Below, one piece after another: positions 1 to 64,000 of a stretch of DNA of 64,000 bases. The notes beneath the pieces were generated by a model that was not told the origin of the DNA, did no database searches, and saw only the letters and a list, made by a program, of their open reading frames with translations. This DNA is from Mycobacterium parmense (GTDB lineage Bacteria > Actinomycetota > Actinomycetes > Mycobacteriales > Mycobacteriaceae). The DNA lies in assembly GCF_010730575.1 (NCBI RefSeq), contig NZ_AP022614.1, positions 310,001-374,000 of the forward strand. The letters are read 5' to 3'. Position 1 is the first letter of the stretch. Each line of letters starts with the position of its first letter. The position numbers and the translations under genes are program-made.

Positions 1-443
1 CATGCCGATTTCACCCGGCATTGGACGTCGGCGTCCTGATGGTCACCCGAATGCTCATCGCGGACAACACCATCCACCAGCATCCGGCAACCCACCTGGC
101 CACCGTGGACATGCACCGAGATGCTGCCCGACGCCACCGTCAGCGTGGTCGTCTCCGTGTGGGTCCAGGGCAGGGTCGTGACGTCGACCTGGTGCGGATG
201 GCCGTCGATGTCGACGTAGACGAGCTTCCCGCCGTCGCCGACGGAGCCGAACACCTCGTAGGTGATCCGTTTGAGGTTGAACTCATCGGGCGCCTGCGGA
301 CCGTTGACGGTGATGACGGGCTCAGGTTCGGAGAACTGGTGCACCTTGTACATGCCCAGCAGGCCCACGCCCACGGCAACGACGGCGACCAGCGGCATCC
401 AGATCCGCGCCAGGACAGTTCTGCTGGTCGCACGAGGGCTCAC
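1..443 (-). CDS. MmpS-family membrane protein (C-terminal stop at window edge)
   Basis: Translated from a GTG at 443, this reads as an MmpS protein of about 148 residues. It has a short basic N-terminus, one membrane helix (about residues 15-35, MPLVAVVAVGVGLLGMYKV), then an extracytoplasmic beta-rich domain with the family features YEVFGS, VDIDG, LPW and a C-terminal CRVKSA. MmpS proteins are periplasmic accessory subunits of MmpL (RND) lipid or siderophore exporters. A GGAAGG ribosome site lies about 7 nt before the GTG. The frame reaches TG at base 1, and ATGA reading out of the window would give both the stop and the start of a following mmpL, the usual arrangement. That next gene is not visible. 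Which MmpS paralogue this is cannot be decided. Confidence 0.88.
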   Translation of the reverse strand, partial: MSPRATSRTVLARIWMPLVAVVAVGVGLLGMYKVHQFSEPEPVITVNGPQAPDEFNLKRITYEVFGSVGDGGKLVYVDIDGHPHQVDVTTLPWTHTETTTLTVASGSISVHVHGGQVGCRMLVDGVVRDEHSGDHQDADVQCRVKSA

Positions 444-534
444 TCGATCACCTTCCGCCACTACACCCCGGGGGTCTGATGAGACCCGGCCATATCAATC
501 AAGTTGACATCGCAACGCACCGAGGATACCAGCC

Positions 535-975
535 TCACCGCACGGTCGCCGTCCGGAGGCGACGTCGCAGCCGCACGTGGCGGAGCAGCTGAATGGCGAG
601 GTTGGTGGAGGTGATCATGGGGATGACGCCGAGGAACGTCCGCTCGGACGGTGTCGCCCCGTGGAGGTGTTCGAGACTCCCGAAGACGTAGAAGCAGCCG
701 AGCATGAACAAGGCGCCGGGGATGCAGACCGCCCGCAGCGAGCCGCGATCTGCAACGATCTGCCGCGCATAGTCGAACTCGTCCTGCGACATCGGTTCAC
801 GCTTGCGGAGCTTGCGCACCACGGATTTGGCGCTGCCGATCTGCTCGCTGATGGGCAGGGTCGGCCGGCGCTCCAGCCGTCTGACATACACGGAAGCGAC
901 GGCGGCCAATACCACCGCACCGCAGACGGCAGCGGCCGCGAGGAGGCCGAATAGGTCCGAAGTCAGGTTCGACAA
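535..975 (-). CDS. conserved hypothetical membrane protein
   Basis: A 146-residue protein with about three predicted membrane segments (residues about 8-28, 84-102 and 112-130). Between the first two is a charged cytoplasmic stretch rich in Arg/Lys/Glu (about 32-78). The C-terminus is strongly basic (RHVRLRRRLRT). I recognise no domain and assign no function. The start is a TTG at 975, chosen because GGAGGGG lies 5 nt upstream and no ATG or GTG fits as well. It is transcribed in the same direction as the mmpS gene, 92 nt ahead of it, so the two could share a transcript. Confidence 0.7.
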   Translation of the reverse strand: MSNLTSDLFGLLAAAAVCGAVVLAAVASVYVRRLERRPTLPISEQIGSAKSVVRKLRKREPMSQDEFDYARQIVADRGSLRAVCIPGALFMLGCFYVFGSLEHLHGATPSERTFLGVIPMITSTNLAIQLLRHVRLRRRLRTATVR

Positions 976-1285
976 GGTTGCCCCTCCGCGTCGCCGGCGA
1001 ACGTAGCATCATGCGCGTGATGTACACGGTTAGCCAATGCAGGCTGCGGGTAGCCTACCCCGCCTTACGTTGGGCACGCCAGACGGGATAAACATAAGGC
1101 ACATTATGGACATTGGTGCGGACGCCATCGATAAGACAACGGCGCCGCAACGACGCGGCTTGAGGGGGCCACCCCCGCAGCCGACACGCGGTCGCCCGCA
1201 GGGATGATCCTGCGGGCGACCGCGTGTTGCGAATCGCGATCGGGGCTATTCGGGCGCAGCGCCCGAAACCGCCGAGCGCCCGGCA
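976..1285. other. intergenic region with a strong hairpin, no gene seen
   Basis: About 310 bases separate the TTG start at 975 from the stop of the lipoprotein gene at 1286. Short frames here lack ribosome sites and family resemblance. The only structure I can support is the long inverted repeat at 1184-1227. The AT-richer stretch around 1090-1110 may hold the leftward promoter for the 535-975 gene, but I see no convincing -35/-10 pair. Confidence 0.5.
1184..1227 (-). terminator. hairpin terminator of the lipoprotein gene
   Basis: A perfect 19-bp inverted repeat (arms 1184-1202 and 1209-1227) with a 6-base loop (GATGAT). It lies 59 nt beyond the stop of the leftward gene 1286-1651. There is no T-tract, as in the U-less hairpins proposed as terminators in mycobacteria. 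The stem is very GC-rich and would work in either direction. An alternative role as a bidirectional insulator cannot be excluded. Confidence 0.7.
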
Positions 1286-1651
1286 CTAGCCGGGAGGGGT
1301 TCCCACGCAGACGCCGCCCGCGCAGGCGCCGGCACCGCCGGGTCCGGCCGAAGCCCCGGCGCCGGGCACGCCCGCGCTCGCGCCCCCGGGTCCGGCGCCG
1401 GCACCCGACCCGCCCGGGCCGGCGGTGGTGGCGCCCCCGGGTCCGACGGTCGGACCGGAGCCCGGTCCGGCGGGAGCCGATGAGGGGGCGGTCGTCGTCA
1501 CGCTGGCCGGGGTGGTGACGGTAGTGGTGACCGTCGAGGTGGGCGCGTTCTTGTTCCCGGAACCGCAGGCCGCGGTCAACGGGCTCAACGCGAGCGCCGT
1601 GGCCGCGAGAGCGGCAACGGAGATGCGGCGACGGACGTGGTTCGCTGTCAT
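1286..1651 (-). CDS. Gly/Pro/Ala-rich putative lipoprotein
   Basis: A 121-residue exported protein. The N-terminus has Arg residues (VRRR), a hydrophobic core and a lipobox, LTAAC, with the lipidated Cys at about residue 29. After a Thr/Val-rich linker (TSTVTTTVTTPASVTTT) the mature part is low-complexity Gly-Pro-Ala-Ser repeat, ending in a short segment with two Cys (CAGGVCVG) that could form a disulfide. I recognise no catalytic domain. It may be a cell-wall spacer or surface lipoprotein, which is inference. It is not a PE_PGRS protein because it lacks the PE domain. The hairpin at 1184-1227 follows it. Confidence 0.7.
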   Translation of the reverse strand: MTANHVRRRISVAALAATALALSPLTAACGSGNKNAPTSTVTTTVTTPASVTTTAPSSAPAGPGSGPTVGPGGATTAGPGGSGAGAGPGGASAGVPGAGASAGPGGAGACAGGVCVGTPPG

Positions 1652-1727
1652 GTCGGTGACTCTCTGTGTGGTGGGCCGATCTTTTTAGTCGATCTACCCA
1701 CTTCGTCCACTTTCCAAGCGCGATCGG

Positions 1728-3359
1728 TCATGTCGACTTCGACTCGGGTGCGGCGACATGAGCGGGAGCGGCCAGCCGGGTGGTTGTATCGTGCCCGCGC
1801 AACGTCACCGTTTCCCCCAAAACCCAATGCGCGGCTTCGGTTTCACTCGCACCCAGCACGGTGTCGGCCGTCGCGAGCAGTCGCGCCGGGTGTGTTTTGG
1901 CGAGCTCGCACAGTCGCGCGGCCTCGTGAACCGGTCCGCCGATCACGGTGTATTCGAACCGTTCCCGGGCGCCCACGTTGCCGGCGACGACCTGACCCGC
2001 CGCCACACCGATACCGGCCTGGCACTCCGTTATCTCCCGCGCCAACCGGTCGGCGATGATGCGCGCCGCGGCCAGCGCGTGGTCCTCGGGACAGTCCAGG
2101 TGGTTGGGGGCGCCGAAGACGGCCAGCGTCGCGTCCCCCTCGAATTTGTTGACCAGACCGCAGTGCCGGTCCACCTCTTCGACGATGATCCCGAAGAAAC
2201 GGTTGAGCAACTGCACGATCTCCGCTGCCGGCCGGTTAGTCACCAACTTCGTCGAGCCGACGATGTCGATGAAGAAGACGGCGACATGGCGTTCCTCGCC
2301 GCCCAGTTTCGGTCGCTCGCGCTCGGCGGCGAGTGCGACTTCGCGCCCGACGTGCCGGCCGAACAGGTCGCGCACGCGTTCGCGCTCGCGCAGGCCGTCG
2401 ACCATCGCGTTGAAACCGCGCTGCAGCTCGCCGAGTTCGGTTCCGTCGAAGACGACGAGGTCGCCCCGCAGGTCGCCCCGTTCGACGCGGCTCAGCGCCG
2501 CGCGGACCACGCGCACCGGAGTCGCCGTGAGCCAGGCCAAAATCCACATCAGGAGGCATCCGAAGACGAGCGTGGCGATCGACACAATCAAAACGCCGAC
2601 GGCGAACTGGGTTTCGGTCAGGTTGCGCATCAGGGCCTGGAATCCCGCCAGGAAGGCAATGCCGAGAACAGGCAGGCCCGATCCGAGGAACCAGACCACC
2701 ATGGTCCGGCCCATGATGCCCGAGGCGAATCGCCGCGGTGGTGGCCCCGCTTCGAGCGCCTGAGCCGCCGCCGGGCGCAGCGCGAACTCGGCGAGTAGAT
2801 AGCTGCCGGTGGCCACCAAGATCCCGCAGATTCCCACCGCGATGAGGAAGCGCGGGATGAACAGCGTGTCGACCAGGCCGTAGAGCGTCGTCAGCACCAC
2901 GGCACCGAGACCCCACAGGATGAGGTCGAAGCGGGCGATCCGCCACGGAGCCAGGAAAGTGTTTCGCTCGTCGTCGCGGGTCGGCGTGCGCTCTTCGATT
3001 GCCCAGCGCAGTGAGATGACGGTCCTGCGGGTGATCCAGTAGGTGCCCACCGCCAGTGCGAGTGCGACATAGGCCGGTGCTGCTGCGAAGGTGATCCACC
3101 ACGGCGCGTCGAAGACGCTCGGCTGCGGAATGGCGATGGTCACCAGGAGCAGCGCAACGGCGATGCCGATGAGATTGGCGCCCAGGACCAGCACGGTCAG
3201 GATGACCTGGATGCGAATGCGGCGACGGCGCTGGCTTTCGGAAACGCGCCCCAGCAGCAGGGAGCCGTACGCCGGGGTCTCTGGTAGCCGGCCGCTCTGA
3301 CGGGTCAACGTCTCGAGCACCCGGCCTAGGCGCCGTGCCATTGTCTGTTGAGCCGACAT
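1728..3359 (-). CDS. membrane HAMP-linked class III adenylate cyclase (Rv1318c-Rv1320c group)
   Basis: 543 residues: six likely membrane segments (about 50-270), a HAMP domain (about 275-328, [16 protein letters not shown]) and a C-terminal class III cyclase domain (about 355-530) that would make cAMP from ATP in the cytoplasm. The metal Asp is seen in FFIDIVGST (D365), and the adenine Lys and second Asp in NKFEGD (K405, D409). The transition-state Arg is present (R482), but the partner Asn of the usual VNEAARL is His478 (VHEAARL), and the preceding IGDP reads IGGP. Activity may therefore be altered. M. tuberculosis has three paralogues beside nucS; here there is one. The start is ATG. Confidence 0.92.
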
Positions 3360-3395
3360 GGTGGCGTCAGCCTAATTTGTCGGCCAGGCCCTAAG

Positions 3396-4076
3396 GTGAA
3401 TCGGGTGCGTCTAGTGATCGCCCAGTGCACCGTGGACTATGTCGGCCGGCTGACCGCGCACCTCCCGTCGGCGCGCAGGCTGCTTCTCTTCAAGGCCGAC
3501 GGGTCGGTCAGTGTGCACGCCGACGACCGCGCCTACAAGCCGCTGAACTGGATGAGCCCGCCGTGCTGGATCACCGAGGAGCCCGGCGAGCAACGGCCCG
3601 TGTGGGTGGTGGAGAACAAGGCGGGTGAACAGCTGCGCATCACCGTCGAGGACATCGAGCACGACTCGAGCCACGACCTGGGCATCGACCCGGGATTGGT
3701 CAAGGACGGCGTCGAGGCGCACCTGCAGGCGCTGCTCGCCGAGCACGTGCATCTGCTGGGCGACGGCTACACGCTGGTGCGCCGCGAATACATGACCGCG
3801 ATCGGCCCCGTCGACCTGCTGTGCCGCGACGAACAGGGCGGCTCGGTCGCGGTGGAGATCAAGCGGCGCGGCGAGATCGACGGCGTCGAGCAGCTCACCC
3901 GCTATCTCGAGTTGCTCAATCGCGACAGCGTTCTCGCGCCGGTCAAGGGCGTGTTCGCCGCCCAGCAGATCAAGCCGCAGGCGCGCACGTTGGCCGTCGA
4001 CCGCGGAATCCGTTGCTTGACACTGGATTACGACCAGATGCGCGGCATGGACAGCGACGAGTACCGGCTGTTCTGA
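3396..4076 (+). CDS. nucS: mismatch-specific endonuclease NucS/EndoMS
   Basis: 226 residues, matching the length of the mycobacterial protein (Rv1321). NucS gives actinobacteria a non-canonical mismatch repair: it cuts both strands at G-T, G-G and T-T mismatches and works with the sliding clamp. The N-terminal DNA-binding half includes [15 protein letters not shown]. The C-terminal RecB-like nuclease domain has Asp140 (GPVDLL), Glu154 and Lys156 (VEIKRR) and Gln166. The C-terminal [10 protein letters not shown] fits a clamp-binding tail. GTG at 3396 ([10 protein letters not shown]) is chosen to match the family N-terminus. It is divergent from the cyclase, with only 36 nt between the starts. 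Confidence 0.95.
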
Positions 4077-4098
4077 AGTCCGCGATTAGACTGGCCGC

Positions 4099-4392
4099 AT
4101 GGCTCGGCGCCGCACACCGCCACGCCGGCAGCGTGCGCTTCCGCCATTCCCGGCCCCGCGGCGGGAACCGGGGCCGGACGGGCACGAGTACGAGGTGCGT
4201 CCGGTCGCCGCGGCCCGTGCGGCCAAGACGTACCGGTGCCCCGGCTGTGATCACGAGATACGTTCGGGCACAGCACATTTGGTGGTGTGGCCGGCGGACG
4301 TCACCCTCGGCGGAGCCGACGATCGGCGGCACTGGCACACGACTTGCTGGGAACACCGCGCGACGCGCGGCCCCACCCGGAGGTGGTCGTGA
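4099..4392 (+). CDS. small zinc-ribbon-like protein (Rv1322 homologue)
   Basis: 97 residues. The N-terminus is basic (RRRTPPRRQRA). A central CPGC pair (residues about 47-50) is followed by a HWHTTCWEH cluster about 30 residues later, which looks like a Cys/His metal site. The gene directly follows nucS (22 nt gap) in the same direction, as Rv1322 follows Rv1321. Conserved position suggests co-transcription and perhaps a DNA-linked role, but no function is established from sequence. It converges on the epimerase gene with 11 nt between. Confidence 0.8.
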   Translation: MARRRTPPRRQRALPPFPAPRREPGPDGHEYEVRPVAAARAAKTYRCPGCDHEIRSGTAHLVVWPADVTLGGADDRRHWHTTCWEHRATRGPTRRWS

Positions 4393-4403
4393 TCAGCCAG
4401 GTG

Positions 4404-4868
4404 TCAGGCGGCGGGCTCGACCAGCTCGATGAGCACTCCGCCGCCGTCCTTGGGGTGGACGAAGTTGATCCGGGAGTTTGCCGTGCCGCGCCTGGGGGCG
4501 TCGTAGACGAGCCGGATGCCCTGCGAACGGAGCTGCTCGCTCAGGCCGTCCAAGTCGCTGACGCGGACCGCCATCTGCTGGATCCCGGGGCCACGCTTGT
4601 CGAGGAACTTGGCGATGGTCGAGGACTCGTCGATGGGAGCCATCAGCTGAATCTGTGCGGTGCCCTTCGGGGCGCCGCGCACAGCGAGCATAGCCTCGCG
4701 TATACCCTGGTCGTCGTTGACTTCCTCGTGCACGAGGATCATGCCGAGGTGGTCGTGGTACCAGGTGATGGCGGCGTCCAGATCGGGAACCGCGATGCCG
4801 ACATGATCGATGGCCGTCACCAAAGAGGTGCTCAGAAACTGACGGGCGTCAACTTGATCGGTCGTCAT
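4404..4868 (-). CDS. mce: methylmalonyl-CoA epimerase
   Basis: 154-residue protein of the vicinal-oxygen-chelate fold. It interconverts the 2R and 2S forms of methylmalonyl-CoA in propionyl-CoA/succinyl-CoA metabolism. Two VOC modules are visible: IDHVGIAVPDLDAAITWY from about residue 20, and a second from about residue 95. Likely metal ligands are His22 and Glu148 (LIELVEP). ATG at 4868 is chosen; the frame stays open far upstream but that part is antisense to fadA4. It is divergent from fadA4 (81 nt), consistent with linked short-chain acyl-CoA metabolism. The M. tuberculosis counterpart is Rv1322A. Confidence 0.92.
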   Translation of the reverse strand: MTTDQVDARQFLSTSLVTAIDHVGIAVPDLDAAITWYHDHLGMILVHEEVNDDQGIREAMLAVRGAPKGTAQIQLMAPIDESSTIAKFLDKRGPGIQQMAVRVSDLDGLSEQLRSQGIRLVYDAPRRGTANSRINFVHPKDGGGVLIELVEPAA

Positions 4869-4949
4869 TTCACAACGGTAACCTGACGGCAACGATTCCG
4901 CTTCTCGAGGGAGCGCAATCTGCCGTCCGCCCAGGCCTAGGAGGTAGTT

Positions 4950-6131
4950 ATGACGACGTCGGTGATCGTTGCTGGAGCCCGTACACCCATCGGGAAATTG
5001 ATGGGCTCGCTGAAGGACTTCTCGGCCAGCGATCTGGGCGCCATTGCCATCGCCGGCGCTCTGGAGAAAGCCGGCGTGGCGGCCTCCGCGGTCGAGTACG
5101 TGATCATGGGCCAGGTGCTCACGGCCGGCGCCGGCCAGATGCCGGCGCGCCAGGCGGCGGTGGCGGCCGGCATCGGCTGGGACGTCCCGGCGCTGACCAT
5201 CAACAAGATGTGCCTGTCCGGCATCGACGCCATCGCCCTGGCTGACCAGCTGATTCGGGCCGGCGAGTTCGACGTGGTGGTGGCCGGCGGTCAGGAGTCG
5301 ATGACCAGGGCGCCGCATCTCCTGATGGACAGCCGCGCGGGCTACAAGTACGGCGACGTCACCGTCCTGGACCACATGGCCTACGACGGCCTGCACGACG
5401 TCTTCACCGATCAGCCGATGGGAGCGCTGACCGAACAGCGCAACGACGTGGACAAATTCACCCGTGCCGAGCAGGACGAGTTCGCGGCGCGGTCGCACCG
5501 GCTGGCGGCGGCGGCCTGGAAGGACGGCGTCTTCGCCGACGAGGTGGTGCCGGTCAGCATCCCCCAGCGCAAGGGCGATCCGTTGCAGTTCACCGAGGAC
5601 GAGGGGATTCGCGCGAACACCACTGCCGAGTCGTTGGCCGGTCTGAAGCCGGCGTTCCGCCGCGATGGCACCATCACCGCGGGTTCGGCGTCGCAGATAT
5701 CGGACGGAGCGGCGGCGGTAGTGGTCATGAACAAGGAGAAGGCCCGGGAACTGGGGCTGACATGGCTGGTCGAGATAGGCGCGCACGGCGTCGTGGCCGG
5801 CCCGGACTCGACCCTGCAGTCCCAGCCGGCGAACGCGATCAAGAAGGCGCTCCTGCGTGAGGGCATCACGATCGACCAGCTCGACGTCGTGGAGATCAAC
5901 GAGGCCTTCTCGGCGGTCGCGCTGGCCTCGACCCGTGAGCTGGGCGTGAATCCCGACATCGTCAACGTCAACGGTGGCGCGATCGCCGTCGGGCACCCCA
6001 TCGGCATGTCCGGAGCCAGGATCACGCTGCACGCAGCGCTCGAGCTGTCCCGGCGGGGATCGGGCTACGGCGTGGCGGCCCTCTGCGGGGCCGGCGGCCA
6101 GGGCGACGCGCTGATTCTGCGCGCTAAGTAA
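4950..6131 (+). CDS. fadA4: acetyl-CoA acetyltransferase
   Basis: 393 residues, the usual length of a thiolase II. It condenses or cleaves acetoacetyl-CoA/acetyl-CoA. The nucleophile is Cys88 (NKMCLSG). The second half has NEAFSAVAL, the [17 protein letters not shown] loop with the catalytic His, and the C-terminal [10 protein letters not shown] with the acid/base Cys. The start ATG has a strong AGGAGG 6 nt upstream. Gene order (epimerase, fadA4, thioredoxin-like) matches Rv1322A-Rv1324. Confidence 0.95.
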
Positions 6132-6311
6132 ACTGGCGGGTAACTTTGCTGGGCGCTCGCGACTCCGAACCCGCAGCTCACGGTGTGACTTTTGTCATAC
6201 CGGCTCCCTCGGCGCTCGTTTGCTGTCAGGGTGCCGGCGTGTCGGGCTGTACCGGCACCGCAGGCAACACCGGGTGGCTCCGCGGCCGACGCGCATGACA
6301 AACTTGACGAC

Positions 6312-7232
6312 GTGACGCGTCCGCGATCCTCGATCGGTCCCGCGCTGGCTGGTGCGGTCGACCTGTCGGGCCTCAAGCAACGAGCCCAGCAGCCCGCGCC
6401 CCCCGGCGGTCCCGGCGCCTCGGCGCCGGGGGCGGAAGGTGGCCCCGGGGTCACCGCCATCACCGAGGCCAACTTCGAGAACGAAGTCCTGATCCGGTCT
6501 GAGGAAATACCGGTGGTCGTGCTGTTGTGGTCACCGCGCAGCGAAGCCTGTGTCGACCTCGTCGAGATGTTGTCCGGCCTGGCCGCCGAGGACAAGGGGA
6601 AATGGTCGCTGGCGACGGTCAACGTCGACGTGGCCCCCAGAGTGGCACAGATCTTCGGCATCGACGCCGTGCCCACCGTCGTCGCGCTGGCCGCCGGGCA
6701 GCCGTTGTCGAGTTTTCAAGGGGTGCAGCCGCCCGACCAGTTGCGGCGCTGGCTGGATTCGCTGCTGTCCGCGACCGCCGGAAAGCTCAGGGGCGCAGCA
6801 GGATTCGAAGAGGGCGAGGAAGTCGACCCCGAACTGGCCGCGGCCCGCGGGCACCTCGAGGCGGGAGATTTCGACGCGGCCAGGGCGGCGTATCAGGCGA
6901 TCCTGGATGGCAACCCGGCCAGCGCCGAGGCCAAGGGCGCCATTCGTCAGATCGACTTTCTCACGCGCGCCACGGCCCAGCGTCCCGACGCCGTCGCCGT
7001 CGCCGACGCCGCGCCCGGCGACATCGACGCGGCACTCGCGGCCGCGGACGTCGAGATTCTCAACCAGGACGTCAATGCCGCATTCGAGCGCCTGATCGCC
7101 TTGGTGCGCACCACATCCGGGGACGAGCGCACGCGCGTGCGCACCCGCCTGGTCGAGCTGTTCGAACTGTTCGACCCCGCCGATCCCGAGGTGGTGGTCG
7201 GCCGGCGAAATCTGGCCAACGCGCTGTACTGA
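6312..7232 (+). CDS. thioredoxin-fold TPR protein, YbbN/CnoX type (Rv1324 homologue)
   Basis: 306 residues from GTG at 6312 (VTRPRSS), chosen to agree with the Rv1324 N-terminus. A Pro/Gly-rich linker (about 25-48) precedes a thioredoxin fold (about 50-160), then a TPR-like helical domain (HLEAGDFDAARAAYQAIL and following). The active-site CxxC is replaced by SEAC (77-80, in WSPRSEAC), the SxxC arrangement known for E. coli CnoX, a holdase that forms mixed disulfides rather than reducing them. No signal peptide, so probably cytoplasmic proteostasis. It converges on glgB; PE_PGRS24, which separates them in M. tuberculosis, is absent. Confidence 0.88.
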   Translation: MTRPRSSIGPALAGAVDLSGLKQRAQQPAPPGGPGASAPGAEGGPGVTAITEANFENEVLIRSEEIPVVVLLWSPRSEACVDLVEMLSGLAAEDKGKWSLATVNVDVAPRVAQIFGIDAVPTVVALAAGQPLSSFQGVQPPDQLRRWLDSLLSATAGKLRGAAGFEEGEEVDPELAAARGHLEAGDFDAARAAYQAILDGNPASAEAKGAIRQIDFLTRATAQRPDAVAVADAAPGDIDAALAAADVEILNQDVNAAFERLIALVRTTSGDERTRVRTRLVELFELFDPADPEVVVGRRNLANALY

Positions 7233-7244
7233 CCGACCAGTTCG

Positions 7245-9440
7245 TTACTCCGGTTCCAGCCACAACGCCGCGGTGGGCGGCAACACCAGCACCGCCGAGG
7301 CGGGGCGTCCGTGCCACGGGTCCTCGGTGGCGTCGACGCCGCCCATGTTGCCGATGCCGGCCCCGTTGTAGTCGCTCGCGTCGGTGTTGAGCACCTCGCG
7401 CCAGCGCCCGGCGTAGGGCAGGCCGAGTCGGTAGCCGCTGTGCTCGCTGCCGGAGAAGTTGAACACACAGGCCATCACCGAGCCGTCACTTCCGTACCGC
7501 AGGAAGCTCAAGACGTTGTTGGCCGAGTCGTTGGCGTCGATCCAGGAGTAGCCGTCGGGAACGGTGTCCTGGCTCCACAGCGCGGGGTGCGCCTTGTAGA
7601 TGGCGTTGATGTCGCGCACCAGGCGCAGGATCCCGTTGGAGAATCCCTGCTCGTCGAGCTGCCACCAGTCCAGGCCGCGCTCCTCCGACCACTCGGCACG
7701 CTGACCGAATTCCTGTCCCATGAACAGCAATTGCTTGCCCGGATGTGCCCACTGGTAGGCCAGCAGGCTGCGCAGTCCCGCGGCCTTGGTGTGATTGTTG
7801 CCCGGCATGCGGCCCCACAGCGTGCCCTTGCCGTGCACCACCTCGTCGTGGCTGAGCGGAAGCACGTAATTCTCGCTGAACGCGTACAGCATCGAGAAGG
7901 TCATCTCGCCGTGGTGGAAGCTGCGGTAGATCGGGTCACGGCTGATGTAGTCGAGGGTGTCGTGCATCCACCCCATGTTCCACTTCATCGAGAAGCCAAG
8001 GCCACCAAGGTTGGTGGGCCGCGTCACGCCGGGCCACGATGTCGACTCCTCGGCGATGGTGACGATGCCGGGGGCGCTCTTGTGCGCGGTCGCGTTCATC
8101 TCCTGGAGGAACTGCACGGCTTCGAGGTTCTCGCGGCCGCCGTAGATGTTCGGTGTCCAGCCGCCCGCGGGGCGCGAGTAGTCCAGGTAGAGCATTGACG
8201 CGACGGCGTCCACCCGCAGCCCGTCGACGTGGTATTCCTCGAGCCAATACAGGGCGTTGGCCACCAGGAAGTTGCGCACCTCCGAACGGCCGAAGTCGAA
8301 AACATATGTGCCCCAATCGAGCTGCTCTCCACGCTTGGGGTCGGCATGCTCGTAGAGCGGGGTGCCGTCGAACCGGCCAAGCGCCCACGCGTCCTTGGGG
8401 AAGTGCGCCGGCACCCAGTCCACCAGGACGCCGACACCGGCGCGGTGCAGGGCGTCGACCAGCGCCCGGAATTCGTCGGGTGTGCCGAACCGCGACGTGG
8501 GAGCGTAGTAGGAGGTCACCTGGTAGCCCCAGGATCCGGCGAACGGGTGCTCGGCCACGGGCAGCAGCTCGACGTGGGTGAACCCGTTCTCCACAACGTA
8601 TTCCGTCAGCTCATGGGCGAGCTGGGAATAGCTGAGCCCGGGACGCCAGGAGCCGAGGTGGACCTCCAGCGTGCTCATCGGCTCGAACACGGGGTTGCGC
8701 CGGGCACGCTGTTCCATCCACTCGGCATCTGACCACGTGTACTCGCTGCGCGTCACTTTCGACGCGGTGTGCGGGGGGACCTCGGTGGCGAAGGCCATCG
8801 GGTCGGCTCGCTCCGTCACGACGCCGTCGGCACCGTGAACGCGGAACTTGTAGAGCCCGCCGATCGCGAAACCGGGCCAGAACAACTCCCACACTCCCGA
8901 GCTGCCCAGCGACCGCATGGGGGCGTCGTTACCGGTCCAGCCGTTGAACTCGCCGATCAGGCTGACGCCTTCGGCGTTAGGCGCCCACACCGCGAACGAC
9001 ACCCCGTCCACCACACCGTCGGGAGTGGTGAACGAACGCGGATGTGCGCCAAGGACTTCCCAGAGCCGCTCGTGGCGGCCCTCGCCGAACAGGAAGAGAT
9101 CCATCTCTCCCAGGGTGGGCAGGAATCGGTAGGCGTCGGCGACGGTGTAGGGCTCGGCGCCCTCATAGGTCACCTGAAGCCGGTAATCGACCAGGTCGAC
9201 GAACGGCAGTGCCACGGCGAACAAACCCGATTCGATGTGCTGCATGGGCAGCCGGTCGTCACCCACCAGCACGGCGACCTCGGCCGCGTGGGGGCGGTAG
9301 GCCCGGATGACGGTGTGGTCGTCGTATTCGTGCGCCCCCAGGATGCCGTGCGGGTTGTAGTGCGTGCCCGCGATCAGGCGGGACAGATCGGCGGGGTCGG
9401 GCGCCAGGTGTGTCCCGGCGAGTTGGTCCGCTTGACTCAT
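7245..9440 (-). CDS. glgB: 1,4-alpha-glucan branching enzyme
   Basis: 731 residues, exactly the length of the M. tuberculosis enzyme. It adds alpha-1,6 branches to linear maltooligosaccharides made by GlgE, giving cytosolic and capsular alpha-glucan. Domains: N-terminal module (1-105), CBM48 (about 125-215), the GH13 barrel (about 250-610) and a C-terminal beta domain. Catalytic regions are [11 protein letters not shown] (nucleophile Asp), TIAEEST (acid Glu) and [11 protein letters not shown] (Asp). ATG at 9440 is chosen because GGAGGTG sits 9 nt upstream; a longer frame exists but lacks this. It follows glgE by 23 nt, so the two form an operon. Confidence 0.96.
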
Positions 9441-9463
9441 TTCGCTTTCACCTCCGGTCCTCT

Positions 9464-11563
9464 TCATCGCCTGCGCAGCAGCTTCATTCGAGCGTCATGC
9501 GGCACGAGCGGCATGTTGATGATGTGCGCGACCGCCTGCGCGGGGTCGATGCGAACGTAATTGGCCTGGCCCCATTGGAATTCCTGACCGGTGATCTCGT
9601 CTCGCACCCAGAAACGCTCGTAGGGTTCCCTGCCCAGGCCTTCCATGTCCAGCCACAGCGTCGCCTCCTCGGGCCCGAACGCGTTGAGCGACACGACCAC
9701 CAGCACGCAGTCGCCCGTGGCAGGATCGAATTTGCTGTAGGCCATCAATGCATCGTTGTCCACGCCGTGGAAGTGGATGGTGCGCAACTGCTGCAATGCG
9801 GGGTGCAGCCGCCGAATCTCGTTGAGCTGGGTGATGAACGGCTCCAGCGATCGGCCCTCCGCGAGCGCGCCGGCGAAGTCGCGGGGCCGCAGCTCGTACT
9901 TCTCGGAGTCGAGGTACTCCTCGCTGCCCTCCCGCACCGCGCGGTGTTCGAACAATTCGTAGCCCGAGTAGACACCCCAGGCGGGACCCATGGTCGCCGC
10001 CAGCACGGCGCGGATGGCGAACATGCCCGGACCGTTGTGCTGCAGGATGGCGTGCAGGATGTCCGGGGTGTTCACGAACAGGTTGGGCCGCCGGAAGTCG
10101 GCGAGCGCGGCGATGTCGTTGCCGAATTCGGTGAGCTCCCATTTGGCGATGCGCCACGTGAAGTAGCTGTAGGACTGGGTGAATCCGATTTTGGCCAGGC
10201 CGTACTGCCGCGCCGGCGGCGTGAAGGCCTCGGACAGGAACAGCACGTCGGGATCGATCGTCTTGACCTGCGCGATCAGCCAGGCCCAGAAGTCCGGCGG
10301 CTTGGTGTGGGGATTGTCGACGCGGAAGAACTTGACGCCGTGATCCATCCAGTGCCGGACCACCCGCAGCACCTCGTCGTACAGGCCGGCCGGGTCGTTG
10401 TCGAAGTTGAGCGGGTAGATGTCCTGGTATTTCTTCGGGGGGTTCTCCGCGTAGGCAATGGTGCCGTCGGGCAGTTCGGTGAACCATTGGCGGTGGTCGC
10501 GGGCCCACGGATGGTCGGGTGCGCACTGCAACGCCAGGTCCAGCGCGACCTCCATGCCCAATTCTCGTGTCGCTGCGACGAATCGGTCGAAGTCGTCGAT
10601 GGTGCCCAGGGCCGGGTGAACGGCGTCGTGCCCGCCTTCGTCGCTGCCGATTGCCCACGGCGAGCCGACGTCTCCGGGCGCCGCGGTGGGAGAGTTGTTG
10701 CGGCCCTTACGATGCACCTTGCCAATGGGGTGGATCGGCGGCAGGTACACGACGTCGAAGCCCATGGCCGCGATGCGCGGCAGCTGCTCGGCCGCCGTGG
10801 CAAAGGTGCCGTGCACCGGATTGCCCTCGGCGTCCCAACCGCCGGTGGAGCGCGGAAACATCTCGTACCACGACCCGAAGCGGGCCAGCGGCCGATCCAC
10901 CCAGACCCCGTACTGCTGTCCCCGGGTCACGAGGTCGCGCAACGGATAACTCGCCAAAAGCTCCGTGATTTCGGGGGACAGCGCCAGCGCCGTGCGGGTG
11001 GTGGGGTCCCCGGGGGCGCGCAATGCTTCGGCGGCGGCCAGCAGCGGGTCACGGTGGGCGCGCGGCACGCCGGTCGCCGCCCGCTCGAACAGCGCGGCGC
11101 CGACCAGCAGGTCGTTCGACAACTCCGTCTCGCCCTGGCCGGCCTCCAGCTTTGCCACCAGCCCGTGCCGCCAGCTCTCGATCGAGTCGCCCCACCCGTC
11201 GACGCGGAAGGTCCACAGCCCGACCCGGTCGGGCGTGAAGTGCCCGTGGAAGACGTAGGGCTCGAGACCCATCGTCATGGGAAACTGCAACGGCTTGACC
11301 CGCTGCTGTTCGGCGACTTCTGGCTCGATTCCGATCGGCTGCTCGGGCGCCTGAACCGCTTTGATCCGACGGGTTTCGCCTACCTGCGGGTAGCGCGGTC
11401 CGAGGTAGCGCACGACCAGCGTCGCGGCGACAGCTTCGTGGCCCTCCCGCCAGACCGCGGCGCTGACCGGGACCGTCTCACCCACCACGGCCTTGGCGGG
11501 GTAGGCGCCGCAGGAAACGACGGGCTGGACGTTATCGATCTCGACACGGCCGGGCACCACCAC
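9464..11563 (-). CDS. glgE: alpha-1,4-glucan:maltose-1-phosphate maltosyltransferase
   Basis: 699 residues, GH13_3. It extends alpha-1,4-glucan using maltose-1-phosphate from trehalose, and in M. tuberculosis its loss poisons cells with the substrate. The barrel shows [28 protein letters not shown] (nucleophile Asp) and [10 protein letters not shown] (acid Glu). The start is unsettled. Three GTG codons in a row (11563, 11560, 11557) begin the frame, with only GGAACGGA just upstream. The family N-terminus (..TEWWVPGRVEI) is also encoded, but TEWW lies one frame off, as if one G were missing at about 11560. See findings. Confidence 0.93.
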
Positions 11564-11801
11564 TCCGTTCCGATTGTGGACGGCAATACCGCGGTGGTGT
11601 GGAACCTCGCGGCACGCCTCTCGTCTGGAGAAACCTTGTTGTCGTGAGAGCTTCCTGTACTGGGAAGCATTCGCAGGGAAGCATCGTTGCGACCCCGATA
11701 ACTACCCGATACCCACCCTAGTGTCAGGCCACACCCGCGGACGGAAAGCGGTCTTGAACGTCGTCGTGCGCCGGCTGGAAACCTCAGTAAGGTAGAGACG
11801 C

Positions 11802-14420
11802 GTGAAAGCCCTCCGACGTTTTACGGTTCGTGCTCATCTCCCAGAACGTCTCGCAGCGCTGGATCAGCTGTCGACCAACCTGCGATGGTCGTGGGACAAA
11901 CCGACACAAGACCTCTTCGCCACCATCGATCCCACGCTGTGGCAGCGGTGTGGCAGCGACCCGGTGGCGCTGCTGGGCGCGGTGAACCCCGCGCGGCTCG
12001 ACGAGCTCGCGCTGGACGAGGCGTTCCTGGCCCGCCTCGACGAACTCGCCGCCGACCTCCACGACTACCTGACGCGTCCGCTGTGGTATCAGCAGCGCAC
12101 GGACGAAGGCGTCCAGATGCCGACGGGCGTCGCGTACTTCTCGATGGAGTTCGGCGTCGCCGAGTCGCTGCCCAACTATTCCGGCGGATTGGGCATCCTG
12201 GCCGGCGACCACCTGAAGGCCGCCTCCGATCTCGGCGTCCCGCTGGTCGCGGTCGGGCTCTACTACCGGTCGGGTTACTTCCGGCAGTCGCTGACCGCCG
12301 ACGGTTGGCAGAACGAGACCTACCCGTCGCTGGACCCGCAGGGGTTGCCGTTGCGGCTGCTCACCGACGCCGCCGGCCGTCCCGTGCTGGTCGAACTGGC
12401 GCTGCCCGACTCCGCGCAGCTACGCGCGCGGGTCTGGGTGGCCCAGGTCGGCCGGGTCCCGCTGCTGCTCCTGGACTCCGACGTTCCCGAGAACGAGCAC
12501 GAACTGCGCGGCGTCACCGACCGGCTCTACGGTGGCGACCAGGAACACCGGATGCGGCAGGAGATCCTGGCCGGGATCGGCGGGGTGCGCGCGATCCGCG
12601 CGTTCACCGCAATCCAGGGGCTGCCCGCACCCGAGGTTTTCCACATGAACGAGGGGCACGCCGGGTTCCTCGGGGTGGAACGCATCCGCGAGCTGATGAC
12701 CGATTCGCGCCTGGACTTCGACACCGCCCTGACGGTCGTGCGGTCCAGCACCGTCTTCACCACGCACACCCCGGTGCCGGCCGGCATCGACCGCTTCCCG
12801 GTCGACATGGTGCAGCGCTACCTGGGCGGTACGGCAGGCGCGGACGGCGAGTCCACGCTGCTGCGGGGCGTCCCGACCGCGCGGATACTGGCGCTCGGCA
12901 GCGAGGACGATCCGACGAAGTTCAACATGGCCCACATGGGTCTGCGGCTCGCGCAACGGGCCAACGGTGTGTCGCTGTTGCACGGCGAGGTGAGCCGGTC
13001 CATGTTCAACGAGCTGTGGACCGGGTTCGACCCGAGCGAGGTGCCGATCGGGTCGATCACCAACGGGGTGCACGCGCGCACGTGGGCGGCGCCGCAGTGG
13101 CTGGAGCTGGGGCGCGAGCTGGCCGGGTCGGACTCGTTCGGCGACCCGGGCGTCTGGCTGCGGCTGCAGCAGGTCGATCCGGGTCACCTGTGGTGGATCC
13201 GCTCGCAGCTGCGGTCGCTGCTGGTCGAGGATGTCCGGAAGCGGTTGCGTCGTTCGTGGCTGGAGCGGGGCGCGTCGGACGCCGAATTGGGTTGGATCGC
13301 AACCGCGTTCGATCCCAACGTGCTGACCATAGGATTCGCCCGGCGGGTGCCCACGTACAAGCGGCTCACGCTGATGCTGCGCGACCCCGAGCGGCTGGAA
13401 GGGCTGCTGCTCAACGAGGAGCGGCCTATCCAGCTGATCGTGGCCGGCAAGTCGCACCCGGCCGACGACGGCGGAAAGGCGCTCATCCAGCAGGTGGTTC
13501 GCTTCGCCGACCGCCCGCAGGTGCGCCACCGCATCGCCTTCCTGCCCGATTACGACATGTCGATGGCCCGGCTGCTGTACTGGGGCTGCGACGTCTGGCT
13601 GAACAACCCGCTGCGGCCCCTGGAAGCCTGCGGCACATCCGGGATGAAGAGCGCACTCAACGGCGGGCTCAACCTGTCCATCCGCGACGGCTGGTGGGAT
13701 GAGTGGTACGACGGCGAAAACGGTTGGGCCATACCGTCTGCCGACGGCGTTGCCGACGAGACCCGTCGCGACGACCTCGAGGCCAGTGCGCTGTACACGC
13801 TGCTCGAGGAAGCGGTGACGCCGAAGTTCTACGAACGCGACGAACACGGGGTGCCGCCGCGGTGGATCGAGATGGTGCGCCACACGCTGCAGACGCTGGG
13901 GCCGAAGGTGCTGGCGTCGCGCATGGTGCGCGACTATGTCGACGGGTATTACACGCCCGCGGCGGAATCGCTGCGCAAGACCGTGGCGCCGGACGACGCC
14001 GACGGTGTGGGGGGCGGCGGCGAGTTCGGCACGGCGCGCGAGCTGGCCGCTTATCGCCGCCGCGTCCAGGAGGCGTGGCCGAAGATCGTCATCACCGACG
14101 TCGACAGCACCGGGCTGCCGGACTCGCCGGTGCTGGGCTCGAAGCTGACGCTGACCGCGACCGTCCAGCTGGCCGGGCTGGCGGCCGACGAGGTTCGGGT
14201 GCAGGCGGTGCTGGGCCGGGTCGACTCCGGCGACGTGCTGCAGCAGCCGGTGACCGTCGAGATGTCCTACACCGGCACCGCCGAGGCGGGCAGCCAGGTG
14301 TTCTCCACCACCACACCACTGCCGCTCGCGGGAGCGGTCGGGTACACGGTGCGCGTGCTGCCCCACCATCCGATGCTGGCGACCGACAGCGAGCTCGGTT
14401 TGGTCACCCTCGCGCGGTAG
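11802..14420 (+). CDS. glgP: alpha-glucan phosphorylase
   Basis: 872 residues (family GT35). It releases glucose-1-phosphate from alpha-glucan, or supplies it with GlgE/GlgB in reverse. The N-terminal 120 residues are the actinobacterial extension (STNLRWSWDKPTQDLF). Core motifs include YFSMEFGVAESLPNYSGGLGILAGD and EACGTSGMKSALNGGL, whose Lys616 should carry PLP. The last 120 residues are the extra DUF3417-type beta region. GTG at 11802 (VKALRRFTVRAHLPERL). It is divergent from glgE across 238 bp, so one control region could serve both directions. It converges on dinG. Confidence 0.94.
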   Translation: MKALRRFTVRAHLPERLAALDQLSTNLRWSWDKPTQDLFATIDPTLWQRCGSDPVALLGAVNPARLDELALDEAFLARLDELAADLHDYLTRPLWYQQRTDEGVQMPTGVAYFSMEFGVAESLPNYSGGLGILAGDHLKAASDLGVPLVAVGLYYRSGYFRQSLTADGWQNETYPSLDPQGLPLRLLTDAAGRPVLVELALPDSAQLRARVWVAQVGRVPLLLLDSDVPENEHELRGVTDRLYGGDQEHRMRQEILAGIGGVRAIRAFTAIQGLPAPEVFHMNEGHAGFLGVERIRELMTDSRLDFDTALTVVRSSTVFTTHTPVPAGIDRFPVDMVQRYLGGTAGADGESTLLRGVPTARILALGSEDDPTKFNMAHMGLRLAQRANGVSLLHGEVSRSMFNELWTGFDPSEVPIGSITNGVHARTWAAPQWLELGRELAGSDSFGDPGVWLRLQQVDPGHLWWIRSQLRSLLVEDVRKRLRRSWLERGASDAELGWIATAFDPNVLTIGFARRVPTYKRLTLMLRDPERLEGLLLNEERPIQLIVAGKSHPADDGGKALIQQVVRFADRPQVRHRIAFLPDYDMSMARLLYWGCDVWLNNPLRPLEACGTSGMKSALNGGLNLSIRDGWWDEWYDGENGWAIPSADGVADETRRDDLEASALYTLLEEAVTPKFYERDEHGVPPRWIEMVRHTLQTLGPKVLASRMVRDYVDGYYTPAAESLRKTVAPDDADGVGGGGEFGTARELAAYRRRVQEAWPKIVITDVDSTGLPDSPVLGSKLTLTATVQLAGLAADEVRVQAVLGRVDSGDVLQQPVTVEMSYTGTAEAGSQVFSTTTPLPLAGAVGYTVRVLPHHPMLATDSELGLVTLAR

Positions 14421-14429
14421 CCGCGCCGG

Positions 14430-16454
14430 TCAGGCCGGCGGGCCCTCGGCCGACGTGCGCAGCCGCTGCAGGGCGCCGCGGACCTGCTCGGCGCTGGTCG
14501 TCTGCCAGTAGGGCGGCAGCGACGCGCGCAGGTAGCTCCCGTAACCCGCGGTGACCATGCGGGAATCCAGCACCGCCACCACCCCGCGGTCGGTGACGCT
14601 GCGCAACAGCCGACCCGACCCCTGCGCCAGCAGCAGCGCCGCGTGGCTGGCCGCGACCGCCATGAAGCCGTTGCCGCCGCGCGCGGCCACCGCGCGCTGG
14701 CGCGCGCCCAGCAGGGGATCGTCCGGGCGGGGGAACGGGATGCGGTCGATCAGCACCAGCGACAACGACGGCCCCGGCACGTCGACGCCCTGCCACAGCG
14801 ACAGGGTGCCGAACAGCGACGTCTCCGCCTCGGCGCTGAATCGCTCGACCAACGCGGAGGTGCTGTCGTCGCCCTGGCACAACACCGGTGTCGGCAGCCG
14901 TTCACGCATGGCATCGGCGGCGGCCCGGGCGGCCCGCATCGACGAGAACAGCCCGAGCGTGCGTCCCCCGGCGGCGGTGATCAGCTCGGCGATCTCGGTC
15001 AGCTGCTCTGCCGAACCGGTGCCGTCGCGGCCCGGCGGCGGCAGATGTGCGGCGATGTAGAGGATGCCGGCCTTGGCGTGCTGGAACGGCGATCCGACGT
15101 CGACGCCACTCCAGCACGGGCCGGCGCCGGAATCCGCCGGGGTCAAGCCCCACGCCGCGGCCATCGCGTCGAAGGACCCGCCGATGGCCAGGGTCGCGGA
15201 CGTCAACACGGTGGTCGAGCGGGAGAACACCTTGTCGCGCAGCAGGCCGGCGACCGAAAGCGGCGCCACCCGCAGCACCGGGCGCAGCGCGCCGCGGTTG
15301 TCCTCGTGGTCGAGCCAGACGACGTCGGTGCGGTCGGGGATCGGCGGCCCGAACGAGGTCAGCACCCGCGATGCCGTGTCGGCGATCTCGCCCAGCGCCG
15401 CGACCGCTTCGGCGCGGGCCGCCGCCGCACTCGCAGGTGGGGAGGCGTCGCTCGTAGTCCCGATCGCCGACCGCGCCGCGCTCGCCGCGTCGCGCAGCAG
15501 CGTCAGGCAGGTCGCCATCTCGTCGTCGAGGCGGTCGATCCGTCCCGGCGTCGCGTCGTGAATCGCGGCGGCGAAGTTGGCCGTCGCCGCCTCGAGCCGC
15601 TCAGTCAGCTCCGGGTTCACCAATCGGCCGAGCCGCCGCGCGGCGACACCGAGGCCGGCCGCGCTGAGCTCGGCGGTGGCCACCGAAGTGACCCGATCGA
15701 CCAGCTCGTGGGCCTCGTCGACCACCAGCAGCTCGTGTTCGGGCAGCACCGCCGACTCGGCGACGGCGTCGATGGCCAGCAGTGCGTGATTGGTGACGAC
15801 GACATCGGCACGGCCGGCCAGACCCCTGGCCCGTTCGGCGAAGCACTCGGTGCCGAACGGGCAGCGGGCGACACCGAGGCATTCCCGCGCGGACACGCTG
15901 ACCTGTGACCAGGAACGCTCCGGGACGCCGGGCTTCAGATCGTCGCGGTCGCCGGAGTCCGTCGTCGCCGCCCATGCGGTCAGCCGCTGCACGTCGCGGC
16001 CGAGAGCAGTGGCCGCCAGGGGGTCGAACAACTCCTCCTGCGGCCGGCCGTCCACGCCTTCGTCGTCGCCGCCGTTGTGAATCTTGTTCAGGCACAGATA
16101 GTTTCGTCGCCCCTTCAGTAGCGCGAACCGGGGGCGGCGGGGGAGTGCGTCGGCGAGCGCGTCGATCAGCCGGGGCAGGTCGCGGTCGACGAGTTGGCGC
16201 TGCAGCGCGATCGTGGCGGTGGACACGACGACGGGTGACTCGGTGTTCAGGGCATGCACGATCGCGGGCACCAGGTAGGCGAGCGACTTGCCGGTGCCGG
16301 TGCCGGCCTGCACCACGAGGTGCTCGCCGGTCTCGAAAGCCCGCTCGACGGCCGCGGCCATCTGCAGCTGACCGCTGCGCTCGCTGCCGCCGAGGGCGGC
16401 GACGGCGACGGCCAGCAGCTCGGGCACGGGCGGGGACTCGTCGGACGTGGTCAC
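14430..16454 (-). CDS. dinG: DinG/XPD-family ATP-dependent DNA helicase
   Basis: 674 residues, superfamily 2 helicase related to XPD. Walker A is GTGTGKS (about residue 50) and the DEAH box is VVDEAH. Four Cys that can hold an iron-sulfur cluster are visible (NYLCLNK, ECLGVARCPFGTEC). C-terminal motifs LFSSMRAAR, LWQGVDVPG and QGSGRLLR (motif VI) complete the motor. It would unwind DNA with 5'-3' polarity at stalled forks or R-loops. Start GTG with GAAAGAGA just upstream. It lies downstream of pncB1 with 16 nt between, as Rv1329c follows Rv1330c. Confidence 0.93.
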   Translation of the reverse strand: MTTSDESPPVPELLAVAVAALGGSERSGQLQMAAAVERAFETGEHLVVQAGTGTGKSLAYLVPAIVHALNTESPVVVSTATIALQRQLVDRDLPRLIDALADALPRRPRFALLKGRRNYLCLNKIHNGGDDEGVDGRPQEELFDPLAATALGRDVQRLTAWAATTDSGDRDDLKPGVPERSWSQVSVSARECLGVARCPFGTECFAERARGLAGRADVVVTNHALLAIDAVAESAVLPEHELLVVDEAHELVDRVTSVATAELSAAGLGVAARRLGRLVNPELTERLEAATANFAAAIHDATPGRIDRLDDEMATCLTLLRDAASAARSAIGTTSDASPPASAAAARAEAVAALGEIADTASRVLTSFGPPIPDRTDVVWLDHEDNRGALRPVLRVAPLSVAGLLRDKVFSRSTTVLTSATLAIGGSFDAMAAAWGLTPADSGAGPCWSGVDVGSPFQHAKAGILYIAAHLPPPGRDGTGSAEQLTEIAELITAAGGRTLGLFSSMRAARAAADAMRERLPTPVLCQGDDSTSALVERFSAEAETSLFGTLSLWQGVDVPGPSLSLVLIDRIPFPRPDDPLLGARQRAVAARGGNGFMAVAASHAALLLAQGSGRLLRSVTDRGVVAVLDSRMVTAGYGSYLRASLPPYWQTTSAEQVRGALQRLRTSAEGPPA

Positions 16455-16470
16455 TCTCTTTCGAGCGGCG

Positions 16471-17787
16471 TTAGTTCTGCCCGGGCGGGATGTGGGTCGT
16501 CGGCACCGCGGGCTCGCCGTGTGACAGGTTCAAGCCTTCCCACGGCAAGCTGCGCAATCCGGAAGCTACCAGCTCCCGCGCCGCGGCCAAGTCGGGTTTG
16601 GCCACGGCTTCGCCGCCGCGGACCAACGGGGTCGTCAGCGTCCGGAACGGCCCGGCGCAGGCGGGCGGGCGCCCGGCCGGGTGCACCACTTCCTCGGTGA
16701 TGGTGCCCGTCGGGCGGGCCAGCCGCAGGGCCTCCTTGTGCCCGCCGTGAGTTTCTTTGTGGCTGCTGCGTTTCTGCACCGCAATACCGTCGACCTCGAC
16801 CAATTTGTAAACCATGTTGGCGGTCGGGGCGCCCGAGCCCGTCACCAGCGACGTGCCCACGCCGTAGCTGTCCACGGGCTCGGCGCCCAGCGCCGCGATG
16901 GAGAACTCGTCAAGGTCGCCGGACACCACGATCCGGGTCCGGCCGGCCCCCAGCCGATCGAGCTGCTCACGGACCTGGCGCGCCAGCACGCCGAGCTCGC
17001 CGGAGTCGATGCGGACCGCGCCGAGTCGGTCGCCCGCCGCGGCCACGGCGTTGGCCACGCCCGTCGTCACGTCGTAGGTGTCCACCAACAGCGTGGTGTC
17101 GGCGCCCAGCGCGTCGACCTGCGCGCGGAACGCGGCCAGCTCCGAACTTTCCGGGGGCTCGTTGGCCCGCACGTGCAGCATGGTGAACGCGTGCGCGGAG
17201 GTGCCTTCCGCCGGGACACCGTAGCGGCGCTGTGCCTCCAGGTTGGACGACGCGGCGAACCCGGCCAGGTAGGCGGCGCGGGCGGCCGCGACCGCCGCGC
17301 GCTCGTGGGTGCGGCGCGACCCCATCTCGATCAGCGGACGCTGGCGGGCAGCGCTGACCATGCGCGCCGCGGCGGACGCGACGGCGGTGTCGTGGTTGAA
17401 GATCGACAACGCCAGCGTCTCGAGCACCACGCATTCGGCGAAGCTGCCCGTCACCGACAGCACGGGAGATCCGGGAAAGTACAGCTCGCCTTCGGCGTAG
17501 CCGTCGATGTCGCCGCGGAACCGGAAGTCGCGCAGGTAGTCCACGGCCGCCGGATCGAGGAAGTTCGCCAGCGATGCACAGGCCTCGTCGTCGAAGGTGA
17601 ATTGTGGCAGGGCCTCCAGCAGCCGGCCGGTGCCCGCGACCACGCCGTAGCGGCGGCCGTCGGGAAGCCGGCGCGCGAACAGTTCGAAGGTGGCCCGGCG
17701 TCCGGCGGTGCCGTCCCGCAGGGCCGCCGCCAGCATGGTCAACTCGTACTTGTCAGTCAGCAGCCCAGTTGCCACCGGGTCGTTCAT
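16471..17787 (-). CDS. pncB1: nicotinate phosphoribosyltransferase
   Basis: 438 residues from ATG at 17787 (MNDPVATGLLTDKYELTML). It converts nicotinate and PRPP, with ATP hydrolysis, to nicotinate mononucleotide in NAD salvage. LTDKYELTM near the N-terminus is a family signature, and the His of GSRRTHE (H161) is the site that is phosphorylated in these enzymes. LVDTYDV and IRIDSGELG mark the phosphoribosyl-binding barrel. It is divergent from clpS with 67 nt between the starts. Gene order identifies it as the pncB1 rather than the pncB2 orthologue. Confidence 0.94.
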   Translation of the reverse strand: MNDPVATGLLTDKYELTMLAAALRDGTAGRRATFELFARRLPDGRRYGVVAGTGRLLEALPQFTFDDEACASLANFLDPAAVDYLRDFRFRGDIDGYAEGELYFPGSPVLSVTGSFAECVVLETLALSIFNHDTAVASAAARMVSAARQRPLIEMGSRRTHERAAVAAARAAYLAGFAASSNLEAQRRYGVPAEGTSAHAFTMLHVRANEPPESSELAAFRAQVDALGADTTLLVDTYDVTTGVANAVAAAGDRLGAVRIDSGELGVLARQVREQLDRLGAGRTRIVVSGDLDEFSIAALGAEPVDSYGVGTSLVTGSGAPTANMVYKLVEVDGIAVQKRSSHKETHGGHKEALRLARPTGTITEEVVHPAGRPPACAGPFRTLTTPLVRGGEAVAKPDLAAARELVASGLRSLPWEGLNLSHGEPAVPTTHIPPGQN

Positions 17788-17854
17788 TCCATAACGGTAT
17801 CGGCTGCACTCGGGGGGCCTGTATCTACACCTGAGGCTCGGTATCGTGGAGCAC

Positions 17855-18160
17855 ATGGTTGTTGCGTCAGCGCCCACTAAGCCGGGCACTACCGGGCAAC
17901 GAGAGTCCGCTCCGGCGGACGTCACAGCCAGTCCCTGGGTGACCATCGTCTGGGACGACCCCGTCAACCTGATGACCTACGTGACCTATGTTTTCCAGAA
18001 GCTGTTCGGCTACAGCGAGACGCAGGCCACCGAACTCATGCTTCAGGTGCACAACGAGGGAAAGGCAGTGGTGTCGGCGGGCAGCCGGGAATCCATGGAA
18101 GTTGACGTGTCCAAGCTGCACGCCGCCGGTTTGTGGGCGACGATGCAGCAGGACCGCTGA
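17855..18160 (+). CDS. clpS: ATP-dependent Clp protease adaptor ClpS
   Basis: 101 residues from ATG at 17855 with GGAG 6 nt upstream; a GTG three codons earlier is possible. ClpS delivers N-degron substrates to ClpC1P in mycobacteria. The core [27 protein letters not shown] carries the DDPxN motif that binds the N-terminal residue. VHNEGKAVV and the [20 protein letters not shown] tail are nearly identical, from memory, to the M. tuberculosis protein. Confidence 0.96.
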
Positions 18161-18185
18161 GATTCGACGGGCACCCGGTTCTCCT

Positions 18186-18767
18186 GTGCGCAAATGGAAG
18201 CGCGTCGAAACCGCGAACGGTACCCGTTTCCGGTCCGCTCTGGCCTCCCATGAGTCGGCCCTGCTCAAAAACCTTGCCGGCGCGATGATCGGCCTGCTCG
18301 ACGAACGTGAATCCTCTTCGCCGGCAGACGAACTCGAACAGATCACCGGCATCAAGACCGGAAATGCGCAGCCCCCGACGGATCCGACGCTGCGCCGGCT
18401 GCTGCCCGACTTCTACAAGCCGGACGACGACCAGACCCCTTCCGCCGAAGTGCCCGAAAACCTCAACGCCGCGCTGCGCAGCCTGCACGAGCCCGAGATC
18501 ATCGAGGCCAAACGCGTTGCCGCACAGCGGCTCCTGGACACGGTCCCCGAAGGCGGTGGCCGGTTCGAGCTGACCGAGGACGACGCGGCCGAGTGGGTGA
18601 GCGCGGTCAACGACGTCCGGTTGAGCCTGGGCGTCATGCTCGACATCGGGCCGGAAGGCCCGGAACGCCTGCCGGGTGACCATCCACTGGCCGTGCACTT
18701 CGACGTCTACCAGTGGCTGACCGTGCTGCAGGAATACCTGGTCCTGGTGTTGATGGGGTCTAAGTGA
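18186..18767 (+). CDS. DUF2017 family protein (Rv1332 homologue)
   Basis: 193 residues from GTG at 18186 (VRKWKRVET), the start that matches the conserved N-terminus. It is predicted helical and soluble, with no membrane segment or catalytic motif. A conserved LLKNLAGAMIGLLDER opens the first half, SLHEPEIIEAKRVAAQRLLDTVP sits mid-protein and FDVYQWLTVLQEYLVLVLM ends it. Its fixed place after clpS in actinobacteria suggests a link to proteolysis or regulation, but function is unknown. No good ribosome site; translation may depend on clpS, 25 nt before. Confidence 0.85.
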   Translation: MRKWKRVETANGTRFRSALASHESALLKNLAGAMIGLLDERESSSPADELEQITGIKTGNAQPPTDPTLRRLLPDFYKPDDDQTPSAEVPENLNAALRSLHEPEIIEAKRVAAQRLLDTVPEGGGRFELTEDDAAEWVSAVNDVRLSLGVMLDIGPEGPERLPGDHPLAVHFDVYQWLTVLQEYLVLVLMGSK

Positions 18768-18783
18768 TCGCCGCGGCGGCCGG

Positions 18784-19830
18784 GTGAATTCCATCGCCGA
18801 CGTCGGGGGAATCCGCGTCGGCCACTACCAGAGGCTGGACCCGGACGCCTCGCTGGGTGCCGGGTGGGCATGCGGGGTCACCGTCGTGTTGACCCCGCCG
18901 GGCACCGTAGGCGCTGTCGACTGCCGCGGCGGTGCGCCCGGCACCCGGGAGACCGACCTGCTGGACCCTGCCAACACGGTGCGGTACGTGGACGCGGTGT
19001 TGCTCGCCGGCGGCAGCGCCTACGGCCTGGCCGCCGCCGACGGGGTCATGCGCTGGCTGGAGGAACACGAACGCGGCGTGGCCCTCGACGGCGGCACGGT
19101 GCCCATCGTGCCCGGCGCGGTGATCTTCGACCTGCCGGTCGGCGGCTGGGACCGCCGCCCGACGGCCGAATTCGGCTACCACGCGTGTGAGAACGCGGGC
19201 TGCGGCGCACCGGTGACGATCGGGACGGTCGGCGCCGGGGTGGGGGCCCGCGCCGGTGTGCTCAAGGGCGGCGTCGGGACCGCGTCGACGATGTTGCCGT
19301 CCGGCGTGACCGTCGGTGCGCTCGTCGTCGTCAACGCCGCCGGAGAGGTCGTCGACCCCACCACCGGACTGCCGTGGATGGCCGACCTCATCGCGGACTT
19401 CGCGCTGACGGCGCCGCCGGCTCAGGAGATCGACGCCCTGGCGCAGCTGCCGTCCGCGTCCGGCGCGCTGAGCAGTCCCCTCAACACCACCATCGCGGTG
19501 GTCGCCACCGACGCCGCGCTGAGTCCCGCAGGTTGCCGGCTGGTCGCGGTGGCCGCGCACGACGGCCTGGCCCGAACCATCCGGCCGGCACACACCCCGC
19601 TGGATGGGGACACCGTGTTCGCGTTGGCCACCGGGGCGGTGGAGGTGGCGCCCTCCGTCGGCGAGAAGCCGCCGCCCGCCGCGTTCTCGCCGGAGACGGG
19701 GCTGATCGCGCAGGTGGGCGCCGCCGCGGCTGATTGCCTGGCGCGAGCGGTGCTGTCCGGTGTGTTCGCCGCCCGGTCGGTGGCGGGAATTCCGGCCTAC
19801 CGCGACCTGCTGCCCGGGGCGTTCGCCTGA
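18784..19830 (+). CDS. P1 (DmpA/S58) family N-terminal-nucleophile aminopeptidase
   Basis: 348 residues from GTG at 18784, homologue of Rv1333. These enzymes cleave themselves so that the new N-terminal Ser or Thr is the nucleophile. The family segment before VVATDA reads [16 protein letters not shown], so autocleavage is expected between Asn and Thr235. The early [12 protein letters not shown] and [23 protein letters not shown] stretches are typical of the fold. It begins 16 nt after the DUF2017 gene. In M. tuberculosis mec-cysO-cysM follow; here the rhomboid gene starts 56 nt later. Confidence 0.9.
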
Positions 19831-19886
19831 TCCGAAGCTCACCGACGGTAGCCTGGAGCGCGCCGAAGACGGAGGGCAGCGCAAGG

Positions 19887-20561
19887 ATGAGCAGGCGGAA
19901 GGGGCACCCCGCCACCCCGGCGACCCAGACGCCGGGACGGCCGACGTGGGTCGTGGGCGGAGCCACGATTCTCACCTTCGTAGCGTTGCTCTACCTCGTC
20001 GAGCTCATCGACCAGCTGTCGAACCATTCGCTGGATGCCAACGGGATCAGGCCGCTGGAGGCCGACGGGCTCTGGGGAATCATCTTTGCACCCGTCCTGC
20101 ACGCCAGCTGGCAGCACCTCGGGGCCAACACCGGCCCGATGCTGGTGCTCGGGTTCCTCATGACGCTGGCCGGTCTGTCCCGGTTCGTCTGGGCCACCGC
20201 GATCGTCTGGATCCTGGGCGGGTTCGGAACCTGGCTCATCGGCAACCTCGGCAGCGATTGCGGCCCCACCGACCACATCGGGGCATCCGGTCTGATCTTC
20301 GGCTGGCTGGCCTTCCTGATGGTCTTCGGCGTCTTCGTACGCAGGTTCACCGACATCGTTATCGGCCTGGTGGTGTTGCTCATCTACGGCGGCGTCCTGC
20401 TCGGCGCCATGCCGGTGCTCGGCAGGTGCGGGGGCGTGTCGTGGCAGGGGCATTTGTGCGGCGCCATCGCCGGCGTCGTGGCCGCGTATGTGTTGTCCGC
20501 GCCCGAGCGCAAGGCCCGCGCGAGAAGGGGCGGCGCCGGGTCGCCGCGCCCGAGGACATGA
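19887..20561 (+). CDS. rhomboid-family intramembrane serine protease (Rv1337 homologue)
   Basis: 224 residues with six predicted membrane helices. The rhomboid signatures are complete: HLGAN (H77, N81), the GASG nucleophile Ser134, and His189 in [11 protein letters not shown]. It would cleave membrane-protein helices within the bilayer; its substrates are unknown. ATG at 19887 follows GGAGGGCAGCGCAAGG. Its TGA overlaps the murI ATG (ATGA), so translation of the two is coupled. Confidence 0.92.
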
Positions 20562-21373
20562 TCTCCCCGCTAGCGCCCGTCGGAATTTTCGACTCCGGCG
20601 TCGGGGGACTGACCGTCGCGCGGGCGATCATCGATCAACTACCCGACGAGGACATCGTCTATGTCGGTGACACGGGCAACGGCCCCTACGGTCCGCTCAC
20701 CATCCCGGAGGTACGTGCGCACGCGCTGGCCATCGGGGACGACCTCGTCGGCCGCGGCGTCAAGGCTTTGGTGATCGCGTGCAATACCGCATCGGCGGCG
20801 TGCCTGCGGGATGCCCGCGAGCGCTACGACGTGCCCGTCGTCGAGGTGATCCTGCCGGCCGTGCGCCGGGCCGTCGCCACCACCCGCAACGGCCGCATCG
20901 GGGTGATCGGCACGCGGGCGACCATCAACTCGCACGCGTACCAGGACGCCTTCGCCGCCGCCCGCGACACCGAGATCACCGCGGTGGCCTGCCCCCGGTT
21001 CGTCGACTTCGTCGAACGCGGCGTGACCAGCGGACGTCAGGTGCTCGGCCTGGCCGAGGGCTACCTGGAGCCGCTGCAGCGCGCACAGGTGGACACCCTG
21101 GTGCTCGGGTGCACGCACTATCCGTTGCTGTCCGGGCTCATCCAGTTGGCGATGGGTGACAACGTGACGCTGGTGTCCAGCGCCGAGGAGACCGCGAAGG
21201 AGGTGCTTCGGGTCCTCACCGAGCGCGACCTGCTGCGGCCGCATCACGCGCCGCCGGTCACCCGGGTCTTCGAGGCCACCGGCGACCCCGACGCGTTCAC
21301 CGCGCTGGCCGCGCGATTCCTGGGTCCTGCGGTCACGGGAGTGCAGCCGGTCCGCCACGTCCGCGTCGACTAG
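20558..21373 (+). CDS. murI: glutamate racemase
   Basis: 271 residues. It makes D-glutamate for peptidoglycan. Both catalytic Cys are seen, Cys75 (VIACNTASA) and Cys185 ([11 protein letters not shown]), with the N-terminal [12 protein letters not shown] and Asp/His motifs of the two-domain racemase fold. The frame is open far upstream, but ATG at 20558, overlapping the rhomboid stop, gives the exact family N-terminus. The 56-bp tandem repeats begin 15 nt after the stop. Confidence 0.95.
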
Positions 21374-21387
21374 TTGTACGAGAAGTT

Positions 21388-21605
21388 TGGCGACCCGCTT
21401 CGCCCGGCTGCGCCGCGCTCGCGATCGCCACGGGGTTCGATGGTGGCGACCCGCTTCGCCCGGCTGCGCCGCGCTCGCGATCGCCACGGGGTTCGATGGT
21501 GGCGACCCGCTTCGCCCGGCTGCGCCGCGCTCGCGATCGCCACGGGGTTCGATGGTGGCGACCCGCTTCGCCCGGCTGCGCCGCGCTCGCGATCGCCACG
21601 GGGCC
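21388..21605. repeat. tandem repeat, 4 copies of a 56-bp unit (VNTR-like)
   Basis: Copies begin at 21388, 21444, 21500 and 21556. The first three are full 56-mers, and the last stops after CACGGGG near 21605. I see no base differences between copies apart from the ends. The unit is very GC-rich and includes GCTCGCGATCGCC, with a palindromic GCGATCGC. The period and the intergenic location resemble mycobacterial MIRU-VNTR loci. 56 is not a multiple of 3, so each copy gained or lost shifts any frame crossing it. Copies carry an ATG (TTCGATGG) that opens spurious frames toward the next gene. Confidence 0.93.
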
Positions 21606-21624
21606 CGAGATTCTCATCACACCA

Positions 21625-22452
21625 ATGCGGCGATGTTTTCGTCATCGCTGGATCGGGCATGGCACAGTAGTGTTCGTGCGAATAACCGTGCTGGGCTGCT
21701 CAGGCAGCGTCGTGGGCCCGGATTCGCCGGCGTCCGGTTATCTGCTGCGGGCGCCCGACACCCCACCGCTGGTGCTCGACTTCGGCGGCGGTGTGCTCGG
21801 CGCGCTGCAGCGCTATGCCGACCCCAGCTCGGTGCACGTGCTCCTGTCTCACCTGCACGCCGACCACTGCCTGGACATGCCGGGCCTGTTCGTGTGGCGG
21901 CGCTATCATCCGTCGCGCCCGGACGGCAAGGCGCTGTTGTACGGGCCCAGCGACACCTGGTCGCGGCTGGGCGCGGCGTCGTCTCCTTACGGCGGTGAGA
22001 TCGACGACTGCTCTGACATCTTCGACGTCCGCCACTGGGTCGACAACGAGCCGGTGACGTTCGGGGCGCTCACCGTCCTCCCGCGCGTGGTGGCCCATCC
22101 GACCGAGTCCTACGGCATGAGGATCACCGATCCCTCCGGGGCGTCGTTCGTCTACAGCGGCGACACCGGCGCCTGCGACCAGCTCGTCGAGCTGGCCCGC
22201 GACGCCGACGTATTCCTCTGCGAGGCATCCTGGACGCATTCCCCCGATCGCCCGCCCGCGCTGCATCTGTCGGGTACCGAGGCGGGGCGCACCGCGGCGC
22301 TGGCCGGAGTCCGTGAGTTGCTGCTCACGCACATCCCGCCGTGGACCTCGCGGGAGGACGTCATCAGCGAGGCCAAGGCGGAGTTCGACGGGCCGGTGCA
22401 CGCGGTGGTGTGCGGTGAGACATTCGACATCCGCCGCTCGGAGCGGGTCTGA
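21625..22452 (+). CDS. metallo-beta-lactamase-fold cyclic nucleotide phosphodiesterase (Rv1339 homologue)
   Basis: 275 residues from ATG at 21625 (MRRCFRHRW), which matches the annotated N-terminus of Rv1339. GTG at 21676 (VRITVLGCSGS) would give the compact fold and is a real alternative, as neither has a good ribosome site. The metal motif is LSHLHADHCLD, with further ligands in GDTGACD and HIPPW. Rv1339 is reported to be an atypical class II phosphodiesterase that lowers cAMP. Upstream frames run into the 56-bp repeats, so the effective 5' end may vary with copy number. Confidence 0.9.
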   Translation: MRRCFRHRWIGHGTVVFVRITVLGCSGSVVGPDSPASGYLLRAPDTPPLVLDFGGGVLGALQRYADPSSVHVLLSHLHADHCLDMPGLFVWRRYHPSRPDGKALLYGPSDTWSRLGAASSPYGGEIDDCSDIFDVRHWVDNEPVTFGALTVLPRVVAHPTESYGMRITDPSGASFVYSGDTGACDQLVELARDADVFLCEASWTHSPDRPPALHLSGTEAGRTAALAGVRELLLTHIPPWTSREDVISEAKAEFDGPVHAVVCGETFDIRRSERV

Positions 22453-22514
22453 GCCAACCGCGAGCGCTGATCGCCCGTGCGTCGGCGGTTGAGGCGTTGG
22501 CCTAGGGTTACTGC

Positions 22515-23294
22515 GTGTCCAGAAGAGAAGACGGCCGTCTCGACGACGAACTGCGGCCCGTGGTCATCACCCGCGGGTTCACCGATCACCCGGCGGGGTC
22601 GGTATTGATCGAATTCGGCGGCACCAAGGTCATGTGCACCGCCAGCGTCACCGAGGGCGTGCCCCGGTGGCGTAAGGGCTCCGGTCTGGGCTGGCTGACC
22701 GCGGAGTACGCGATGCTGCCGTCGGCCACGCACACCCGTTCCGACCGCGAATCCGTGAAGGGGCGCCTCAGCGGTCGCACGCAGGAGATCAGCCGGCTGA
22801 TCGGCCGGTCGCTGCGCGCCTGCATCGACCTTGCGGCACTGGGCGAGAACACCATTGCGGTCGACTGCGATGTGTTGCAGGCCGACGGGGGGACCCGCAC
22901 CGCGGCGATCACCGGTGCCTACGTGGCGCTGGCGGACGCCGTCACCTATCTGTCGGCTGCCCGCAAACTGTCGGATCCCCGGCCGTTGTCGTGTGCCATC
23001 GCGGCGGTCAGCGTCGGTGTGGTCGACGGCCGCATCCGGGTCGACCTGCCCTACGAGGAGGACTCGCGCGCCGAGGTCGACATGAACGTCGTCGCCACCG
23101 ACACCGGGACGCTGGTGGAGGTCCAGGGCACCGGTGAGGGCGCGACGTTCCCACGTTCGACGCTGGACAAGCTGCTCGATGCGGCGCTGGGCGCCTGCGA
23201 CAAGCTGTTCGCCGCGCAGCGCGACGCGCTGGCGCTCCCGTATCCGCGTGAGCTGCCCGCTGGTCCTCCCCAGCCGAAGGCGTTCGGCAGCTGA
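22515..23294 (+). CDS. rph: ribonuclease PH
   Basis: 259 residues from GTG at 22515. A phosphorolytic 3'-5' exoribonuclease that trims tRNA 3' ends. One RNase PH domain with the typical [12 protein letters not shown], phosphate-binding [16 protein letters not shown] and [16 protein letters not shown] stretches. The C-terminus is short and Pro-rich ([13 protein letters not shown]). Its TGA forms a CTGA overlap with the likely CTG start of rdgB. Confidence 0.95.
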
Positions 23295-23893
23295 CCCGGC
23301 TGCTGGTCGCCAGCCGCAACCGGAAGAAGCTGGCCGAGTTGCGTCGGGTGCTCGACGGCGCCGGCCTGACGGGGTTGACGCTGGTGTCGCTCGACGACGT
23401 GCCGCCGTTCGAGGAGGCACCCGAAAGCGGCGCAACCTTCGAGGACAACGCGTTGGCCAAAGCGCGCGACGCGTTCGCCGCGACCGGGCTGGCCGCCGTG
23501 GCCGACGACTCAGGTCTCGAGGTGGACGCGCTGCGCGGCATGCCGGGGGTGCTGTCGGCACGCTGGGCCGGCCGCCACGGCGACGACGCCGCCAACACCG
23601 CGTTGCTGCTAAGCCAGTTGCGCGACGTGCCCGACGAGCGCCGCGGCGCGGCCTTCGTATCCGCCTGCGCGCTGGTGTCGGCGTCCGGCGAAGTCGTCGT
23701 GCGCGGCGAGTGGCCCGGGAGCATCGTGCGCGAGCCCCGCGGCGACGGCGGATTCGGCTACGACCCGGTCTTCGTCCCCGACGGTTCCGACCGCACGGCG
23801 GCGCAGCTGCGCCCCGCGGAGAAGGACGCGGTGTCACATCGCGGCCGGGCGCTCGCGCTGCTGGTGCCGGCGCTGCGCGACCTGGCGGGTTAG
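23291..23893 (+). CDS. rdgB: RdgB/HAM1 dITP/XTP pyrophosphatase, probable CTG start
   Basis: 200 residues if read from CTG at 23291. It removes deaminated purine nucleoside triphosphates (ITP, dITP, XTP). The substrate motif SRNRKK (S8, N10, K13) lies upstream of the first canonical start (TTG 23339), so that TTG cannot be the true start. From the stop at 23249 to 23339 there is no ATG, GTG or TTG in frame. CTG at 23291 overlaps the rph stop as CTGA and aligns with the M. tuberculosis start region. Other motifs: [25 protein letters not shown] and [13 protein letters not shown]. Confidence 0.88.
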
Positions 23894-23929
23894 CGGCCCG
23901 CCGAAGAAGCCAGTGTCACGCTCGCTTTC

Positions 23930-24280
23930 CTAGAGCCCGAAGCGCGCCTTGACGTCCTTGGTCTGGAAGTGCTCGACGATGATGCCCAGCAGCGGGATGG
24001 TGCCGGACAGCAGAACGCCGACCGTCTTGCCGATCGGCCACCTGACCTTGATCGCAAGGTTGAACGCCGTCAGCACGTAGAGGAAGTAGACCCAGCCGTG
24101 GACGACCTCGATCCACCGGATCTCGTGGTGGAACACCAGGTGCGAGACGATCTCGTAGCACAGCGCGATCAGCCACAGCCCCGTCGTCCACGCCATCACC
24201 CGGTAGCCGAGCAGGGCGGTGCGGATCTTCTCGACCGGGGCCGCCGCGGCCGGGGCTCCGGGGGTGTCGGGTGTGGTCAT
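23930..24280 (-). CDS. DUF3817 membrane protein (Rv1342c homologue)
   Basis: 116 residues with three predicted membrane helices (about 27-50, 58-78 and 85-102). The signature EIRWIEVVHGWVYFLYVLTAFNLAIKVRWP belongs to DUF3817. Function is unknown. ATG at 24280 overlaps the lprD stop (ATGA), so the two are translationally coupled, as in Rv1343c-Rv1342c. The longer open frame upstream is antisense or tRNA sequence. It converges on rdgB with 36 nt between the stops. Confidence 0.88.
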   Translation of the reverse strand: MTTPDTPGAPAAAAPVEKIRTALLGYRVMAWTTGLWLIALCYEIVSHLVFHHEIRWIEVVHGWVYFLYVLTAFNLAIKVRWPIGKTVGVLLSGTIPLLGIIVEHFQTKDVKARFGL

Positions 24281-24669
24281 GCGGTGGTCCTGTTCTGCTT
24301 TTCGGAGTCGCGCTTCGCGAGCTCGGCCAGGTAGGCGTTGTACTCGCGCAGCGCGGGATCGTCGGTCGGTTGTGGTGCGGCCTTCGGGCGCTCGGGCAGC
24401 AGGCCGGCGGGGATCTCGGTGACGGCGGCCGCCGGGTGCGGCTCGGGCGGCGCCTCTTCGTAACGGACGAACTTGCGGTACGCGTAGACGCAGAACCAGG
24501 CGAACAGCGGCCACTGCAACGCGTAGCCGAGGTTCTGGAAGTCGCCCGACGGCGACTGGAACCTGGTCCACTGCCACCAGCCCAACGCCAGGCAGCCGCA
24601 GGCGGCGACGATCACCAAGGCGATCAGCGCGGGTCTGCGCCGACGCCTCCGAACGGCCTGAGTGGACAC
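24277..24669 (-). CDS. lprD: LprD-like membrane/lipoprotein
   Basis: 130 residues from GTG at 24669. A basic N-terminus (RRRRRRPALIALVIVAACG) leads into a hydrophobic segment with a possible lipobox VAAC. A second hydrophobic helix, LQWPLFAWFCVYAYRKFVRYEE, follows, so the protein may be membrane-spanning rather than a true lipoprotein. The C-terminal third is charged (LREYNAYLAELAKRDSEKQNRTTA). It keeps the Rv1343c position and marks the last gene collinear with M. tuberculosis before the tRNA. Confidence 0.85.
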   Translation of the reverse strand: MSTQAVRRRRRRPALIALVIVAACGCLALGWWQWTRFQSPSGDFQNLGYALQWPLFAWFCVYAYRKFVRYEEAPPEPHPAAAVTEIPAGLLPERPKAAPQPTDDPALREYNAYLAELAKRDSEKQNRTTA

Positions 24670-24756
24670 CCCATGAAGGTACCGCGCGCGGGTGGCGCGG
24701 TCGGTGTGACGTGATGACGACCGGGGACCCGACAGAGCGATAGGATCGCTGAGCGC

Positions 24757-24839
24757 GCGGGCGTGGCGAAATGGCATACGCGATGGCTTTAGGTGCCATT
24801 GCTCGAAAGAGCGTGAGGGTTCGAGTCCCTCCGCCCGCA
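24757..24839 (+). tRNA. tRNA-Leu (anticodon UAG)
   Basis: 83 nt with a complete class II cloverleaf. The acceptor stem GCGGGCG (24757-24763) pairs with CGCCCGC (24832-24838), followed by discriminator A. Anticodon stem ATGGC/GCCAT encloses the loop TTTAGGT with TAG at 24790-24792. A long variable arm (TGCTCGAAAGAGCG) and the T arm GAGGGTTCGAGTCCCTC follow. The 3' CCA is not encoded. It sits where collinearity with M. tuberculosis ends; tRNA 3' ends are frequent integration sites, but no repeat of its 3' end is seen nearby. Confidence 0.95.
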
Positions 24840-24889
24840 CCGATTCGACGAAATCGTTTGAGGCGTCGGGGGCGTCAGGGCGTCGTCGG

Positions 24890-25057
24890 TCAGCCGTTGC
24901 AACGCCCAGGTCGTTGCCCACGCACCGCGGCGCGGCCATGTTGTTCGAGGTGTTGGAAGTGCTCGTCGCAGCCGCACAGGCCGTCCCTCGTCTGGCGGGT
25001 GGCCTCCGTCGCGTGGCCGTCTTCGATGCAGATGGCACAGGGAACAACGATGGACAT
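24890..25057 (-). CDS. possible small Cys-rich protein
   Basis: 55 residues from ATG at 25057. It holds CAIC, CGC and a nearby CDEHFQHLEQH cluster that could bind zinc. The same frame is open to 25186, but the added N-terminus is Pro/Ala-rich and unconvincing. There is no strong ribosome site. It is the only protein-like frame in the 620 bases between the tRNA and the siderophore-interacting gene. It resembles small mycobacterial zinc-finger hypotheticals, and may be spurious. Confidence 0.42.
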   Translation of the reverse strand: MSIVVPCAICIEDGHATEATRQTRDGLCGCDEHFQHLEQHGRAAVRGQRPGRCNG

Positions 25058-25368
25058 GCGATCGAGCGGTGTGCTCGTCGTACGGGCGGCGGGTGGACGG
25101 CAAGGCGCACCACGCGCAGACAACCGGGGCGGCGGGGCGTCGGTCGCAGCACCAGGCGGGGGCGCAGAGAGACTGGAGCTGGCCATGGTTCACCTCGACT
25201 GTCGGTCCCGCGCCCGACCGGGCGGATGAGCCTATCGTTTCAGCGAGTCCGCGCGCGGGCACGAGTAGCGCGCTACCTGAAAGCGGCCGGCCGTGCCACC
25301 TATGACCAGGTAGCCGAAGGTGATTCGAGCGCACAGGCCCGCAGTGCCGCCTCACCCGAGGTTTGACC
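25058..25368. other. intergenic stretch, nothing convincing
   Basis: Between the small Cys-rich frame and the IdeR box. Several GC-rich frames are open on both strands, but none has a ribosome site together with a recognisable family. I see no repeat or hairpin worth reporting. Confidence 0.4.
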
Positions 25369-25387
25369 TTTGGTAAGGCAACCCTTA
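25369..25387 (+). promoter_or_regulatory. IdeR iron box
   Basis: TTTGGTAAGGCAACCCTTA matches 14 of 19 positions of the IdeR/DtxR consensus TTAGGTTAGGCTAACCTAA, with the central GGC core kept. It lies 75 nt upstream of the ATG of the siderophore-interacting protein. Iron-loaded IdeR would repress that gene when iron is plentiful. Confidence 0.75.
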
Positions 25388-25462
25388 GTTTGTGGGAGTG
25401 GCCTACCGGACCGAAGTATGTTGCCGTGTGCCCGCTCGCAGCGTCCGGGGGGAGGGGCGCTG

Positions 25463-26311
25463 ATGGCACGCGGCTTTCAGGGTGTGGTGCTGCGCAGCTT
25501 CGGTGCCCGCGACCACACGGCGACGGTGATCGAAACCGTACGCATCGCTCCGCACGTCGTGCGGATCCGGATGGCCTCGCCGACGTTGTTCGACGATGCG
25601 CGGGCCGAACCCGCGGCGTGGCTGCGGTTCTGGTTTCCCGATCCGGACGGTTCGAAGGCGGAATTCCAGCGCGCCTACACCATCTCCGAAGCGGACGCCT
25701 GCAGCGGCCGCTTCGCCGTCGACGTCGTGCTGCACGATCCGGCGGGCCCGGCGTCGCTGTGGGCGCGCAGCGTGGAGCCGGGCGCGACCATCGTGGCGAT
25801 GTCGCTGATGGGCTCGTCGCGATTTGCCGCGCCCAACCCGCAGCCGGCCGGGTACCTGCTCATCGGTGACTCGGCGTCGGTCCCGGGAATGAACGGGATC
25901 GTCGGGGTCGTGCCCGACGACGTCCCGATCGAGATGTACCTCGAGCAGCACCACGACGACGACACCCGCATTCCGCTCGCGCAGCACCCTCGGCTGCGGG
26001 TGCGCTGGGTTGCCCGGCGCGACGAGAAGTCGCTCGCCGCGGCCATCGATGCCCGCGATTGGTCGGACTGGTATGTCTGGGCGACGCCCGAAGCCAAGAC
26101 GCTCAAGCACGTACGGCTGCGGCTGCGCGACGAGTTCGGCGTCCCCAAGTCGGCCGTTCACGCCCAGGCCTACTGGACCGCCGGCCGCGAGATGGGCATC
26201 CGGCGGGGCGACGAACCGGAGACCGCCGGGAACGCACCGGCACGCGGGTGGTCGTTGCGGCGAATTCTCGCGCCGGCGACGCGGGCCGACCGCCCAGCGG
26301 AATCCGGCTGA
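25463..26311 (+). CDS. siderophore-interacting protein (FAD-dependent ferric-siderophore reductase family)
   Basis: 282 residues from ATG at 25463 with a strong GGGGGGAGGGG site. An N-terminal FAD-binding barrel with RAYTIS (R70-Y72-T73) is followed by the SIP C-terminal domain (about 135-250, [18 protein letters not shown]). The family reduces ferric siderophores with NAD(P)H in the cytoplasm to release iron. The IdeR box upstream makes it iron-repressed. It is related to mycobacterial ViuB-type proteins and the SIP domain of IrtA. Here it occupies the place after lprD where M. tuberculosis has the mbt-2 genes. Confidence 0.9.
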
Positions 26312-26402
26312 CCGGCTCACCACAGCCGGCCGCAGCGCTTGCCGTATGCCTTACTGTTTGTCGGGCGGGTACAGCTGTCGGAGTGCGGGAGGCATGTTTG
26401 CA

Positions 26403-27479
26403 ATGAGTGCGGTGGTCTCGATTCCGCGGTCTCCGGGTGACGTGACGGCCGAATGGCTGTCGGCCGCGCTCAGCGAGAACCGCCCACCTGTCGAGGTTGG
26501 CGAGGTCGAGGTGGTCGCCATCGGCACCGGACAGACCGGAGCGACGTACCGGGTGACGGTCAGGTACGCGACGGACCCGGGGGATCTCCCGTCGACGTAC
26601 GTCATCAAGCTGCCCGCCCAGGACGACACCGTGCGCGATCGGGTGACCGTCGGATACCGCAGCGAGTGCGCGTTCTACGCCTCGGTGGTCGACCAGGTGG
26701 CCGTGCCGGCGCCGCAGTGCTTCTACTGCGAGATCGCCGAAGACGCCATGGATTACGCGCTGTTGCTCGCCGACCAGGCGCCCGCGGTCCAGGGCGATCA
26801 GATCGCCGGGTGCGGCGAGCGGGAGGCGCGGCTCGCGGTGACGGCCCTCGCCGGGCTGCACGGGCCGAGCTGGTGCGAGCCGATGTGGCTGGATTTTCCC
26901 GGCATCGCGTTCGCGCGACCCGATGAGGCCGGCGCCGGCGGCATGGGTGAGGTGGCGAAGATGAGCGCCCAGATCACGCTCGACAAGCTGGGTGACCGCA
27001 TGACCTCCGAAGACCGCGAAACCTTTTGGCTTGCAATGGGTTTGGTAGGTCCGTGGCTGTTGACCGAGTACGATCGGTTCGCCTTGCTGCACGGCGACTA
27101 CCGCCTGGACAACTTGTTGTTCGATCCGGACCGCACCCGGGTCAGTGTCGTCGACTGGCAGACGCTCGGCGTTGGCCTGCCGGCCCGGGATCTCGCCTAC
27201 TTCACCGCGACCAGCCTCAACTCGCAACTGCGCGCGGAACTGGAGGCGGACCTGGTCGCCGCCTATCACACGGCGTTGTGCAGCTGCGGGGTCACCGACT
27301 ACGACCGCGAAACCTGTTGGCGTGACTACCGGCTCGGCGTGCTGCAGGCACCGCTGATCTCGGCGCTCGGGTTTGCCTTCGCGGCCGCCACCGAGCGCGG
27401 GGACGACATGGTGCTGACCATGCTTCGCCGTGGGTGCCGGGCCATCCGCGAACTCGGGACGCTGGACCTGATCGGCTGA
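26403..27479 (+). CDS. APH/choline-kinase-like phosphotransferase
   Basis: 358 residues from ATG at 26403; GGGAGG is 9 nt upstream. An ATG at 26394 is too close to that site. A protein-kinase-like fold with an N-lobe (VVAIGTGQTGATYRVTVRY, then YVIKLPA with the lysine) and catalytic loop LLHGDYRLDNLLFD (HGDxxxxN), plus the metal Asp in VVDWQTLG. Close relatives in mycobacteria occur beside acyl-CoA dehydrogenase genes and have unknown substrates. No sign that it confers drug resistance. It converges on the PPOX gene with 4 nt between. Confidence 0.85.
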   Translation: MSAVVSIPRSPGDVTAEWLSAALSENRPPVEVGEVEVVAIGTGQTGATYRVTVRYATDPGDLPSTYVIKLPAQDDTVRDRVTVGYRSECAFYASVVDQVAVPAPQCFYCEIAEDAMDYALLLADQAPAVQGDQIAGCGEREARLAVTALAGLHGPSWCEPMWLDFPGIAFARPDEAGAGGMGEVAKMSAQITLDKLGDRMTSEDRETFWLAMGLVGPWLLTEYDRFALLHGDYRLDNLLFDPDRTRVSVVDWQTLGVGLPARDLAYFTATSLNSQLRAELEADLVAAYHTALCSCGVTDYDRETCWRDYRLGVLQAPLISALGFAFAAATERGDDMVLTMLRRGCRAIRELGTLDLIG

Positions 27480-27483
27480 GGAT

Positions 27484-27912
27484 TTAGAGCTCGTCCGAGA
27501 AGTCGGCGCTGAGCCAGCGGTCGGGGCGGATGGTGAACAGCACCTCTTCCTGACCCTCGAGGCTGCGGACGAAAGCGGGCCCGGCCTCCTCGCCGAGGTA
27601 CCGGATGGCGATGGCTTCCTGCAGATCCACCGGGGCCGGGAGGGTGGTGTCGACGACCGTCCCCTCCACCACCACGTATTGATAGGGCAGATCCTCGCGC
27701 TGGACGACGAGCGTGACGGCGCCCGCCTGCCGGATGAGCCGGGCCTTGCGACTCGACGCCCCGGTCATGATCCGGACGTTCCCGCCCGGCGTGTAGTCGT
27801 ACCAGATCGGGACGCTGGCCGGGGGCCGCCCATCGGCGGCCGCTACCGACAACACGGCGACATGCTTGGCCGCCAGGAACTGCTGACGCTCGGTTTCGGT
27901 GAAGCTCTTCAT
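27484..27912 (-). CDS. PPOX/FDOR-fold flavin- or F420-binding protein
   Basis: 142 residues from ATG at 27912 (a GTG two codons earlier is possible). A split-barrel fold of the pyridoxamine-phosphate-oxidase-like superfamily: FLAAKHVAVLSVAAADGRPPASVPIWYDY, then IMTGASSRKARLIRQAGAVTLVVQ and YVVVEGTVV. In actinobacteria such proteins bind FMN, F420 or haem breakdown products and reduce diverse small molecules. The cofactor cannot be settled from sequence. It lies upstream of the leftward SDR-ACAD block but on its own side. Confidence 0.82.
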   Translation of the reverse strand: MKSFTETERQQFLAAKHVAVLSVAAADGRPPASVPIWYDYTPGGNVRIMTGASSRKARLIRQAGAVTLVVQREDLPYQYVVVEGTVVDTTLPAPVDLQEAIAIRYLGEEAGPAFVRSLEGQEEVLFTIRPDRWLSADFSDEL

Positions 27913-27969
27913 GTGCACTTCAAACGGCCGTCCCGGCCGCCTATTCCCGAGCCCCGCGCGCTTGCGCGT

Positions 27970-28791
27970 TCAGTACTGGGTCGAGCCCTGGTCGACCGGT
28001 ATCTGGGCGGCGGTGATTTTGCGCGACTCGTCGCTGGCCAGCCAGCACACGGCGTCGGCGATCTCTTCCGGTTCGGCGACCCAGTCGGGCAGAAACGGAG
28101 TGAGGACGTGCGACAGCTGAGGGTTGCTCTCCATCACCTTTCCGACCGCCGCGGCCATGTCACCGGAGCCCATCGGGGTGTTCACCGGTCCCGGGTGGAC
28201 GCTGTTGACCCGGATCGAGTGCTTGCCCAACTCGGCGGCGAAGGCGCGTGCCAAACCGGTGACCGCGTGCTTGCTGGCGGTGTAGTGCACCATGAACGGC
28301 TGCATCTTCTTGCCCGCCGCGGAGCTGATCAGGATGATGGAGCCGCCGCGCCCGCCTTCGATGATCTTGTGCGCCCCGGCCATCACGGTGTTCCAGGTGC
28401 CCGTCACGTTGATCTCCATGACATCGCGAAAGGATTCGGGCGTGATGTGGTTCCAGGCTTGCGGAGCGGCGATGCCGGCGTTGGCCACGATGATGTCGAG
28501 GCGTCCGTACTCGGCAACCCCGTCGTCGACGGCCTTGCAGAGTCCCTCGAAGTCGCGGGTGTCGACGACCGAGGCGCGAATTCGGCGGTTGGTCGCCTCG
28601 ACGAGGCGGACGGTCTCCTCGAGATCCTCGAGAGTGGCCGGGTCGTAGGGAACGCAGGACGGCAGTTTGTCGGCGATGTCGACGGCGATGATGTCGGCAC
28701 CCTCCTGGGCCATCCGGACGGCATGCGCCCGGCCCTGGCCGCGGGCCGCTCCGGTGATGAAGGCGACGCGGCCTTCGAGCCTGCCGCTCAT
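27970..28791 (-). CDS. mycofactocin-type short-chain dehydrogenase
   Basis: 273 residues from ATG at 28791, which overlaps the upstream acyl-CoA dehydrogenase stop (ATGA). Cofactor motif TGAARGQG (14-21) and catalytic ISSAAG with YTASK (Tyr170, Lys174). The insert after VDIADKLPSCVPYDPATLEDLEETVRLV is typical of the mycobacterial SDR group whose NAD is non-exchangeable and re-oxidised through mycofactocin. It would oxidise a secondary alcohol, perhaps a beta-hydroxyacyl-CoA or terpenoid/steroid alcohol. The substrate is unknown. Confidence 0.88.
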   Translation of the reverse strand: MSGRLEGRVAFITGAARGQGRAHAVRMAQEGADIIAVDIADKLPSCVPYDPATLEDLEETVRLVEATNRRIRASVVDTRDFEGLCKAVDDGVAEYGRLDIIVANAGIAAPQAWNHITPESFRDVMEINVTGTWNTVMAGAHKIIEGGRGGSIILISSAAGKKMQPFMVHYTASKHAVTGLARAFAAELGKHSIRVNSVHPGPVNTPMGSGDMAAAVGKVMESNPQLSHVLTPFLPDWVAEPEEIADAVCWLASDESRKITAAQIPVDQGSTQY

Positions 28792-29960
28792 CGCTGTGCC
28801 GCCTTGACCAGGTTGGAGCCGATGATCAGGCGCTGTATCTCGCTGGTGCCCTCGTAGAGCCTCAGCAGTCGCACGTCGCGGTAGATGCGCTCGACGGGAA
28901 CGCCGCGCATGTATCCGCTGCCGCCGTGGATCTGCACCGCGAGATCCGCCACCTTTCCGGCCATTTCGGTGCAGAAGAGCTTGGCGGCCGACGGCGCGAC
29001 GCGGCGGTCTTCGCCTGATACCCACAGCCGTGCCGCCTCGCGGACGAGCGCCCGGCCGGCCAGCACCCCGGTCTGCTGGTCGGCGATCATCGCCTGCACC
29101 AGTTGGAAGCTTCCGATCGGCGCCCCGCCCTGGGTGGCGGTGGCGGCGTATGACACCGATTCGTCCAGCGCGCGCGCCGCGGCACCCACCGCCAGTGCGG
29201 CGATGTGCACCCGGCCGCGGGCCAGGGAGGTCATCGCCGCCCGATAGCCGATGTCCTCGCTGCCGCCGATCAGAGCGTCGCTCCCGGCCCGCACGTCGTT
29301 GAAGTTGACGTCGGCGGTCCACGCGCCTTCCTGGCCCATCTTGGTGTCCTTCGCGCTGACCTCCACGCCCGCGGCGTCGGCGGGGATCAGGAAGACGGCG
29401 ATGCCCGGACCGCGGTCGTCGGCCGGGCGGGTGCGGGCGAACACCACGAAAAGGTTGGCGACCGGTGCGTTGGTGATGAACCGCTTCTGACCCGAGATGA
29501 CCCAATCCTGGCCATCTCGAACGGCTTTGGTGCGCAGTCCGGCGGGGTTGGAACCGGCGCCGGGCTCGGTCAGTGCGAAGGACGCGACGACCTCGCCCGA
29601 CGCCATCGGCCCCAGCCAGCGGCTCTTCTGCTCGTCGGTGCCGAATCCGACGAGGACCTGCCCGGCGATGCCGTTGTTGGTGCCGAACATCGACCGAAGG
29701 GCCAGCGACGTGTAGCCCAATTCCATTGCCAGCTCGACGTCTTGGTTCAAGCTCAGACCGAGGCCACCCCACTGCTGGGGAATCGCGTAACCGAACAGCC
29801 CCATCTTCATAGCCTGCTCGCGAAGGTCGTCGGGAACGCGGTCGTCGTTGAGGATTTCCTGCTCGCGCGGCACCACGGCGGTCCGGACGAAGTGACGAGT
29901 CTGGGCGAGGATCTGCCGGAAATCCTCGTCGGAGACCTCGGTGACTTCAGCGGTTGGCAT
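28788..29960 (-). CDS. acyl-CoA dehydrogenase
   Basis: 390 residues from ATG at 29960 (MPTAEVTEVSDEDF). Standard FAD-dependent ACAD: an N-terminal helical domain, the FALTEPGAGSNPAG beta-domain motif, then SYAATATQGGAPIGSFQLVQ. The catalytic Glu is in LYEGTSEIQR near the C-terminus. It introduces an alpha-beta double bond in an acyl-CoA. It is translationally coupled to the SDR downstream and divergent from a FabG-like SDR (123 bp), with an inverted repeat between the two starts. Confidence 0.93.
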   Translation of the reverse strand: MPTAEVTEVSDEDFRQILAQTRHFVRTAVVPREQEILNDDRVPDDLREQAMKMGLFGYAIPQQWGGLGLSLNQDVELAMELGYTSLALRSMFGTNNGIAGQVLVGFGTDEQKSRWLGPMASGEVVASFALTEPGAGSNPAGLRTKAVRDGQDWVISGQKRFITNAPVANLFVVFARTRPADDRGPGIAVFLIPADAAGVEVSAKDTKMGQEGAWTADVNFNDVRAGSDALIGGSEDIGYRAAMTSLARGRVHIAALAVGAAARALDESVSYAATATQGGAPIGSFQLVQAMIADQQTGVLAGRALVREAARLWVSGEDRRVAPSAAKLFCTEMAGKVADLAVQIHGGSGYMRGVPVERIYRDVRLLRLYEGTSEIQRLIIGSNLVKAAQR

Positions 29961-30008
29961 TCGGCGCACGCTCCTCACTGGCTCGGCGACCCGGGCTCGG
30001 TGAGCGAT

Positions 30009-30030
30009 CCTATATGAAATACGATATTGG
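30009..30030. promoter_or_regulatory. imperfect inverted repeat, possible operator
   Basis: CCTATAT (30009-30015) and ATATTGG (30024-30030) form half-sites with one mismatch around an 8-base centre (GAAATACG). It is an AT-rich island in the divergent promoter between the acyl-CoA dehydrogenase and the FabG-like SDR. It could bind the GntR protein encoded at 34449-35141 or another regulator. It does not fit the TAY-N8-WTACAGTA motif found further right. Confidence 0.5.
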
Positions 30031-30083
30031 CTCGACAGGGTGCCCCGAGGGCGCACGCGAACCAGGTGAGGAGGCGTGATCGA

Positions 30084-30824
30084 GTGTCGTTGCTAAGCGG
30101 TCAAACTGCGGTGGTCACAGGCGGTGCCCAGGGCCTGGGCCTGGCGATCGCCGAGAGGTTCGTGGCAGAAGGTGCGCGCGTGGTGCTCGGCGACGTGAAC
30201 CTCGAGGCCACCGAGGCGGCGGCCAAGCAACTCGGAGGTGACGACGTCGCGGCGGCGGTTCGGTGCGACGTGACCCGGGCGGACGACGTGCAGGCCTTGG
30301 TCCAGACGGCCGTCGACCGCTTCGGCGGCCTGGACATCATGGTCAACAACGCCGGAATCACCCGCGACGCGACGATGCGCAAGATGACCGAGGAGCAGTT
30401 CGACCAGGTCATCGACGTGCACTTGAAAGGCACCTGGAACGGGCTGCGGGCGGCGGCGGCGATCATGCGTGAGAACAAGCGGGGCTCGATCATCAACATG
30501 TCGTCGGTGTCGGGCAAGGTCGGCATGATCGGGCAGACCAACTACTCGGCGGCCAAGGCGGGAATAGTCGGCATGTCGAAGGCCGCGGCCAAAGAGCTTG
30601 CCTACCTCGGTGTCCGGGTGAATGTCATCGCCCCCGGGCTGATTCGCTCGGCCATGACAGAGGCGATGCCGCAACACATTTGGGACCAGAAGGAGGCGGA
30701 GGTCCCGCTGGGCCGGGCCGGTGAGCCCAGCGAAGTCGCCGGCGTCGCGGTGTTCTTGGCCTCGGACCTGTCCTCCTACATGACGGGCACGGTGATGGAA
30801 GTGACCGGCGGACGCCACATCTGA
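30084..30824 (+). CDS. FabG-like short-chain dehydrogenase
   Basis: 246 residues from GTG at 30084. NAD(P) motif [17 protein letters not shown] and YSAAKAG with the Tyr/Lys pair. It probably oxidises a 3-hydroxyacyl-CoA to the 3-ketoacyl-CoA in beta-oxidation, judged from the thiolase 12 nt downstream. A biosynthetic ketoacyl reductase role is possible but less likely in this company. Confidence 0.9.
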
Positions 30825-30836
30825 GGAGGTAAGCCC

Positions 30837-32048
30837 ATGCGCCAAGCCGTGATCTGTGAACCTGTGCGGACGCCGATCGGCCGCTACGGAGGGATGTTCA
30901 CGTCACTGAGCGCGGTCGACCTGGGCGTCGCGGCGCTCACCGGCCTGCTCGAGCGCACCGGGATCGCGCCGGACGCGGTGAACGACGTCATCCTCGGGCA
31001 CTGCTATCCGAGCAGCGAAGCGCCGGCGATCGGCCGGGTGGTGGCCCTGGATTCGGGTCTGCCGGTGACGGTTCCCGGCATGCAGGTGGACCGTCGCTGC
31101 GGCTCGGGACTGCAGGCGGTGATCCAGGCCTGCCTACAGGTGAGCGCCGGCGATCACGACGTCGTCATCGCCGGGGGCTGCGAGAGCATGAGCAACGTCG
31201 CCTTCTACTCCACCGACATGCGGTGGGGCGGCGCCCGCGGCGGTGTACGCGTGCACGACGGGCTGGCGCGCGGCCGTACCACCGCGGGCGGCCGCCACCA
31301 CCCGGTGCCCGGCGGAATGCTGGAGACCGCCGAAAATCTGCGACGCGAGTACGGCATCTCCCGCCGCGAGCAAGACGAACTCGCGGTGCGGTCTCATCAG
31401 CGCGCCGTGGCGGCGCAGAAGGACGGGGTCTTCGGCGAGGAGATCGTCCCGGTGGCGGTGCGCACCCGCGGGGGCGAGGAACTGGTCGACACCGATGAGC
31501 ATCCGCGCGCCGATACCTCGGTGGAATCGCTGAGCAAGCTCAAACCCGTTCTGCGCGAAGACGATCCGGAGGCCACGGTGACGGCCGGGAATTCCAGCGG
31601 GCAAAACGACGCGGCGGCGATGTGCGTCGTGACCACGCCCGAGAAGGCCGACGAGTACGGTATGCGGCCGCTGGTGCGCATGGTGTCGTGGGGTCTGGCG
31701 GGAGTGGCGCCCGGCGTCATGGGCATCGGCCCGGTTCCTGCCACCGAGGTCGCGCTCGCCAGGGCGGGCCTGCGACTCGGTGACATCGACCTCATCGAGC
31801 TCAACGAAGCCTTCGCCGCGCAGGCACTGGCGGTGATGCGGGAATGGAAGTTCGGCGCCGCCGACCAGGACCGGACCAACGTTCACGGTTCGGGAATCTC
31901 GCTGGGTCACCCCGTCGGCGCGACGGGTACCAGGATGCTGGCCACCCTGGCACGCGAACTGCACCGGCGCCAGGCGCGCTACGGCCTGGAGACCATGTGC
32001 ATCGGTGGCGGCCAGGGGCTCGCCGCGGTGTTCGAGCGGGTCGGTTAG
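30837..32048 (+). CDS. acetyl-CoA acetyltransferase / 3-ketoacyl-CoA thiolase
   Basis: 403 residues with AGGAGG 7 nt before the ATG. Nucleophile Cys88 (DRRCGSG), ELNEAFAAQAL, the HGSGISLGHPVGATGTR loop with His, and C-terminal MCIGGGQGLA with the second Cys. It cleaves 3-ketoacyl-CoA with CoA, or makes acetoacetyl-CoA. With the preceding SDR and the following CoA-transferase and dehydrogenase it forms a rightward beta-oxidation-like operon. Confidence 0.93.
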   Translation: MRQAVICEPVRTPIGRYGGMFTSLSAVDLGVAALTGLLERTGIAPDAVNDVILGHCYPSSEAPAIGRVVALDSGLPVTVPGMQVDRRCGSGLQAVIQACLQVSAGDHDVVIAGGCESMSNVAFYSTDMRWGGARGGVRVHDGLARGRTTAGGRHHPVPGGMLETAENLRREYGISRREQDELAVRSHQRAVAAQKDGVFGEEIVPVAVRTRGGEELVDTDEHPRADTSVESLSKLKPVLREDDPEATVTAGNSSGQNDAAAMCVVTTPEKADEYGMRPLVRMVSWGLAGVAPGVMGIGPVPATEVALARAGLRLGDIDLIELNEAFAAQALAVMREWKFGAADQDRTNVHGSGISLGHPVGATGTRMLATLARELHRRQARYGLETMCIGGGQGLAAVFERVG

Positions 32049-32049
32049 C

Positions 32050-33234
32050 GTGCGGCCGCTCACCGGCCTCACCGTCATCGAGATATCCAGCTTCGTGGCC
32101 GCGCCACTATGCGGTATGACGCTGAATCAGCTTGGTGCACAGGTGATCCGAGTCGACCCGATCGGAGGCGCCTCGGACGTCAAGCGGTGGCCGCTGGCCG
32201 CCGACGGCACGTCGATCTACTGGACCGGGCTGAACAAGGGCAAGCGCTCGGCCACTTTCGACGTGCGCTCGACCGAGGGGCAGGAACTGGTCCAGCGGCT
32301 GATCGTCGGGGGTGACGGCATTGTCGTGACTAATGCGGTGCTGCCCTGGCTGAGCCATGATGTGTTGGCCGCCAAGCGGTCCGACGTCATCCACGTGCAG
32401 CTGCTCGGCCGCGGCGACGGATCCACCGGCGTCGACTACACCGTCAACGCGGCCATCGGATATCCACTGGTGACCGGCCCGGCCAATCACGCGGGCCCGG
32501 TCAACCACGTGCTGCCCGCCTGGGATGTCTGCTGCGGCCTGTATGCGGCCCTCGCCGTTGTCTCGTCGGTGCACCGGCGCGATCGGTCGGGGGAGGGCGC
32601 GCGGGTTACCCTCGCGCTCGAGGACGTCGCGCTGGCCACGGCCGGAAACCTCGGGTTGCTGACGGAACCGCAGGTGACCGGAACCCAGCGGGAGCGCCTG
32701 GGCAACGCGATTTACGGCCAGTATGGGCAGGACTTCACCAGCTCCGACGGCACACGTTTCATGGTGGTCATCCTGACTCCCAGGCACTTTCGCGACATGG
32801 TCAAGGTGACGGGCACCGGACCCGCGGTGGCCGCACTGGCCGAGGCACTGGGCGTGGACTTCCATGTCGAGGGCGACCGGTACCGATACCGCGACGTGCT
32901 CTCCGGCTTGTTCGCCGACTGGTTCGCCAACCACACGTCCCAAGAAGTCACCGCGGCGCTGTCCCGCACCACCGTGTTGTTCGAGCGGTACCGCACCTTC
33001 GCGGAGGTCGTGCGGGACCCGAAAGTGACTGACAATCCGTTGTTTTCCCCGTTGGACCAACCGGGTATCGGCAGCTACCTGGCCGCCGGCCTGCCGGCCG
33101 CGTTCGACGGAGTCCATCCCACCAGCCAGGCCGCGCCCACGCTCGGCCAGGACACAGCCGACGTCCTGAGCGAAAACCTCGGGTTGACCGCCGCGGACAT
33201 CGCGCGTTTAGCGGACGCCAAAACGATCGCCTGA
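32050..33234 (+). CDS. class III (CaiB/BaiF) CoA-transferase
   Basis: 394 residues from GTG at 32050, one base after the thiolase stop. N-terminal LTVIEISSFVAAPLCGMTLNQLGAQVIRVDP is the CoA-binding Rossmann part, and GLNKGKRSATFDVRSTEGQELV continues the fold. The usual catalytic Asp region is VTLALEDVALATAG, where the Asp lies in LALEDV rather than the usual xLDxSLLD. It may move CoA between carboxylic acids, or racemise like AMACR. Substrate unknown. Confidence 0.88.
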   Translation: MRPLTGLTVIEISSFVAAPLCGMTLNQLGAQVIRVDPIGGASDVKRWPLAADGTSIYWTGLNKGKRSATFDVRSTEGQELVQRLIVGGDGIVVTNAVLPWLSHDVLAAKRSDVIHVQLLGRGDGSTGVDYTVNAAIGYPLVTGPANHAGPVNHVLPAWDVCCGLYAALAVVSSVHRRDRSGEGARVTLALEDVALATAGNLGLLTEPQVTGTQRERLGNAIYGQYGQDFTSSDGTRFMVVILTPRHFRDMVKVTGTGPAVAALAEALGVDFHVEGDRYRYRDVLSGLFADWFANHTSQEVTAALSRTTVLFERYRTFAEVVRDPKVTDNPLFSPLDQPGIGSYLAAGLPAAFDGVHPTSQAAPTLGQDTADVLSENLGLTAADIARLADAKTIA

Positions 33235-33250
33235 AGGGACCCAACAGCGC

Positions 33251-34444
33251 ATGACCAGACTCGCCCAGACCCTCGGCCTGACGGAATTCCAGACCGACAT
33301 CATCGCGACCGTAAGGCAATTCGTCGAGAAGGAAGTCATCCCCAACGCCGTGGAGCTCGAGCGCGGTGACACCTACCCGCAAGCACTCGTCGACCAGATG
33401 AAGGACATGGGGCTTTTCGGGCTGATGATCCCGCAGGAGTATGGCGGCCTGGGGGAGTCGCTGCTGACCTACGCGCTGTGTGTCGAGGAGCTGGCGCGGG
33501 GCTGGATGAGCGTGTCCGGGGTGCTCAACACCCACTTCATCGTGGCGTACATGCTGCGCCAGCACGGCACCGACGCCCAGCGGCAACGCTTCCTGCCGCG
33601 GATGGCGACCGGGGAGTGCCGCGGCGCCTTCTCGATGTCGGAGCCGGAGCTGGGTTCCGACGTGGCGGCGATCCGCACCCGCGCCAAGCGGAACGCCGAC
33701 GGCAACTACACCATCGACGGCCAGAAGATGTGGCTGACCAACGGCGGCAGCTCGACGCTGATCGCGGTGCTGGTGCGCACCGACGAGGGCGCCGACAAGC
33801 CGCACCGCAACCTGACGGCCTTCCTGGTGGAGAAGCCGACCGGCTTCGGGGAAGTGTTGCCGGGCTTGGTGATTCCCGGCAAGATCGACAAGCTGGGCTA
33901 CAAGGGCATCGACACCACCGAGCTCGTCTTCGACGGCTACCAGGCCGGCGCCGACGATGTCCTGGGCGGCGCGCCGGGGCAGGGTTTTTTCCAGATGATG
34001 GACGGCATCGAGGTCGGCCGTGTCAATGTGGCGGCCCGCGCCGTCGGCGTCGGTATCCGCGCCTTCGAGCTCGCCGTGCGTTACTCGCAGCAGCGTCACA
34101 CGTTCGGCAAGCCGATCGCCGAGCATCAGGCCATCGCCTTCCAGCTCGCCGAGATGGCCACCAAAGTCGAGGCCGCGCATCTGATGATGGTCAACGCGGC
34201 GCGGTTGAAGGACTCGGGGGAGCGCAACGACGTCGCGGCCGGGATGGCCAAATACCTGTGCAGCGAGTTTTGTTCCGAGGTCACCCAGCAGAGCTTCCGC
34301 ATCCATGGCGGTTACGGCTACTCGAAGGAATACGAAATCGAGCGCCTGATGCGCGACGCGCCGTTTCTGCTCATCGGTGAAGGCACCAGCGAGATCCAGA
34401 AGAACATCATCAGCAAGCGGCTGCTCGCCGAGTATCAGGTGTGA
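33251..34444 (+). CDS. acyl-CoA dehydrogenase
   Basis: 397 residues, ATG at 33251. Motifs FSMSEPELGSDVAAIRT (beta domain), RYSQQRHTFGKPIAEHQAIAFQLAEM and IHGGYGYSKEYEIERLMRDAPFLLIGEGTSEIQKNI, with Glu before GTSEIQ as the expected catalytic base. It continues the operon 16 nt after the CoA-transferase. A GntR regulator begins 4 nt after its stop. Confidence 0.93.
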   Translation: MTRLAQTLGLTEFQTDIIATVRQFVEKEVIPNAVELERGDTYPQALVDQMKDMGLFGLMIPQEYGGLGESLLTYALCVEELARGWMSVSGVLNTHFIVAYMLRQHGTDAQRQRFLPRMATGECRGAFSMSEPELGSDVAAIRTRAKRNADGNYTIDGQKMWLTNGGSSTLIAVLVRTDEGADKPHRNLTAFLVEKPTGFGEVLPGLVIPGKIDKLGYKGIDTTELVFDGYQAGADDVLGGAPGQGFFQMMDGIEVGRVNVAARAVGVGIRAFELAVRYSQQRHTFGKPIAEHQAIAFQLAEMATKVEAAHLMMVNAARLKDSGERNDVAAGMAKYLCSEFCSEVTQQSFRIHGGYGYSKEYEIERLMRDAPFLLIGEGTSEIQKNIISKRLLAEYQV

Positions 34445-34448
34445 TGTG

Positions 34449-35141
34449 ATGACCGCGCCGGATTTCGCCGCACGGCCCCAACTCTCCGACGACGTCGCGC
34501 GCCTGATCCGCCAGAGGATCTTCAACGGCAGATACGTCGCGGGCTCCTACATCCGCCTGGACCAATTGGCCGCGGAGCTGGGAATCAGTGTGACGCCCGT
34601 GCGGGAAGCGCTCTTCGCGCTGCGCGCCGAAGGATTGATCAGCCAGCAGCCCCGCCGCGGCTTCGTCGTGTTGCCGGTGACGGGGCGCGACGTCACCGAC
34701 GTCGCCAACGTGCAGGCGCACGTCGGCGGCGAGCTCGCGGCACGGGCGGCGGTCAACATCACCGACGAGCAGTTGCGCGAACTCAAGCAGATCCAGGCCG
34801 AACTCGAGGACGCCTACGCGGGCGACGACAACGAACGGACGGTCCTGCTCAACCATCAGTTCCACCGGGCCATCAACGTTGCCGCCGACTCGCCGAAGCT
34901 CGCCCAGCTGATGCTGCAAATCACCCGTTACGCACCGGAATCGGTATTCCCCGCCATCGAAGGCTGGCCGGAGCAGTCGATCAGGGATCACCGCCGGATT
35001 CTCTCGGCGCTCAAGAGGCACGACGACGGGCTTGCGCGGGCCGCGATGTCGCAACACCTCGCCGCGGGCGCGGTGCCGCTGATCGATCACCTCACCGCCC
35101 GCGGCGTGGTGGTGGACGCCGACCGTCCGGAGCCCCGCTGA
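34449..35141 (+). CDS. GntR-family (FadR/FCD) transcriptional regulator
   Basis: 230 residues. A winged helix-turn-helix (about 10-75: IRLDQLAAELGISVTPVREALFALRAEGLI) is followed by an all-helical FCD ligand domain (about 85-215) with the HQFHRAI and DHRRIL metal/ligand positions. The last gene of the rightward 30084-35141 operon, so probably a local feedback regulator responding to an acyl-CoA or carboxylate. Its operator might be the inverted repeat at 30009-30030, which is inference. Confidence 0.9.
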   Translation: MTAPDFAARPQLSDDVARLIRQRIFNGRYVAGSYIRLDQLAAELGISVTPVREALFALRAEGLISQQPRRGFVVLPVTGRDVTDVANVQAHVGGELAARAAVNITDEQLRELKQIQAELEDAYAGDDNERTVLLNHQFHRAINVAADSPKLAQLMLQITRYAPESVFPAIEGWPEQSIRDHRRILSALKRHDDGLARAAMSQHLAAGAVPLIDHLTARGVVVDADRPEPR

Positions 35142-35219
35142 GCCCGGCTGCATGTTGTCGCGCGGTCGCACCTGGGCCTACGCTGCCAGTGCGGGGGCGA
35201 GAAGGTGAAGGCGAAAGTC

Positions 35220-35582
35220 ATGTCCCGAACGCTTGGCGCATCGGCCGTTTTCGTCGCAACTGTGGCGGCCGTGTCCCTCGCGCCGCCGGCCGGCGCCGAC
35301 GCCCTGGACCCGATCCCCGGCAACGGAGTGTTCCAGGTGGGCACCGACGTGGCGCCGGGCCTCTACCGCACGGCCGGGTCGGCGTCGACCTTCGGGGTGT
35401 GGATCAACAATGTGCCGACACCGGAATCGATGTGCTCGTGGTTCACCTACAGCACCCCCGATGCGAACAAGGAGCACGTCGTTCAGGCGAATACCTCTGT
35501 CGGCCCGATGTTCGCGAGCATCCCCGCGACGGTCAAGGCCTTCGAGTCGCAAAACTGCCAGCCCTGGACGCGGGTGCCCTGA
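35220..35582 (+). CDS. small secreted protein, unknown function
   Basis: 120 residues from ATG at 35220 (GAAGG upstream); a GTG at 35205 would add five residues. A signal peptide is clear: [27 protein letters not shown] with likely cleavage after ADA. The mature part ([31 protein letters not shown]) is a small beta-type domain with two Cys that may form a disulfide. The [12 protein letters not shown] motif recurs in mycobacterial secreted hypotheticals. No function assigned. Confidence 0.8.
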
Positions 35583-35673
35583 TCGGCCGCCCGCGGTGGG
35601 CCTGTCCATACGATGTCGAGGTGACTGTCTTAGTCTTTTCATCGCACTTGGTCTCTGCATCGCGCCACAAGCG

Positions 35674-36504
35674 ATGACCACAGCGCTGCTGGCGTCGCTT
35701 GCCGCCGTGGAACTCGGCGGCGTCATCACCCTCGGAGTGCTCCTGATCGTGTCGCGACGCCAGCTCAAGCGGGCGAGAAGCGAACTCAGGAGAAGCCGCG
35801 CACCCGAGATCGGCCGCCGACGGCGACGCCTCGGGCCGGCCCCGCTGGCGATCAGGACCGCCTGGAGGACGGCCGATTCGCTGATGACGAAAGGCATTGG
35901 CGCAACGGTCCGCAACTCGATCGAGGATCTCGCGGGATGGGCGCAGGTCGAGCGTCCGGATCTCGCCAGATTGACCGCCGACGGCGACGTCGTGATCGCG
36001 TTCTCCGATATCGAGGATTCCACCGCCCGCAACGAGGCGCTGGGCGACCGCGGATGGGTGAAGGTGCTCGAGCGGCACAATCGGCTGATCGAGAAGCAGG
36101 TGGGCGACCACAACGGCCACGTGGTCAAGAACCAGGGCGACGGGTTCATGATCGCCTTCGCCGACGCCGGCGAAGCCGTGCTGTGTGGGATCGGTGTGCA
36201 GCGGGCTCTGGCCGCCGACGCCGACAGGTGGGAAGGCGTTCGCGTGCGCATCGGCATTCATCTGGGGAGCTCGGTCAGACGCGGCGACGACCTCTTCGGA
36301 CGCAACGTGGCCCTGGCCGCCCGGGTTGCCGCACAGGCCGTCGGCGGCCAGATCCTGGTCAGTGAATCGGTCCGCGATGCCGTCGACGGCCTGCCCGGCA
36401 TCGAACTCTGCCCTGCCCGCGAGGTCGAACTCAAAGGTTTTCAGGGACGGCACAATCTGTATGCGGTCAGCCTATCCACTCGACAAGAAGCGAGGTTGCA
36501 ATGA
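35674..36504 (+). CDS. class III adenylate/guanylate cyclase (Rv1359-like)
   Basis: 276 residues from ATG at 35674. One N-terminal membrane helix (about 3-27), a basic linker ([15 protein letters not shown]), then the cyclase domain from about residue 105. Metal Asp in [12 protein letters not shown], Lys/Asp in [10 protein letters not shown], and Asn/Arg in [14 protein letters not shown], so the catalytic set looks complete. Its sequence is close to Rv1359. The TGA overlaps the start of the UBP zinc-finger gene (ATGA), so the two proteins are made together. Confidence 0.9.
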
Positions 36505-36854
36505 CAACAGCGGTCGACCCGTCGGTGCCGCCCAGCGGTGCCGGCTGTGTGGAGTGTGAGGATGCGGGCGGCTGGTGGGTGCACCTGCGCAGATGTGCGG
36601 CCTGCGGCCACATCGGTTGCTGCGACGACTCGCTGTCCCGGCACGCCACCGAGCACTGGCGGCAGACCGGGCACACGATAATTCGCACGTTCGAGCCGGG
36701 CGAGGACTGGTTCTGGAATTACGAAACCCGGGACTATTACGAGGGGCCCGAACTCGCCCCGCCGCAGTGCCATCCCGAGGGCCAGACCGTGCCCGGCCCA
36801 CGGGATCGGGTGCCCGCCGACTGGGCCGACCTACTCCGCCGGCGACGCGACTGA
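36501..36854 (+). CDS. UBP-type zinc-finger protein
   Basis: 117 residues. Cys/His pattern of the ubiquitin-hydrolase zinc finger: [25 protein letters not shown], followed by [10 protein letters not shown]. In bacteria these small proteins lack a ubiquitin partner, and the finger may bind protein C-termini or another ligand. It is coupled by ATGA to the cyclase, which suggests a shared signalling role. Otherwise unknown. It converges on the ligase operon. Confidence 0.85.
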
Positions 36855-36876
36855 GTCCACGTGGTCGTGTGGTCGC

Positions 36877-38412
36877 CTACGGCGACGCGCGCCGGTCGGC
36901 GTCGGTCAGCATCTCGCGCAGTCGGCGGGTGTCGACCTTGCCGGTGCCGCCGCGCGGGACGTCGTCGTCAGTGGTCAGCAACAACCAGACCGTCGGCACC
37001 TTGAACGCGCTGAGAGACGTTCGGGCACGGCGCCTCAGCTGCTCCTCGGTGAGGCCTTCGCCGGCCACGACCGCCGCGCCCACCCGCGTCCCCGCGGCGC
37101 CGGGCACGTCGGTCACGAATGCGTTCCGAACCCCGTCGACGGTTCGCAGCGCCCGCTCCACCTCCGACGGGTAGACGGTGGCGCCGCTGACCTTGAACAT
37201 GTCGTCGGACCGGCCGTGGTAGAACAGGAACCCGTCCCGGCTCAGGAGTCCGAGGTCGCCGGTGGGGTAGAAGCCGTCGTCGGTGAACACTTCCTCACGG
37301 CTGCGGCGGCAGATCCCGCGCAGGATATGCGGACCGCGGATCTGGATCATACCGGCGGTGTCCGCCGCGACCGGGTCTCCCGTGTCGGGGTCGACGATAC
37401 GTATCTGGATGCCCGGGAAGGGCTTTCCGCAACTTCCCCAGGCGGCGCGCGGCATGTCGGTGTCAGCCGGATAGCCGCAGTAGGGCCCGAACGCCTCGGT
37501 CATCCCGAACAACGTGGCCCGGGCGCCGGGCTGCGCGCGATGCTCGGGCGGTAGCAGGGCGGGCAGGCTCCCCGGCCGCAACGCCGTCAGGTCGGCGCCG
37601 GCCGCGTCCGCGTGCTTCGCCAGTGCCTCGGCCTGGTCCGGCCAGCCGCGAAACAGGGTGACCCGCTCCGTCTCCAGCAGCCGCAGTGTGGTTTCGGGCC
37701 TCGGGATCTGCTCGGTGACCAGGGTGGCGCCCGACAACAGCGTCGAGAGTATCCCCGCGCCGAACCCGCCTACCCAGAAGAACGGCATCGGAAGGTACAG
37801 GCGGGTTTCGGCCGTGATGCACCGCGCCGCAAGGCCGGACCGCACGGCGCCCAACGCATTGCCGTGGGAGTGCAGGACTCCCTTGGGAGCACCGCTGCTG
37901 CCCGACGTGAACATGATCACCAGCGGGTCGGCGGCGGTGACCGTCTCGGCCATCGCGCCGACCACCCGCCGAGCCCGCTCACCCGTCATGTCGTCGAGCC
38001 GGTCGACCGTCCACACCTCGCGCAGCGCGGGCAATCCGGGTTGCGGAACGGTTCCGAGTTCGTCCAGGTACCGATGGCCGCGGAACTCCTCGACGCTCAC
38101 CAGATACCGCACCGCCGCGGCCCGCAATTGCGCGGTGAGTTCGCGTGCCGTCAGCAGCGTGCTCAGCGGGACGAGCACCGCGCCGACGCGGGTGAGCGCG
38201 ATGGCCACCTGGACCCAGCGGACGCCGTTGGGCATGATCAGCCCCACCGGGGTGCCTTTGCCCACGCCGGCCTCGACGAAGCGGGCGGCCAGATCCCTTG
38301 TGGTCGAGTCGAGTTCACGATAGCTGAGTCGCGACGCGGGATCGATCACCATCGGCTTGGAATGGTGCCGCGCCGCTTGCAGTGTCACCAGGCGGTCGAT
38401 CGTGTCAGGCAT
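36877..38412 (-). CDS. AMP-dependent acyl/aryl-CoA ligase
   Basis: 511 residues, ANL superfamily. The P-loop is FTSGSSGAPKG. A GMTEAFGPYCGYP loop, YPTGDLGLLSRDGFLFYHGRSDDMFKVSGATVYPSEVE hinge region and C-terminal GGTGKVDTRRL Lys are all present, so it should be active. Last gene of a six-gene leftward operon starting near 43897; it overlaps the previous ligase by 8 bp. The substrate is unknown; such enzymes activate fatty, aromatic or terpenoid acids. Confidence 0.9.
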   Translation of the reverse strand: MPDTIDRLVTLQAARHHSKPMVIDPASRLSYRELDSTTRDLAARFVEAGVGKGTPVGLIMPNGVRWVQVAIALTRVGAVLVPLSTLLTARELTAQLRAAAVRYLVSVEEFRGHRYLDELGTVPQPGLPALREVWTVDRLDDMTGERARRVVGAMAETVTAADPLVIMFTSGSSGAPKGVLHSHGNALGAVRSGLAARCITAETRLYLPMPFFWVGGFGAGILSTLLSGATLVTEQIPRPETTLRLLETERVTLFRGWPDQAEALAKHADAAGADLTALRPGSLPALLPPEHRAQPGARATLFGMTEAFGPYCGYPADTDMPRAAWGSCGKPFPGIQIRIVDPDTGDPVAADTAGMIQIRGPHILRGICRRSREEVFTDDGFYPTGDLGLLSRDGFLFYHGRSDDMFKVSGATVYPSEVERALRTVDGVRNAFVTDVPGAAGTRVGAAVVAGEGLTEEQLRRRARTSLSAFKVPTVWLLLTTDDDVPRGGTGKVDTRRLREMLTDADRRASP

Positions 38413-39982
38413 CGAAGAGCCTCTTCAGCCGTGCTGTGTCGACCTTCCCGCTGGACAGCAGCGGGATGTCGGCGCGGCCGACGGTGAGAACCCGCCTGGG
38501 GATCTTGAATGCCGACAACTCCGTCTTGAGCCGGTCCCGCAACGTCGCTTCGTCGATGGGTGCGGCGCCGTCGGACGCGATGAGGACCGCGGCCACCGAC
38601 TGCCCGCGTTCGGCGTCGTCGAGGCCGACCACGTATGCCTGGGCCCCCGTGACGCGCGTGATCGCGTCCTCGACCTCGGCGGCCGAGACGTTGGCGCCCG
38701 CGGTCTTGATGGTCGACGACAGCCGGCCGACGAAGTAGTGCAGGCCGTCGCGGTCGGCGCGCACCAGATCGCCGGTGTGGAACCAGCCGTCGGCGTCGAA
38801 GCACTCTTCGCGGCTGCGTTTGTAATAGCGCTGCATGACGAACGGCCCCCGGATGCACAGCTCCCCGGCGTCACCGACGGCCACGGGCGCTCCCGTGTCC
38901 GGATCGACGATCCGGGTTTGGAATCCGGGCGCCGGTTTGCCGAACGACCCGCGACGCTTCTCCGGTTGGTCTTCCTCGTCGTCGCCGATCAGGACCACGC
39001 CGCCACCCTCGGTCATGCCCAGCATGTTGTGGCGCAGCTGCGGGTCGGCCGGCCGGACGCCGGGCGCCATGATCGGGTACAGGTTGCCCCGTCGCATCGA
39101 CGACAGGTCGCGGCGCGCGAAGCTGGGGTGCTCGGCCAGATGAGTGATGCCGGCCACGAAACCATTGGTGATGGTGGGCCTTTCGGCCTCGAGCAGATCG
39201 AGCGTCTTGCCGGCGTCGGTGGCGTTGGAGCACACCAGGGTCGAACCGGCGACCAACGTCGCCAGCAGTCCGAACGCGAAGCCGCCGATCCAGAAGAACG
39301 GCGAATTGCAGAACAGCCGGTCGTCGGGCGTCAAAGCCCGGATCCGGTTGAGATTGCGCTGGTGCCCAAGCAGCGCGGCGTGCGTGTGCACGACTCCCTT
39401 GGGGGCGCTGGTGGAGCCCGACGTATACACGATGGCCAGCGGGTCGCAGCCGTCGACGTCGTCTTCCAGCGCCTCGAGCAACCCGGCGTCAACGGAGTCG
39501 GCGAGCCGGTACGCACGGTCGATCCCGGCGCCGATCGCGACGTGACGCAGTTGCGGCGCAACGGTGGCGAAGAGAGGACCGTCGGAGCCCAGATCGACGT
39601 CCGGCACCGCGTGTGCGATCCGCGCCGCGTAGTCGTGGGAGCGAAACGACTCAGCGCTCAACAGGATCTGGGTGTCGCTGTCGACGAGCTGTTCGCGCAA
39701 CTCGCGGGCCGTGACGAAGGTGGAGAACGGGATGACGACCGCGCCGAGTCGTGCGGCCGCCAGCATCGCGACGACGAACTCGGGGCCATTCGGGAAGAGA
39801 AGACCCACGTGGGTGCCCTTGCCGGCGCCGAGGGCGAGCAGTCCGCCGGCCAGCTGGGCGGACCGGCGCTCGGCGCCGGCGTAGCTGAGGCGCTCGTCGT
39901 CGCAGACCAGCAGCGGGTGCTTCCCGCGCGAGCTCGCCCGGTGCCGGATGGCCTGCGCGACGGTGCAGAAGTCAGCGGGCAT
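38405..39982 (-). CDS. AMP-dependent acyl/aryl-CoA ligase
   Basis: 525 residues from ATG at 39982 (a TTG five codons earlier is less likely). P-loop YTSGSTSAPKG, GMTEGGGVV, FHTGDLVRADRDGLHYFVGRLSSTIKTAGANVSAAEVE and C-terminal SSGKVDTARLKRL. It is a paralogue of the ligase at 36877-38412: the two share the same order of motifs and the phrase TARELxxQLxxxxxxxLVSxExFRxHxY. It overlaps both neighbours (8 and 11 bp). Confidence 0.9.
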   Translation of the reverse strand: MPADFCTVAQAIRHRASSRGKHPLLVCDDERLSYAGAERRSAQLAGGLLALGAGKGTHVGLLFPNGPEFVVAMLAAARLGAVVIPFSTFVTARELREQLVDSDTQILLSAESFRSHDYAARIAHAVPDVDLGSDGPLFATVAPQLRHVAIGAGIDRAYRLADSVDAGLLEALEDDVDGCDPLAIVYTSGSTSAPKGVVHTHAALLGHQRNLNRIRALTPDDRLFCNSPFFWIGGFAFGLLATLVAGSTLVCSNATDAGKTLDLLEAERPTITNGFVAGITHLAEHPSFARRDLSSMRRGNLYPIMAPGVRPADPQLRHNMLGMTEGGGVVLIGDDEEDQPEKRRGSFGKPAPGFQTRIVDPDTGAPVAVGDAGELCIRGPFVMQRYYKRSREECFDADGWFHTGDLVRADRDGLHYFVGRLSSTIKTAGANVSAAEVEDAITRVTGAQAYVVGLDDAERGQSVAAVLIASDGAAPIDEATLRDRLKTELSAFKIPRRVLTVGRADIPLLSSGKVDTARLKRLFDA

Positions 39983-41441
39983 GGTCGCCGTGGGCAACGG
40001 GTTTCTCGAAGAAGCGCCGCACCGCGGCGAGGTCGGCCTTGCCCGACGGCGTCCGCGGGATAGTGTCGACCATCGCTATGGTTGTGGGAATCTCGTATCC
40101 CGCCAATCGGTTTCGCAGGAAGGCCGTGAGATTGTCGGCGTCGGTGGAGCCGGGCCGGCGTAGTTCGACCATGGCGACGGGTGTCTCGCCCAGGCGTGTG
40201 TCGGGCCGGCCGACCACGGCGGCGCCGGCCACTGCCGGGTGGGCTTCCAGCGCGGCGCGCACGTCGTCGGGCATCACCTTGAACCCGCCGCGGATGATCG
40301 CCTGGTCGGCTCTGCCGGTGATCCAGAGGAATCCGTCGGCGTCCATGCGGGCCATGTCCGTGGTTCGCATCCATGGTGCCGACGGTCCCAACTGCGCCGG
40401 CCTGACCTCGAGCAGTCCGACGTTGTCGGGCCCCAGTGGCGTGCCGTCGTCGCCGACCACCCGAAGCTGCGCGCCGGGATTGGCCCGTCCGACGCTGCCG
40501 CGTTTTGCCTGCCAGTAGGTTTGGTGGTCCGGCAGTGTCCAGCCGGCGACACCACCACCGAATTCGGTTGCGGCGTAGGAGGTCAGGACCGGGATGCCGT
40601 ACTTCTCGGTGAAGGCGTCGGCGTCGTCGGCCGACAGCGGAGCGGTGCCACAGGTGACGGCGCGGATGCCCGCGAGGTCGTCGCGGGTCAGGTCCGAGTG
40701 CAGCACCGTGCGCAGGGCGGCCGGAACCAGCGACACGGCACGGGGCCGGTGCTTGCGTACCGCCGCGGCCCAGGCGTCGAGCTCGAACCGCTCCAGCAGC
40801 ACAAAGGGTCTCGCCTCGGTGATGCATTGCAGGACCCGGAACACGCCGCCGATGTGGACCAGCGGCGAGTTGACGATCGCGACGCCGCGGCGTATCTGGG
40901 CGGGCACCGGCGCGCGCCCGGGATCGGGGCCCATGACGCTGCGCGCCAACATGTCGTACCCCAGGTCGACTCGCTTCGGTGGACCGGTCGTGCCGCTGGT
41001 CAGCATGCGCACCGCCACATCGGGCCGGGAATCGGGCCAGCTGGTGTGGCGCGTTGGGCCGCCGACGTCGTCGCGAAGACCCGCAATCGTCAGCGTCGCA
41101 GAACCTGCGGGCACCAGCGCCGCGAGATCTTCGGACTCGCCGACGACCAACGGCAACTGTAGCGCGGCGATGTCGGCTTTGATCCGCTCGTCACGGCGCG
41201 ACGGGTTGATGACGACGACGGTTCCGCCACCGAGCAGCACGCCGAGGAAGGCGGCGACGTGGCCGGGCCGGTTACGCAGCAGCATTCCGGTGCCGCGGCC
41301 CTGCTCGGCGCTCAGGGAGGCGACACGCCGCGCGAGCACCCCGACGTCGCTCCACGAAAACCATTGACCGTCATACTCGATGGCGGGCGCGTCCGGTCGC
41401 AGGTCAAGTACGTCGTTGATGCGTTGAGCCAGCGGGTGCAT
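39972..41441 (-). CDS. AMP-dependent acyl-CoA ligase-like protein
   Basis: 489 residues from ATG at 41441 (TGATG junction with the upstream enoyl-CoA hydratase). P-loop MLTSGTTGPPKRV has Arg where Gly usually follows the Lys. SYAATEFGGGVAGW, RTTDMARMDADGFLWITGRADQAIIRGGFKVMPDDVRAAL and TPSGKADLAAV are present. It is more divergent than the two following ligases. The short N-terminus suggests a smaller substrate, which is inference. Confidence 0.88.
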   Translation of the reverse strand: MHPLAQRINDVLDLRPDAPAIEYDGQWFSWSDVGVLARRVASLSAEQGRGTGMLLRNRPGHVAAFLGVLLGGGTVVVINPSRRDERIKADIAALQLPLVVGESEDLAALVPAGSATLTIAGLRDDVGGPTRHTSWPDSRPDVAVRMLTSGTTGPPKRVDLGYDMLARSVMGPDPGRAPVPAQIRRGVAIVNSPLVHIGGVFRVLQCITEARPFVLLERFELDAWAAAVRKHRPRAVSLVPAALRTVLHSDLTRDDLAGIRAVTCGTAPLSADDADAFTEKYGIPVLTSYAATEFGGGVAGWTLPDHQTYWQAKRGSVGRANPGAQLRVVGDDGTPLGPDNVGLLEVRPAQLGPSAPWMRTTDMARMDADGFLWITGRADQAIIRGGFKVMPDDVRAALEAHPAVAGAAVVGRPDTRLGETPVAMVELRRPGSTDADNLTAFLRNRLAGYEIPTTIAMVDTIPRTPSGKADLAAVRRFFEKPVAHGDHAR

Positions 41442-42250
41442 CAACGGATCTTCGGTGCAGGTGCGGTGGGCGCTCCGGTGCGTTCGAGGCGCTGTGCGGC
41501 GAGTTCGGCTGTGCCGAGCGGATTACCGAGACGCGTGTAGATCAGCCCTTGGTCGAGTGCCACACGATAGGGTTTGTCGAGCGATTCCCAGATCGCCTTG
41601 ACGGTGCCTTGCGTTGCGGTCGGCGGTTGGGCGGCGATGGTCGCCGCGATCTCGTGGGCGCGGTCCCAGAGCCGCTCGGACGTCACCACTTCTGACACCA
41701 GCCCGATACGCAGCGCGGTGTCCGCGCCGACGCGCTCGTCATTGCCCATCAGGGCGATGCGCAGAGCCTCCCCGAGACCGACGCGTCTCATCAGGCCGAT
41801 CGGCTCCAGCGCGCAGACCAGACCGGCCGACACGTGGGAGTCGAAGAACGTCGCGTCGTCGGCGCAGATGACGATGTCGGATTCGTTGACGAAGTAGAAA
41901 GCGCCGGCGGTGCACATGCCCTGGACCGCGCACACCACGGGCTTCCACATCTTCTGCCACTTGGGGCTGAGCGACTCCCCGGGATCTTCGTGGTTCCACA
42001 CGTTCTCGGGCTGGCCGTAGGGGGTTTTGATGTCCAGTCCGGCGCTGAACGCGCGGGCGCCGGCGGCCCGCAGAACCACCGCGTGCACCGAGTCGTCGAG
42101 CTTGACAGTGCGCCAGGCGCGGGCCATCTCCTCGCACATCGTCCGGTTGAACGCGTTGAGCTGCTCCGGCCGGTTCAGCGTGATCGTGGCGACATGATCG
42201 GTTTCGTCGACCTCGAGCAGGATGGTCTCGAAAGAGTTCGCCGTACTCAC
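41441..42250 (-). CDS. enoyl-CoA hydratase/isomerase-family protein
   Basis: 269 residues from GTG at 42250 (GTGA overlap with the previous gene). Crotonase fold: ATITLNRPEQLNAFNRTM, FSAGLDI, AVQGMCTAGAFYFVNESDIVIC (oxyanion loop). The usual catalytic Glu after DIVIC is not obvious (SHVSAGLVCALEP), so hydratase activity is not assured; crotonases also include isomerases, hydrolases and lyases. Forms a tandem pair with the next crotonase. Confidence 0.88.
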   Translation of the reverse strand: MSTANSFETILLEVDETDHVATITLNRPEQLNAFNRTMCEEMARAWRTVKLDDSVHAVVLRAAGARAFSAGLDIKTPYGQPENVWNHEDPGESLSPKWQKMWKPVVCAVQGMCTAGAFYFVNESDIVICADDATFFDSHVSAGLVCALEPIGLMRRVGLGEALRIALMGNDERVGADTALRIGLVSEVVTSERLWDRAHEIAATIAAQPPTATQGTVKAIWESLDKPYRVALDQGLIYTRLGNPLGTAELAAQRLERTGAPTAPAPKIR

Positions 42251-43059
42251 CGGCACTGCCAATCGGGCGTGCGCTTTTCGACGAACGCCTTGGGCCCTTC
42301 GGCCGCGTCCTCGGTGCGCAAGACACGCTCGCGGAACGTCTCGGCCATGATCTCGGCCTCGTGCAGCGGCACATTGAGGCCCTTGAGAATGGCCAGGCGG
42401 GTTCCCCGGACCGCCAACGGCGCGTTGGAGTTGACGATGCCGGCGATCTCGTGGGCGCGTTCGAGCAGCCGGTCGTGCTCGACGACCTCGCTTATCAGCC
42501 CGAGCTCGTAGGCGCGGCCCGCGCTCATCCGCTCGTGCTTGCCCATCAAAGCCATCCGCAGGGCAATGGAGCGGGGCAACACGCGCGACACCCGCACCAT
42601 CTCGCGCCCGGCCACCAGCCCGATGCTCACGTGCGGATCGAAGAAGGTGGCCTGCTCCGAGGCGATCACGATGTCCGACGTGGTGACCCAGTCCATGCCG
42701 GCACCACAGCACAAGCCGTTGACCGCGGTCAGCATCGGCTTGGCCGCCGCGCGAAACGGGGGAGTGCCCTCCTGCGGCGCCTCCCATTGGTCGTAGGTCG
42801 ACAGGTATGGCCGCTCGTAGATCACCTTGCCGTCTCCGGGAATGGCCTTGACGTCGGCCCCGGTGCAGAACGCACGTCCGGTGCCGGTCACGATGGTCAG
42901 CCACACGTCGTCGTCATTCTCGGCTTCGTCGTAGGCGGCACGAAGCTCGGTGATCATGTGCGGACTGAGCGCGTTCAGGGCCTCCGGGCGGTTCAGCGTG
43001 ATGGTGGCGGTGTGCCCGTCGACGTCGTAGTTGATGGTGTCGAACGAGTCTGTTGCCAT
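42247..43059 (-). CDS. enoyl-CoA hydratase/isomerase-family protein
   Basis: 270 residues from ATG at 43059, GAGAAGGGA upstream. ATITLNRPEALNALSPHM, FCTGADVKAI, AVNGLCCGAGMDWVTTSDIVIAS and DPHVSIGLVAGREMVRVSR. The DPHVSxGLV segment is shared with the 41441-42250 protein (DSHVSAGLV), so the two are close paralogues and may act as a pair. Second gene of the leftward operon. Confidence 0.88.
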   Translation of the reverse strand: MATDSFDTINYDVDGHTATITLNRPEALNALSPHMITELRAAYDEAENDDDVWLTIVTGTGRAFCTGADVKAIPGDGKVIYERPYLSTYDQWEAPQEGTPPFRAAAKPMLTAVNGLCCGAGMDWVTTSDIVIASEQATFFDPHVSIGLVAGREMVRVSRVLPRSIALRMALMGKHERMSAGRAYELGLISEVVEHDRLLERAHEIAGIVNSNAPLAVRGTRLAILKGLNVPLHEAEIMAETFRERVLRTEDAAEGPKAFVEKRTPDWQCR

Positions 43060-43084
43060 CCGTGTTCCCTTCTCGCCGCTGCGC

Positions 43085-43897
43085 TCAGCGGCCATTGAAT
43101 TCAGGTGGTCGGCGTTGCCGGAAGGCCTCCATGCCTTCTTTGAAATCATCTGTGCGACAGGATAATTCCAGATTGAACAGCTCCTGGTTCAGTGACTGGC
43201 TCAGTGTCGCATGCTGACCGAAACCCAAGGCCTGCTTGGCCAGCCCGATCGCGACCGTCGGGCCGTGGGACAGCCGGTCCAGCAATTTCCCGGCAGCGCC
43301 GCTCAGTTCGGGGGCGCCCACCACCTGGTGGATCAAACCCCACTCGGCCGCGTCGATCCCACTCACTTTCTCGCCGAGCAACAGCATCCTCCTGGCCCGA
43401 GCCAGGCCGACCAGGCGGGGTGCCAACCAGGTCGACCCGGAATCCGGGCTGAAGCCACGTTCTACGAAGGGTTCCCAGAACACCGCATCGGCGGCGGCCA
43501 CGGTGAAGTCCGCCGCCAGCGCGAGGTTGCAGCCGAACCCGACGGCCCGTCCCTGCACGCTGCACACCACCGGCAGGTGAATGGTCGAGACGAGCTCTAT
43601 CACGCGATGGGCGGCATGCGGGATTCGTCGCGTCAGATCGCCGGTCCGCGGACGGCGGCGGCTGTTGGCCCCCACCAGGTCGACGCCGGCGCAGAAGTCG
43701 TCGCCGGCGCCCTGGAGGTGAACCGCGCGCAGCGAGTCGTCGGCGGCGGCCTCTGTCAGCGCGTCGACGAGGGCACGGATCATCAATTGCGTCAATGCGT
43801 TTCGGTGAGAGGGTCGATCGAGCGTGAGCCGCAGCACCGCGTCATCCCGGTGCACCGTCACCGCGCCGTCGCCGTCCGCGCCGGCCTCCTGACTCAC
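43085..43897 (-). CDS. enoyl-CoA hydratase/isomerase-family protein
   Basis: 270 residues from GTG at 43897 (VSQEAGADGDG), with GAGAGAGG about 13 nt upstream. An ATG at 43936 is possible, but its codons would lie inside the 43924-43942 motif copy, which argues for the shorter form. RLTLDRPSHRNALT, DFCAGVDL, SVQGRAVGFGCNLALAADF, and EPFVERGFSPDSGSTWLAPRLVG with a Glu at the expected catalytic site. First gene of the six-gene leftward operon. Confidence 0.87.
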   Translation of the reverse strand: MSQEAGADGDGAVTVHRDDAVLRLTLDRPSHRNALTQLMIRALVDALTEAAADDSLRAVHLQGAGDDFCAGVDLVGANSRRRPRTGDLTRRIPHAAHRVIELVSTIHLPVVCSVQGRAVGFGCNLALAADFTVAAADAVFWEPFVERGFSPDSGSTWLAPRLVGLARARRMLLLGEKVSGIDAAEWGLIHQVVGAPELSGAAGKLLDRLSHGPTVAIGLAKQALGFGQHATLSQSLNQELFNLELSCRTDDFKEGMEAFRQRRPPEFNGR

Positions 43898-43923
43898 CGT
43901 CGCATCCGGCCTCTCTCCGCCGA

Positions 43924-43942
43924 TATGGTTACCCATACAGTA
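43924..43942 (+). promoter_or_regulatory. island motif copy 1 (TAY-N8-WTACAGTA)
   Basis: TATGGTTACCCATACAGTA, between the leftward crotonase-ligase operon (GTG 43897) and the rightward thioesterase (ATG 44030). It fits the 19-bp motif seen at four other promoters. TACAGT could also serve as a rightward -10. An adjacent stretch ATACAG...CTGTAT (43935-43966) forms a wider inverted repeat. Confidence 0.6.
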
Positions 43943-44029
43943 GGCAATACGATTGATACGCTGTATAAGTTAGCAAGGAAACGGTACCGACGGAAATGGC
44001 CGGGCGGACCCGGTGCGAAGAAGGGAAGC

Positions 44030-44716
44030 ATGGCCATCGAGGGCACACCCGCGTCGACACGCACCGGTGACGCCCGATTCGGCGAGGCGCCCCTTGCTCA
44101 AACGGTCGCCGCGGCCGGCGCGATGCGGCGCCTGAGCTCGCTGTTGCTCTCCCTCGAGCACCCCCACCCCGCGGTGGAGGCCATGTTGGGCAAGTTCGGC
44201 GAGTGGGAGGCCGAGCTGGCAGCGTCCGCCCCCCGGGACAATGCCCCGCGAATCGGCGAGATCCACGACGATCCCCGGCGGGTGTACCTCAACCACGCCA
44301 CCGACATCGGCGCGTACAACCCCTGCTTTCCCGAGTACTCTTTCGATGACCTCGATCCCGACCAGGCGACCGGACGCGTATCCTTTCCCCTGGTCTACGA
44401 AGGACCGCCGGGCCTGGTGCACGGCGGTTTTCTCGGGGTGTTCTTCGACTGCGTGATCCAGCACCACAATTGCCGCACGGGGCTGTCCGGCAAGACGCGA
44501 TCGCTGACGGTCAAATTCCGCCGTCCGACGCCGCTGCTGACCGAGCTACGATTCGACATCACCCGGTCACAGGTCGAGCGGGGCATCACGTCCACGGCGC
44601 GATTGCTGCTCGACGACGAAGTGCTGTGCGCCGGCGAGGTCACCACCTTGGCTTCGCCACCGGAAAAGCTGGCCGGGACCAAATTCGGCCGGCGACGAAA
44701 GGGGTCCGGCTCATGA
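44030..44716 (+). CDS. PaaI-like hotdog thioesterase
   Basis: 228 residues from ATG at 44030 (AAGGGAAGC upstream). The C-terminal half is a hotdog fold: FPLVYEGPPGLVHGGFLGVFFDCVIQHHNC, with the HGG motif of this thioesterase family, then TRSLTVKFRRPTPL. The N-terminal 90 residues are helical. It probably hydrolyses an acyl-CoA or acts as a hotdog hydratase. Coupled by ATGA to the next crotonase. Confidence 0.85.
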   Translation: MAIEGTPASTRTGDARFGEAPLAQTVAAAGAMRRLSSLLLSLEHPHPAVEAMLGKFGEWEAELAASAPRDNAPRIGEIHDDPRRVYLNHATDIGAYNPCFPEYSFDDLDPDQATGRVSFPLVYEGPPGLVHGGFLGVFFDCVIQHHNCRTGLSGKTRSLTVKFRRPTPLLTELRFDITRSQVERGITSTARLLLDDEVLCAGEVTTLASPPEKLAGTKFGRRRKGSGS

Positions 44717-45603
44717 CCGCCTCGGACGATCGGGTGCTCTACGAGGCCGACCGCGACCGCCGCATCGCGACGATCACGCTCAACAACGCCGAACAGCGCA
44801 ACTCCTACGATGCCGCAATGCGCGAAGAGGTCGCCCGCTGCCTGGATCGCGTCGCCGACGACGACGACCTCACCGTGGTGCTGCTTCGCGGCGCCGGCGG
44901 GGTTTTCAGCACCGGGGCCGACATGAACAACGCCTACGCCTGGTACGGCGAGAAGCCAGACGGCGGTCGCGATGAGTCGGCGGCCAGGCGCCGGCCCAGT
45001 CAGCGGCGACGACTTACGGTGGACCGCAAGTCGTTTGGGTTCTATCACAATTTCATGGGCTTTCCGAAGGTGACGGTGGGCGAGATCGCCGGATATGCCC
45101 TCGGCGGCGGTTTCGAGATGGCCCTGATGACCGACATCTCCGTGATCGCACGCGACACCAGGATCGGCATGCCTGCCACCCGTTTCCTCGGGCCGGCGCT
45201 CGGCAGCCTGCACATGTTCTTCCACCGGCTGGGACCGGTGTTGGCCAGGCGGCTGCTGCTCACCGGAGACATCGTCGACGCGGGAGAGCTCGAACACCTC
45301 GGAATATTCACCGAAACGTGCGATTCCGGCTCGGTCACCGCCCGCGCTCGATACTGGGCCGAGAAGGCGGCCAAGATGCCGGCCGACGGGGTGGTGATCG
45401 CCAAGGAGGCCTTCCGCCTCGTTGAACAAACCCAGGCGTATAACGGTGAAGAAGTCGCGAGCTATCTGTTCCACGCGTTCGGCACCAACTTGCAGTTCGG
45501 GCCGGGGGAGTTCAACTTCGTCAAAGCGCGCGCTCAGCACGGCACCAAGGAAGCGTTTCGGCTACGCGACGCGCACTTTCACGTGCCGGATCCCGACGCG
45601 TGA
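44713..45603 (+). CDS. enoyl-CoA hydratase/isomerase-family protein
   Basis: 296 residues. IATITLNNAEQRNSYDAAM, FSTGADMNNAY, then an inserted basic loop (ARRRPSQRRRLTVDRKSFG) before GEIAGYALGGGFEMALMTDISVIA. The expected catalytic stretch reads RIGMPATRFLGPALGSLHMFFHRLG. The basic insertion is unusual among the crotonases here and may line the CoA or substrate site. It converges on the TetR gene with 20 nt between. Confidence 0.88.
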   Translation: MTASDDRVLYEADRDRRIATITLNNAEQRNSYDAAMREEVARCLDRVADDDDLTVVLLRGAGGVFSTGADMNNAYAWYGEKPDGGRDESAARRRPSQRRRLTVDRKSFGFYHNFMGFPKVTVGEIAGYALGGGFEMALMTDISVIARDTRIGMPATRFLGPALGSLHMFFHRLGPVLARRLLLTGDIVDAGELEHLGIFTETCDSGSVTARARYWAEKAAKMPADGVVIAKEAFRLVEQTQAYNGEEVASYLFHAFGTNLQFGPGEFNFVKARAQHGTKEAFRLRDAHFHVPDPDA

Positions 45604-45623
45604 CAAGATGTTCGCGATGCCGG

Positions 45624-46421
45624 TCAGCGGGTGACCGTGGTCCCGGTCCGCGCGCGCTGACCGGATGATTTGACCGCCTTGCTCTGCCGCGACGGTGTCG
45701 CCTTGTCGCCCTTGGCCTCCGCGCCTTGCTCGATCAGCCGGCCGGCGTGGTCGAGGATGCAGGTGAGGCCGTACTCGAAGTTGGTCTCGTCGGGCGCCCC
45801 GATCCGGTGACCAATCCCCGTCACTTGCGCCAGCAGCGGAGTCATCTCGGGATCGATGGCGACGGCGTCCTCGATGGCGCGGGGCCCGACGTCCGACGAT
45901 TGGTTCTTCTCGTAAAGCCGTTGCAGCACCACTGAACCGCGTACGTGAACCGAAACCGCGGAATACGTATCGAAGGCGTCCTCCGGAGACAGGCCGGCCT
46001 CCACCAGGTTGGCGATCGCGCGCTCCATCTCCTGAGCGCCCATGCGCGCGGCCTTGGGGCTCAGAGCCGCGCGAATCAGGATCAGGTCACACAGAATCGG
46101 ATTGCCCATGAACGTCTTACGCATCAGGCGCGCGTGGTTGCGCAGCGTCTCCCGCCAGTCGCTGGCTTCGACGTAGGGGGTGGCGAACACATATTTGCTC
46201 AACGCCCGGTCGGTCATCGCGTTCAGCAGATCGTCCTTCTTGCGGAAGTACCAGTAGATGCTGGTGACGCCGACGCCGAGATGCTTGCCGAGCAGCGGCA
46301 TGCTCAGGTTGTCGATCGAGACCTGCTCGGCGAGTTCGAAAGCGCCGCTGATGATGTCGTCAGGATTGATGGAACCGCGTTCGCGTCGTTGACGCTTGTC
46401 GGCGGTCGCCTGCTTTGCCAC
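45624..46421 (-). CDS. TetR-family transcriptional regulator
   Basis: 265 residues from GTG at 46421; GGAGGTG lies 7-8 nt upstream, so I prefer it to the ATG at 46436. The N-terminal helix-turn-helix (about 20-65: DIISGAFELAEQVSIDNLSMPLLGKHLGVGVTSIYWYFRKKDDLLNAM) is TetR-like. The C-terminal ligand domain (about 80-225) is followed by a basic tail (KGDKATPSRQSKAVKSSGQRARTG). It is the only TetR gene in the island, and a motif copy lies 130 nt upstream, so it is the best candidate for the island's regulator and for autoregulation. Confidence 0.9.
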   Translation of the reverse strand: MAKQATADKRQRRERGSINPDDIISGAFELAEQVSIDNLSMPLLGKHLGVGVTSIYWYFRKKDDLLNAMTDRALSKYVFATPYVEASDWRETLRNHARLMRKTFMGNPILCDLILIRAALSPKAARMGAQEMERAIANLVEAGLSPEDAFDTYSAVSVHVRGSVVLQRLYEKNQSSDVGPRAIEDAVAIDPEMTPLLAQVTGIGHRIGAPDETNFEYGLTCILDHAGRLIEQGAEAKGDKATPSRQSKAVKSSGQRARTGTTVTR

Positions 46422-46777
46422 TACGGGCACCTCCATCAAGATCTGTCCTGTGTGCGCGGTCGTTCGGCGGTGACCATCAAGCTTACCGGTGGCCATCCGA
46501 TCGGTCGGTCAGGCAGTCATTCCGGGCGGCTGTCGTGCGCTTTTCTTCTGCTACTGTAATACCTATCGTAGGCTTTGTGGTAACCGAAGCCGAACGGGTG
46601 ATGATGACGTAATCGGCCGTGAGGGCGACTCGCCGGCCGGGTCAGGGGCCACGCCATGGACCCAGGGCCGGCGAATTCCGTGGCGGTGCTGGGCCGCAGC
46701 CACCGTCAATTCGACGGTGGTTCGGACGTCACCTGAGCAGATCGATGAAAATCCCTGGGCGACAGAAGGAGTGAGCC
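46422..46777. other. divergent regulatory region, no gene seen
   Basis: 355 bases between the TetR start and the DapA-like gene. It holds the motif copy at 46552-46570. No frame here has both a ribosome site and recognisable sequence. The part from 46600 to 46760 is ordinary GC-rich sequence. Confidence 0.5.
46552..46570 (-). promoter_or_regulatory. island motif copy 2 (TAY-N8-WTACAGTA)
   Basis: On the minus strand it reads TACGATAGGTATTACAGTA. It shares GATAGGTA with copy 3. It lies 130 nt upstream of the TetR gene and 207 nt before the DapA-like gene, so both could be controlled. Confidence 0.65.
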
Positions 46778-47818
46778 ATGGCCACGGCCGGCGAGGCGCG
46801 TGCGTGGGCACGCGAGGCACTGCGGGGAATCGGCGATTCCCTCTACACCCCCTTCTGCGGCCGCGACGGGGACGACATCGACTGGGACGCCTACCGGAGT
46901 TTGGTGCGGTACTGCGTCGGCGCCCTCGGACACCAGATGTTGTGGTGCACCAGCGGCATCGCCGAGTTCTGGTCGTTGACGCTCGACGAGCGAAAGCGGT
47001 TGCTGGAGGTCGCGATCGAGGAGGGCCGCCGCGCCGATCCGGACGTGGTGATACAAGCATGCACGGCGGCCACCTCGGCCAAGGACTGCGTGGACCTGAC
47101 CCTGCACGCCCAGCAGGCCGGCGCCGACATCGCCTATATCCAGACGCCCATGATGGAGGCCCACGGGGGCGAAGGCGTGCTGCGCTTCTTCGCCTATGTC
47201 GCCTCCCGCACGGACCTCGCCCTGGGCATGTTCAACTCGCCCTCGTCGGGATATGTGCTGACGCCGGCCGAGGGCGCGCGCATCTACGACGAGGTGCCCG
47301 CGGTGTGCGCCACCAAGGAGGGTGCGTTCAGGCCCGGCAGCAGCCGGTTGCTGCACCGGCTCGCGCCCGATCTGGTGATCTGGGAATGCGACAAGACGGT
47401 GTATCGCGCCGGATGGCTGCGTGACGGGATCGTCTGCCCGGCTCAGCTGGGCACATCCGGTTACCTGTTCGAGACTCCGCAGCGGCGACTGTTCTCCGAG
47501 TACTGGGATCTGGTGTACGACGGCAAGCTCGTCGAGGCCATGGAATACGCGCGCCATTCCGGCCTGGACCAGTTCGACCTGGACATCGGGTCGTGGTGGA
47601 CCTGCTATCCGGGACGATCCGATTACTTCACCCACTGGGGTGGTGCGTTCAAGTACGCCGCGTCGCTGCTCGGTCTGCCGGTGGGCGACCACCCCGATTC
47701 CCGGCCTCCCCAAGCGCTATTGCCGCCCGAGGCCAAGGCCCAGATCGAAGAGGCCTACCTCCGCCTCGGCCTGATCGATGCGAGGCGCCCCACCGAACTC
47801 GTTGTGCCACAGGCGTAA
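46778..47818 (+). CDS. DapA-family (class I) aldolase/hydratase-aldolase
   Basis: 346 residues, ATG with AGGAG upstream. Dihydrodipicolinate-synthase superfamily barrel: SLYTPFC near the N-terminus, WCTSGIAEFWSLTLDERKRLLEV, TAATSAKDCVDLTLHAQQAGAD and CATKEGAF carrying the Schiff-base Lys. Not housekeeping DapA: the phosphate/pyruvate loop differs and the protein is about 50 residues longer. Relatives include hydratase-aldolases of aromatic-ring degradation that release pyruvate. Suggested role: C-C cleavage in the island's pathway. Confidence 0.85.
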   Translation: MATAGEARAWAREALRGIGDSLYTPFCGRDGDDIDWDAYRSLVRYCVGALGHQMLWCTSGIAEFWSLTLDERKRLLEVAIEEGRRADPDVVIQACTAATSAKDCVDLTLHAQQAGADIAYIQTPMMEAHGGEGVLRFFAYVASRTDLALGMFNSPSSGYVLTPAEGARIYDEVPAVCATKEGAFRPGSSRLLHRLAPDLVIWECDKTVYRAGWLRDGIVCPAQLGTSGYLFETPQRRLFSEYWDLVYDGKLVEAMEYARHSGLDQFDLDIGSWWTCYPGRSDYFTHWGGAFKYAASLLGLPVGDHPDSRPPQALLPPEAKAQIEEAYLRLGLIDARRPTELVVPQA

Positions 47819-47843
47819 GGCAGGGTTGCGGACAACGGCAGAA

Positions 47844-47870
47844 GGCCCGGCCACCCACGGTGACCGGGCC
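47844..47870. terminator. bidirectional hairpin terminator
   Basis: GGCCCGG and CCGGGCC form a 7-bp stem, then one C-A mismatch and a 4-bp CACC/GGTG stem around a CAC loop. It lies 25 nt after the DapA-like stop and 19 nt after the leftward CsbD gene stop, so it can end both transcripts. Confidence 0.75.
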
Positions 47871-47889
47871 CTCGCTGGGATCGGAGTCG

Positions 47890-48126
47890 TTACTGCTCGG
47901 CCTTCTGGCGAGCCTCCTCGACCTTGGCTTTGCCGCGAGCCTTCTCGGCCTCGGCTTCCTTCTTCGCGGCGCTGCGCTGGGCGTCCGCCTTGTCCTGCTG
48001 GGCCTTGCCCTCGTTGACCAGGTCGTTGCGGCCCGTTACCGTGCCGATGACCTCTTTGACGCGGCCCTTGACCTCTTCGACGACGCCCTTGACGGCTTCG
48101 GCCACTCCGCTCGGGATGTCAACCAT
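47890..48126 (-). CDS. CsbD-like stress protein
   Basis: 78 residues, highly charged and helical: VKGVVEEVKGRVKEVIGTVTGRNDLVNEGKAQQDKADAQRSAAKKEAEAEKARGK. The first half is the CsbD domain, the second an Ala/Lys/Glu helix. Strong AGGAGGAG ribosome site. CsbD proteins are abundant general-stress proteins of unknown mechanism, often under SigF or SigB. Upstream GTTT-N17-GGGAAC only weakly resembles a SigF promoter. Oddly placed in a catabolic island. Confidence 0.88.
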   Translation of the reverse strand: MVDIPSGVAEAVKGVVEEVKGRVKEVIGTVTGRNDLVNEGKAQQDKADAQRSAAKKEAEAEKARGKAKVEEARQKAEQ

Positions 48127-48420
48127 CGCTTTCTCCTCCTACTGGCTCCTACTGGGTGCGTGCTGTAATGGGTTCCCGATCCACGCGGCGAAAGAAACGC
48201 GATCGCGACGTGTCGCTCGCCACAGGCCGTTCGCTGAACGCCGCTGCCCCGGCTCGTAAACACGGCGAATGAGTCGGCGCGGGCTTAGCTTCGCTGAGCG
48301 GATCAAAGGATTATCCGCATCTCAGCGGGGGCATACCGGACGCAGGCGGCGGCCCGCTTGCTCGGCTGGAAAGCGGCCTGACCGGGAGCCGCAGTGATCG
48401 AAGTGATCGAAAGGACGAGC

Positions 48421-48693
48421 ATGCTCACACTCGGCGTCATCGGATGGATCGTCATCGGCGGCCTTGCCGGCTGGATCGGCAGCAAGATCATGGGAACCGA
48501 CGCGCAGATGGGCGTGGTCCTCAACATCGTCGTCGGAATCCTCGGCGGACTGATCGGCGGCTTCCTGCTCCGGGGCCTGGGCGTCGAGGTGGCCGGCGGC
48601 GGGTTGCTGTTCTCGTTTCTGACATGTCTGCTCGGCGCGGTCATCCTCCTGGCGATCGTCAAACTGATCACCCGCGGCCGGGCGTCGCGGTAG
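48421..48693 (+). CDS. GlsB/YeaQ/YmgE-family membrane protein
   Basis: 90 residues from ATG at 48421 (AAAGGACGAG upstream). Three hydrophobic Gly-rich segments: TLGVIGWIVIGGLAGWIGSKIMG, MGVVLNIVVGILGGLIGGFLL and LLFSFLTCLLGAVILLAIVKLI. The conserved GWIVIGGLAGWIGSKI is the family signature. Often called transglycosylase-associated, and usually stress-induced. Next to CsbD, suggesting a small stress module. Confidence 0.88.
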   Translation: MLTLGVIGWIVIGGLAGWIGSKIMGTDAQMGVVLNIVVGILGGLIGGFLLRGLGVEVAGGGLLFSFLTCLLGAVILLAIVKLITRGRASR

Positions 48694-48786
48694 GAGACCG
48701 AACCGCCCGCTGCGCTGCGCCCAGCGCCCCGAAATTCGCTGTTCCACCACCGTTCCCCCGCCCGTGACGGCAGTTGTGGAATGCAG

Positions 48787-48805
48787 TACCGATAGGTATA
48801 CAGTA
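48787..48805 (+). promoter_or_regulatory. island motif copy 3 (TAY-N8-WTACAGTA)
   Basis: TACCGATAGGTATACAGTA, 55 nt upstream of the first gene of the rightward six-gene operon. It shares CGATAGGTAT with copy 2. TACAGT is well placed as a -10 for that operon. Confidence 0.65.
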
Positions 48806-48860
48806 TGCGTACTAAGAGGCTGATTCTCCTCGGACGGGCGTGAGGGAGGTGGCGGGGCGT

Positions 48861-49739
48861 ATGTCCGCCAGCGACGGTGCTTCCGACGATGCGGTGCTGT
48901 ACGAGGTGACGGCGACCGGCGTCGCGATCATCAGTTTCAATCGCCCGGAGCGCCTCAACGCGTGGGGGCCCGACATCGCCGCCGGGTTCTATGCCGCGGT
49001 CGACCGTGCCGAGGAAGACCCCGCCATCCGGGTCATCGTGTTGACGGGCCGGGGACGGGGCTTCTGCGCGGGCGCCTACCTCGGGCCGCCGAGTTCGGCG
49101 GCCACCTACGACGAAAAGATGGAGAAGGCCGGTCAAACCGACCTGGCGGACCTGGTCGGGGAGCGCCCCCCGCATTTCGTGACGCAACTGCGCAAGCCGG
49201 TGGTCGCGGCCATCAACGGTGCCTGCGTCGGCATCGGATTGACCCAGGCGCTCATGTGCGACGTCCGGTTCGCGGCCTCCGGCGCGAAATTCGCCGCGGT
49301 GTTCGCGCGCCGCGGCCTGATCGCTGAGTTCGGCATCTCGTGGATACTTCCGCGCTTGACCACCTGGGGCGTCGCGCTCGATTTGTTGTTGAGCGGCCGC
49401 ACCTTTCTCGCCGAGGAGGCTGCCCAGCTCGGCCTCGTCAAAGAGGTTGTGGCGCCGCAGGACGTGATGAGGCGTGCCCTGGACTACGCCGAGGACATCG
49501 CCCGGAACTGCTCACCGGCCTCGATGGCGGTTATCAAGCAACAGGTGTACGGAGACGCCGCGCGCGACGTCGCCGATGCGACGTCACGCGCCGAGGTGCT
49601 GCTGCGCGAGGCGATGCCGCGGCCGGATGTGGTTGAGGGGATCACCAGTTTCCTCGAGAAGCGGCCGCCGCAATTTCCGGCGCTACCTTCCCAGCCTCCA
49701 GTTAGTTCGAGTCCCGCGCTGACTTCCACCGACGCTTAG
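48861..49739 (+). CDS. enoyl-CoA hydratase/isomerase-family protein
   Basis: 292 residues from ATG at 48861 (a GTG seven codons earlier would also fit). IISFNRPERLNAWGPDI, FCAGAYLGPPSS (usual GADL reads GAYL), AINGACVGIGLTQALMCDVRFA and FARRGLIAEFGISWILPRLTTWG with a Glu. The C-terminus is Pro/Ser-rich (LPSQPPVSSSPALTSTDA). First gene of a six-gene rightward operon ending at 55720. Confidence 0.88.
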   Translation: MSASDGASDDAVLYEVTATGVAIISFNRPERLNAWGPDIAAGFYAAVDRAEEDPAIRVIVLTGRGRGFCAGAYLGPPSSAATYDEKMEKAGQTDLADLVGERPPHFVTQLRKPVVAAINGACVGIGLTQALMCDVRFAASGAKFAAVFARRGLIAEFGISWILPRLTTWGVALDLLLSGRTFLAEEAAQLGLVKEVVAPQDVMRRALDYAEDIARNCSPASMAVIKQQVYGDAARDVADATSRAEVLLREAMPRPDVVEGITSFLEKRPPQFPALPSQPPVSSSPALTSTDA

Positions 49740-49769
49740 CGTTCGCCGGTGGCACCGGAAAGGATGACC

Positions 49770-50972
49770 ATGGCCGGTTTGGGCTATAAGGCGATTGACG
49801 TCGACAACCATTACTACGAACCGCTGGACGCCTTCACCCGCCACCTGGACAAGAAGTTCAGGCGGCGCGGCGTGCAGATGCTCAGCGACGGGAAGCGGAC
49901 CTGGGCGGTGATCGGGGACCGGGTCAACCACTTCATCCCCAACCCCACCTTCGACCCGATCATCGTGCCCGGGTGCCTGGACCTGTTGTTCCGCGGCGAG
50001 ATCCCCGAAGGCGTCGACCCGGCCTCGCTGATGAAGGTCGAGCGGCTGGCCGGCCACCCCGAATACCAGAACCGTGACGCGCGGATCGAGGTGATGGACA
50101 CCCAGGACATCGAGACCGTCTTCATGTTGCCGACCTTCGGATGCGGCGTCGAAGAGGCGCTCAAGCACGACATCGACGCGACGATGGCGTCGGTGCACGC
50201 ATTCAACCTGTGGCTCGACGAGGACTGGGGCTTCGACCGGCCCGATCACCGAATCATCGCGGCGCCGATCGTCTCGCTGGCCGATCCGGCGAAGGCGGTC
50301 GACGAGGTCGAGTTCGTGCTGGGCCGCGGCGCCAAGCTGGTGTTGGTGCGGCCTGCGCCGGTGCCCGGCGTCGTCAAGCCGAGGTCGCTGGGCGATCCCA
50401 GTCACGACCCGGTGTGGGCCAGGCTGGCCGAGGCGGGGGTGCCGGTGGGCTTCCATCTCAGCGACAGCGGCTATCTGCACATTGCCGCGCAGTGGGGCGG
50501 CAAGGCGACCTTCGAAGGTTTCGGGGAAAAGGATCCATTGGATCAGGTGCTTCTCGACGACCGCGCCATCCACGACACGATGGCCTCGATGATCGTGCAC
50601 GGTGTCTTCACCCGTCACCCGAAACTCAAGGCGGTCAGCATCGAAAACGGTTCCTACTTCGTGCACCGCCTGGTCAAGCGCCTCAAGAAGGTGGCCAACA
50701 CCTATCCGCGCCATTTCCCCGAGGACCCGGTGGAGCAGTTACGCAACCACGTGTGGATCGCCCCGTACTACGAGGACGACCTGCCCGAGCTGGCCGCAGT
50801 GATCGGCGTCGAGAAGATTCTGTTCGGATCGGACTGGCCGCACGGCGAGGGCCTGGAGTCGCCCGTGTCGTTCACCGAGGAGCTCAGCGGCTTCAGCGAA
50901 GCCGACATCCGGAAAGTGATGCGCGACAACGCCCTTGACCTGCTGGGCGTCCAGGTTGGGTCGGCCGCTTGA
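49770..50972 (+). CDS. amidohydrolase-2 family metal-dependent hydrolase/decarboxylase
   Basis: 400 residues from ATG at 49770 (GGAAAGG upstream). TIM-barrel metalloenzyme: DVDNHYYEPLDAFTRHLD near the N-terminus (DxDxH/DxH metal region), VSIENGSYFVHRLVKRLKK and ILFGSDWPHGEG, the C-terminal Asp/His of the family. COG2159 enzymes are hydrolases or non-oxidative decarboxylases of aromatic acids. A partner of the smaller amidohydrolase two genes later. Confidence 0.87.
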   Translation: MAGLGYKAIDVDNHYYEPLDAFTRHLDKKFRRRGVQMLSDGKRTWAVIGDRVNHFIPNPTFDPIIVPGCLDLLFRGEIPEGVDPASLMKVERLAGHPEYQNRDARIEVMDTQDIETVFMLPTFGCGVEEALKHDIDATMASVHAFNLWLDEDWGFDRPDHRIIAAPIVSLADPAKAVDEVEFVLGRGAKLVLVRPAPVPGVVKPRSLGDPSHDPVWARLAEAGVPVGFHLSDSGYLHIAAQWGGKATFEGFGEKDPLDQVLLDDRAIHDTMASMIVHGVFTRHPKLKAVSIENGSYFVHRLVKRLKKVANTYPRHFPEDPVEQLRNHVWIAPYYEDDLPELAAVIGVEKILFGSDWPHGEGLESPVSFTEELSGFSEADIRKVMRDNALDLLGVQVGSAA

Positions 50973-50994
50973 TTATCCGGGCTGGGTTGCGCCA

Positions 50995-52644
50995 GTGAGC
51001 GAATGGACCATAGGCGCGGTTCTCGACGCCATCGCCGACGTCATCCCGGACCGGACGATGACCGTGTGCGGCGGCCGCCGCAGCACCTTCGCCGAATCGG
51101 CAGAACGCACCCGGCGCGTCGCGAACTTCCTGTCCGGCAGGGGGTTGGGAGCCTACCAAGAGCGCGCGGCGCTGCAGAATTGGGAGTGCGGGCAGGACCG
51201 TGTCGCGCTGTTGATGCACAACGATCTCTATCCCGACATGGTCATCGGCTGTCTGAAGGCCCGGACCGTGCCGGTCAACATCAACTATCACTACACGCCG
51301 CGCGAGGTCGGTGAACTCCTCGACTATGTCACGCCGCGGGCGGTCATCTACCACCGGGCGTTGGGCGCGAAGTTCGCCGATGTGCTCACCCGTGACCGCG
51401 CCGAGGTGTTGCTGGCGGTCGACGATGACAGCGCGGCCCCGGACCTGCCGGGTGCGGTGTCACTCGATGATGCACTGGCGGAGGGGAGTTCCGACCGGAA
51501 CGTGGCGGCCTCCCCGGACGACCTGCTGATGATCTGCACCGGCGGGACGACCGGGCGGCCCAAGGGTGTGCTGTGGCGACAGTCCGACATCTACGTGTCG
51601 TCGATGGTGGGCGCGGACCACGCCTCCGCCTCGGAGATCCACGACAAGGTCCGCGGCAACTCCGGGGCCCCATGGTTCGCCGTCTCGCCGCTGATGCACG
51701 CGGCCGGCATGTGGACCGCGTTCTCGGCGATCATGGCGGGCACCACCGTGGTGCTCTATGACACCGGCAAAAAGCTCGAGCCCCGGTCGGTGTGGGAGAC
51801 GGCGCAGCGCGAGAAGGTCGGCCTGATGACGATGGTCGGCGACGCGTACGCCGCGCCGTTGGTAGAGGAATTGCAGCGCGGCCGATACGATCTGTCGTCG
51901 CTGTACGCTATCGGCACCGGCGGCGCCGCGACGAATCCGAAGTATCAGCGTGCCCTGCTGGAACTGCTGCCGCAGATCACCCTCATCAACGGCTACGGCT
52001 CGTCGGAAACCGGGAACATGGGGTTCGGGCACAGTCGTCGGGGCACCCGCAGCGACACGTTCACCCTGCGCGACGGGGGACTGGTGCTCTCCGAGGACTA
52101 CAGCCACTTCCTGGCCCCCGGCGAGCGCGAGGTGGGATGGGTGGCCCGAGAGGGGCGAATCCCGTTGGGCTACTTGGACGATCGCGACGCCACGCGCAAG
52201 ACCTTCCCGGAGATCGACGGCAAGCGGGTGGTGATCTCGGGCGACCGTGCCGGACTGGACGAGGACGGCACGTTGCGGCTGTTCGGCCGAGATTCGCTGG
52301 TGGTCAACACCGGCGGCGAGAAGGTGTTCGTCGAGGAGGTCGAGGAGGTGCTGCGCGCGCACCCGGTCATCGCCGATGCGCTGGTGGTCGGCCGCCCGAG
52401 TGAGCGGTGGGGCGAAGAGCTTGTCGCCCTGGTCGAACTCCGGCACGGTCACCCCGAAGCCGACACCGCTACCCCCGAGGAGTTCCGCGCGCTGTGCACG
52501 TCGCGACTGGCACGGTTCAAGGCGCCCAAGGAGTTCATCTTCGTCGACCACGTCCACCGTCTGGGCAACGGCAAGGCCGACTACCGTTGGGCGAAAAGCG
52601 AAGCCTCCAGACAAGCCACAGCGAAGGCGCCGATGTCGACATGA
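50995..52644 (+). CDS. FadD-type acyl-CoA ligase (FadD3/FadD19-like)
   Basis: 549 residues from GTG at 50995 (VSEWTIGAVLDA). The P-loop stretch ICTGGTTGRPKGVLWRQSDIY is the form seen in mycobacterial FadD3/FadD17/FadD19 ligases that activate steroid side-chain or ring-degradation acids. NGYGSSETGNMG, ISGDRAGLDEDGTLRLFGRDSLVVNTGGEKVFVEEVE and C-terminal GNGKADYRW with the catalytic Lys. Coupled by ATGA to the next gene. The likeness suggests a bulky polycyclic or terpenoid substrate. Confidence 0.9.
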   Translation: MSEWTIGAVLDAIADVIPDRTMTVCGGRRSTFAESAERTRRVANFLSGRGLGAYQERAALQNWECGQDRVALLMHNDLYPDMVIGCLKARTVPVNINYHYTPREVGELLDYVTPRAVIYHRALGAKFADVLTRDRAEVLLAVDDDSAAPDLPGAVSLDDALAEGSSDRNVAASPDDLLMICTGGTTGRPKGVLWRQSDIYVSSMVGADHASASEIHDKVRGNSGAPWFAVSPLMHAAGMWTAFSAIMAGTTVVLYDTGKKLEPRSVWETAQREKVGLMTMVGDAYAAPLVEELQRGRYDLSSLYAIGTGGAATNPKYQRALLELLPQITLINGYGSSETGNMGFGHSRRGTRSDTFTLRDGGLVLSEDYSHFLAPGEREVGWVAREGRIPLGYLDDRDATRKTFPEIDGKRVVISGDRAGLDEDGTLRLFGRDSLVVNTGGEKVFVEEVEEVLRAHPVIADALVVGRPSERWGEELVALVELRHGHPEADTATPEEFRALCTSRLARFKAPKEFIFVDHVHRLGNGKADYRWAKSEASRQATAKAPMST

Positions 52645-53471
52645 AAGCAATCGATTGCCTGGTCAACGTGCACTTCGGCGAAACCGACAAGCAGCCGACG
52701 TGGATGCTCAAGGTGCGTGACGACTACTTCAAGGGTCCCGAGTCGATGTTCGCGCCGGTCGACCTGTCGGAGCTGCTCGACGAGATGGACGCCCACGACG
52801 TGCGCAGGGCCATCCTGATGGACAACCTCGCCAAGCCGTCGATGACCGCGCGCAAGTTCGTCGAGGAGAAGCCGGAGCGCTTCGCGTTGGCGATCGGCGG
52901 TGTGGACCTGCTGCGTCCGATGCCGTCGCTGCGCGAACTCAGCGCCGCCGTCAAGGACCTCCCCGTTGCGTATGCGGCTGTGGGGCCGAGCTTTTGGGGC
53001 GATGGCCAATACCCGCCGAGCGACGCCGTCTACTACCCGCTCTACACCAAATGCGCCGAGCTGGAGCTGCCGCTGTGTGTCAACACCGGCATTCCCGGAC
53101 CGCCGATCCCCGGGGAGGTACAGAACCCGATCCACCTCGACCGGGTCTGCGTGCGCTTCCCCGAACTGAAGCTATGCATGATCCACGGCGCGGACCCCTG
53201 GTGGGACGTCGCGGTAAGGCTGTTGATCAAGTACGCCAACCTGCGCCTGATGACGTCGGCGTGGTCGCCGAAGCGGTTGCCGGAAAGCCTGCTGCACTAC
53301 ATGCGAACCCGCGGACCCGACAAGGTGATCTTCGCGTCCGACTGGCCGGTGTTGAAGATGCGCCGCGTCGTGCCCGAAGCCGCGGGACTGGACCTGCCCG
53401 CCGGCGTGCTCGAAAACTATCTCTACAACAACGCAAACGAATTCTTCTTCGGTGGCCAGGAGGAACGCTGA
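52641..53471 (+). CDS. amidohydrolase-2 family protein
   Basis: 276 residues. The N-terminal DCLVNVHFGE stands where most members have DxHxH. VNTGIPGPPIPGEVQNPIHLDRVC, ELKLCMIHGADPWWDVAVRLLIKYANLRLMTSAW and VIFASDWPVLKMRR (C-terminal Asp) follow. Shorter than the 49770-50972 paralogue. Its weak first metal motif may mean one metal or an altered reaction. Confidence 0.85.
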   Translation: MKAIDCLVNVHFGETDKQPTWMLKVRDDYFKGPESMFAPVDLSELLDEMDAHDVRRAILMDNLAKPSMTARKFVEEKPERFALAIGGVDLLRPMPSLRELSAAVKDLPVAYAAVGPSFWGDGQYPPSDAVYYPLYTKCAELELPLCVNTGIPGPPIPGEVQNPIHLDRVCVRFPELKLCMIHGADPWWDVAVRLLIKYANLRLMTSAWSPKRLPESLLHYMRTRGPDKVIFASDWPVLKMRRVVPEAAGLDLPAGVLENYLYNNANEFFFGGQEER

Positions 53472-53473
53472 GC

Positions 53474-54520
53474 ATGGACCGCTACGAACTGCGCAGGCTC
53501 GACTACAGCCTCACTCCGGATCACGAGGCCTTACAGGCCGCCTATCGCGACTTCTTCAAGACGCATTGCCCGATCGAGACCGTGCGAGCGGCAGAGGAAA
53601 CCGGTTTCGACAAGAACCTATGGGAGCGCCTGTGCGCCATGGGAGCCACGACGATGGCGCTGCCGGAATCGGCGGGCGGGGACGGGGCCACACTGGTCGA
53701 CCTGACGCTGGTGGCCGAGGAGATCGGGCGCTCGCTCGCGCCGGTGCCGTGGATCGACCAGGTCTGCGCGGCGCGGCTGTTGTCCCGGCTCGGCTCGTCG
53801 GAACCCGATGTGGTGCATGGCAAGCGGCTCGCGGCGCTCGACCCCCAGCACGACAGCGTATCCGGGACGCGGCTTGTTCCCGCGGGGTCGATCGCCGATC
53901 AGATCACCGTCCGTGACGGCGCCGATGTGGTGCGGCTGACCTTCGACACCCGCCCGACGAAGGTCGACAACATCGGCAGGCTGCCGATGGCGTGGGTGGA
54001 CCCCGCCGCCGCCGACAGTCGCGTCGTGCTGGCAAGTGGAGCCGATGCCTTGGCGCAATATCAACGGGCGCTGGACGAGTGGCGGGTGCTGACCGCGTCG
54101 GCGCTGGTGGGTCTGGTGGAGGAGGCCATGACGATCGCGGCCGAGTTCGCCAAGACCCGTTACACGCTGGGCGTGCCGATCTCGACGCTGCAGGGCATCT
54201 CGCATCCGCTGGCCAACATCGCGATCACGGTGCAGGGAGGCCGCAACCTGGCGCGGCGTGCGGCGTGGTTCTTGGACAACGAGCCCGACGAGCGCCCGGA
54301 GCTGGCGCCCTCGGCCTTCGTGTTCATGGCGGAGGAGGCGGCGAAGGCCGCGACCATGGCGGTGCATGTGCAAGGCGGTCTTGGTGTTTCGTCGGAGGCG
54401 GCCGCGACGGCGTATCTTGTGCGAGCGCGTGGTTGGGCTCTGGCCGGGGGGGACCCCGGCGCCAGCGCCAAATACATCGGCGGGCTGGTCGCCGCGCGCG
54501 AAAGTGGAAGGGGCGCTTGA
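53474..54520 (+). CDS. acyl-CoA dehydrogenase-like subunit (short form)
   Basis: 348 residues. N-terminal ACAD helices (DHEALQAAYRDFFKTHCPIETVRAAEE, MALPESAGGDGATLVDLTLVAEEIGRSLAPVPW), a shortened beta domain and the C-terminal helical domain (VEEAMTIAAEFAKTRYTLGVPISTLQGISHPLANI). The C-terminus YLVRARGWALAGGDPGASAKYIG has no YEGTSEIQ catalytic Glu segment. Such members usually pair with a second ACAD to give an alpha2-beta2 enzyme, as in steroid degradation; the next gene is the likely partner. Confidence 0.88.
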   Translation: MDRYELRRLDYSLTPDHEALQAAYRDFFKTHCPIETVRAAEETGFDKNLWERLCAMGATTMALPESAGGDGATLVDLTLVAEEIGRSLAPVPWIDQVCAARLLSRLGSSEPDVVHGKRLAALDPQHDSVSGTRLVPAGSIADQITVRDGADVVRLTFDTRPTKVDNIGRLPMAWVDPAAADSRVVLASGADALAQYQRALDEWRVLTASALVGLVEEAMTIAAEFAKTRYTLGVPISTLQGISHPLANIAITVQGGRNLARRAAWFLDNEPDERPELAPSAFVFMAEEAAKAATMAVHVQGGLGVSSEAAATAYLVRARGWALAGGDPGASAKYIGGLVAARESGRGA

Positions 54521-55720
54521 GTGGATTTCTCGCAAGTCACCCTGTCCGGTGACGACCACGCTTTCCTGCAGGAGGCCCGCGAGTTCCTGCGCACGCATGT
54601 CACGGATGAGGTCAAGCGCCGCGACCGTGAGACCGGCGACAACTTCGACGAAGGGGTGCACCTGGCGCTGGGCGCCGCCGGCTATCTGGAGCGCGAGTGG
54701 AAGTCCGAGTCCGAGGGTGGCTTCAGCCGGGTGCGCCGTCGGATCTGGGAGCTGGAGAAGCGGCGCGCACATGTTCCCTGGGTGACCTGGGGTACCACCG
54801 CCATGGTGGCCCGCTCGGTGGCGAGGTTCGGATCGCCGGAACTGCGGGACGAGGTGATGCCGGGCGTCTTCAGCGGACATGTCCGGCTGTGCCTGGGCTA
54901 CACCGAGCCAGAGGGCGGCTCGGACATCGCCACCTGCAAGACCCGCGCGGTGCGGGAGGCGGACGGATCGAGCTGGGTCGTCAACGGCTCGAAAATGTTC
55001 ACCACCGGGGCACACAACTGCCAGTACGTCTTTCTGATCACCAACACGGACCCAGGGGCGCCGAAGCACAAGAGCCTGACGATGTTCCTGGTCCCCTTGG
55101 ACTCACCCGGGATCGAGATCCAGGGCATCCGTACCGTCGACGGCGACCGCACCAACATCGTGTACTACAGCGACGTGCGGGTGGACGACAAATATCGGCT
55201 GGGCGATGTCAATGCCGGGTGGACGGTGCTGCGCGAGCCCCTCAACACCGAGCACGGCGCGGTGGCGGCCGCCCCTGACGGGCTGCAGGACGTGTCGATC
55301 ATGATGCACCAGGCCGGTTTCATGGCCGACGCGCTGGACAAGGCGGCGGGCAAGGCGACAGAGCGGAATCACAACGGCGTCAGGCTGATCGACGACGCGT
55401 CGGTGGCCTACCGGTTGGGACGCAGTGCCGCCCGGATGGAAGCGGCGCTGAGCGCCCCCGGCATCTTCGGGCGGGTCGCCCTCGCCCAGACGATGCGCGA
55501 CATCTCGCCGGAATTGATGGATATCCTGGGCACGGCGTCCGCGCTGCCGCTCGGCACCGACGGTGCGGCCGACGACGGCGCCTCGGAATACTCGTTCCGT
55601 TTCGCGCCGCTGGTCGGAATCTACGGCGGCACCCTGGAAGTGTTCCGCAACATGATCGCGCAGTATGCGCTCGGTCTGGGTAAGCCCAACTACTCACCGC
55701 CGCTGACGAAGACGCCCTGA
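54521..55720 (+). CDS. acyl-CoA dehydrogenase, probable partner subunit
   Basis: 399 residues from GTG at 54521, directly after the preceding stop. CLGYTEPEGGSDIATCKTRAV and NGSKMFTTGAHNCQYVFLIT form the FAD/substrate domain. At the usual Glu position the sequence is IYGGTLEVFRNMI with Gly. Glu244 in REPLNTEHGA lies where ChsE4-type and IVD-type enzymes keep their base. So a two-gene ACAD with an alternative base position is likely. Last gene of the 48861-55720 operon. Confidence 0.9.
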   Translation: MDFSQVTLSGDDHAFLQEAREFLRTHVTDEVKRRDRETGDNFDEGVHLALGAAGYLEREWKSESEGGFSRVRRRIWELEKRRAHVPWVTWGTTAMVARSVARFGSPELRDEVMPGVFSGHVRLCLGYTEPEGGSDIATCKTRAVREADGSSWVVNGSKMFTTGAHNCQYVFLITNTDPGAPKHKSLTMFLVPLDSPGIEIQGIRTVDGDRTNIVYYSDVRVDDKYRLGDVNAGWTVLREPLNTEHGAVAAAPDGLQDVSIMMHQAGFMADALDKAAGKATERNHNGVRLIDDASVAYRLGRSAARMEAALSAPGIFGRVALAQTMRDISPELMDILGTASALPLGTDGAADDGASEYSFRFAPLVGIYGGTLEVFRNMIAQYALGLGKPNYSPPLTKTP

Positions 55721-55736
55721 CGCCTCAGCCGCGCGC

Positions 55737-56882
55737 TCAGGTCGTCAGGATCGTCGCCGCGGCCGTGCCCGGCGCACCGTAGAGCTGTGCGAACCCGACG
55801 CGTGGCTCGCCCGGCACCTGACGATCGCCGGCCTCGCCGCGCAGTTGCCGCACCAGTTCGTGGATCTGACGCAGGCCGGACGCCCCGATGGGCTCGCCGT
55901 TGGCGATGAGGCCGCCGTCGGTGTTGACCGGCATCGGGCCGCCGATCTCGGTGGCGCCGTCGGCCAGCAGCTTCTCCTGGTCGCCGTCGGGACAGAAGCC
56001 GCACTCGGCCATGTGGATGATCTCGGCGCCGGCGTCGGTGTCCTGCAGCTGGATCACGTCGACGTCGTGCGGTGAGACGCCTGCCCTTTCGAATGCCGAA
56101 CGCGCGGCGTATACCGTCGGCGCGACATCCTCGTCGACCGGCGCGAAGGTGGTGTTGACCTCGTAGGCGCCGTAGCGCCGGGTGCGGACCTCCACGGCCC
56201 GCAGGTAGATCGGCCTGGACGTGTAGCGGTGGGCGATGTCGCCCCTGCACATCACCACCGCCGCCGCGCCCTCGTCGGGCGCGCAGAACATGTATTGGGT
56301 GAGTGGGTAATTCAGCATCGCCGAGTTGAGGATGTCCTCTTCGGCCATCGGCTTGCGCCGAAAAGCGTTCGGGTTCAGCGCGCCATTGCGGAAGTTCTTC
56401 GCCGCCACCTTGGCGAGCGTCCGCTGGGAGATGCCGTGGTCGTGCAGGTAACGGTTGGCCTTCATGCCGAAGAACTTCGTCGTGAGATATTGCCCGTTCT
56501 CGGCGTACCAGCGCGGCATTCCCACCAGCGCGGGATCCTCGGTGAAGGCGCCGCGCGGATGCTTGTCCAGGCCCACGGCTATCCCGATGTCGTAGTCGCC
56601 CAGCCGGATGCCGTCGGCGCAGGCTTTGGCGGCGCTGGCCGCCGTCGCGCACGCGTTGAACACGTTGGTGAACGGGATGCCCGACAACCCCACCATGGCG
56701 ACGATCGCGTCGGGATTGGCCACCGTCCAGCTGCCGCCCGTGGCGGCTTGGATGTCCTTCCAGCTGATGCCGGCGTCGGCGACCGCGAGCTGGATTGCTT
56801 CGGCGCCCATCGCCATCGCCGACTTGCCTTCGAACCGGCCGAACGGGTGCAGCCCCACCCCGATGATGGCGACGTCGTTCAT
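55737..56882 (-). CDS. SCP-x/Ltp-type thiolase (retro-aldolase candidate)
   Basis: 381 residues. Thiolase fold with Cys78 in NACATAASA. The usual GHP loop reads GGLIANGEPIGASGLRQIHE with Glu for His, as in lipid-transfer thiolases such as Ltp2 that act as retro-aldolases in cholesterol side-chain degradation. Those need a DUF35 partner, and none is visible in this window. Last gene of the P450-CoA-transferase operon, convergent with the ACAD pair. Confidence 0.87.
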   Translation of the reverse strand: MNDVAIIGVGLHPFGRFEGKSAMAMGAEAIQLAVADAGISWKDIQAATGGSWTVANPDAIVAMVGLSGIPFTNVFNACATAASAAKACADGIRLGDYDIGIAVGLDKHPRGAFTEDPALVGMPRWYAENGQYLTTKFFGMKANRYLHDHGISQRTLAKVAAKNFRNGALNPNAFRRKPMAEEDILNSAMLNYPLTQYMFCAPDEGAAAVVMCRGDIAHRYTSRPIYLRAVEVRTRRYGAYEVNTTFAPVDEDVAPTVYAARSAFERAGVSPHDVDVIQLQDTDAGAEIIHMAECGFCPDGDQEKLLADGATEIGGPMPVNTDGGLIANGEPIGASGLRQIHELVRQLRGEAGDRQVPGEPRVGFAQLYGAPGTAAATILTT

Positions 56883-56952
56883 GGGCGTCGCTCTCCCTCA
56901 CAGGCGGGAGGTTCCGCCTCATCCCTACGTAGTGCGTCGTCGGCGGCGCGGT

Positions 56953-58179
56953 TCACGCTATGGCTCCGCTGTTCTTGAGTTCCTCGATGCGGTCCCAGTC
57001 CATCCCGAGCTCCATCAGCACGATCTCGGTGTGTTCGGATGCCTGCGGCGCCCGCGTCGTCACCAACGGCTCGTGGTTGAACTGGACGGGGCCGCGCACG
57101 ACGCGGAAAGGCTTTCCGCCGCCGGCGAGTTCGATCTCGCTGATCATGTCGTTGGCGATGGCCTGCTCGTCGTCGACGAGGTCGAGGAGGCTCTGGAACG
57201 GCGCCCATTGCCCCTTCATCGCCTTCAGGTGCTGCCGCCAATACTCGAAAGTCTTGTCCGCAAAGGCTTTCGCGATGAGTTCGGCCGCCGCGTCAGCGTT
57301 CTGGATCAGCGGCAGCACGTCGCAGAAGCGCGGGTCGTCGGCCGCCTCGGGGATACCGAGGTGCTCGAACGTGTCACGGATCAACCCGGTCGGGCTGATG
57401 ATGCACAGGTTGATCGTCCCGCCGTCGGAGGTTTCGTAGTTGCCCATGAAGGGATTGACCGAGGGGTTGCCGGAACCGGGCATGGGCGTGCGCATGACCT
57501 CACCGGTCTCCATGCCCTGCGTGACGCTCGCGCCGGCCGCCCACCAGGCCGTGCTGAGCAGCGACACGTCGAGCTCGAGGGCCTCGCCGGTGCGCTCGCG
57601 GTGCAGCAGCGCCGCCGAGATGCCGCCCGCGATGAACATGCCGCCGATGGAGTCGCCGAACGCGGGGATGCCTTGTCCCAGTGCGCCGCCCAACTCTTCC
57701 GGCGTCAGCGCGTACCCAACGCCGCTGCGCGTCCAGAACGCCGTCCCGTCATAGCCGCCGACGTCACGCTCGGGGCCCTTGTCTCCGTACGCCGAGCCAC
57801 GGGCGTAGACGATGTCGGGGTTCGCCGCGCGGATGTGCTCCACGTCGAACTTGTGCCTCTGCCGCTGGGCGGGCATGTAATTGGTGAGGAACACATCCGC
57901 GGTCTTGGCCAGTTCGTAGATGACCTCCTGGCCGCCCGGGGTGGAGACGTCGATCCCGACGCTTCGCTTGCCCCGGTTGGGGTGCTCCATCAGCGGATGG
58001 CGCTCCGGGTCGACCTGGATGCCACCCATGTTGACGAAGCCGCGCTGGGTGTCGCCGCGCACCGGGTGTTCGACCTTGATCACGTCGGCTCCCCAGTCCG
58101 CGAGAATGGCTCCCGCCGCGGGCACGAACGTGAATTGCGCGAGCTCGAGGACCCGAAATCCCCTCATGACCTTCACCAT
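56953..58179 (-). CDS. class III (CaiB/BaiF) CoA-transferase
   Basis: 408 residues from ATG at 58179. FRVLELAQFTFVPAAGAILADWGADVIKVEHPVRGDTQRG, NRGKRSVGIDVSTPGGQEVI, FLTNYMPAQRQRHKFDVEHI and GEALELDVSLLSTAWWAAGA with the catalytic Asp of LDVSLL. A close match to the usual family signature, unlike the copy at 32050. It is 11 nt downstream of the P450. It would load CoA onto an oxidised acid or racemise an alpha-methyl centre. Confidence 0.9.
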   Translation of the reverse strand: MVKVMRGFRVLELAQFTFVPAAGAILADWGADVIKVEHPVRGDTQRGFVNMGGIQVDPERHPLMEHPNRGKRSVGIDVSTPGGQEVIYELAKTADVFLTNYMPAQRQRHKFDVEHIRAANPDIVYARGSAYGDKGPERDVGGYDGTAFWTRSGVGYALTPEELGGALGQGIPAFGDSIGGMFIAGGISAALLHRERTGEALELDVSLLSTAWWAAGASVTQGMETGEVMRTPMPGSGNPSVNPFMGNYETSDGGTINLCIISPTGLIRDTFEHLGIPEAADDPRFCDVLPLIQNADAAAELIAKAFADKTFEYWRQHLKAMKGQWAPFQSLLDLVDDEQAIANDMISEIELAGGGKPFRVVRGPVQFNHEPLVTTRAPQASEHTEIVLMELGMDWDRIEELKNSGAIA

Positions 58180-58190
58180 TTGTCCCGACC

Positions 58191-59432
58191 CTACTTGGCG
58201 TCGAATGTCACGGGAAGGGCTGTCGGCGACCGGAAGGGCTGCCCATGGATGTGGGGGTCACCGTCGGTCAGCAGGGTGATATTCGTCAGCCGGCTCAGCA
58301 GGCACTGCACCGCGACGCGGGTCTCCATCCGAGACAGGTGCAGACCCAGGCACGTGTGTTCACCGGCGGCGAAGGAGATGTGCGGCACGGCCTTGCGGAA
58401 GATGTCGAATTGCTCCGCGCGCTCCCAGCGCCGCTCGTCGCGATTCGCCGAACCGATGCACACTCCGACAACGGCGCGCGCCGGAATCGTGATCCCGTCC
58501 ATTTCGGTCTCCTCGGTCGTGAAGCGCTGCACGGTGGTCAGGGGGGTCTCGTAGCGCAGAGCTTCCTCGATCGCCTGGGGAATCAGCTCGTGGTCGTCTT
58601 GCACCGCTGCGAACTGGTCCCGATGGGTCAACAGCAGATACAGAAGGTTGCCTGACGAGCGGTAGGTGGTCTCCAGCCCGGCGGGCAACAGCAGCCGCAG
58701 AAAGGAGTAAATGGCTTCATCGCCGAGCTTTTCGCCGTCGATCTCCGCGGTGACCAGGTCGCCGATGATGTCCTCGGTCGGCGTGGATCTGCGACGCTCG
58801 ATCTGTAAGAGAAAGTAGTCCTTGAGCGCCGCCGACGCCTCGAAGGCGCGCTCGTAGTCGATGTGGTAGCTGATCAACTGCACGGCACGCTTGCGGAACA
58901 TCGGCAGGTCCTCGGCCGGCAGCCCCAGCAGCTCGGCGATGACGCGGGTGGGGAATTCGAAGGTGAACTTGCGCACCAGATCGGCTTCGCCGCTGTCGAT
59001 GAACTCATCGATCAACCTGTCACAGATCGGTCGCACGGTCGCCGGCTCCCAGCGGGCCAGCGCCTTGGACTTGAAGGCAGCGGACACCAGGTTGCGGTGG
59101 TCGCGATGCTTCTTCCCCCCCATGGCCAGAATGGTCGGCCCCATGAACAGGCCGATCGTCTTGTCGTACGGCGCCGAGCTGAACACCCGGCCGTCGCGTA
59201 AGACCCTGTTGACCGCGTCGAAAGATACCGCGGAGTACTCGCGCTTGGGCATCAGCGTCTCGGGTGTCTTCGAGTAGTCCATGACGCTTCCGCGGAATAC
59301 GCCGGACTGCCGCCGCTTGTGGGCGAAGAAGGGGTAGGGGTCGCGGAGGCTGACGGTCTGCTCGTCGGTACCGGCGGCGGCGTGCACGTTGGTCGTCACC
59401 TGGATCCCCACCATCTTCAGCGTGAACGGCAT
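58191..59432 (-). CDS. cytochrome P450 monooxygenase
   Basis: 413 residues. I-helix AGLETT (251-256), ExxR as EALR (290-293) and heme-ligand loop FAAGEHTCLGLHL with Cys361. Soluble bacterial P450; it needs a ferredoxin and reductase, neither next to it. The N-terminal ATG has AAGGAC upstream. The palindromic motif copy is 20 nt upstream of the ATG. First gene of the P450-CoA-transferase-Ltp operon; likely hydroxylates the island's substrate. Subfamily not assigned. Confidence 0.94.
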   Translation of the reverse strand: MPFTLKMVGIQVTTNVHAAAGTDEQTVSLRDPYPFFAHKRRQSGVFRGSVMDYSKTPETLMPKREYSAVSFDAVNRVLRDGRVFSSAPYDKTIGLFMGPTILAMGGKKHRDHRNLVSAAFKSKALARWEPATVRPICDRLIDEFIDSGEADLVRKFTFEFPTRVIAELLGLPAEDLPMFRKRAVQLISYHIDYERAFEASAALKDYFLLQIERRRSTPTEDIIGDLVTAEIDGEKLGDEAIYSFLRLLLPAGLETTYRSSGNLLYLLLTHRDQFAAVQDDHELIPQAIEEALRYETPLTTVQRFTTEETEMDGITIPARAVVGVCIGSANRDERRWERAEQFDIFRKAVPHISFAAGEHTCLGLHLSRMETRVAVQCLLSRLTNITLLTDGDPHIHGQPFRSPTALPVTFDAK

Positions 59433-59451
59433 GTCCTTGCGCGTAAGATCG

Positions 59452-59470
59452 TACTGTAATTCTTACAGTA
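59452..59470. promoter_or_regulatory. island motif copy 4, perfect palindrome
   Basis: TACTGTAATTCTTACAGTA: half-sites TACTGTAA and TTACAGTA are exact reverse complements around TTC. It is 20 nt upstream of the P450 ATG and overlaps a possible leftward -10 (TACAGT). The best candidate operator of the set. Confidence 0.78.
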
Positions 59471-59560
59471 GACAATATGGGGCGTGCTGGCCGGTCCGCG
59501 CGCGGCGGCGCGCGCTTCACCGGAGGCCGTGAGCGTCTCGTCGGTGGAGCAAGGCGATGA

Positions 59561-61213
59561 TCAGCCGTTTACCGCCTGCTCACGCGCCCACCGGTAATCG
59601 GCCTTGCCCGACGGGCTGCGCTCGATTACGGGACGGAACACGATCGCCTTCGGGAGTTTGTAGCGGGCCAGCGATCGAGCGGCGTGGGCCACCAGCTCGT
59701 CGGCTCCGGCGTCACCGCCTTCCGTCAGCGCGACGACGGCGACGACCTCCTGGCCCCACCGTTCGCTGGGCCGTCCGGCGACCACCACGTCGGCAACGGC
59801 CGGATGCGACGCGATCGCGGTCTCGACCTCCTCGACGAAGATCTTCTCGCCGCCGGAATTGATGGTGACCGAGTCGCGGCCCAGCAATTCGACGTTGCCG
59901 TCGGCGCGTTGGCGCGCGCGGTCGCCCGGGATCGCGTAGCGCACCCCGTCGATCACCGGGAACGTCTTGGCCGTCTTGGCCGCATCGCCCTTGTACCCCA
60001 ACGGAACATAGCCGCGCTGTGCCAGCCAGCCCATGCCGTCGTGGCCCGGCTGCAGGATCGCGGCGAGGTCATCGGAGGCCACGAAGGTGTCCGGGCCGGC
60101 GTTGAAGGTGCCGGTCGACACCGACCCAGCGGTCGACATGTGGTGCATCTGCGCGCCGGTCTCGGAGGATCCGACGCCGTCGACGACGACGGCGTTGGGC
60201 AGCACCTCGATCAGGCGTTGCTTGACGTACGGGGTGAGCAACGCTCCGCCGTTGGCGATCACGGCCAGCGACGACACGTCCGCGATTCCCTCCTCGATGG
60301 CGGCCACCAACGGGCGGGCCATCGCGTCACCGACCACCGTCACCACCATCACTCGCTCGCGCTCGATGGTGCGGACGACCTCCTCGGCATCGAAATGGTC
60401 TACCACCGAAGGGAATACGACGGTCTGCCCGGTGGTGATGGCCGTCATGACGCTCCACTGGGCCGCGCCGTGGATCAGGGGAGGCAAGATCATCAGCTTA
60501 GTGCCCGGGCCGGCGGCCGCCCTGTCCACGATCTCCTCGAGGGAGCTCGAGGGCTCACCGGTCATGAGATTGCGTCCGCCGAAGGAGGTCATGAAGATGT
60601 CGTGCTGTCGCCAGAGCACGCCTTTCGGCATCCCCGTCGTCCCGCCGGTGTACAGAACGTACAGATCGTCGGGCGAACTCTGCGCCGGCGCTTGCCCGGG
60701 TGGGCTGGCCGCGATGATGCTCTCGTAATCGACTGCGCCGTCAAGCAAGTCGTTGCCCGAGTCGTCGGCGATCTGAATCAGGACGCGCAGCTGTGGGAGC
60801 TCTGGCAGGATCTCGGCGACCCGCGGCGCGAACACGGCGTGGTAGATGAGCGCCGTCGCGCCGGAATCCGCGAGCAGGTAGCGCAACTCGGCTTTGACAT
60901 AGCGGAAGTTGACGTTGAACGGGGCAACCCGCGCCTGGAAGGCGCCGAGCAACACCTCGACGAATTCGTTCCCGTTATAGGCATAGATGCCGAGCAGATC
61001 TTGGCCCACCTCGTGGCCGGCCAGTGCGGAGCGCTCCGTGTGACACCCCAGCCCCTGCGCATGCAGGTATGCGGCGAGGCGGTTCGACCGTTGGATGATC
61101 TGCGCGTAACTGAATCGCCGGTCGCCCTGGATCAGCAGCTCGCGATCGGGGATGGCGGCCGCGACGGCCTTGGCGACGGCGGGCACCGTGAATGCTGTTG
61201 CGGTGTGGGACAT
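59561..61213 (-). CDS. FadD-type acyl-CoA ligase
   Basis: 550 residues from ATG at 61213. P-loop LYTGGTTGMPKGVLWRQHDIF, again the FadD3/19 type, with VVDGVGSSETGAQMHHM, IPGDRARQRADGNVELLGRDSVTINSGGEKIFVEEVE and C-terminal PSGKADYRW. Paralogue of the ligase at 50995-52644. Last gene of the Rieske operon, 8 nt after the thioesterase. The open frame continues upstream through the thioesterase but that part is a shadow. Confidence 0.9.
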   Translation of the reverse strand: MSHTATAFTVPAVAKAVAAAIPDRELLIQGDRRFSYAQIIQRSNRLAAYLHAQGLGCHTERSALAGHEVGQDLLGIYAYNGNEFVEVLLGAFQARVAPFNVNFRYVKAELRYLLADSGATALIYHAVFAPRVAEILPELPQLRVLIQIADDSGNDLLDGAVDYESIIAASPPGQAPAQSSPDDLYVLYTGGTTGMPKGVLWRQHDIFMTSFGGRNLMTGEPSSSLEEIVDRAAAGPGTKLMILPPLIHGAAQWSVMTAITTGQTVVFPSVVDHFDAEEVVRTIERERVMVVTVVGDAMARPLVAAIEEGIADVSSLAVIANGGALLTPYVKQRLIEVLPNAVVVDGVGSSETGAQMHHMSTAGSVSTGTFNAGPDTFVASDDLAAILQPGHDGMGWLAQRGYVPLGYKGDAAKTAKTFPVIDGVRYAIPGDRARQRADGNVELLGRDSVTINSGGEKIFVEEVETAIASHPAVADVVVAGRPSERWGQEVVAVVALTEGGDAGADELVAHAARSLARYKLPKAIVFRPVIERSPSGKADYRWAREQAVNG

Positions 61214-61221
61214 CAGGCCTC

Positions 61222-61842
61222 TCACGGCTGGTGGGGTAGCAGGCGGACCATCAAGCCGTTGGCCTCGCTCAGCAGCGTGCCGTTGGCCGCCGCCATGGTA
61301 GCCGAGATGAAAATCTTCCTGCCGTCGATACCGGTGATCCGGCCGTGGGCGGTCAGCGTTTCGTCGATCGGCGTGATGTTGCGATAGTCGACGTGAAGGA
61401 AAGCGGTCCGGGTCGGGGGAGAGCCCGCGGTCGAGACCACCATCCCGAAGAGCCAGTCGTAGAACAGCGGAATCATGCCGCCGTGCACGGCCCTGTTGCC
61501 GCCGACATGGGACCGGGTGAAGCGCCCCTGCATGGTGACGCCGTCGGGCCCGGATCCGGTGAGGCTCCACGGCGGCATCAGCGGGTGGCCCAACCCGGGC
61601 AGGTCGAGGAGCCGGCCGGCCGGCGCCATGCCTTCCGGCACCTGATGGCCATCGAGGAGGGCGCAGGCCTTGTCCACGTGCCGGGCCGCCTCGGCCCACG
61701 CCGAGGAATCCGGGTTGGTCGACACGGTGAGGTCTTGCAGGCGGCGCACCGCGGCAACGAAGCGCTCGAGGCCCGGCGGCATGTCCTCGGCCGGCCTGAT
61801 GTCCGGAAAGCCGCCGCGCATGGGGTGCTCGGTATCGGTCAC
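61222..61842 (-). CDS. PaaI-like hotdog thioesterase
   Basis: 206 residues from GTG at 61842 (GTGA overlap with the previous stop); a GTG four codons earlier is possible. N-terminal helical half (PGLERFVAAVRRLQDL), then the hotdog fold with GNRAVHGGMIPLFYDWLFGMVVS and TAFLHVDYRNITPI. Paralogue of the 44030 thioesterase in layout. Probably removes CoA from an intermediate or relieves CoA trapping. Confidence 0.86.
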   Translation of the reverse strand: MTDTEHPMRGGFPDIRPAEDMPPGLERFVAAVRRLQDLTVSTNPDSSAWAEAARHVDKACALLDGHQVPEGMAPAGRLLDLPGLGHPLMPPWSLTGSGPDGVTMQGRFTRSHVGGNRAVHGGMIPLFYDWLFGMVVSTAGSPPTRTAFLHVDYRNITPIDETLTAHGRITGIDGRKIFISATMAAANGTLLSEANGLMVRLLPHQP

Positions 61843-62471
61843 GGCCGCTTCCACGCCCGCAGCAGATCGTCGGTGGTGGTGATGGTCGCGAGCAGCGACA
61901 GCGTGTTGGCGATGACGGCCTCTCCGTACTCGGTGGGTACGCCGGCGACGGCGTCACGCGGCACGACCACGCGATAGGCCGCGTTGACGGCGTCCATCAC
62001 GATATTGGGTATCGCGATGTTGAGGGAGACGCCGACGACCACGATGGTCGCCACCGAGAGGTTGCGCAGCACCGAGTCCAGGTCGGTGCCCCCCATCGGC
62101 CCGACACCATGCCAGCGACGGAGAACCAGATCCGTGGGCTCGGGGCCCAATTCGGGCAGGAGGGCGGCCCCGGCCGTGCCGGGGGCGATGTCGACCATGC
62201 CCTTGGCGGGCCCGCGGCGCGGACCGAAGATCCTGGCGTTGTGATTCGACCCGAGCCCGTCGGGCCGTCGCTGCACCAGGCAGTGCACGACCCGCACCCC
62301 GGCGGCACGGGCGGCGGGCAGCATCCGGACGATGTTGGGCAGAGCGACGCGGCGCGCCTCCTCGGCCAGCGCGGCGAGGCCGGCGTGCGGGCCCATGACC
62401 GCGCCCTGGCACTCCTGGGTGACGATCGCGGTGTGGGCGGGCGCCGCGATCTCGGCGAGTTCGAGTGTCAT
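61839..62471 (-). CDS. isochorismatase-fold protein lacking the usual catalytic Cys
   Basis: 210 residues from ATG at 62471 (ATGA with the Rieske stop). Isochorismatase-like alpha/beta fold: TAIVTQECQGAVMGPHAGL at the position of the usual VIDMQNDF, and ATIVVVGVSLNIAIPNIVMDAVNAAYRVVVPRDAVAG. The loop that normally carries the nucleophile (TGVxTxxCV) reads VSLNIAI with Ala. So it may not be a cysteine hydrolase; a lyase, binding or dead-enzyme role is possible. Confidence 0.82.
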   Translation of the reverse strand: MTLELAEIAAPAHTAIVTQECQGAVMGPHAGLAALAEEARRVALPNIVRMLPAARAAGVRVVHCLVQRRPDGLGSNHNARIFGPRRGPAKGMVDIAPGTAGAALLPELGPEPTDLVLRRWHGVGPMGGTDLDSVLRNLSVATIVVVGVSLNIAIPNIVMDAVNAAYRVVVPRDAVAGVPTEYGEAVIANTLSLLATITTTDDLLRAWKRP

Positions 62472-63478
62472 GCCGATGCGGACACTTCGGGCGGGACGTC
62501 GTAGAACTGCGTGGCCCACTTCCGCAGGGCCATATACCCTTTGGCGTCCACCTTGGACAGGGCCGGACGCTCCACGTATTTCTGGTAGCGCCAGATCTGC
62601 AGATCGTCGAAAACGGTGGACAGGAACTGCCTCTGGATGAGATCGCGCAGCTTGCCCTCCGGCACGTCGGCGGTGTCGCCGGGAACGCGCGGCCACCAAA
62701 TCGAGTAGAACAGGTCGGAACATTTGTCGTCGACGGGTGTGCAGGTGAAGATCAGCCGATGGTTCTGGGCGCCCTCGAAGACGCTGATGGCTCCACCGAG
62801 GCCGAACAGGTGGCTGTGGAACCGCAGCGCGAGGTCATCGGGGTTGTCGCTGCGCGCGTCGGGCCAGCCCGCGACGAAGTGCCATTCCTGGTCGACGATC
62901 TCCCATTCCAGCACCCGGGGCGTCACCGTGGCGTGGTGCACGTATTCGAAATGCGCGCTGTCCGGGGCGTTCTCCGCGACGATCTGCGGGTGGACCGGTT
63001 CGCGGTCCGCTCTCCGGGAGAACTCGGGGTAAGCGCGGTAATAGGCCGTGGGGTCGGTCTCGAACTGCGGGAACTTCTCGAAGATGTCGGGCATCTCCCA
63101 GTGCGGCTCCTTGCCCGCCGGATGGTGCCAGATGAACACGCAGTCGTATTGCTCGCGGACCGGATAGACCCGAAGTGTGAGGGCCCGGTTGGGCCGGTCC
63201 GGCTGGTAGGGGATGTATCGATTGGTGCCGTCGGGTCCCCAGCGCCAGCCGTGGAACGGGCACTGCACGCAGTCGCCCACCACCGTGCCGCCGTGACCGA
63301 TGTGCGCGCCGAGGTGTTTGCAGTGCGCCTCGAGGACGTGCAGGTCGCCGGAGTCATCGCGATAGGCGACCAGGTCCTCGCCGAAGTACCGCAGGGGCCG
63401 CACCTCGCCGACCGGAAACTCGGGCGACCACCCGATCATGAACCAGCCGGTGACCTTCCAGGTGAAGGGGACTTTCAC
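62468..63478 (-). CDS. Rieske non-heme iron oxygenase (KshA-like)
   Basis: 336 residues from GTG at 63478 (GAGAGG upstream). Rieske [2Fe-2S] ligands C53-H55 and C73-H76 (CKHLGAHIGH...CVQCPFHGW). Mononuclear iron motif ENAPDSAHFEYVHH (N-x-x-D-x3-H-x4-H type) with a later FDDLQIW Asp. Length and layout resemble 3-ketosteroid 9-alpha-hydroxylase KshA. It needs a reductase; none is seen here. First gene of the leftward Rieske-isochorismatase-thioesterase-ligase operon. Confidence 0.9.
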   Translation of the reverse strand: MKVPFTWKVTGWFMIGWSPEFPVGEVRPLRYFGEDLVAYRDDSGDLHVLEAHCKHLGAHIGHGGTVVGDCVQCPFHGWRWGPDGTNRYIPYQPDRPNRALTLRVYPVREQYDCVFIWHHPAGKEPHWEMPDIFEKFPQFETDPTAYYRAYPEFSRRADREPVHPQIVAENAPDSAHFEYVHHATVTPRVLEWEIVDQEWHFVAGWPDARSDNPDDLALRFHSHLFGLGGAISVFEGAQNHRLIFTCTPVDDKCSDLFYSIWWPRVPGDTADVPEGKLRDLIQRQFLSTVFDDLQIWRYQKYVERPALSKVDAKGYMALRKWATQFYDVPPEVSASA

Positions 63479-63501
63479 GTCGGCGCCTCTCGTTTCATTG
63501 A

Positions 63502-63520
63502 TACTAAGTCCGTTACAGTA
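63502..63520 (+). promoter_or_regulatory. island motif copy 5 (TAY-N8-WTACAGTA)
   Basis: TACTAAGTCCGTTACAGTA, 24 nt upstream of the Rieske GTG and 143 nt before the BVMO-like ATG, in the divergent region between them. Confidence 0.62.
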
Positions 63521-63564
63521 TAGATTTCAGCAGTCATGCCCGTGCGCGGCAAGGAGCGAAATGA

Positions 63565-64000
<436 letters not shown>

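Follow-up and report, generated by a model that had tools for sequence, protein, structure and literature searches.

The TetR-family regulators KstR and KstR2 govern cholesterol catabolism in mycobacteria; they lie in or near a cyclic-lipid catabolic cluster, act at several palindromic operators, and repress CoA-ester enzymes and P450s in coordination; the KstR operator is TnnAACnnGTTnnA. The operator tetO is a short dyad located within divergent promoters. TetR-family proteins are mostly repressors, and KstR and KstR2 are among the mycobacterial members named in the accessible text of Balhana et al. 2015 (PMC4482099), which predicts mycobacterial TetR motifs from conserved divergent intergenic regions and, in its Table 2, gives regulators by M. 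tuberculosis numbers. BkaR (MSMEG_4718), as described in the accessible part of PMC3920632, is a conserved mycobacterial TetR-type repressor of nearby metabolic genes, its target being a branched-chain keto-acid operon.

We analyzed a 64,000-nucleotide stretch of the Mycobacterium parmense genome (the window; positions 310,001 to 374,000 of contig NZ_AP022614.1), the right-hand part of which holds a catabolic island with its own TetR gene. Local TetR regulons are already known as a kind, and the one proposed here is a new example. As with KstR and KstR2, the gene for a TetR protein accompanies a catabolic cluster that bears several palindromic sites; in a comparison of operators and genes, the candidate operator is TACTGTAA rather than TnnAACnnGTTnnA and the gene set differs. 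The likeness to BkaR is in the type of regulator and its nearby metabolic genes, and the difference is in the target. TetR proteins of classes A–D are the nearest solved structures to the island TetR by profile, and tetO resembles the candidate operators as a short dyad in divergent promoters, but there is no transporter among the 30 island genes scanned. The genes and candidate operators (A–F) are as follows, in window coordinates.

36877..43897, minus strand: operon A-left, three crotonase-family genes and three acyl-CoA ligases
43924..43942, plus strand: operator A, TATGGTTACCCATACAGTA, flanked by divergent operons that start at 43897 (leftward) and 44030 (rightward)
44030..45603, plus strand: operon A-right, the 44030 gene (without a Pfam or NCBIfam match) and a crotonase
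45624..46436, minus strand: TetR-family regulator, proposed repressor, 270 aa, TetR_N and TetR_C_1 (Pfam)
46552..46570, minus strand: operator B, TACGATAGGTATTACAGTA, preceding both the TetR gene (putative autoregulation) and the rightward gene at 46778
46778..47818, plus strand: DapA/aldolase-superfamily gene
48787..48805, plus strand: operator C, TACCGATAGGTATACAGTA, upstream of operon C (six genes, 48861-55720)
48861..55720, plus strand: operon C, crotonase, amidohydrolase, acyl-CoA ligase, amidohydrolase, and two acyl-CoA dehydrogenase-like proteins
55737..59432, minus strand: operon D, cytochrome P450, class III CoA-transferase, and thiolase-like gene
59452..59470, minus strand: operator D, TACTGTAAGAATTACAGTA, a perfect palindrome lying 19 nt upstream of the P450 operon (59432 leftward to 55737)
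59561..63478, minus strand: operon E-left, KshA-like Rieske oxygenase, isochorismatase-fold protein, thioesterase, and acyl-CoA synthetase
63498..63526, plus strand: promoter-like TTGATA-17-TAGATT, bracketing operator E
63502..63520, plus strand: operator E, TACTAAGTCCGTTACAGTA, flanked by divergent operons that start at 63478 (leftward) and 63664 (rightward)
63664..64000, plus strand: start of operon E-right, which continues past the window to 67855 (Baeyer-Villiger-type monooxygenase, alpha/beta-hydrolase-like, SnoaL, and luciferase-like genes)
69450 (genome 379450), beyond the window: operator F, a weaker copy in the last control region of the cluster

The promoter-like TTGATA-17-TAGATT arrangement occurs once between 43800 and 63700 against 1.9 expected from shuffles, and is weak on its own. 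Its TTGATA hexamer at operator E is kept only in genomes G000 and G439.

A first-pass annotation of this DNA had described a 19-mer, TAY-N8-WTACAGTA, in five control regions of the island and read it as the mark of an undescribed regulon. The observation is right, and it was understated. Exact copies stand at 43924 (+), 46552 (−), 48787 (+), 59452 (both strands), and 63502 (+), all intergenic by gene calls, and a scan of the window returned zero further exact matches. As described, the copy at 59452 is a perfect 8+8 palindrome, CGATAGGTA is common to copies 2 and 3, and one copy, operator B, lies upstream of the TetR gene. The proposed spacing of 20–143 nt to the genes holds for most gaps (26 and 87 nt on the two sides of copy 1, 115 nt for copy 2, 55 nt for copy 3, and 23 and 143 nt for copy 5) and fails for the 19 nt of copy 4 and the 207 nt from copy 2 to the gene at 46778.

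Extending the scan to the whole genome (5.95 Mb) gave six exact places, five of them within the island's 20-kb stretch and the other at genome position 4315347. The 19-mer is a degenerate, imperfectly symmetric dyad, TACTGTAA-N3-TTACAGTA, whose stronger arm is the part pinned down by the initial pattern; the full palindrome with up to three mismatches occurs at five places in the genome, three of them in the cluster. Operator F departs from TAY-N8-WTACAGTA at one position and is a three-mismatch dyad. The second arm is weak at sites A, C, E, and F, which we count against reading the sites as TetR operators. Agreement of the left arm's free positions with TGTAA is 2.87 of 5, compared with a mean of 1.38 and a maximum of 1.80 in 1000 shuffles; after collapse to six clusters it is 2.67 versus 1.33 (p 0.0014).

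The island TetR has an N-terminal helix-turn-helix domain (PF00440, TetR_N; E 9.5e-12, 45.0 bits, cut-off 24) and a helical C-terminal ligand-binding domain (PF02909, TetR_C_1; 39.1 bits, cut-off 21). Its nearest solved structure by profile is TetR class A (E 6.6e-16, profile positions 23-232 of 256), and a Pfam scan of the 30 cluster proteins found no second DNA-binding domain besides its own. Two assignments were rejected on score: the tetracycline-resistance TetR (NCBIfam NF010319, 75.8 bits, cut-off 265) and the mycofactocin regulator MftR2 (NF038211, 39.1 bits, cut-off 285). The recognition core VGVTSIYW is common to homologues with and without sites and therefore does not discriminate between them. 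Four Mycobacterium homologues of 42–45% identity share the core VGVTSIYWYFRKK and have no site upstream of their own genes; the exact motif is absent from their genomes, which also counts against the TetR-operator reading.

In relatives too, the heads of these co-located operons are preceded by the same operator sites, even where the cluster has been rearranged. Among ten relatives (about 40 kb each), four keep all six sites (G439, G424, G508, and G496) and the others fewer. Relocated genes in G322 are preceded by separate copies of the site; G421 has lost most of the island, keeping the TetR, carboxyltransferase, and luciferase-like genes, with a one-mismatch site between the latter two. At all 68 scored named loci the 44030 orthologue has an operator-A-type site in front of it (64 exact, 4 with one mismatch), and operator C is found in the same orientation at 70 of 77 (62 exact, 8 with one mismatch). 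Upstream of the TetR gene itself, 77 of 79 scored named Mycobacterium loci carry an exact site, one a site with one mismatch, and one none, placing an inverted repeat within one mismatch near its own regulator gene at 78 of 79. In alignment rows selected for carrying the site, operator B holds 1.97 bits per column, against 0.72 and 0.50 in the 60-nt flanks. Beyond the genus, 30 genomes had matched and 12 loci from 10 of them were sampled: exact copies occur at 8, 4 have no exact copy within 20 kb, and the TetR gene has its own upstream site (within 400 nt, up to one mismatch) at 6, the last two of these results again counting against the TetR-operator reading. Among plasmids there was one matching record, from Rhodococcus, at 45.5% identity over 73%.

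The motif also tracks the TetR gene across the genus. Taking E<1e-80 as the criterion for an orthologue, the exact motif is present in 110 of the 113 Mycobacterium genomes with one and in 3 of the 35 without (148 genomes; Fisher 1.4e-25, a value that overstates independence because the genomes are related). At E<=1e-40 the counts become 111/118 and 2/30; the last 10 genomes without a TetR match were identified by subtraction from the full genome list. Since TetR-bearing relatives keep the motif, the 19-mer is very probably the docking site of the island TetR. The carboxyltransferase gene is kept in two of the 35 genomes without an orthologue, and its upstream site differs from the palindrome at 4 positions (G407) and 6 positions (G479), compared with 3 positions apiece in three genomes that bear TetR; these two genomes are suggestive of operator decay after TetR loss. 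Amidohydrolase 2 was found in 0 of the 35, in a search lacking a positive control.

Alternatively, the sites could be real operators that belong to another regulator, either a paralogous TetR or a protein with its gene elsewhere, the local TetR being a mere target. A second TetR, 52–59% identical and on the same contig some 16–30 kb away, does occur in at least 24 of the 148 genomes of the genus, and in other genera the TetR gene often lacks a site of its own. M. parmense, however, has six sites and, at E<=1e-40, no second TetR was found in its genome; motif presence follows the island's TetR, and the autoregulatory site is nearly universal among scored loci of the genus. We regard this alternative as improbable.

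We consider it highly likely that the island TetR is a local repressor that acts on six operators and about 30 genes, its own among them, and is released by a pathway compound. A TetR dimer would bind TACTGTAA-N3-TTACAGTA through one near-perfect and one often weaker arm, at six operators (the five in the window and that at 69450) that lie within the core promoters of ten transcription units or next to them. RNA polymerase would be blocked while the operators are occupied. The TetR_C_1 domain would bind a compound from the catabolic pathway (an acyl-CoA, perhaps, or a substrate that is hydroxylated or cyclic), and release of the operators would induce the whole pathway together.

Activation by the same protein, alone or combined with repression, seems to us quite improbable. 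It would fit the TACGAT box downstream of operator A, which the operator does not overlap; against it, most TetR-family proteins repress, operator E sits between promoter-like hexamers, in 7 of 8 genomes operator D extends into a hexamer of the form TANNNT (TACGAT in 4 of them), and operator F ends 11 nt ahead of an in-frame ATG of the luciferase-like gene.

It had also been cautioned that TACAGT might simply be the −10 (TANNNT) of a shared sigma-A promoter, the island merely having similar core promoters. The pattern does accommodate TACAGT, conserved sequence reaches about 12–14 nt upstream of the site, and the arm is directed towards the gene at the TetR and Ech1 promoters, where it could double as a −10. 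At divergent promoters, however, the arm is wrongly directed for one of the two genes. Nor is the motif equally common in unrelated promoters: across 103 kb, TACAGTA occurs 8 times, 7 of them in island control regions (two being the arms of one palindrome), which make up just 1682 of 14285 nt of intergenic DNA, and none falls in the remaining 12.6 kb examined. The 35 genomes without a TetR orthologue yield 3 exact matches, as against 46 for a reversed control pattern. The second arm is constrained as well, operator D keeping both arms around a variable central trinucleotide, and separate hexamers follow the sites, TAGATT after operator E in 7 of 9 genomes and TACGAT (5 of 7) or TGCGAT (2) after operator A. 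A −10 element as a sufficient explanation is thus very improbable. Chance is ruled out as the source of the five copies by 100 dinucleotide shuffles of the window (mean 0.00 matches).

A related thiolase at genome position 804 kb is only a probable member of the regulon because its site is split by distance to TetR: it is present at 10 of 10 loci far from TetR and at 1 of 17 near it, which we count against the TetR-operator reading. Overall, a site within one mismatch occurs at 11 of 27 loci in TetR-bearing genomes (27 matched of 30 hand-chosen from the 113) and at 2 of 7 in genomes without an orthologue.

The proposal of an undescribed regulon is supported in silico: the motif hardly occurs outside the island, is conserved at orthologous operon heads, and tracks the TetR orthologue. 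A literature search, at the level of titles and the starts of abstracts, returned no paper naming the operator or regulon, and a word-start search of the accessible text of PMC4482099, whose logos are figures, did not find TACTGTA or TACAGTA.

PDB sequence searches of the pathway enzymes gave class-level hints only, the P450 being nearest to P450terp. We suggest, tentatively and at less than even confidence, that the regulon is family-wide and serves an undescribed oxidative pathway for a cyclic, possibly terpenoid-like compound, with one TetR and one operator code in non-tuberculous mycobacteria and other genera of the family. Among the enzymes of this pathway would be the P450, Baeyer-Villiger-type monooxygenase, KshA-like Rieske oxygenase, paired acyl-CoA dehydrogenases, and amidohydrolases; members outside the cluster, recruited by the same operator, might include an ADH/thiolase pair and, in other genomes, P450s and amidohydrolases.

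A large catabolic cluster common in Mycobacterium thereby gains a candidate repressor and an operator code that is defined: the TetR orthologue is present in 113 of 148 sampled genus genomes, in species including M. scrofulaceum, M. colombiense, M. gordonae, M. gastri, M. szulgai, and M. lepraemurium, and the cluster recurs in other genera. The operator offers a reporter for finding the inducer and a means of listing members outside the cluster, and the patchy distribution makes this a system in which the loss and relocation of a regulon can readily be studied.

The first-pass annotation proposed that a 19-mer, TAY-N8-WTACAGTA, marks the control regions of a catabolic island. All five of the copies it listed were confirmed; the window contains no further match, 100 shuffles gave a mean of 0.00, and every copy is intergenic by our gene calls. 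Scanning the whole genome, a single 5.95-Mb contig in which the window occupies 310001-374000, yielded six exact places: these five and one at genome 4315347, which lies 28 nt upstream of a gene resembling NAD-epimerases. A palindrome search allowing three mismatches added operator F at genome 379450, between a carboxyltransferase-like and a luciferase-like gene. The cluster at 36877-71734 therefore contains six sites in six control regions, serving 10 transcription units and 30 genes by our gene calls. Its principal features, in window coordinates, are as follows; a tRNA-Leu gene lies at 24757-24841.

43924, operator A, between divergent operons including the gene starting at 44030
45624-46436, minus strand, TetR-family gene (TetR), the proposed repressor
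46552, minus strand, operator B, upstream of TetR and of a DapA-like gene starting at 46778
48787, operator C, before a six-gene operon (48861-55720)
59452, operator D, before a P450 operon
63502, operator E, between divergent operons
69450, operator F, a weaker site past the window end

With the strong arm setting the orientation, the site reads TAC-T-G-T-A-A-NNN-T/A-TACAGTA. Position statistics were computed over 61 different exact 19-mers, taken from the window, the flank to its right, and fetched loci L045-L164. Because the pattern fixes positions 1-3 and 12-19, only positions 4-11 are informative; position 5 is exclusively G or A, 96% of the 19-mers have T or A at position 6, and the center is free. 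Matches to the mirror arm TGTAA in the free positions averaged 2.87 of 5, with palindromes counted twice, versus a shuffle mean of 1.38; counting palindromes once and collapsing to six clusters gave 2.67 versus 1.33 (p = 0.0014). At operator D, both arms are kept across genomes while the center trinucleotide varies. Judged by sequence, the site has the form expected of a dimer operator in which one half is good and the other weaker.

The first-pass annotation had cautioned that TACAGT also fits a -10 hexamer. As a general account this is made very unlikely by the near-confinement of TACAGTA to the island's control regions: seven of its eight occurrences in the 103 kb around the window lie there (palindrome D supplies two of them, one per arm), the eighth falls within coding sequence well to the left, and the remaining intergenic DNA of that stretch (12.6 of 14.3 kb by our gene calls) contains none. 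The caveat still holds at operators B and C, where the TACAGT arm itself may be the -10. Elsewhere, separate elements adjoin the operator. Five nucleotides after operator A stands TACGAT in 5/7 genomes and TGCGAT in 2/7, and operator D runs into TACGAT in four of eight genomes, another TANNNT in three, and TACGAC in G439. Operator E is flanked by TTGATA, retained only in G000 and G439 among nine genomes, and by TAGATT, present in 7/9 (GAGATT in G496, neither in G416). A promoter scan of 20 kb found the operator E match alone, with 1.9 expected by chance, so the promoter evidence there rests on the conserved TAGATT.

We compared ~40 kb from each of 10 relatives picked for few contigs. Sites occupy all six control regions in G439, G424, G508, and G496, with one mismatch at F and, in G496, also at A. 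G489 has A-E in a stretch ending short of F, and G239 has B-F, its stretch lacking both A and A's genes. In G322, A, B, and E are exact, C and F carry one mismatch, and relocated genes are preceded by separate sites; G416 lacks A but carries B, C, D, and a site of E type, in a stretch that did not extend to F. G085 retains B, C, and F. In G421, from which most of the island is gone, a one-mismatch site lies between the retained carboxyltransferase and luciferase genes.

Across 80 named loci, the interval searched for sites ran from 1200 nt before each gene start to 60 nt within the gene. The site upstream of TetR was exact in 77 of 79 scored loci (one mismatch in one, none in one), and operator A in 64/68, with one mismatch in 4/68. 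Operator C was of its own type in 70/77, the TetR operator being picked instead in five and none in two. The TetR operator precedes the DapA-like gene in 74/75 loci at a median of 891 nt, a long distance because another gene can intervene. In G439 this is an SDR-type gene (~262 aa), at whose position the window has just 207 nt (46571-46777); given that median, its absence in M. parmense looks unusual. Information content was 1.97 (B), 1.92 (C), and 1.93 (A) bits per column in the 19-mer, against 0.45-0.73 in 60-nt flanks, in rows selected for carrying the site, which favors its fixed positions. Only the right flank of A, which includes additional promoter or leader sequence, is higher (1.37).

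Outside the genus, 12 loci from 10 of 30 matched genomes gave exact copies in eight, only one-mismatch copies in three, and none in one; the TetR gene's own site is less constant there (6/12 at ≤1 mismatch). In L176, an exact TACTGTAGGTAATACAGTA precedes a TetR homologue that is just 37% identical, and the operator code may therefore predate the orthologue group.

The same 148 genus genomes were searched for the exact motif and for TetR (orthologue, E<1e-80). The motif occurs in 110 of 113 genomes with the orthologue and 3 of 35 without (one match each in G445, G462, and G467; Fisher p = 1.4e-25, overstated because the genomes are related). The three orthologue-bearing genomes without it are G421, whose site has one mismatch, and two assemblies of lower completeness, G434 (89%) and G457 (73%). 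In the 35 genomes without the orthologue, a reversed control pattern matched 46 times versus three for the motif (summed by hand). At E≤1e-30, TetR matched 76/401 family genomes, distant homologues included. Four Mycobacterium homologues (42-45% identity) share the recognition core yet have no site, which counts against a simple code. At least 24/148 genus genomes (G416, G382, G099, and G147 among them) have an additional TetR paralogue (52-59% identity) ~16-30 kb away on the same contig, with near-palindromic one-mismatch motif copies close to it in G416; none was found in M. parmense at E≤1e-40. A Pfam scan of the 30 cluster genes (short predicted genes at 47890-48126 and 48394-48693 left out) found a DNA-binding domain in TetR only. 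The observations comprise the position of the sites, their dyad form, conservation, confinement, and co-occurrence with TetR; this TetR is very likely their binder and a repressor.

Possible members lie outside the cluster. One candidate is the one-mismatch site between alcohol dehydrogenase and thiolase genes at genome 804239; in G136 and G463 this pair is preceded by an exact copy. Among 27 TetR-bearing loci, a site (≤1 mismatch) precedes the thiolase in 10/10 where it is far from TetR versus 1/17 where it lies within a few kb; the gene thus appears tied to the system, though not always through this operator. In other genomes, copies outside the cluster precede P450-like genes (L157, L164) and amidohydrolase-like genes ~33% identical to the cluster's (L159-L161). 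The one-mismatch match at genome 807777 (L013, 7777), 3.5 kb beyond the alcohol dehydrogenase/thiolase pair, adjoins a different TetR gene and is probably that regulator's own site; nearby, TTACTGTAAGG-type repeats precede a flavoprotein monooxygenase-like gene.

Mycobacterial TetR motifs have been predicted (Balhana et al., PMC4482099). The regulon had been called undescribed; this type of system is well known, and the member here appears to be new, as none of the papers listed by our literature searches, judged by titles and abstract openings, describes the operator or regulon.

The cluster encodes crotonases, acyl-CoA ligases, acyl-CoA dehydrogenases, amidohydrolases, P450s, a CoA-transferase, a thiolase, a KshA-like Rieske oxygenase, an FMO/Baeyer-Villiger-type monooxygenase, and luciferase-like proteins (Pfam). 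Closest solved structures are P450terp for the second P450, beyond the window (E 1.5e-99), phenylacetone monooxygenase for the Baeyer-Villiger-type enzyme, KshA for the Rieske enzyme (E 9e-31), and propionyl-CoA carboxylase beta for the carboxyltransferase. Two acyl-CoA dehydrogenase-like genes adjoin at 53474-55720; such adjacency is also seen for heteromeric steroid side-chain degradation enzymes. From the enzyme classes, our guess is that the cluster degrades a cyclic, perhaps terpenoid-like, compound. A TetR dimer would bind the operators and occlude the target promoters and its own gene, until a pathway compound filled the TetR_C_1 pocket and released it.
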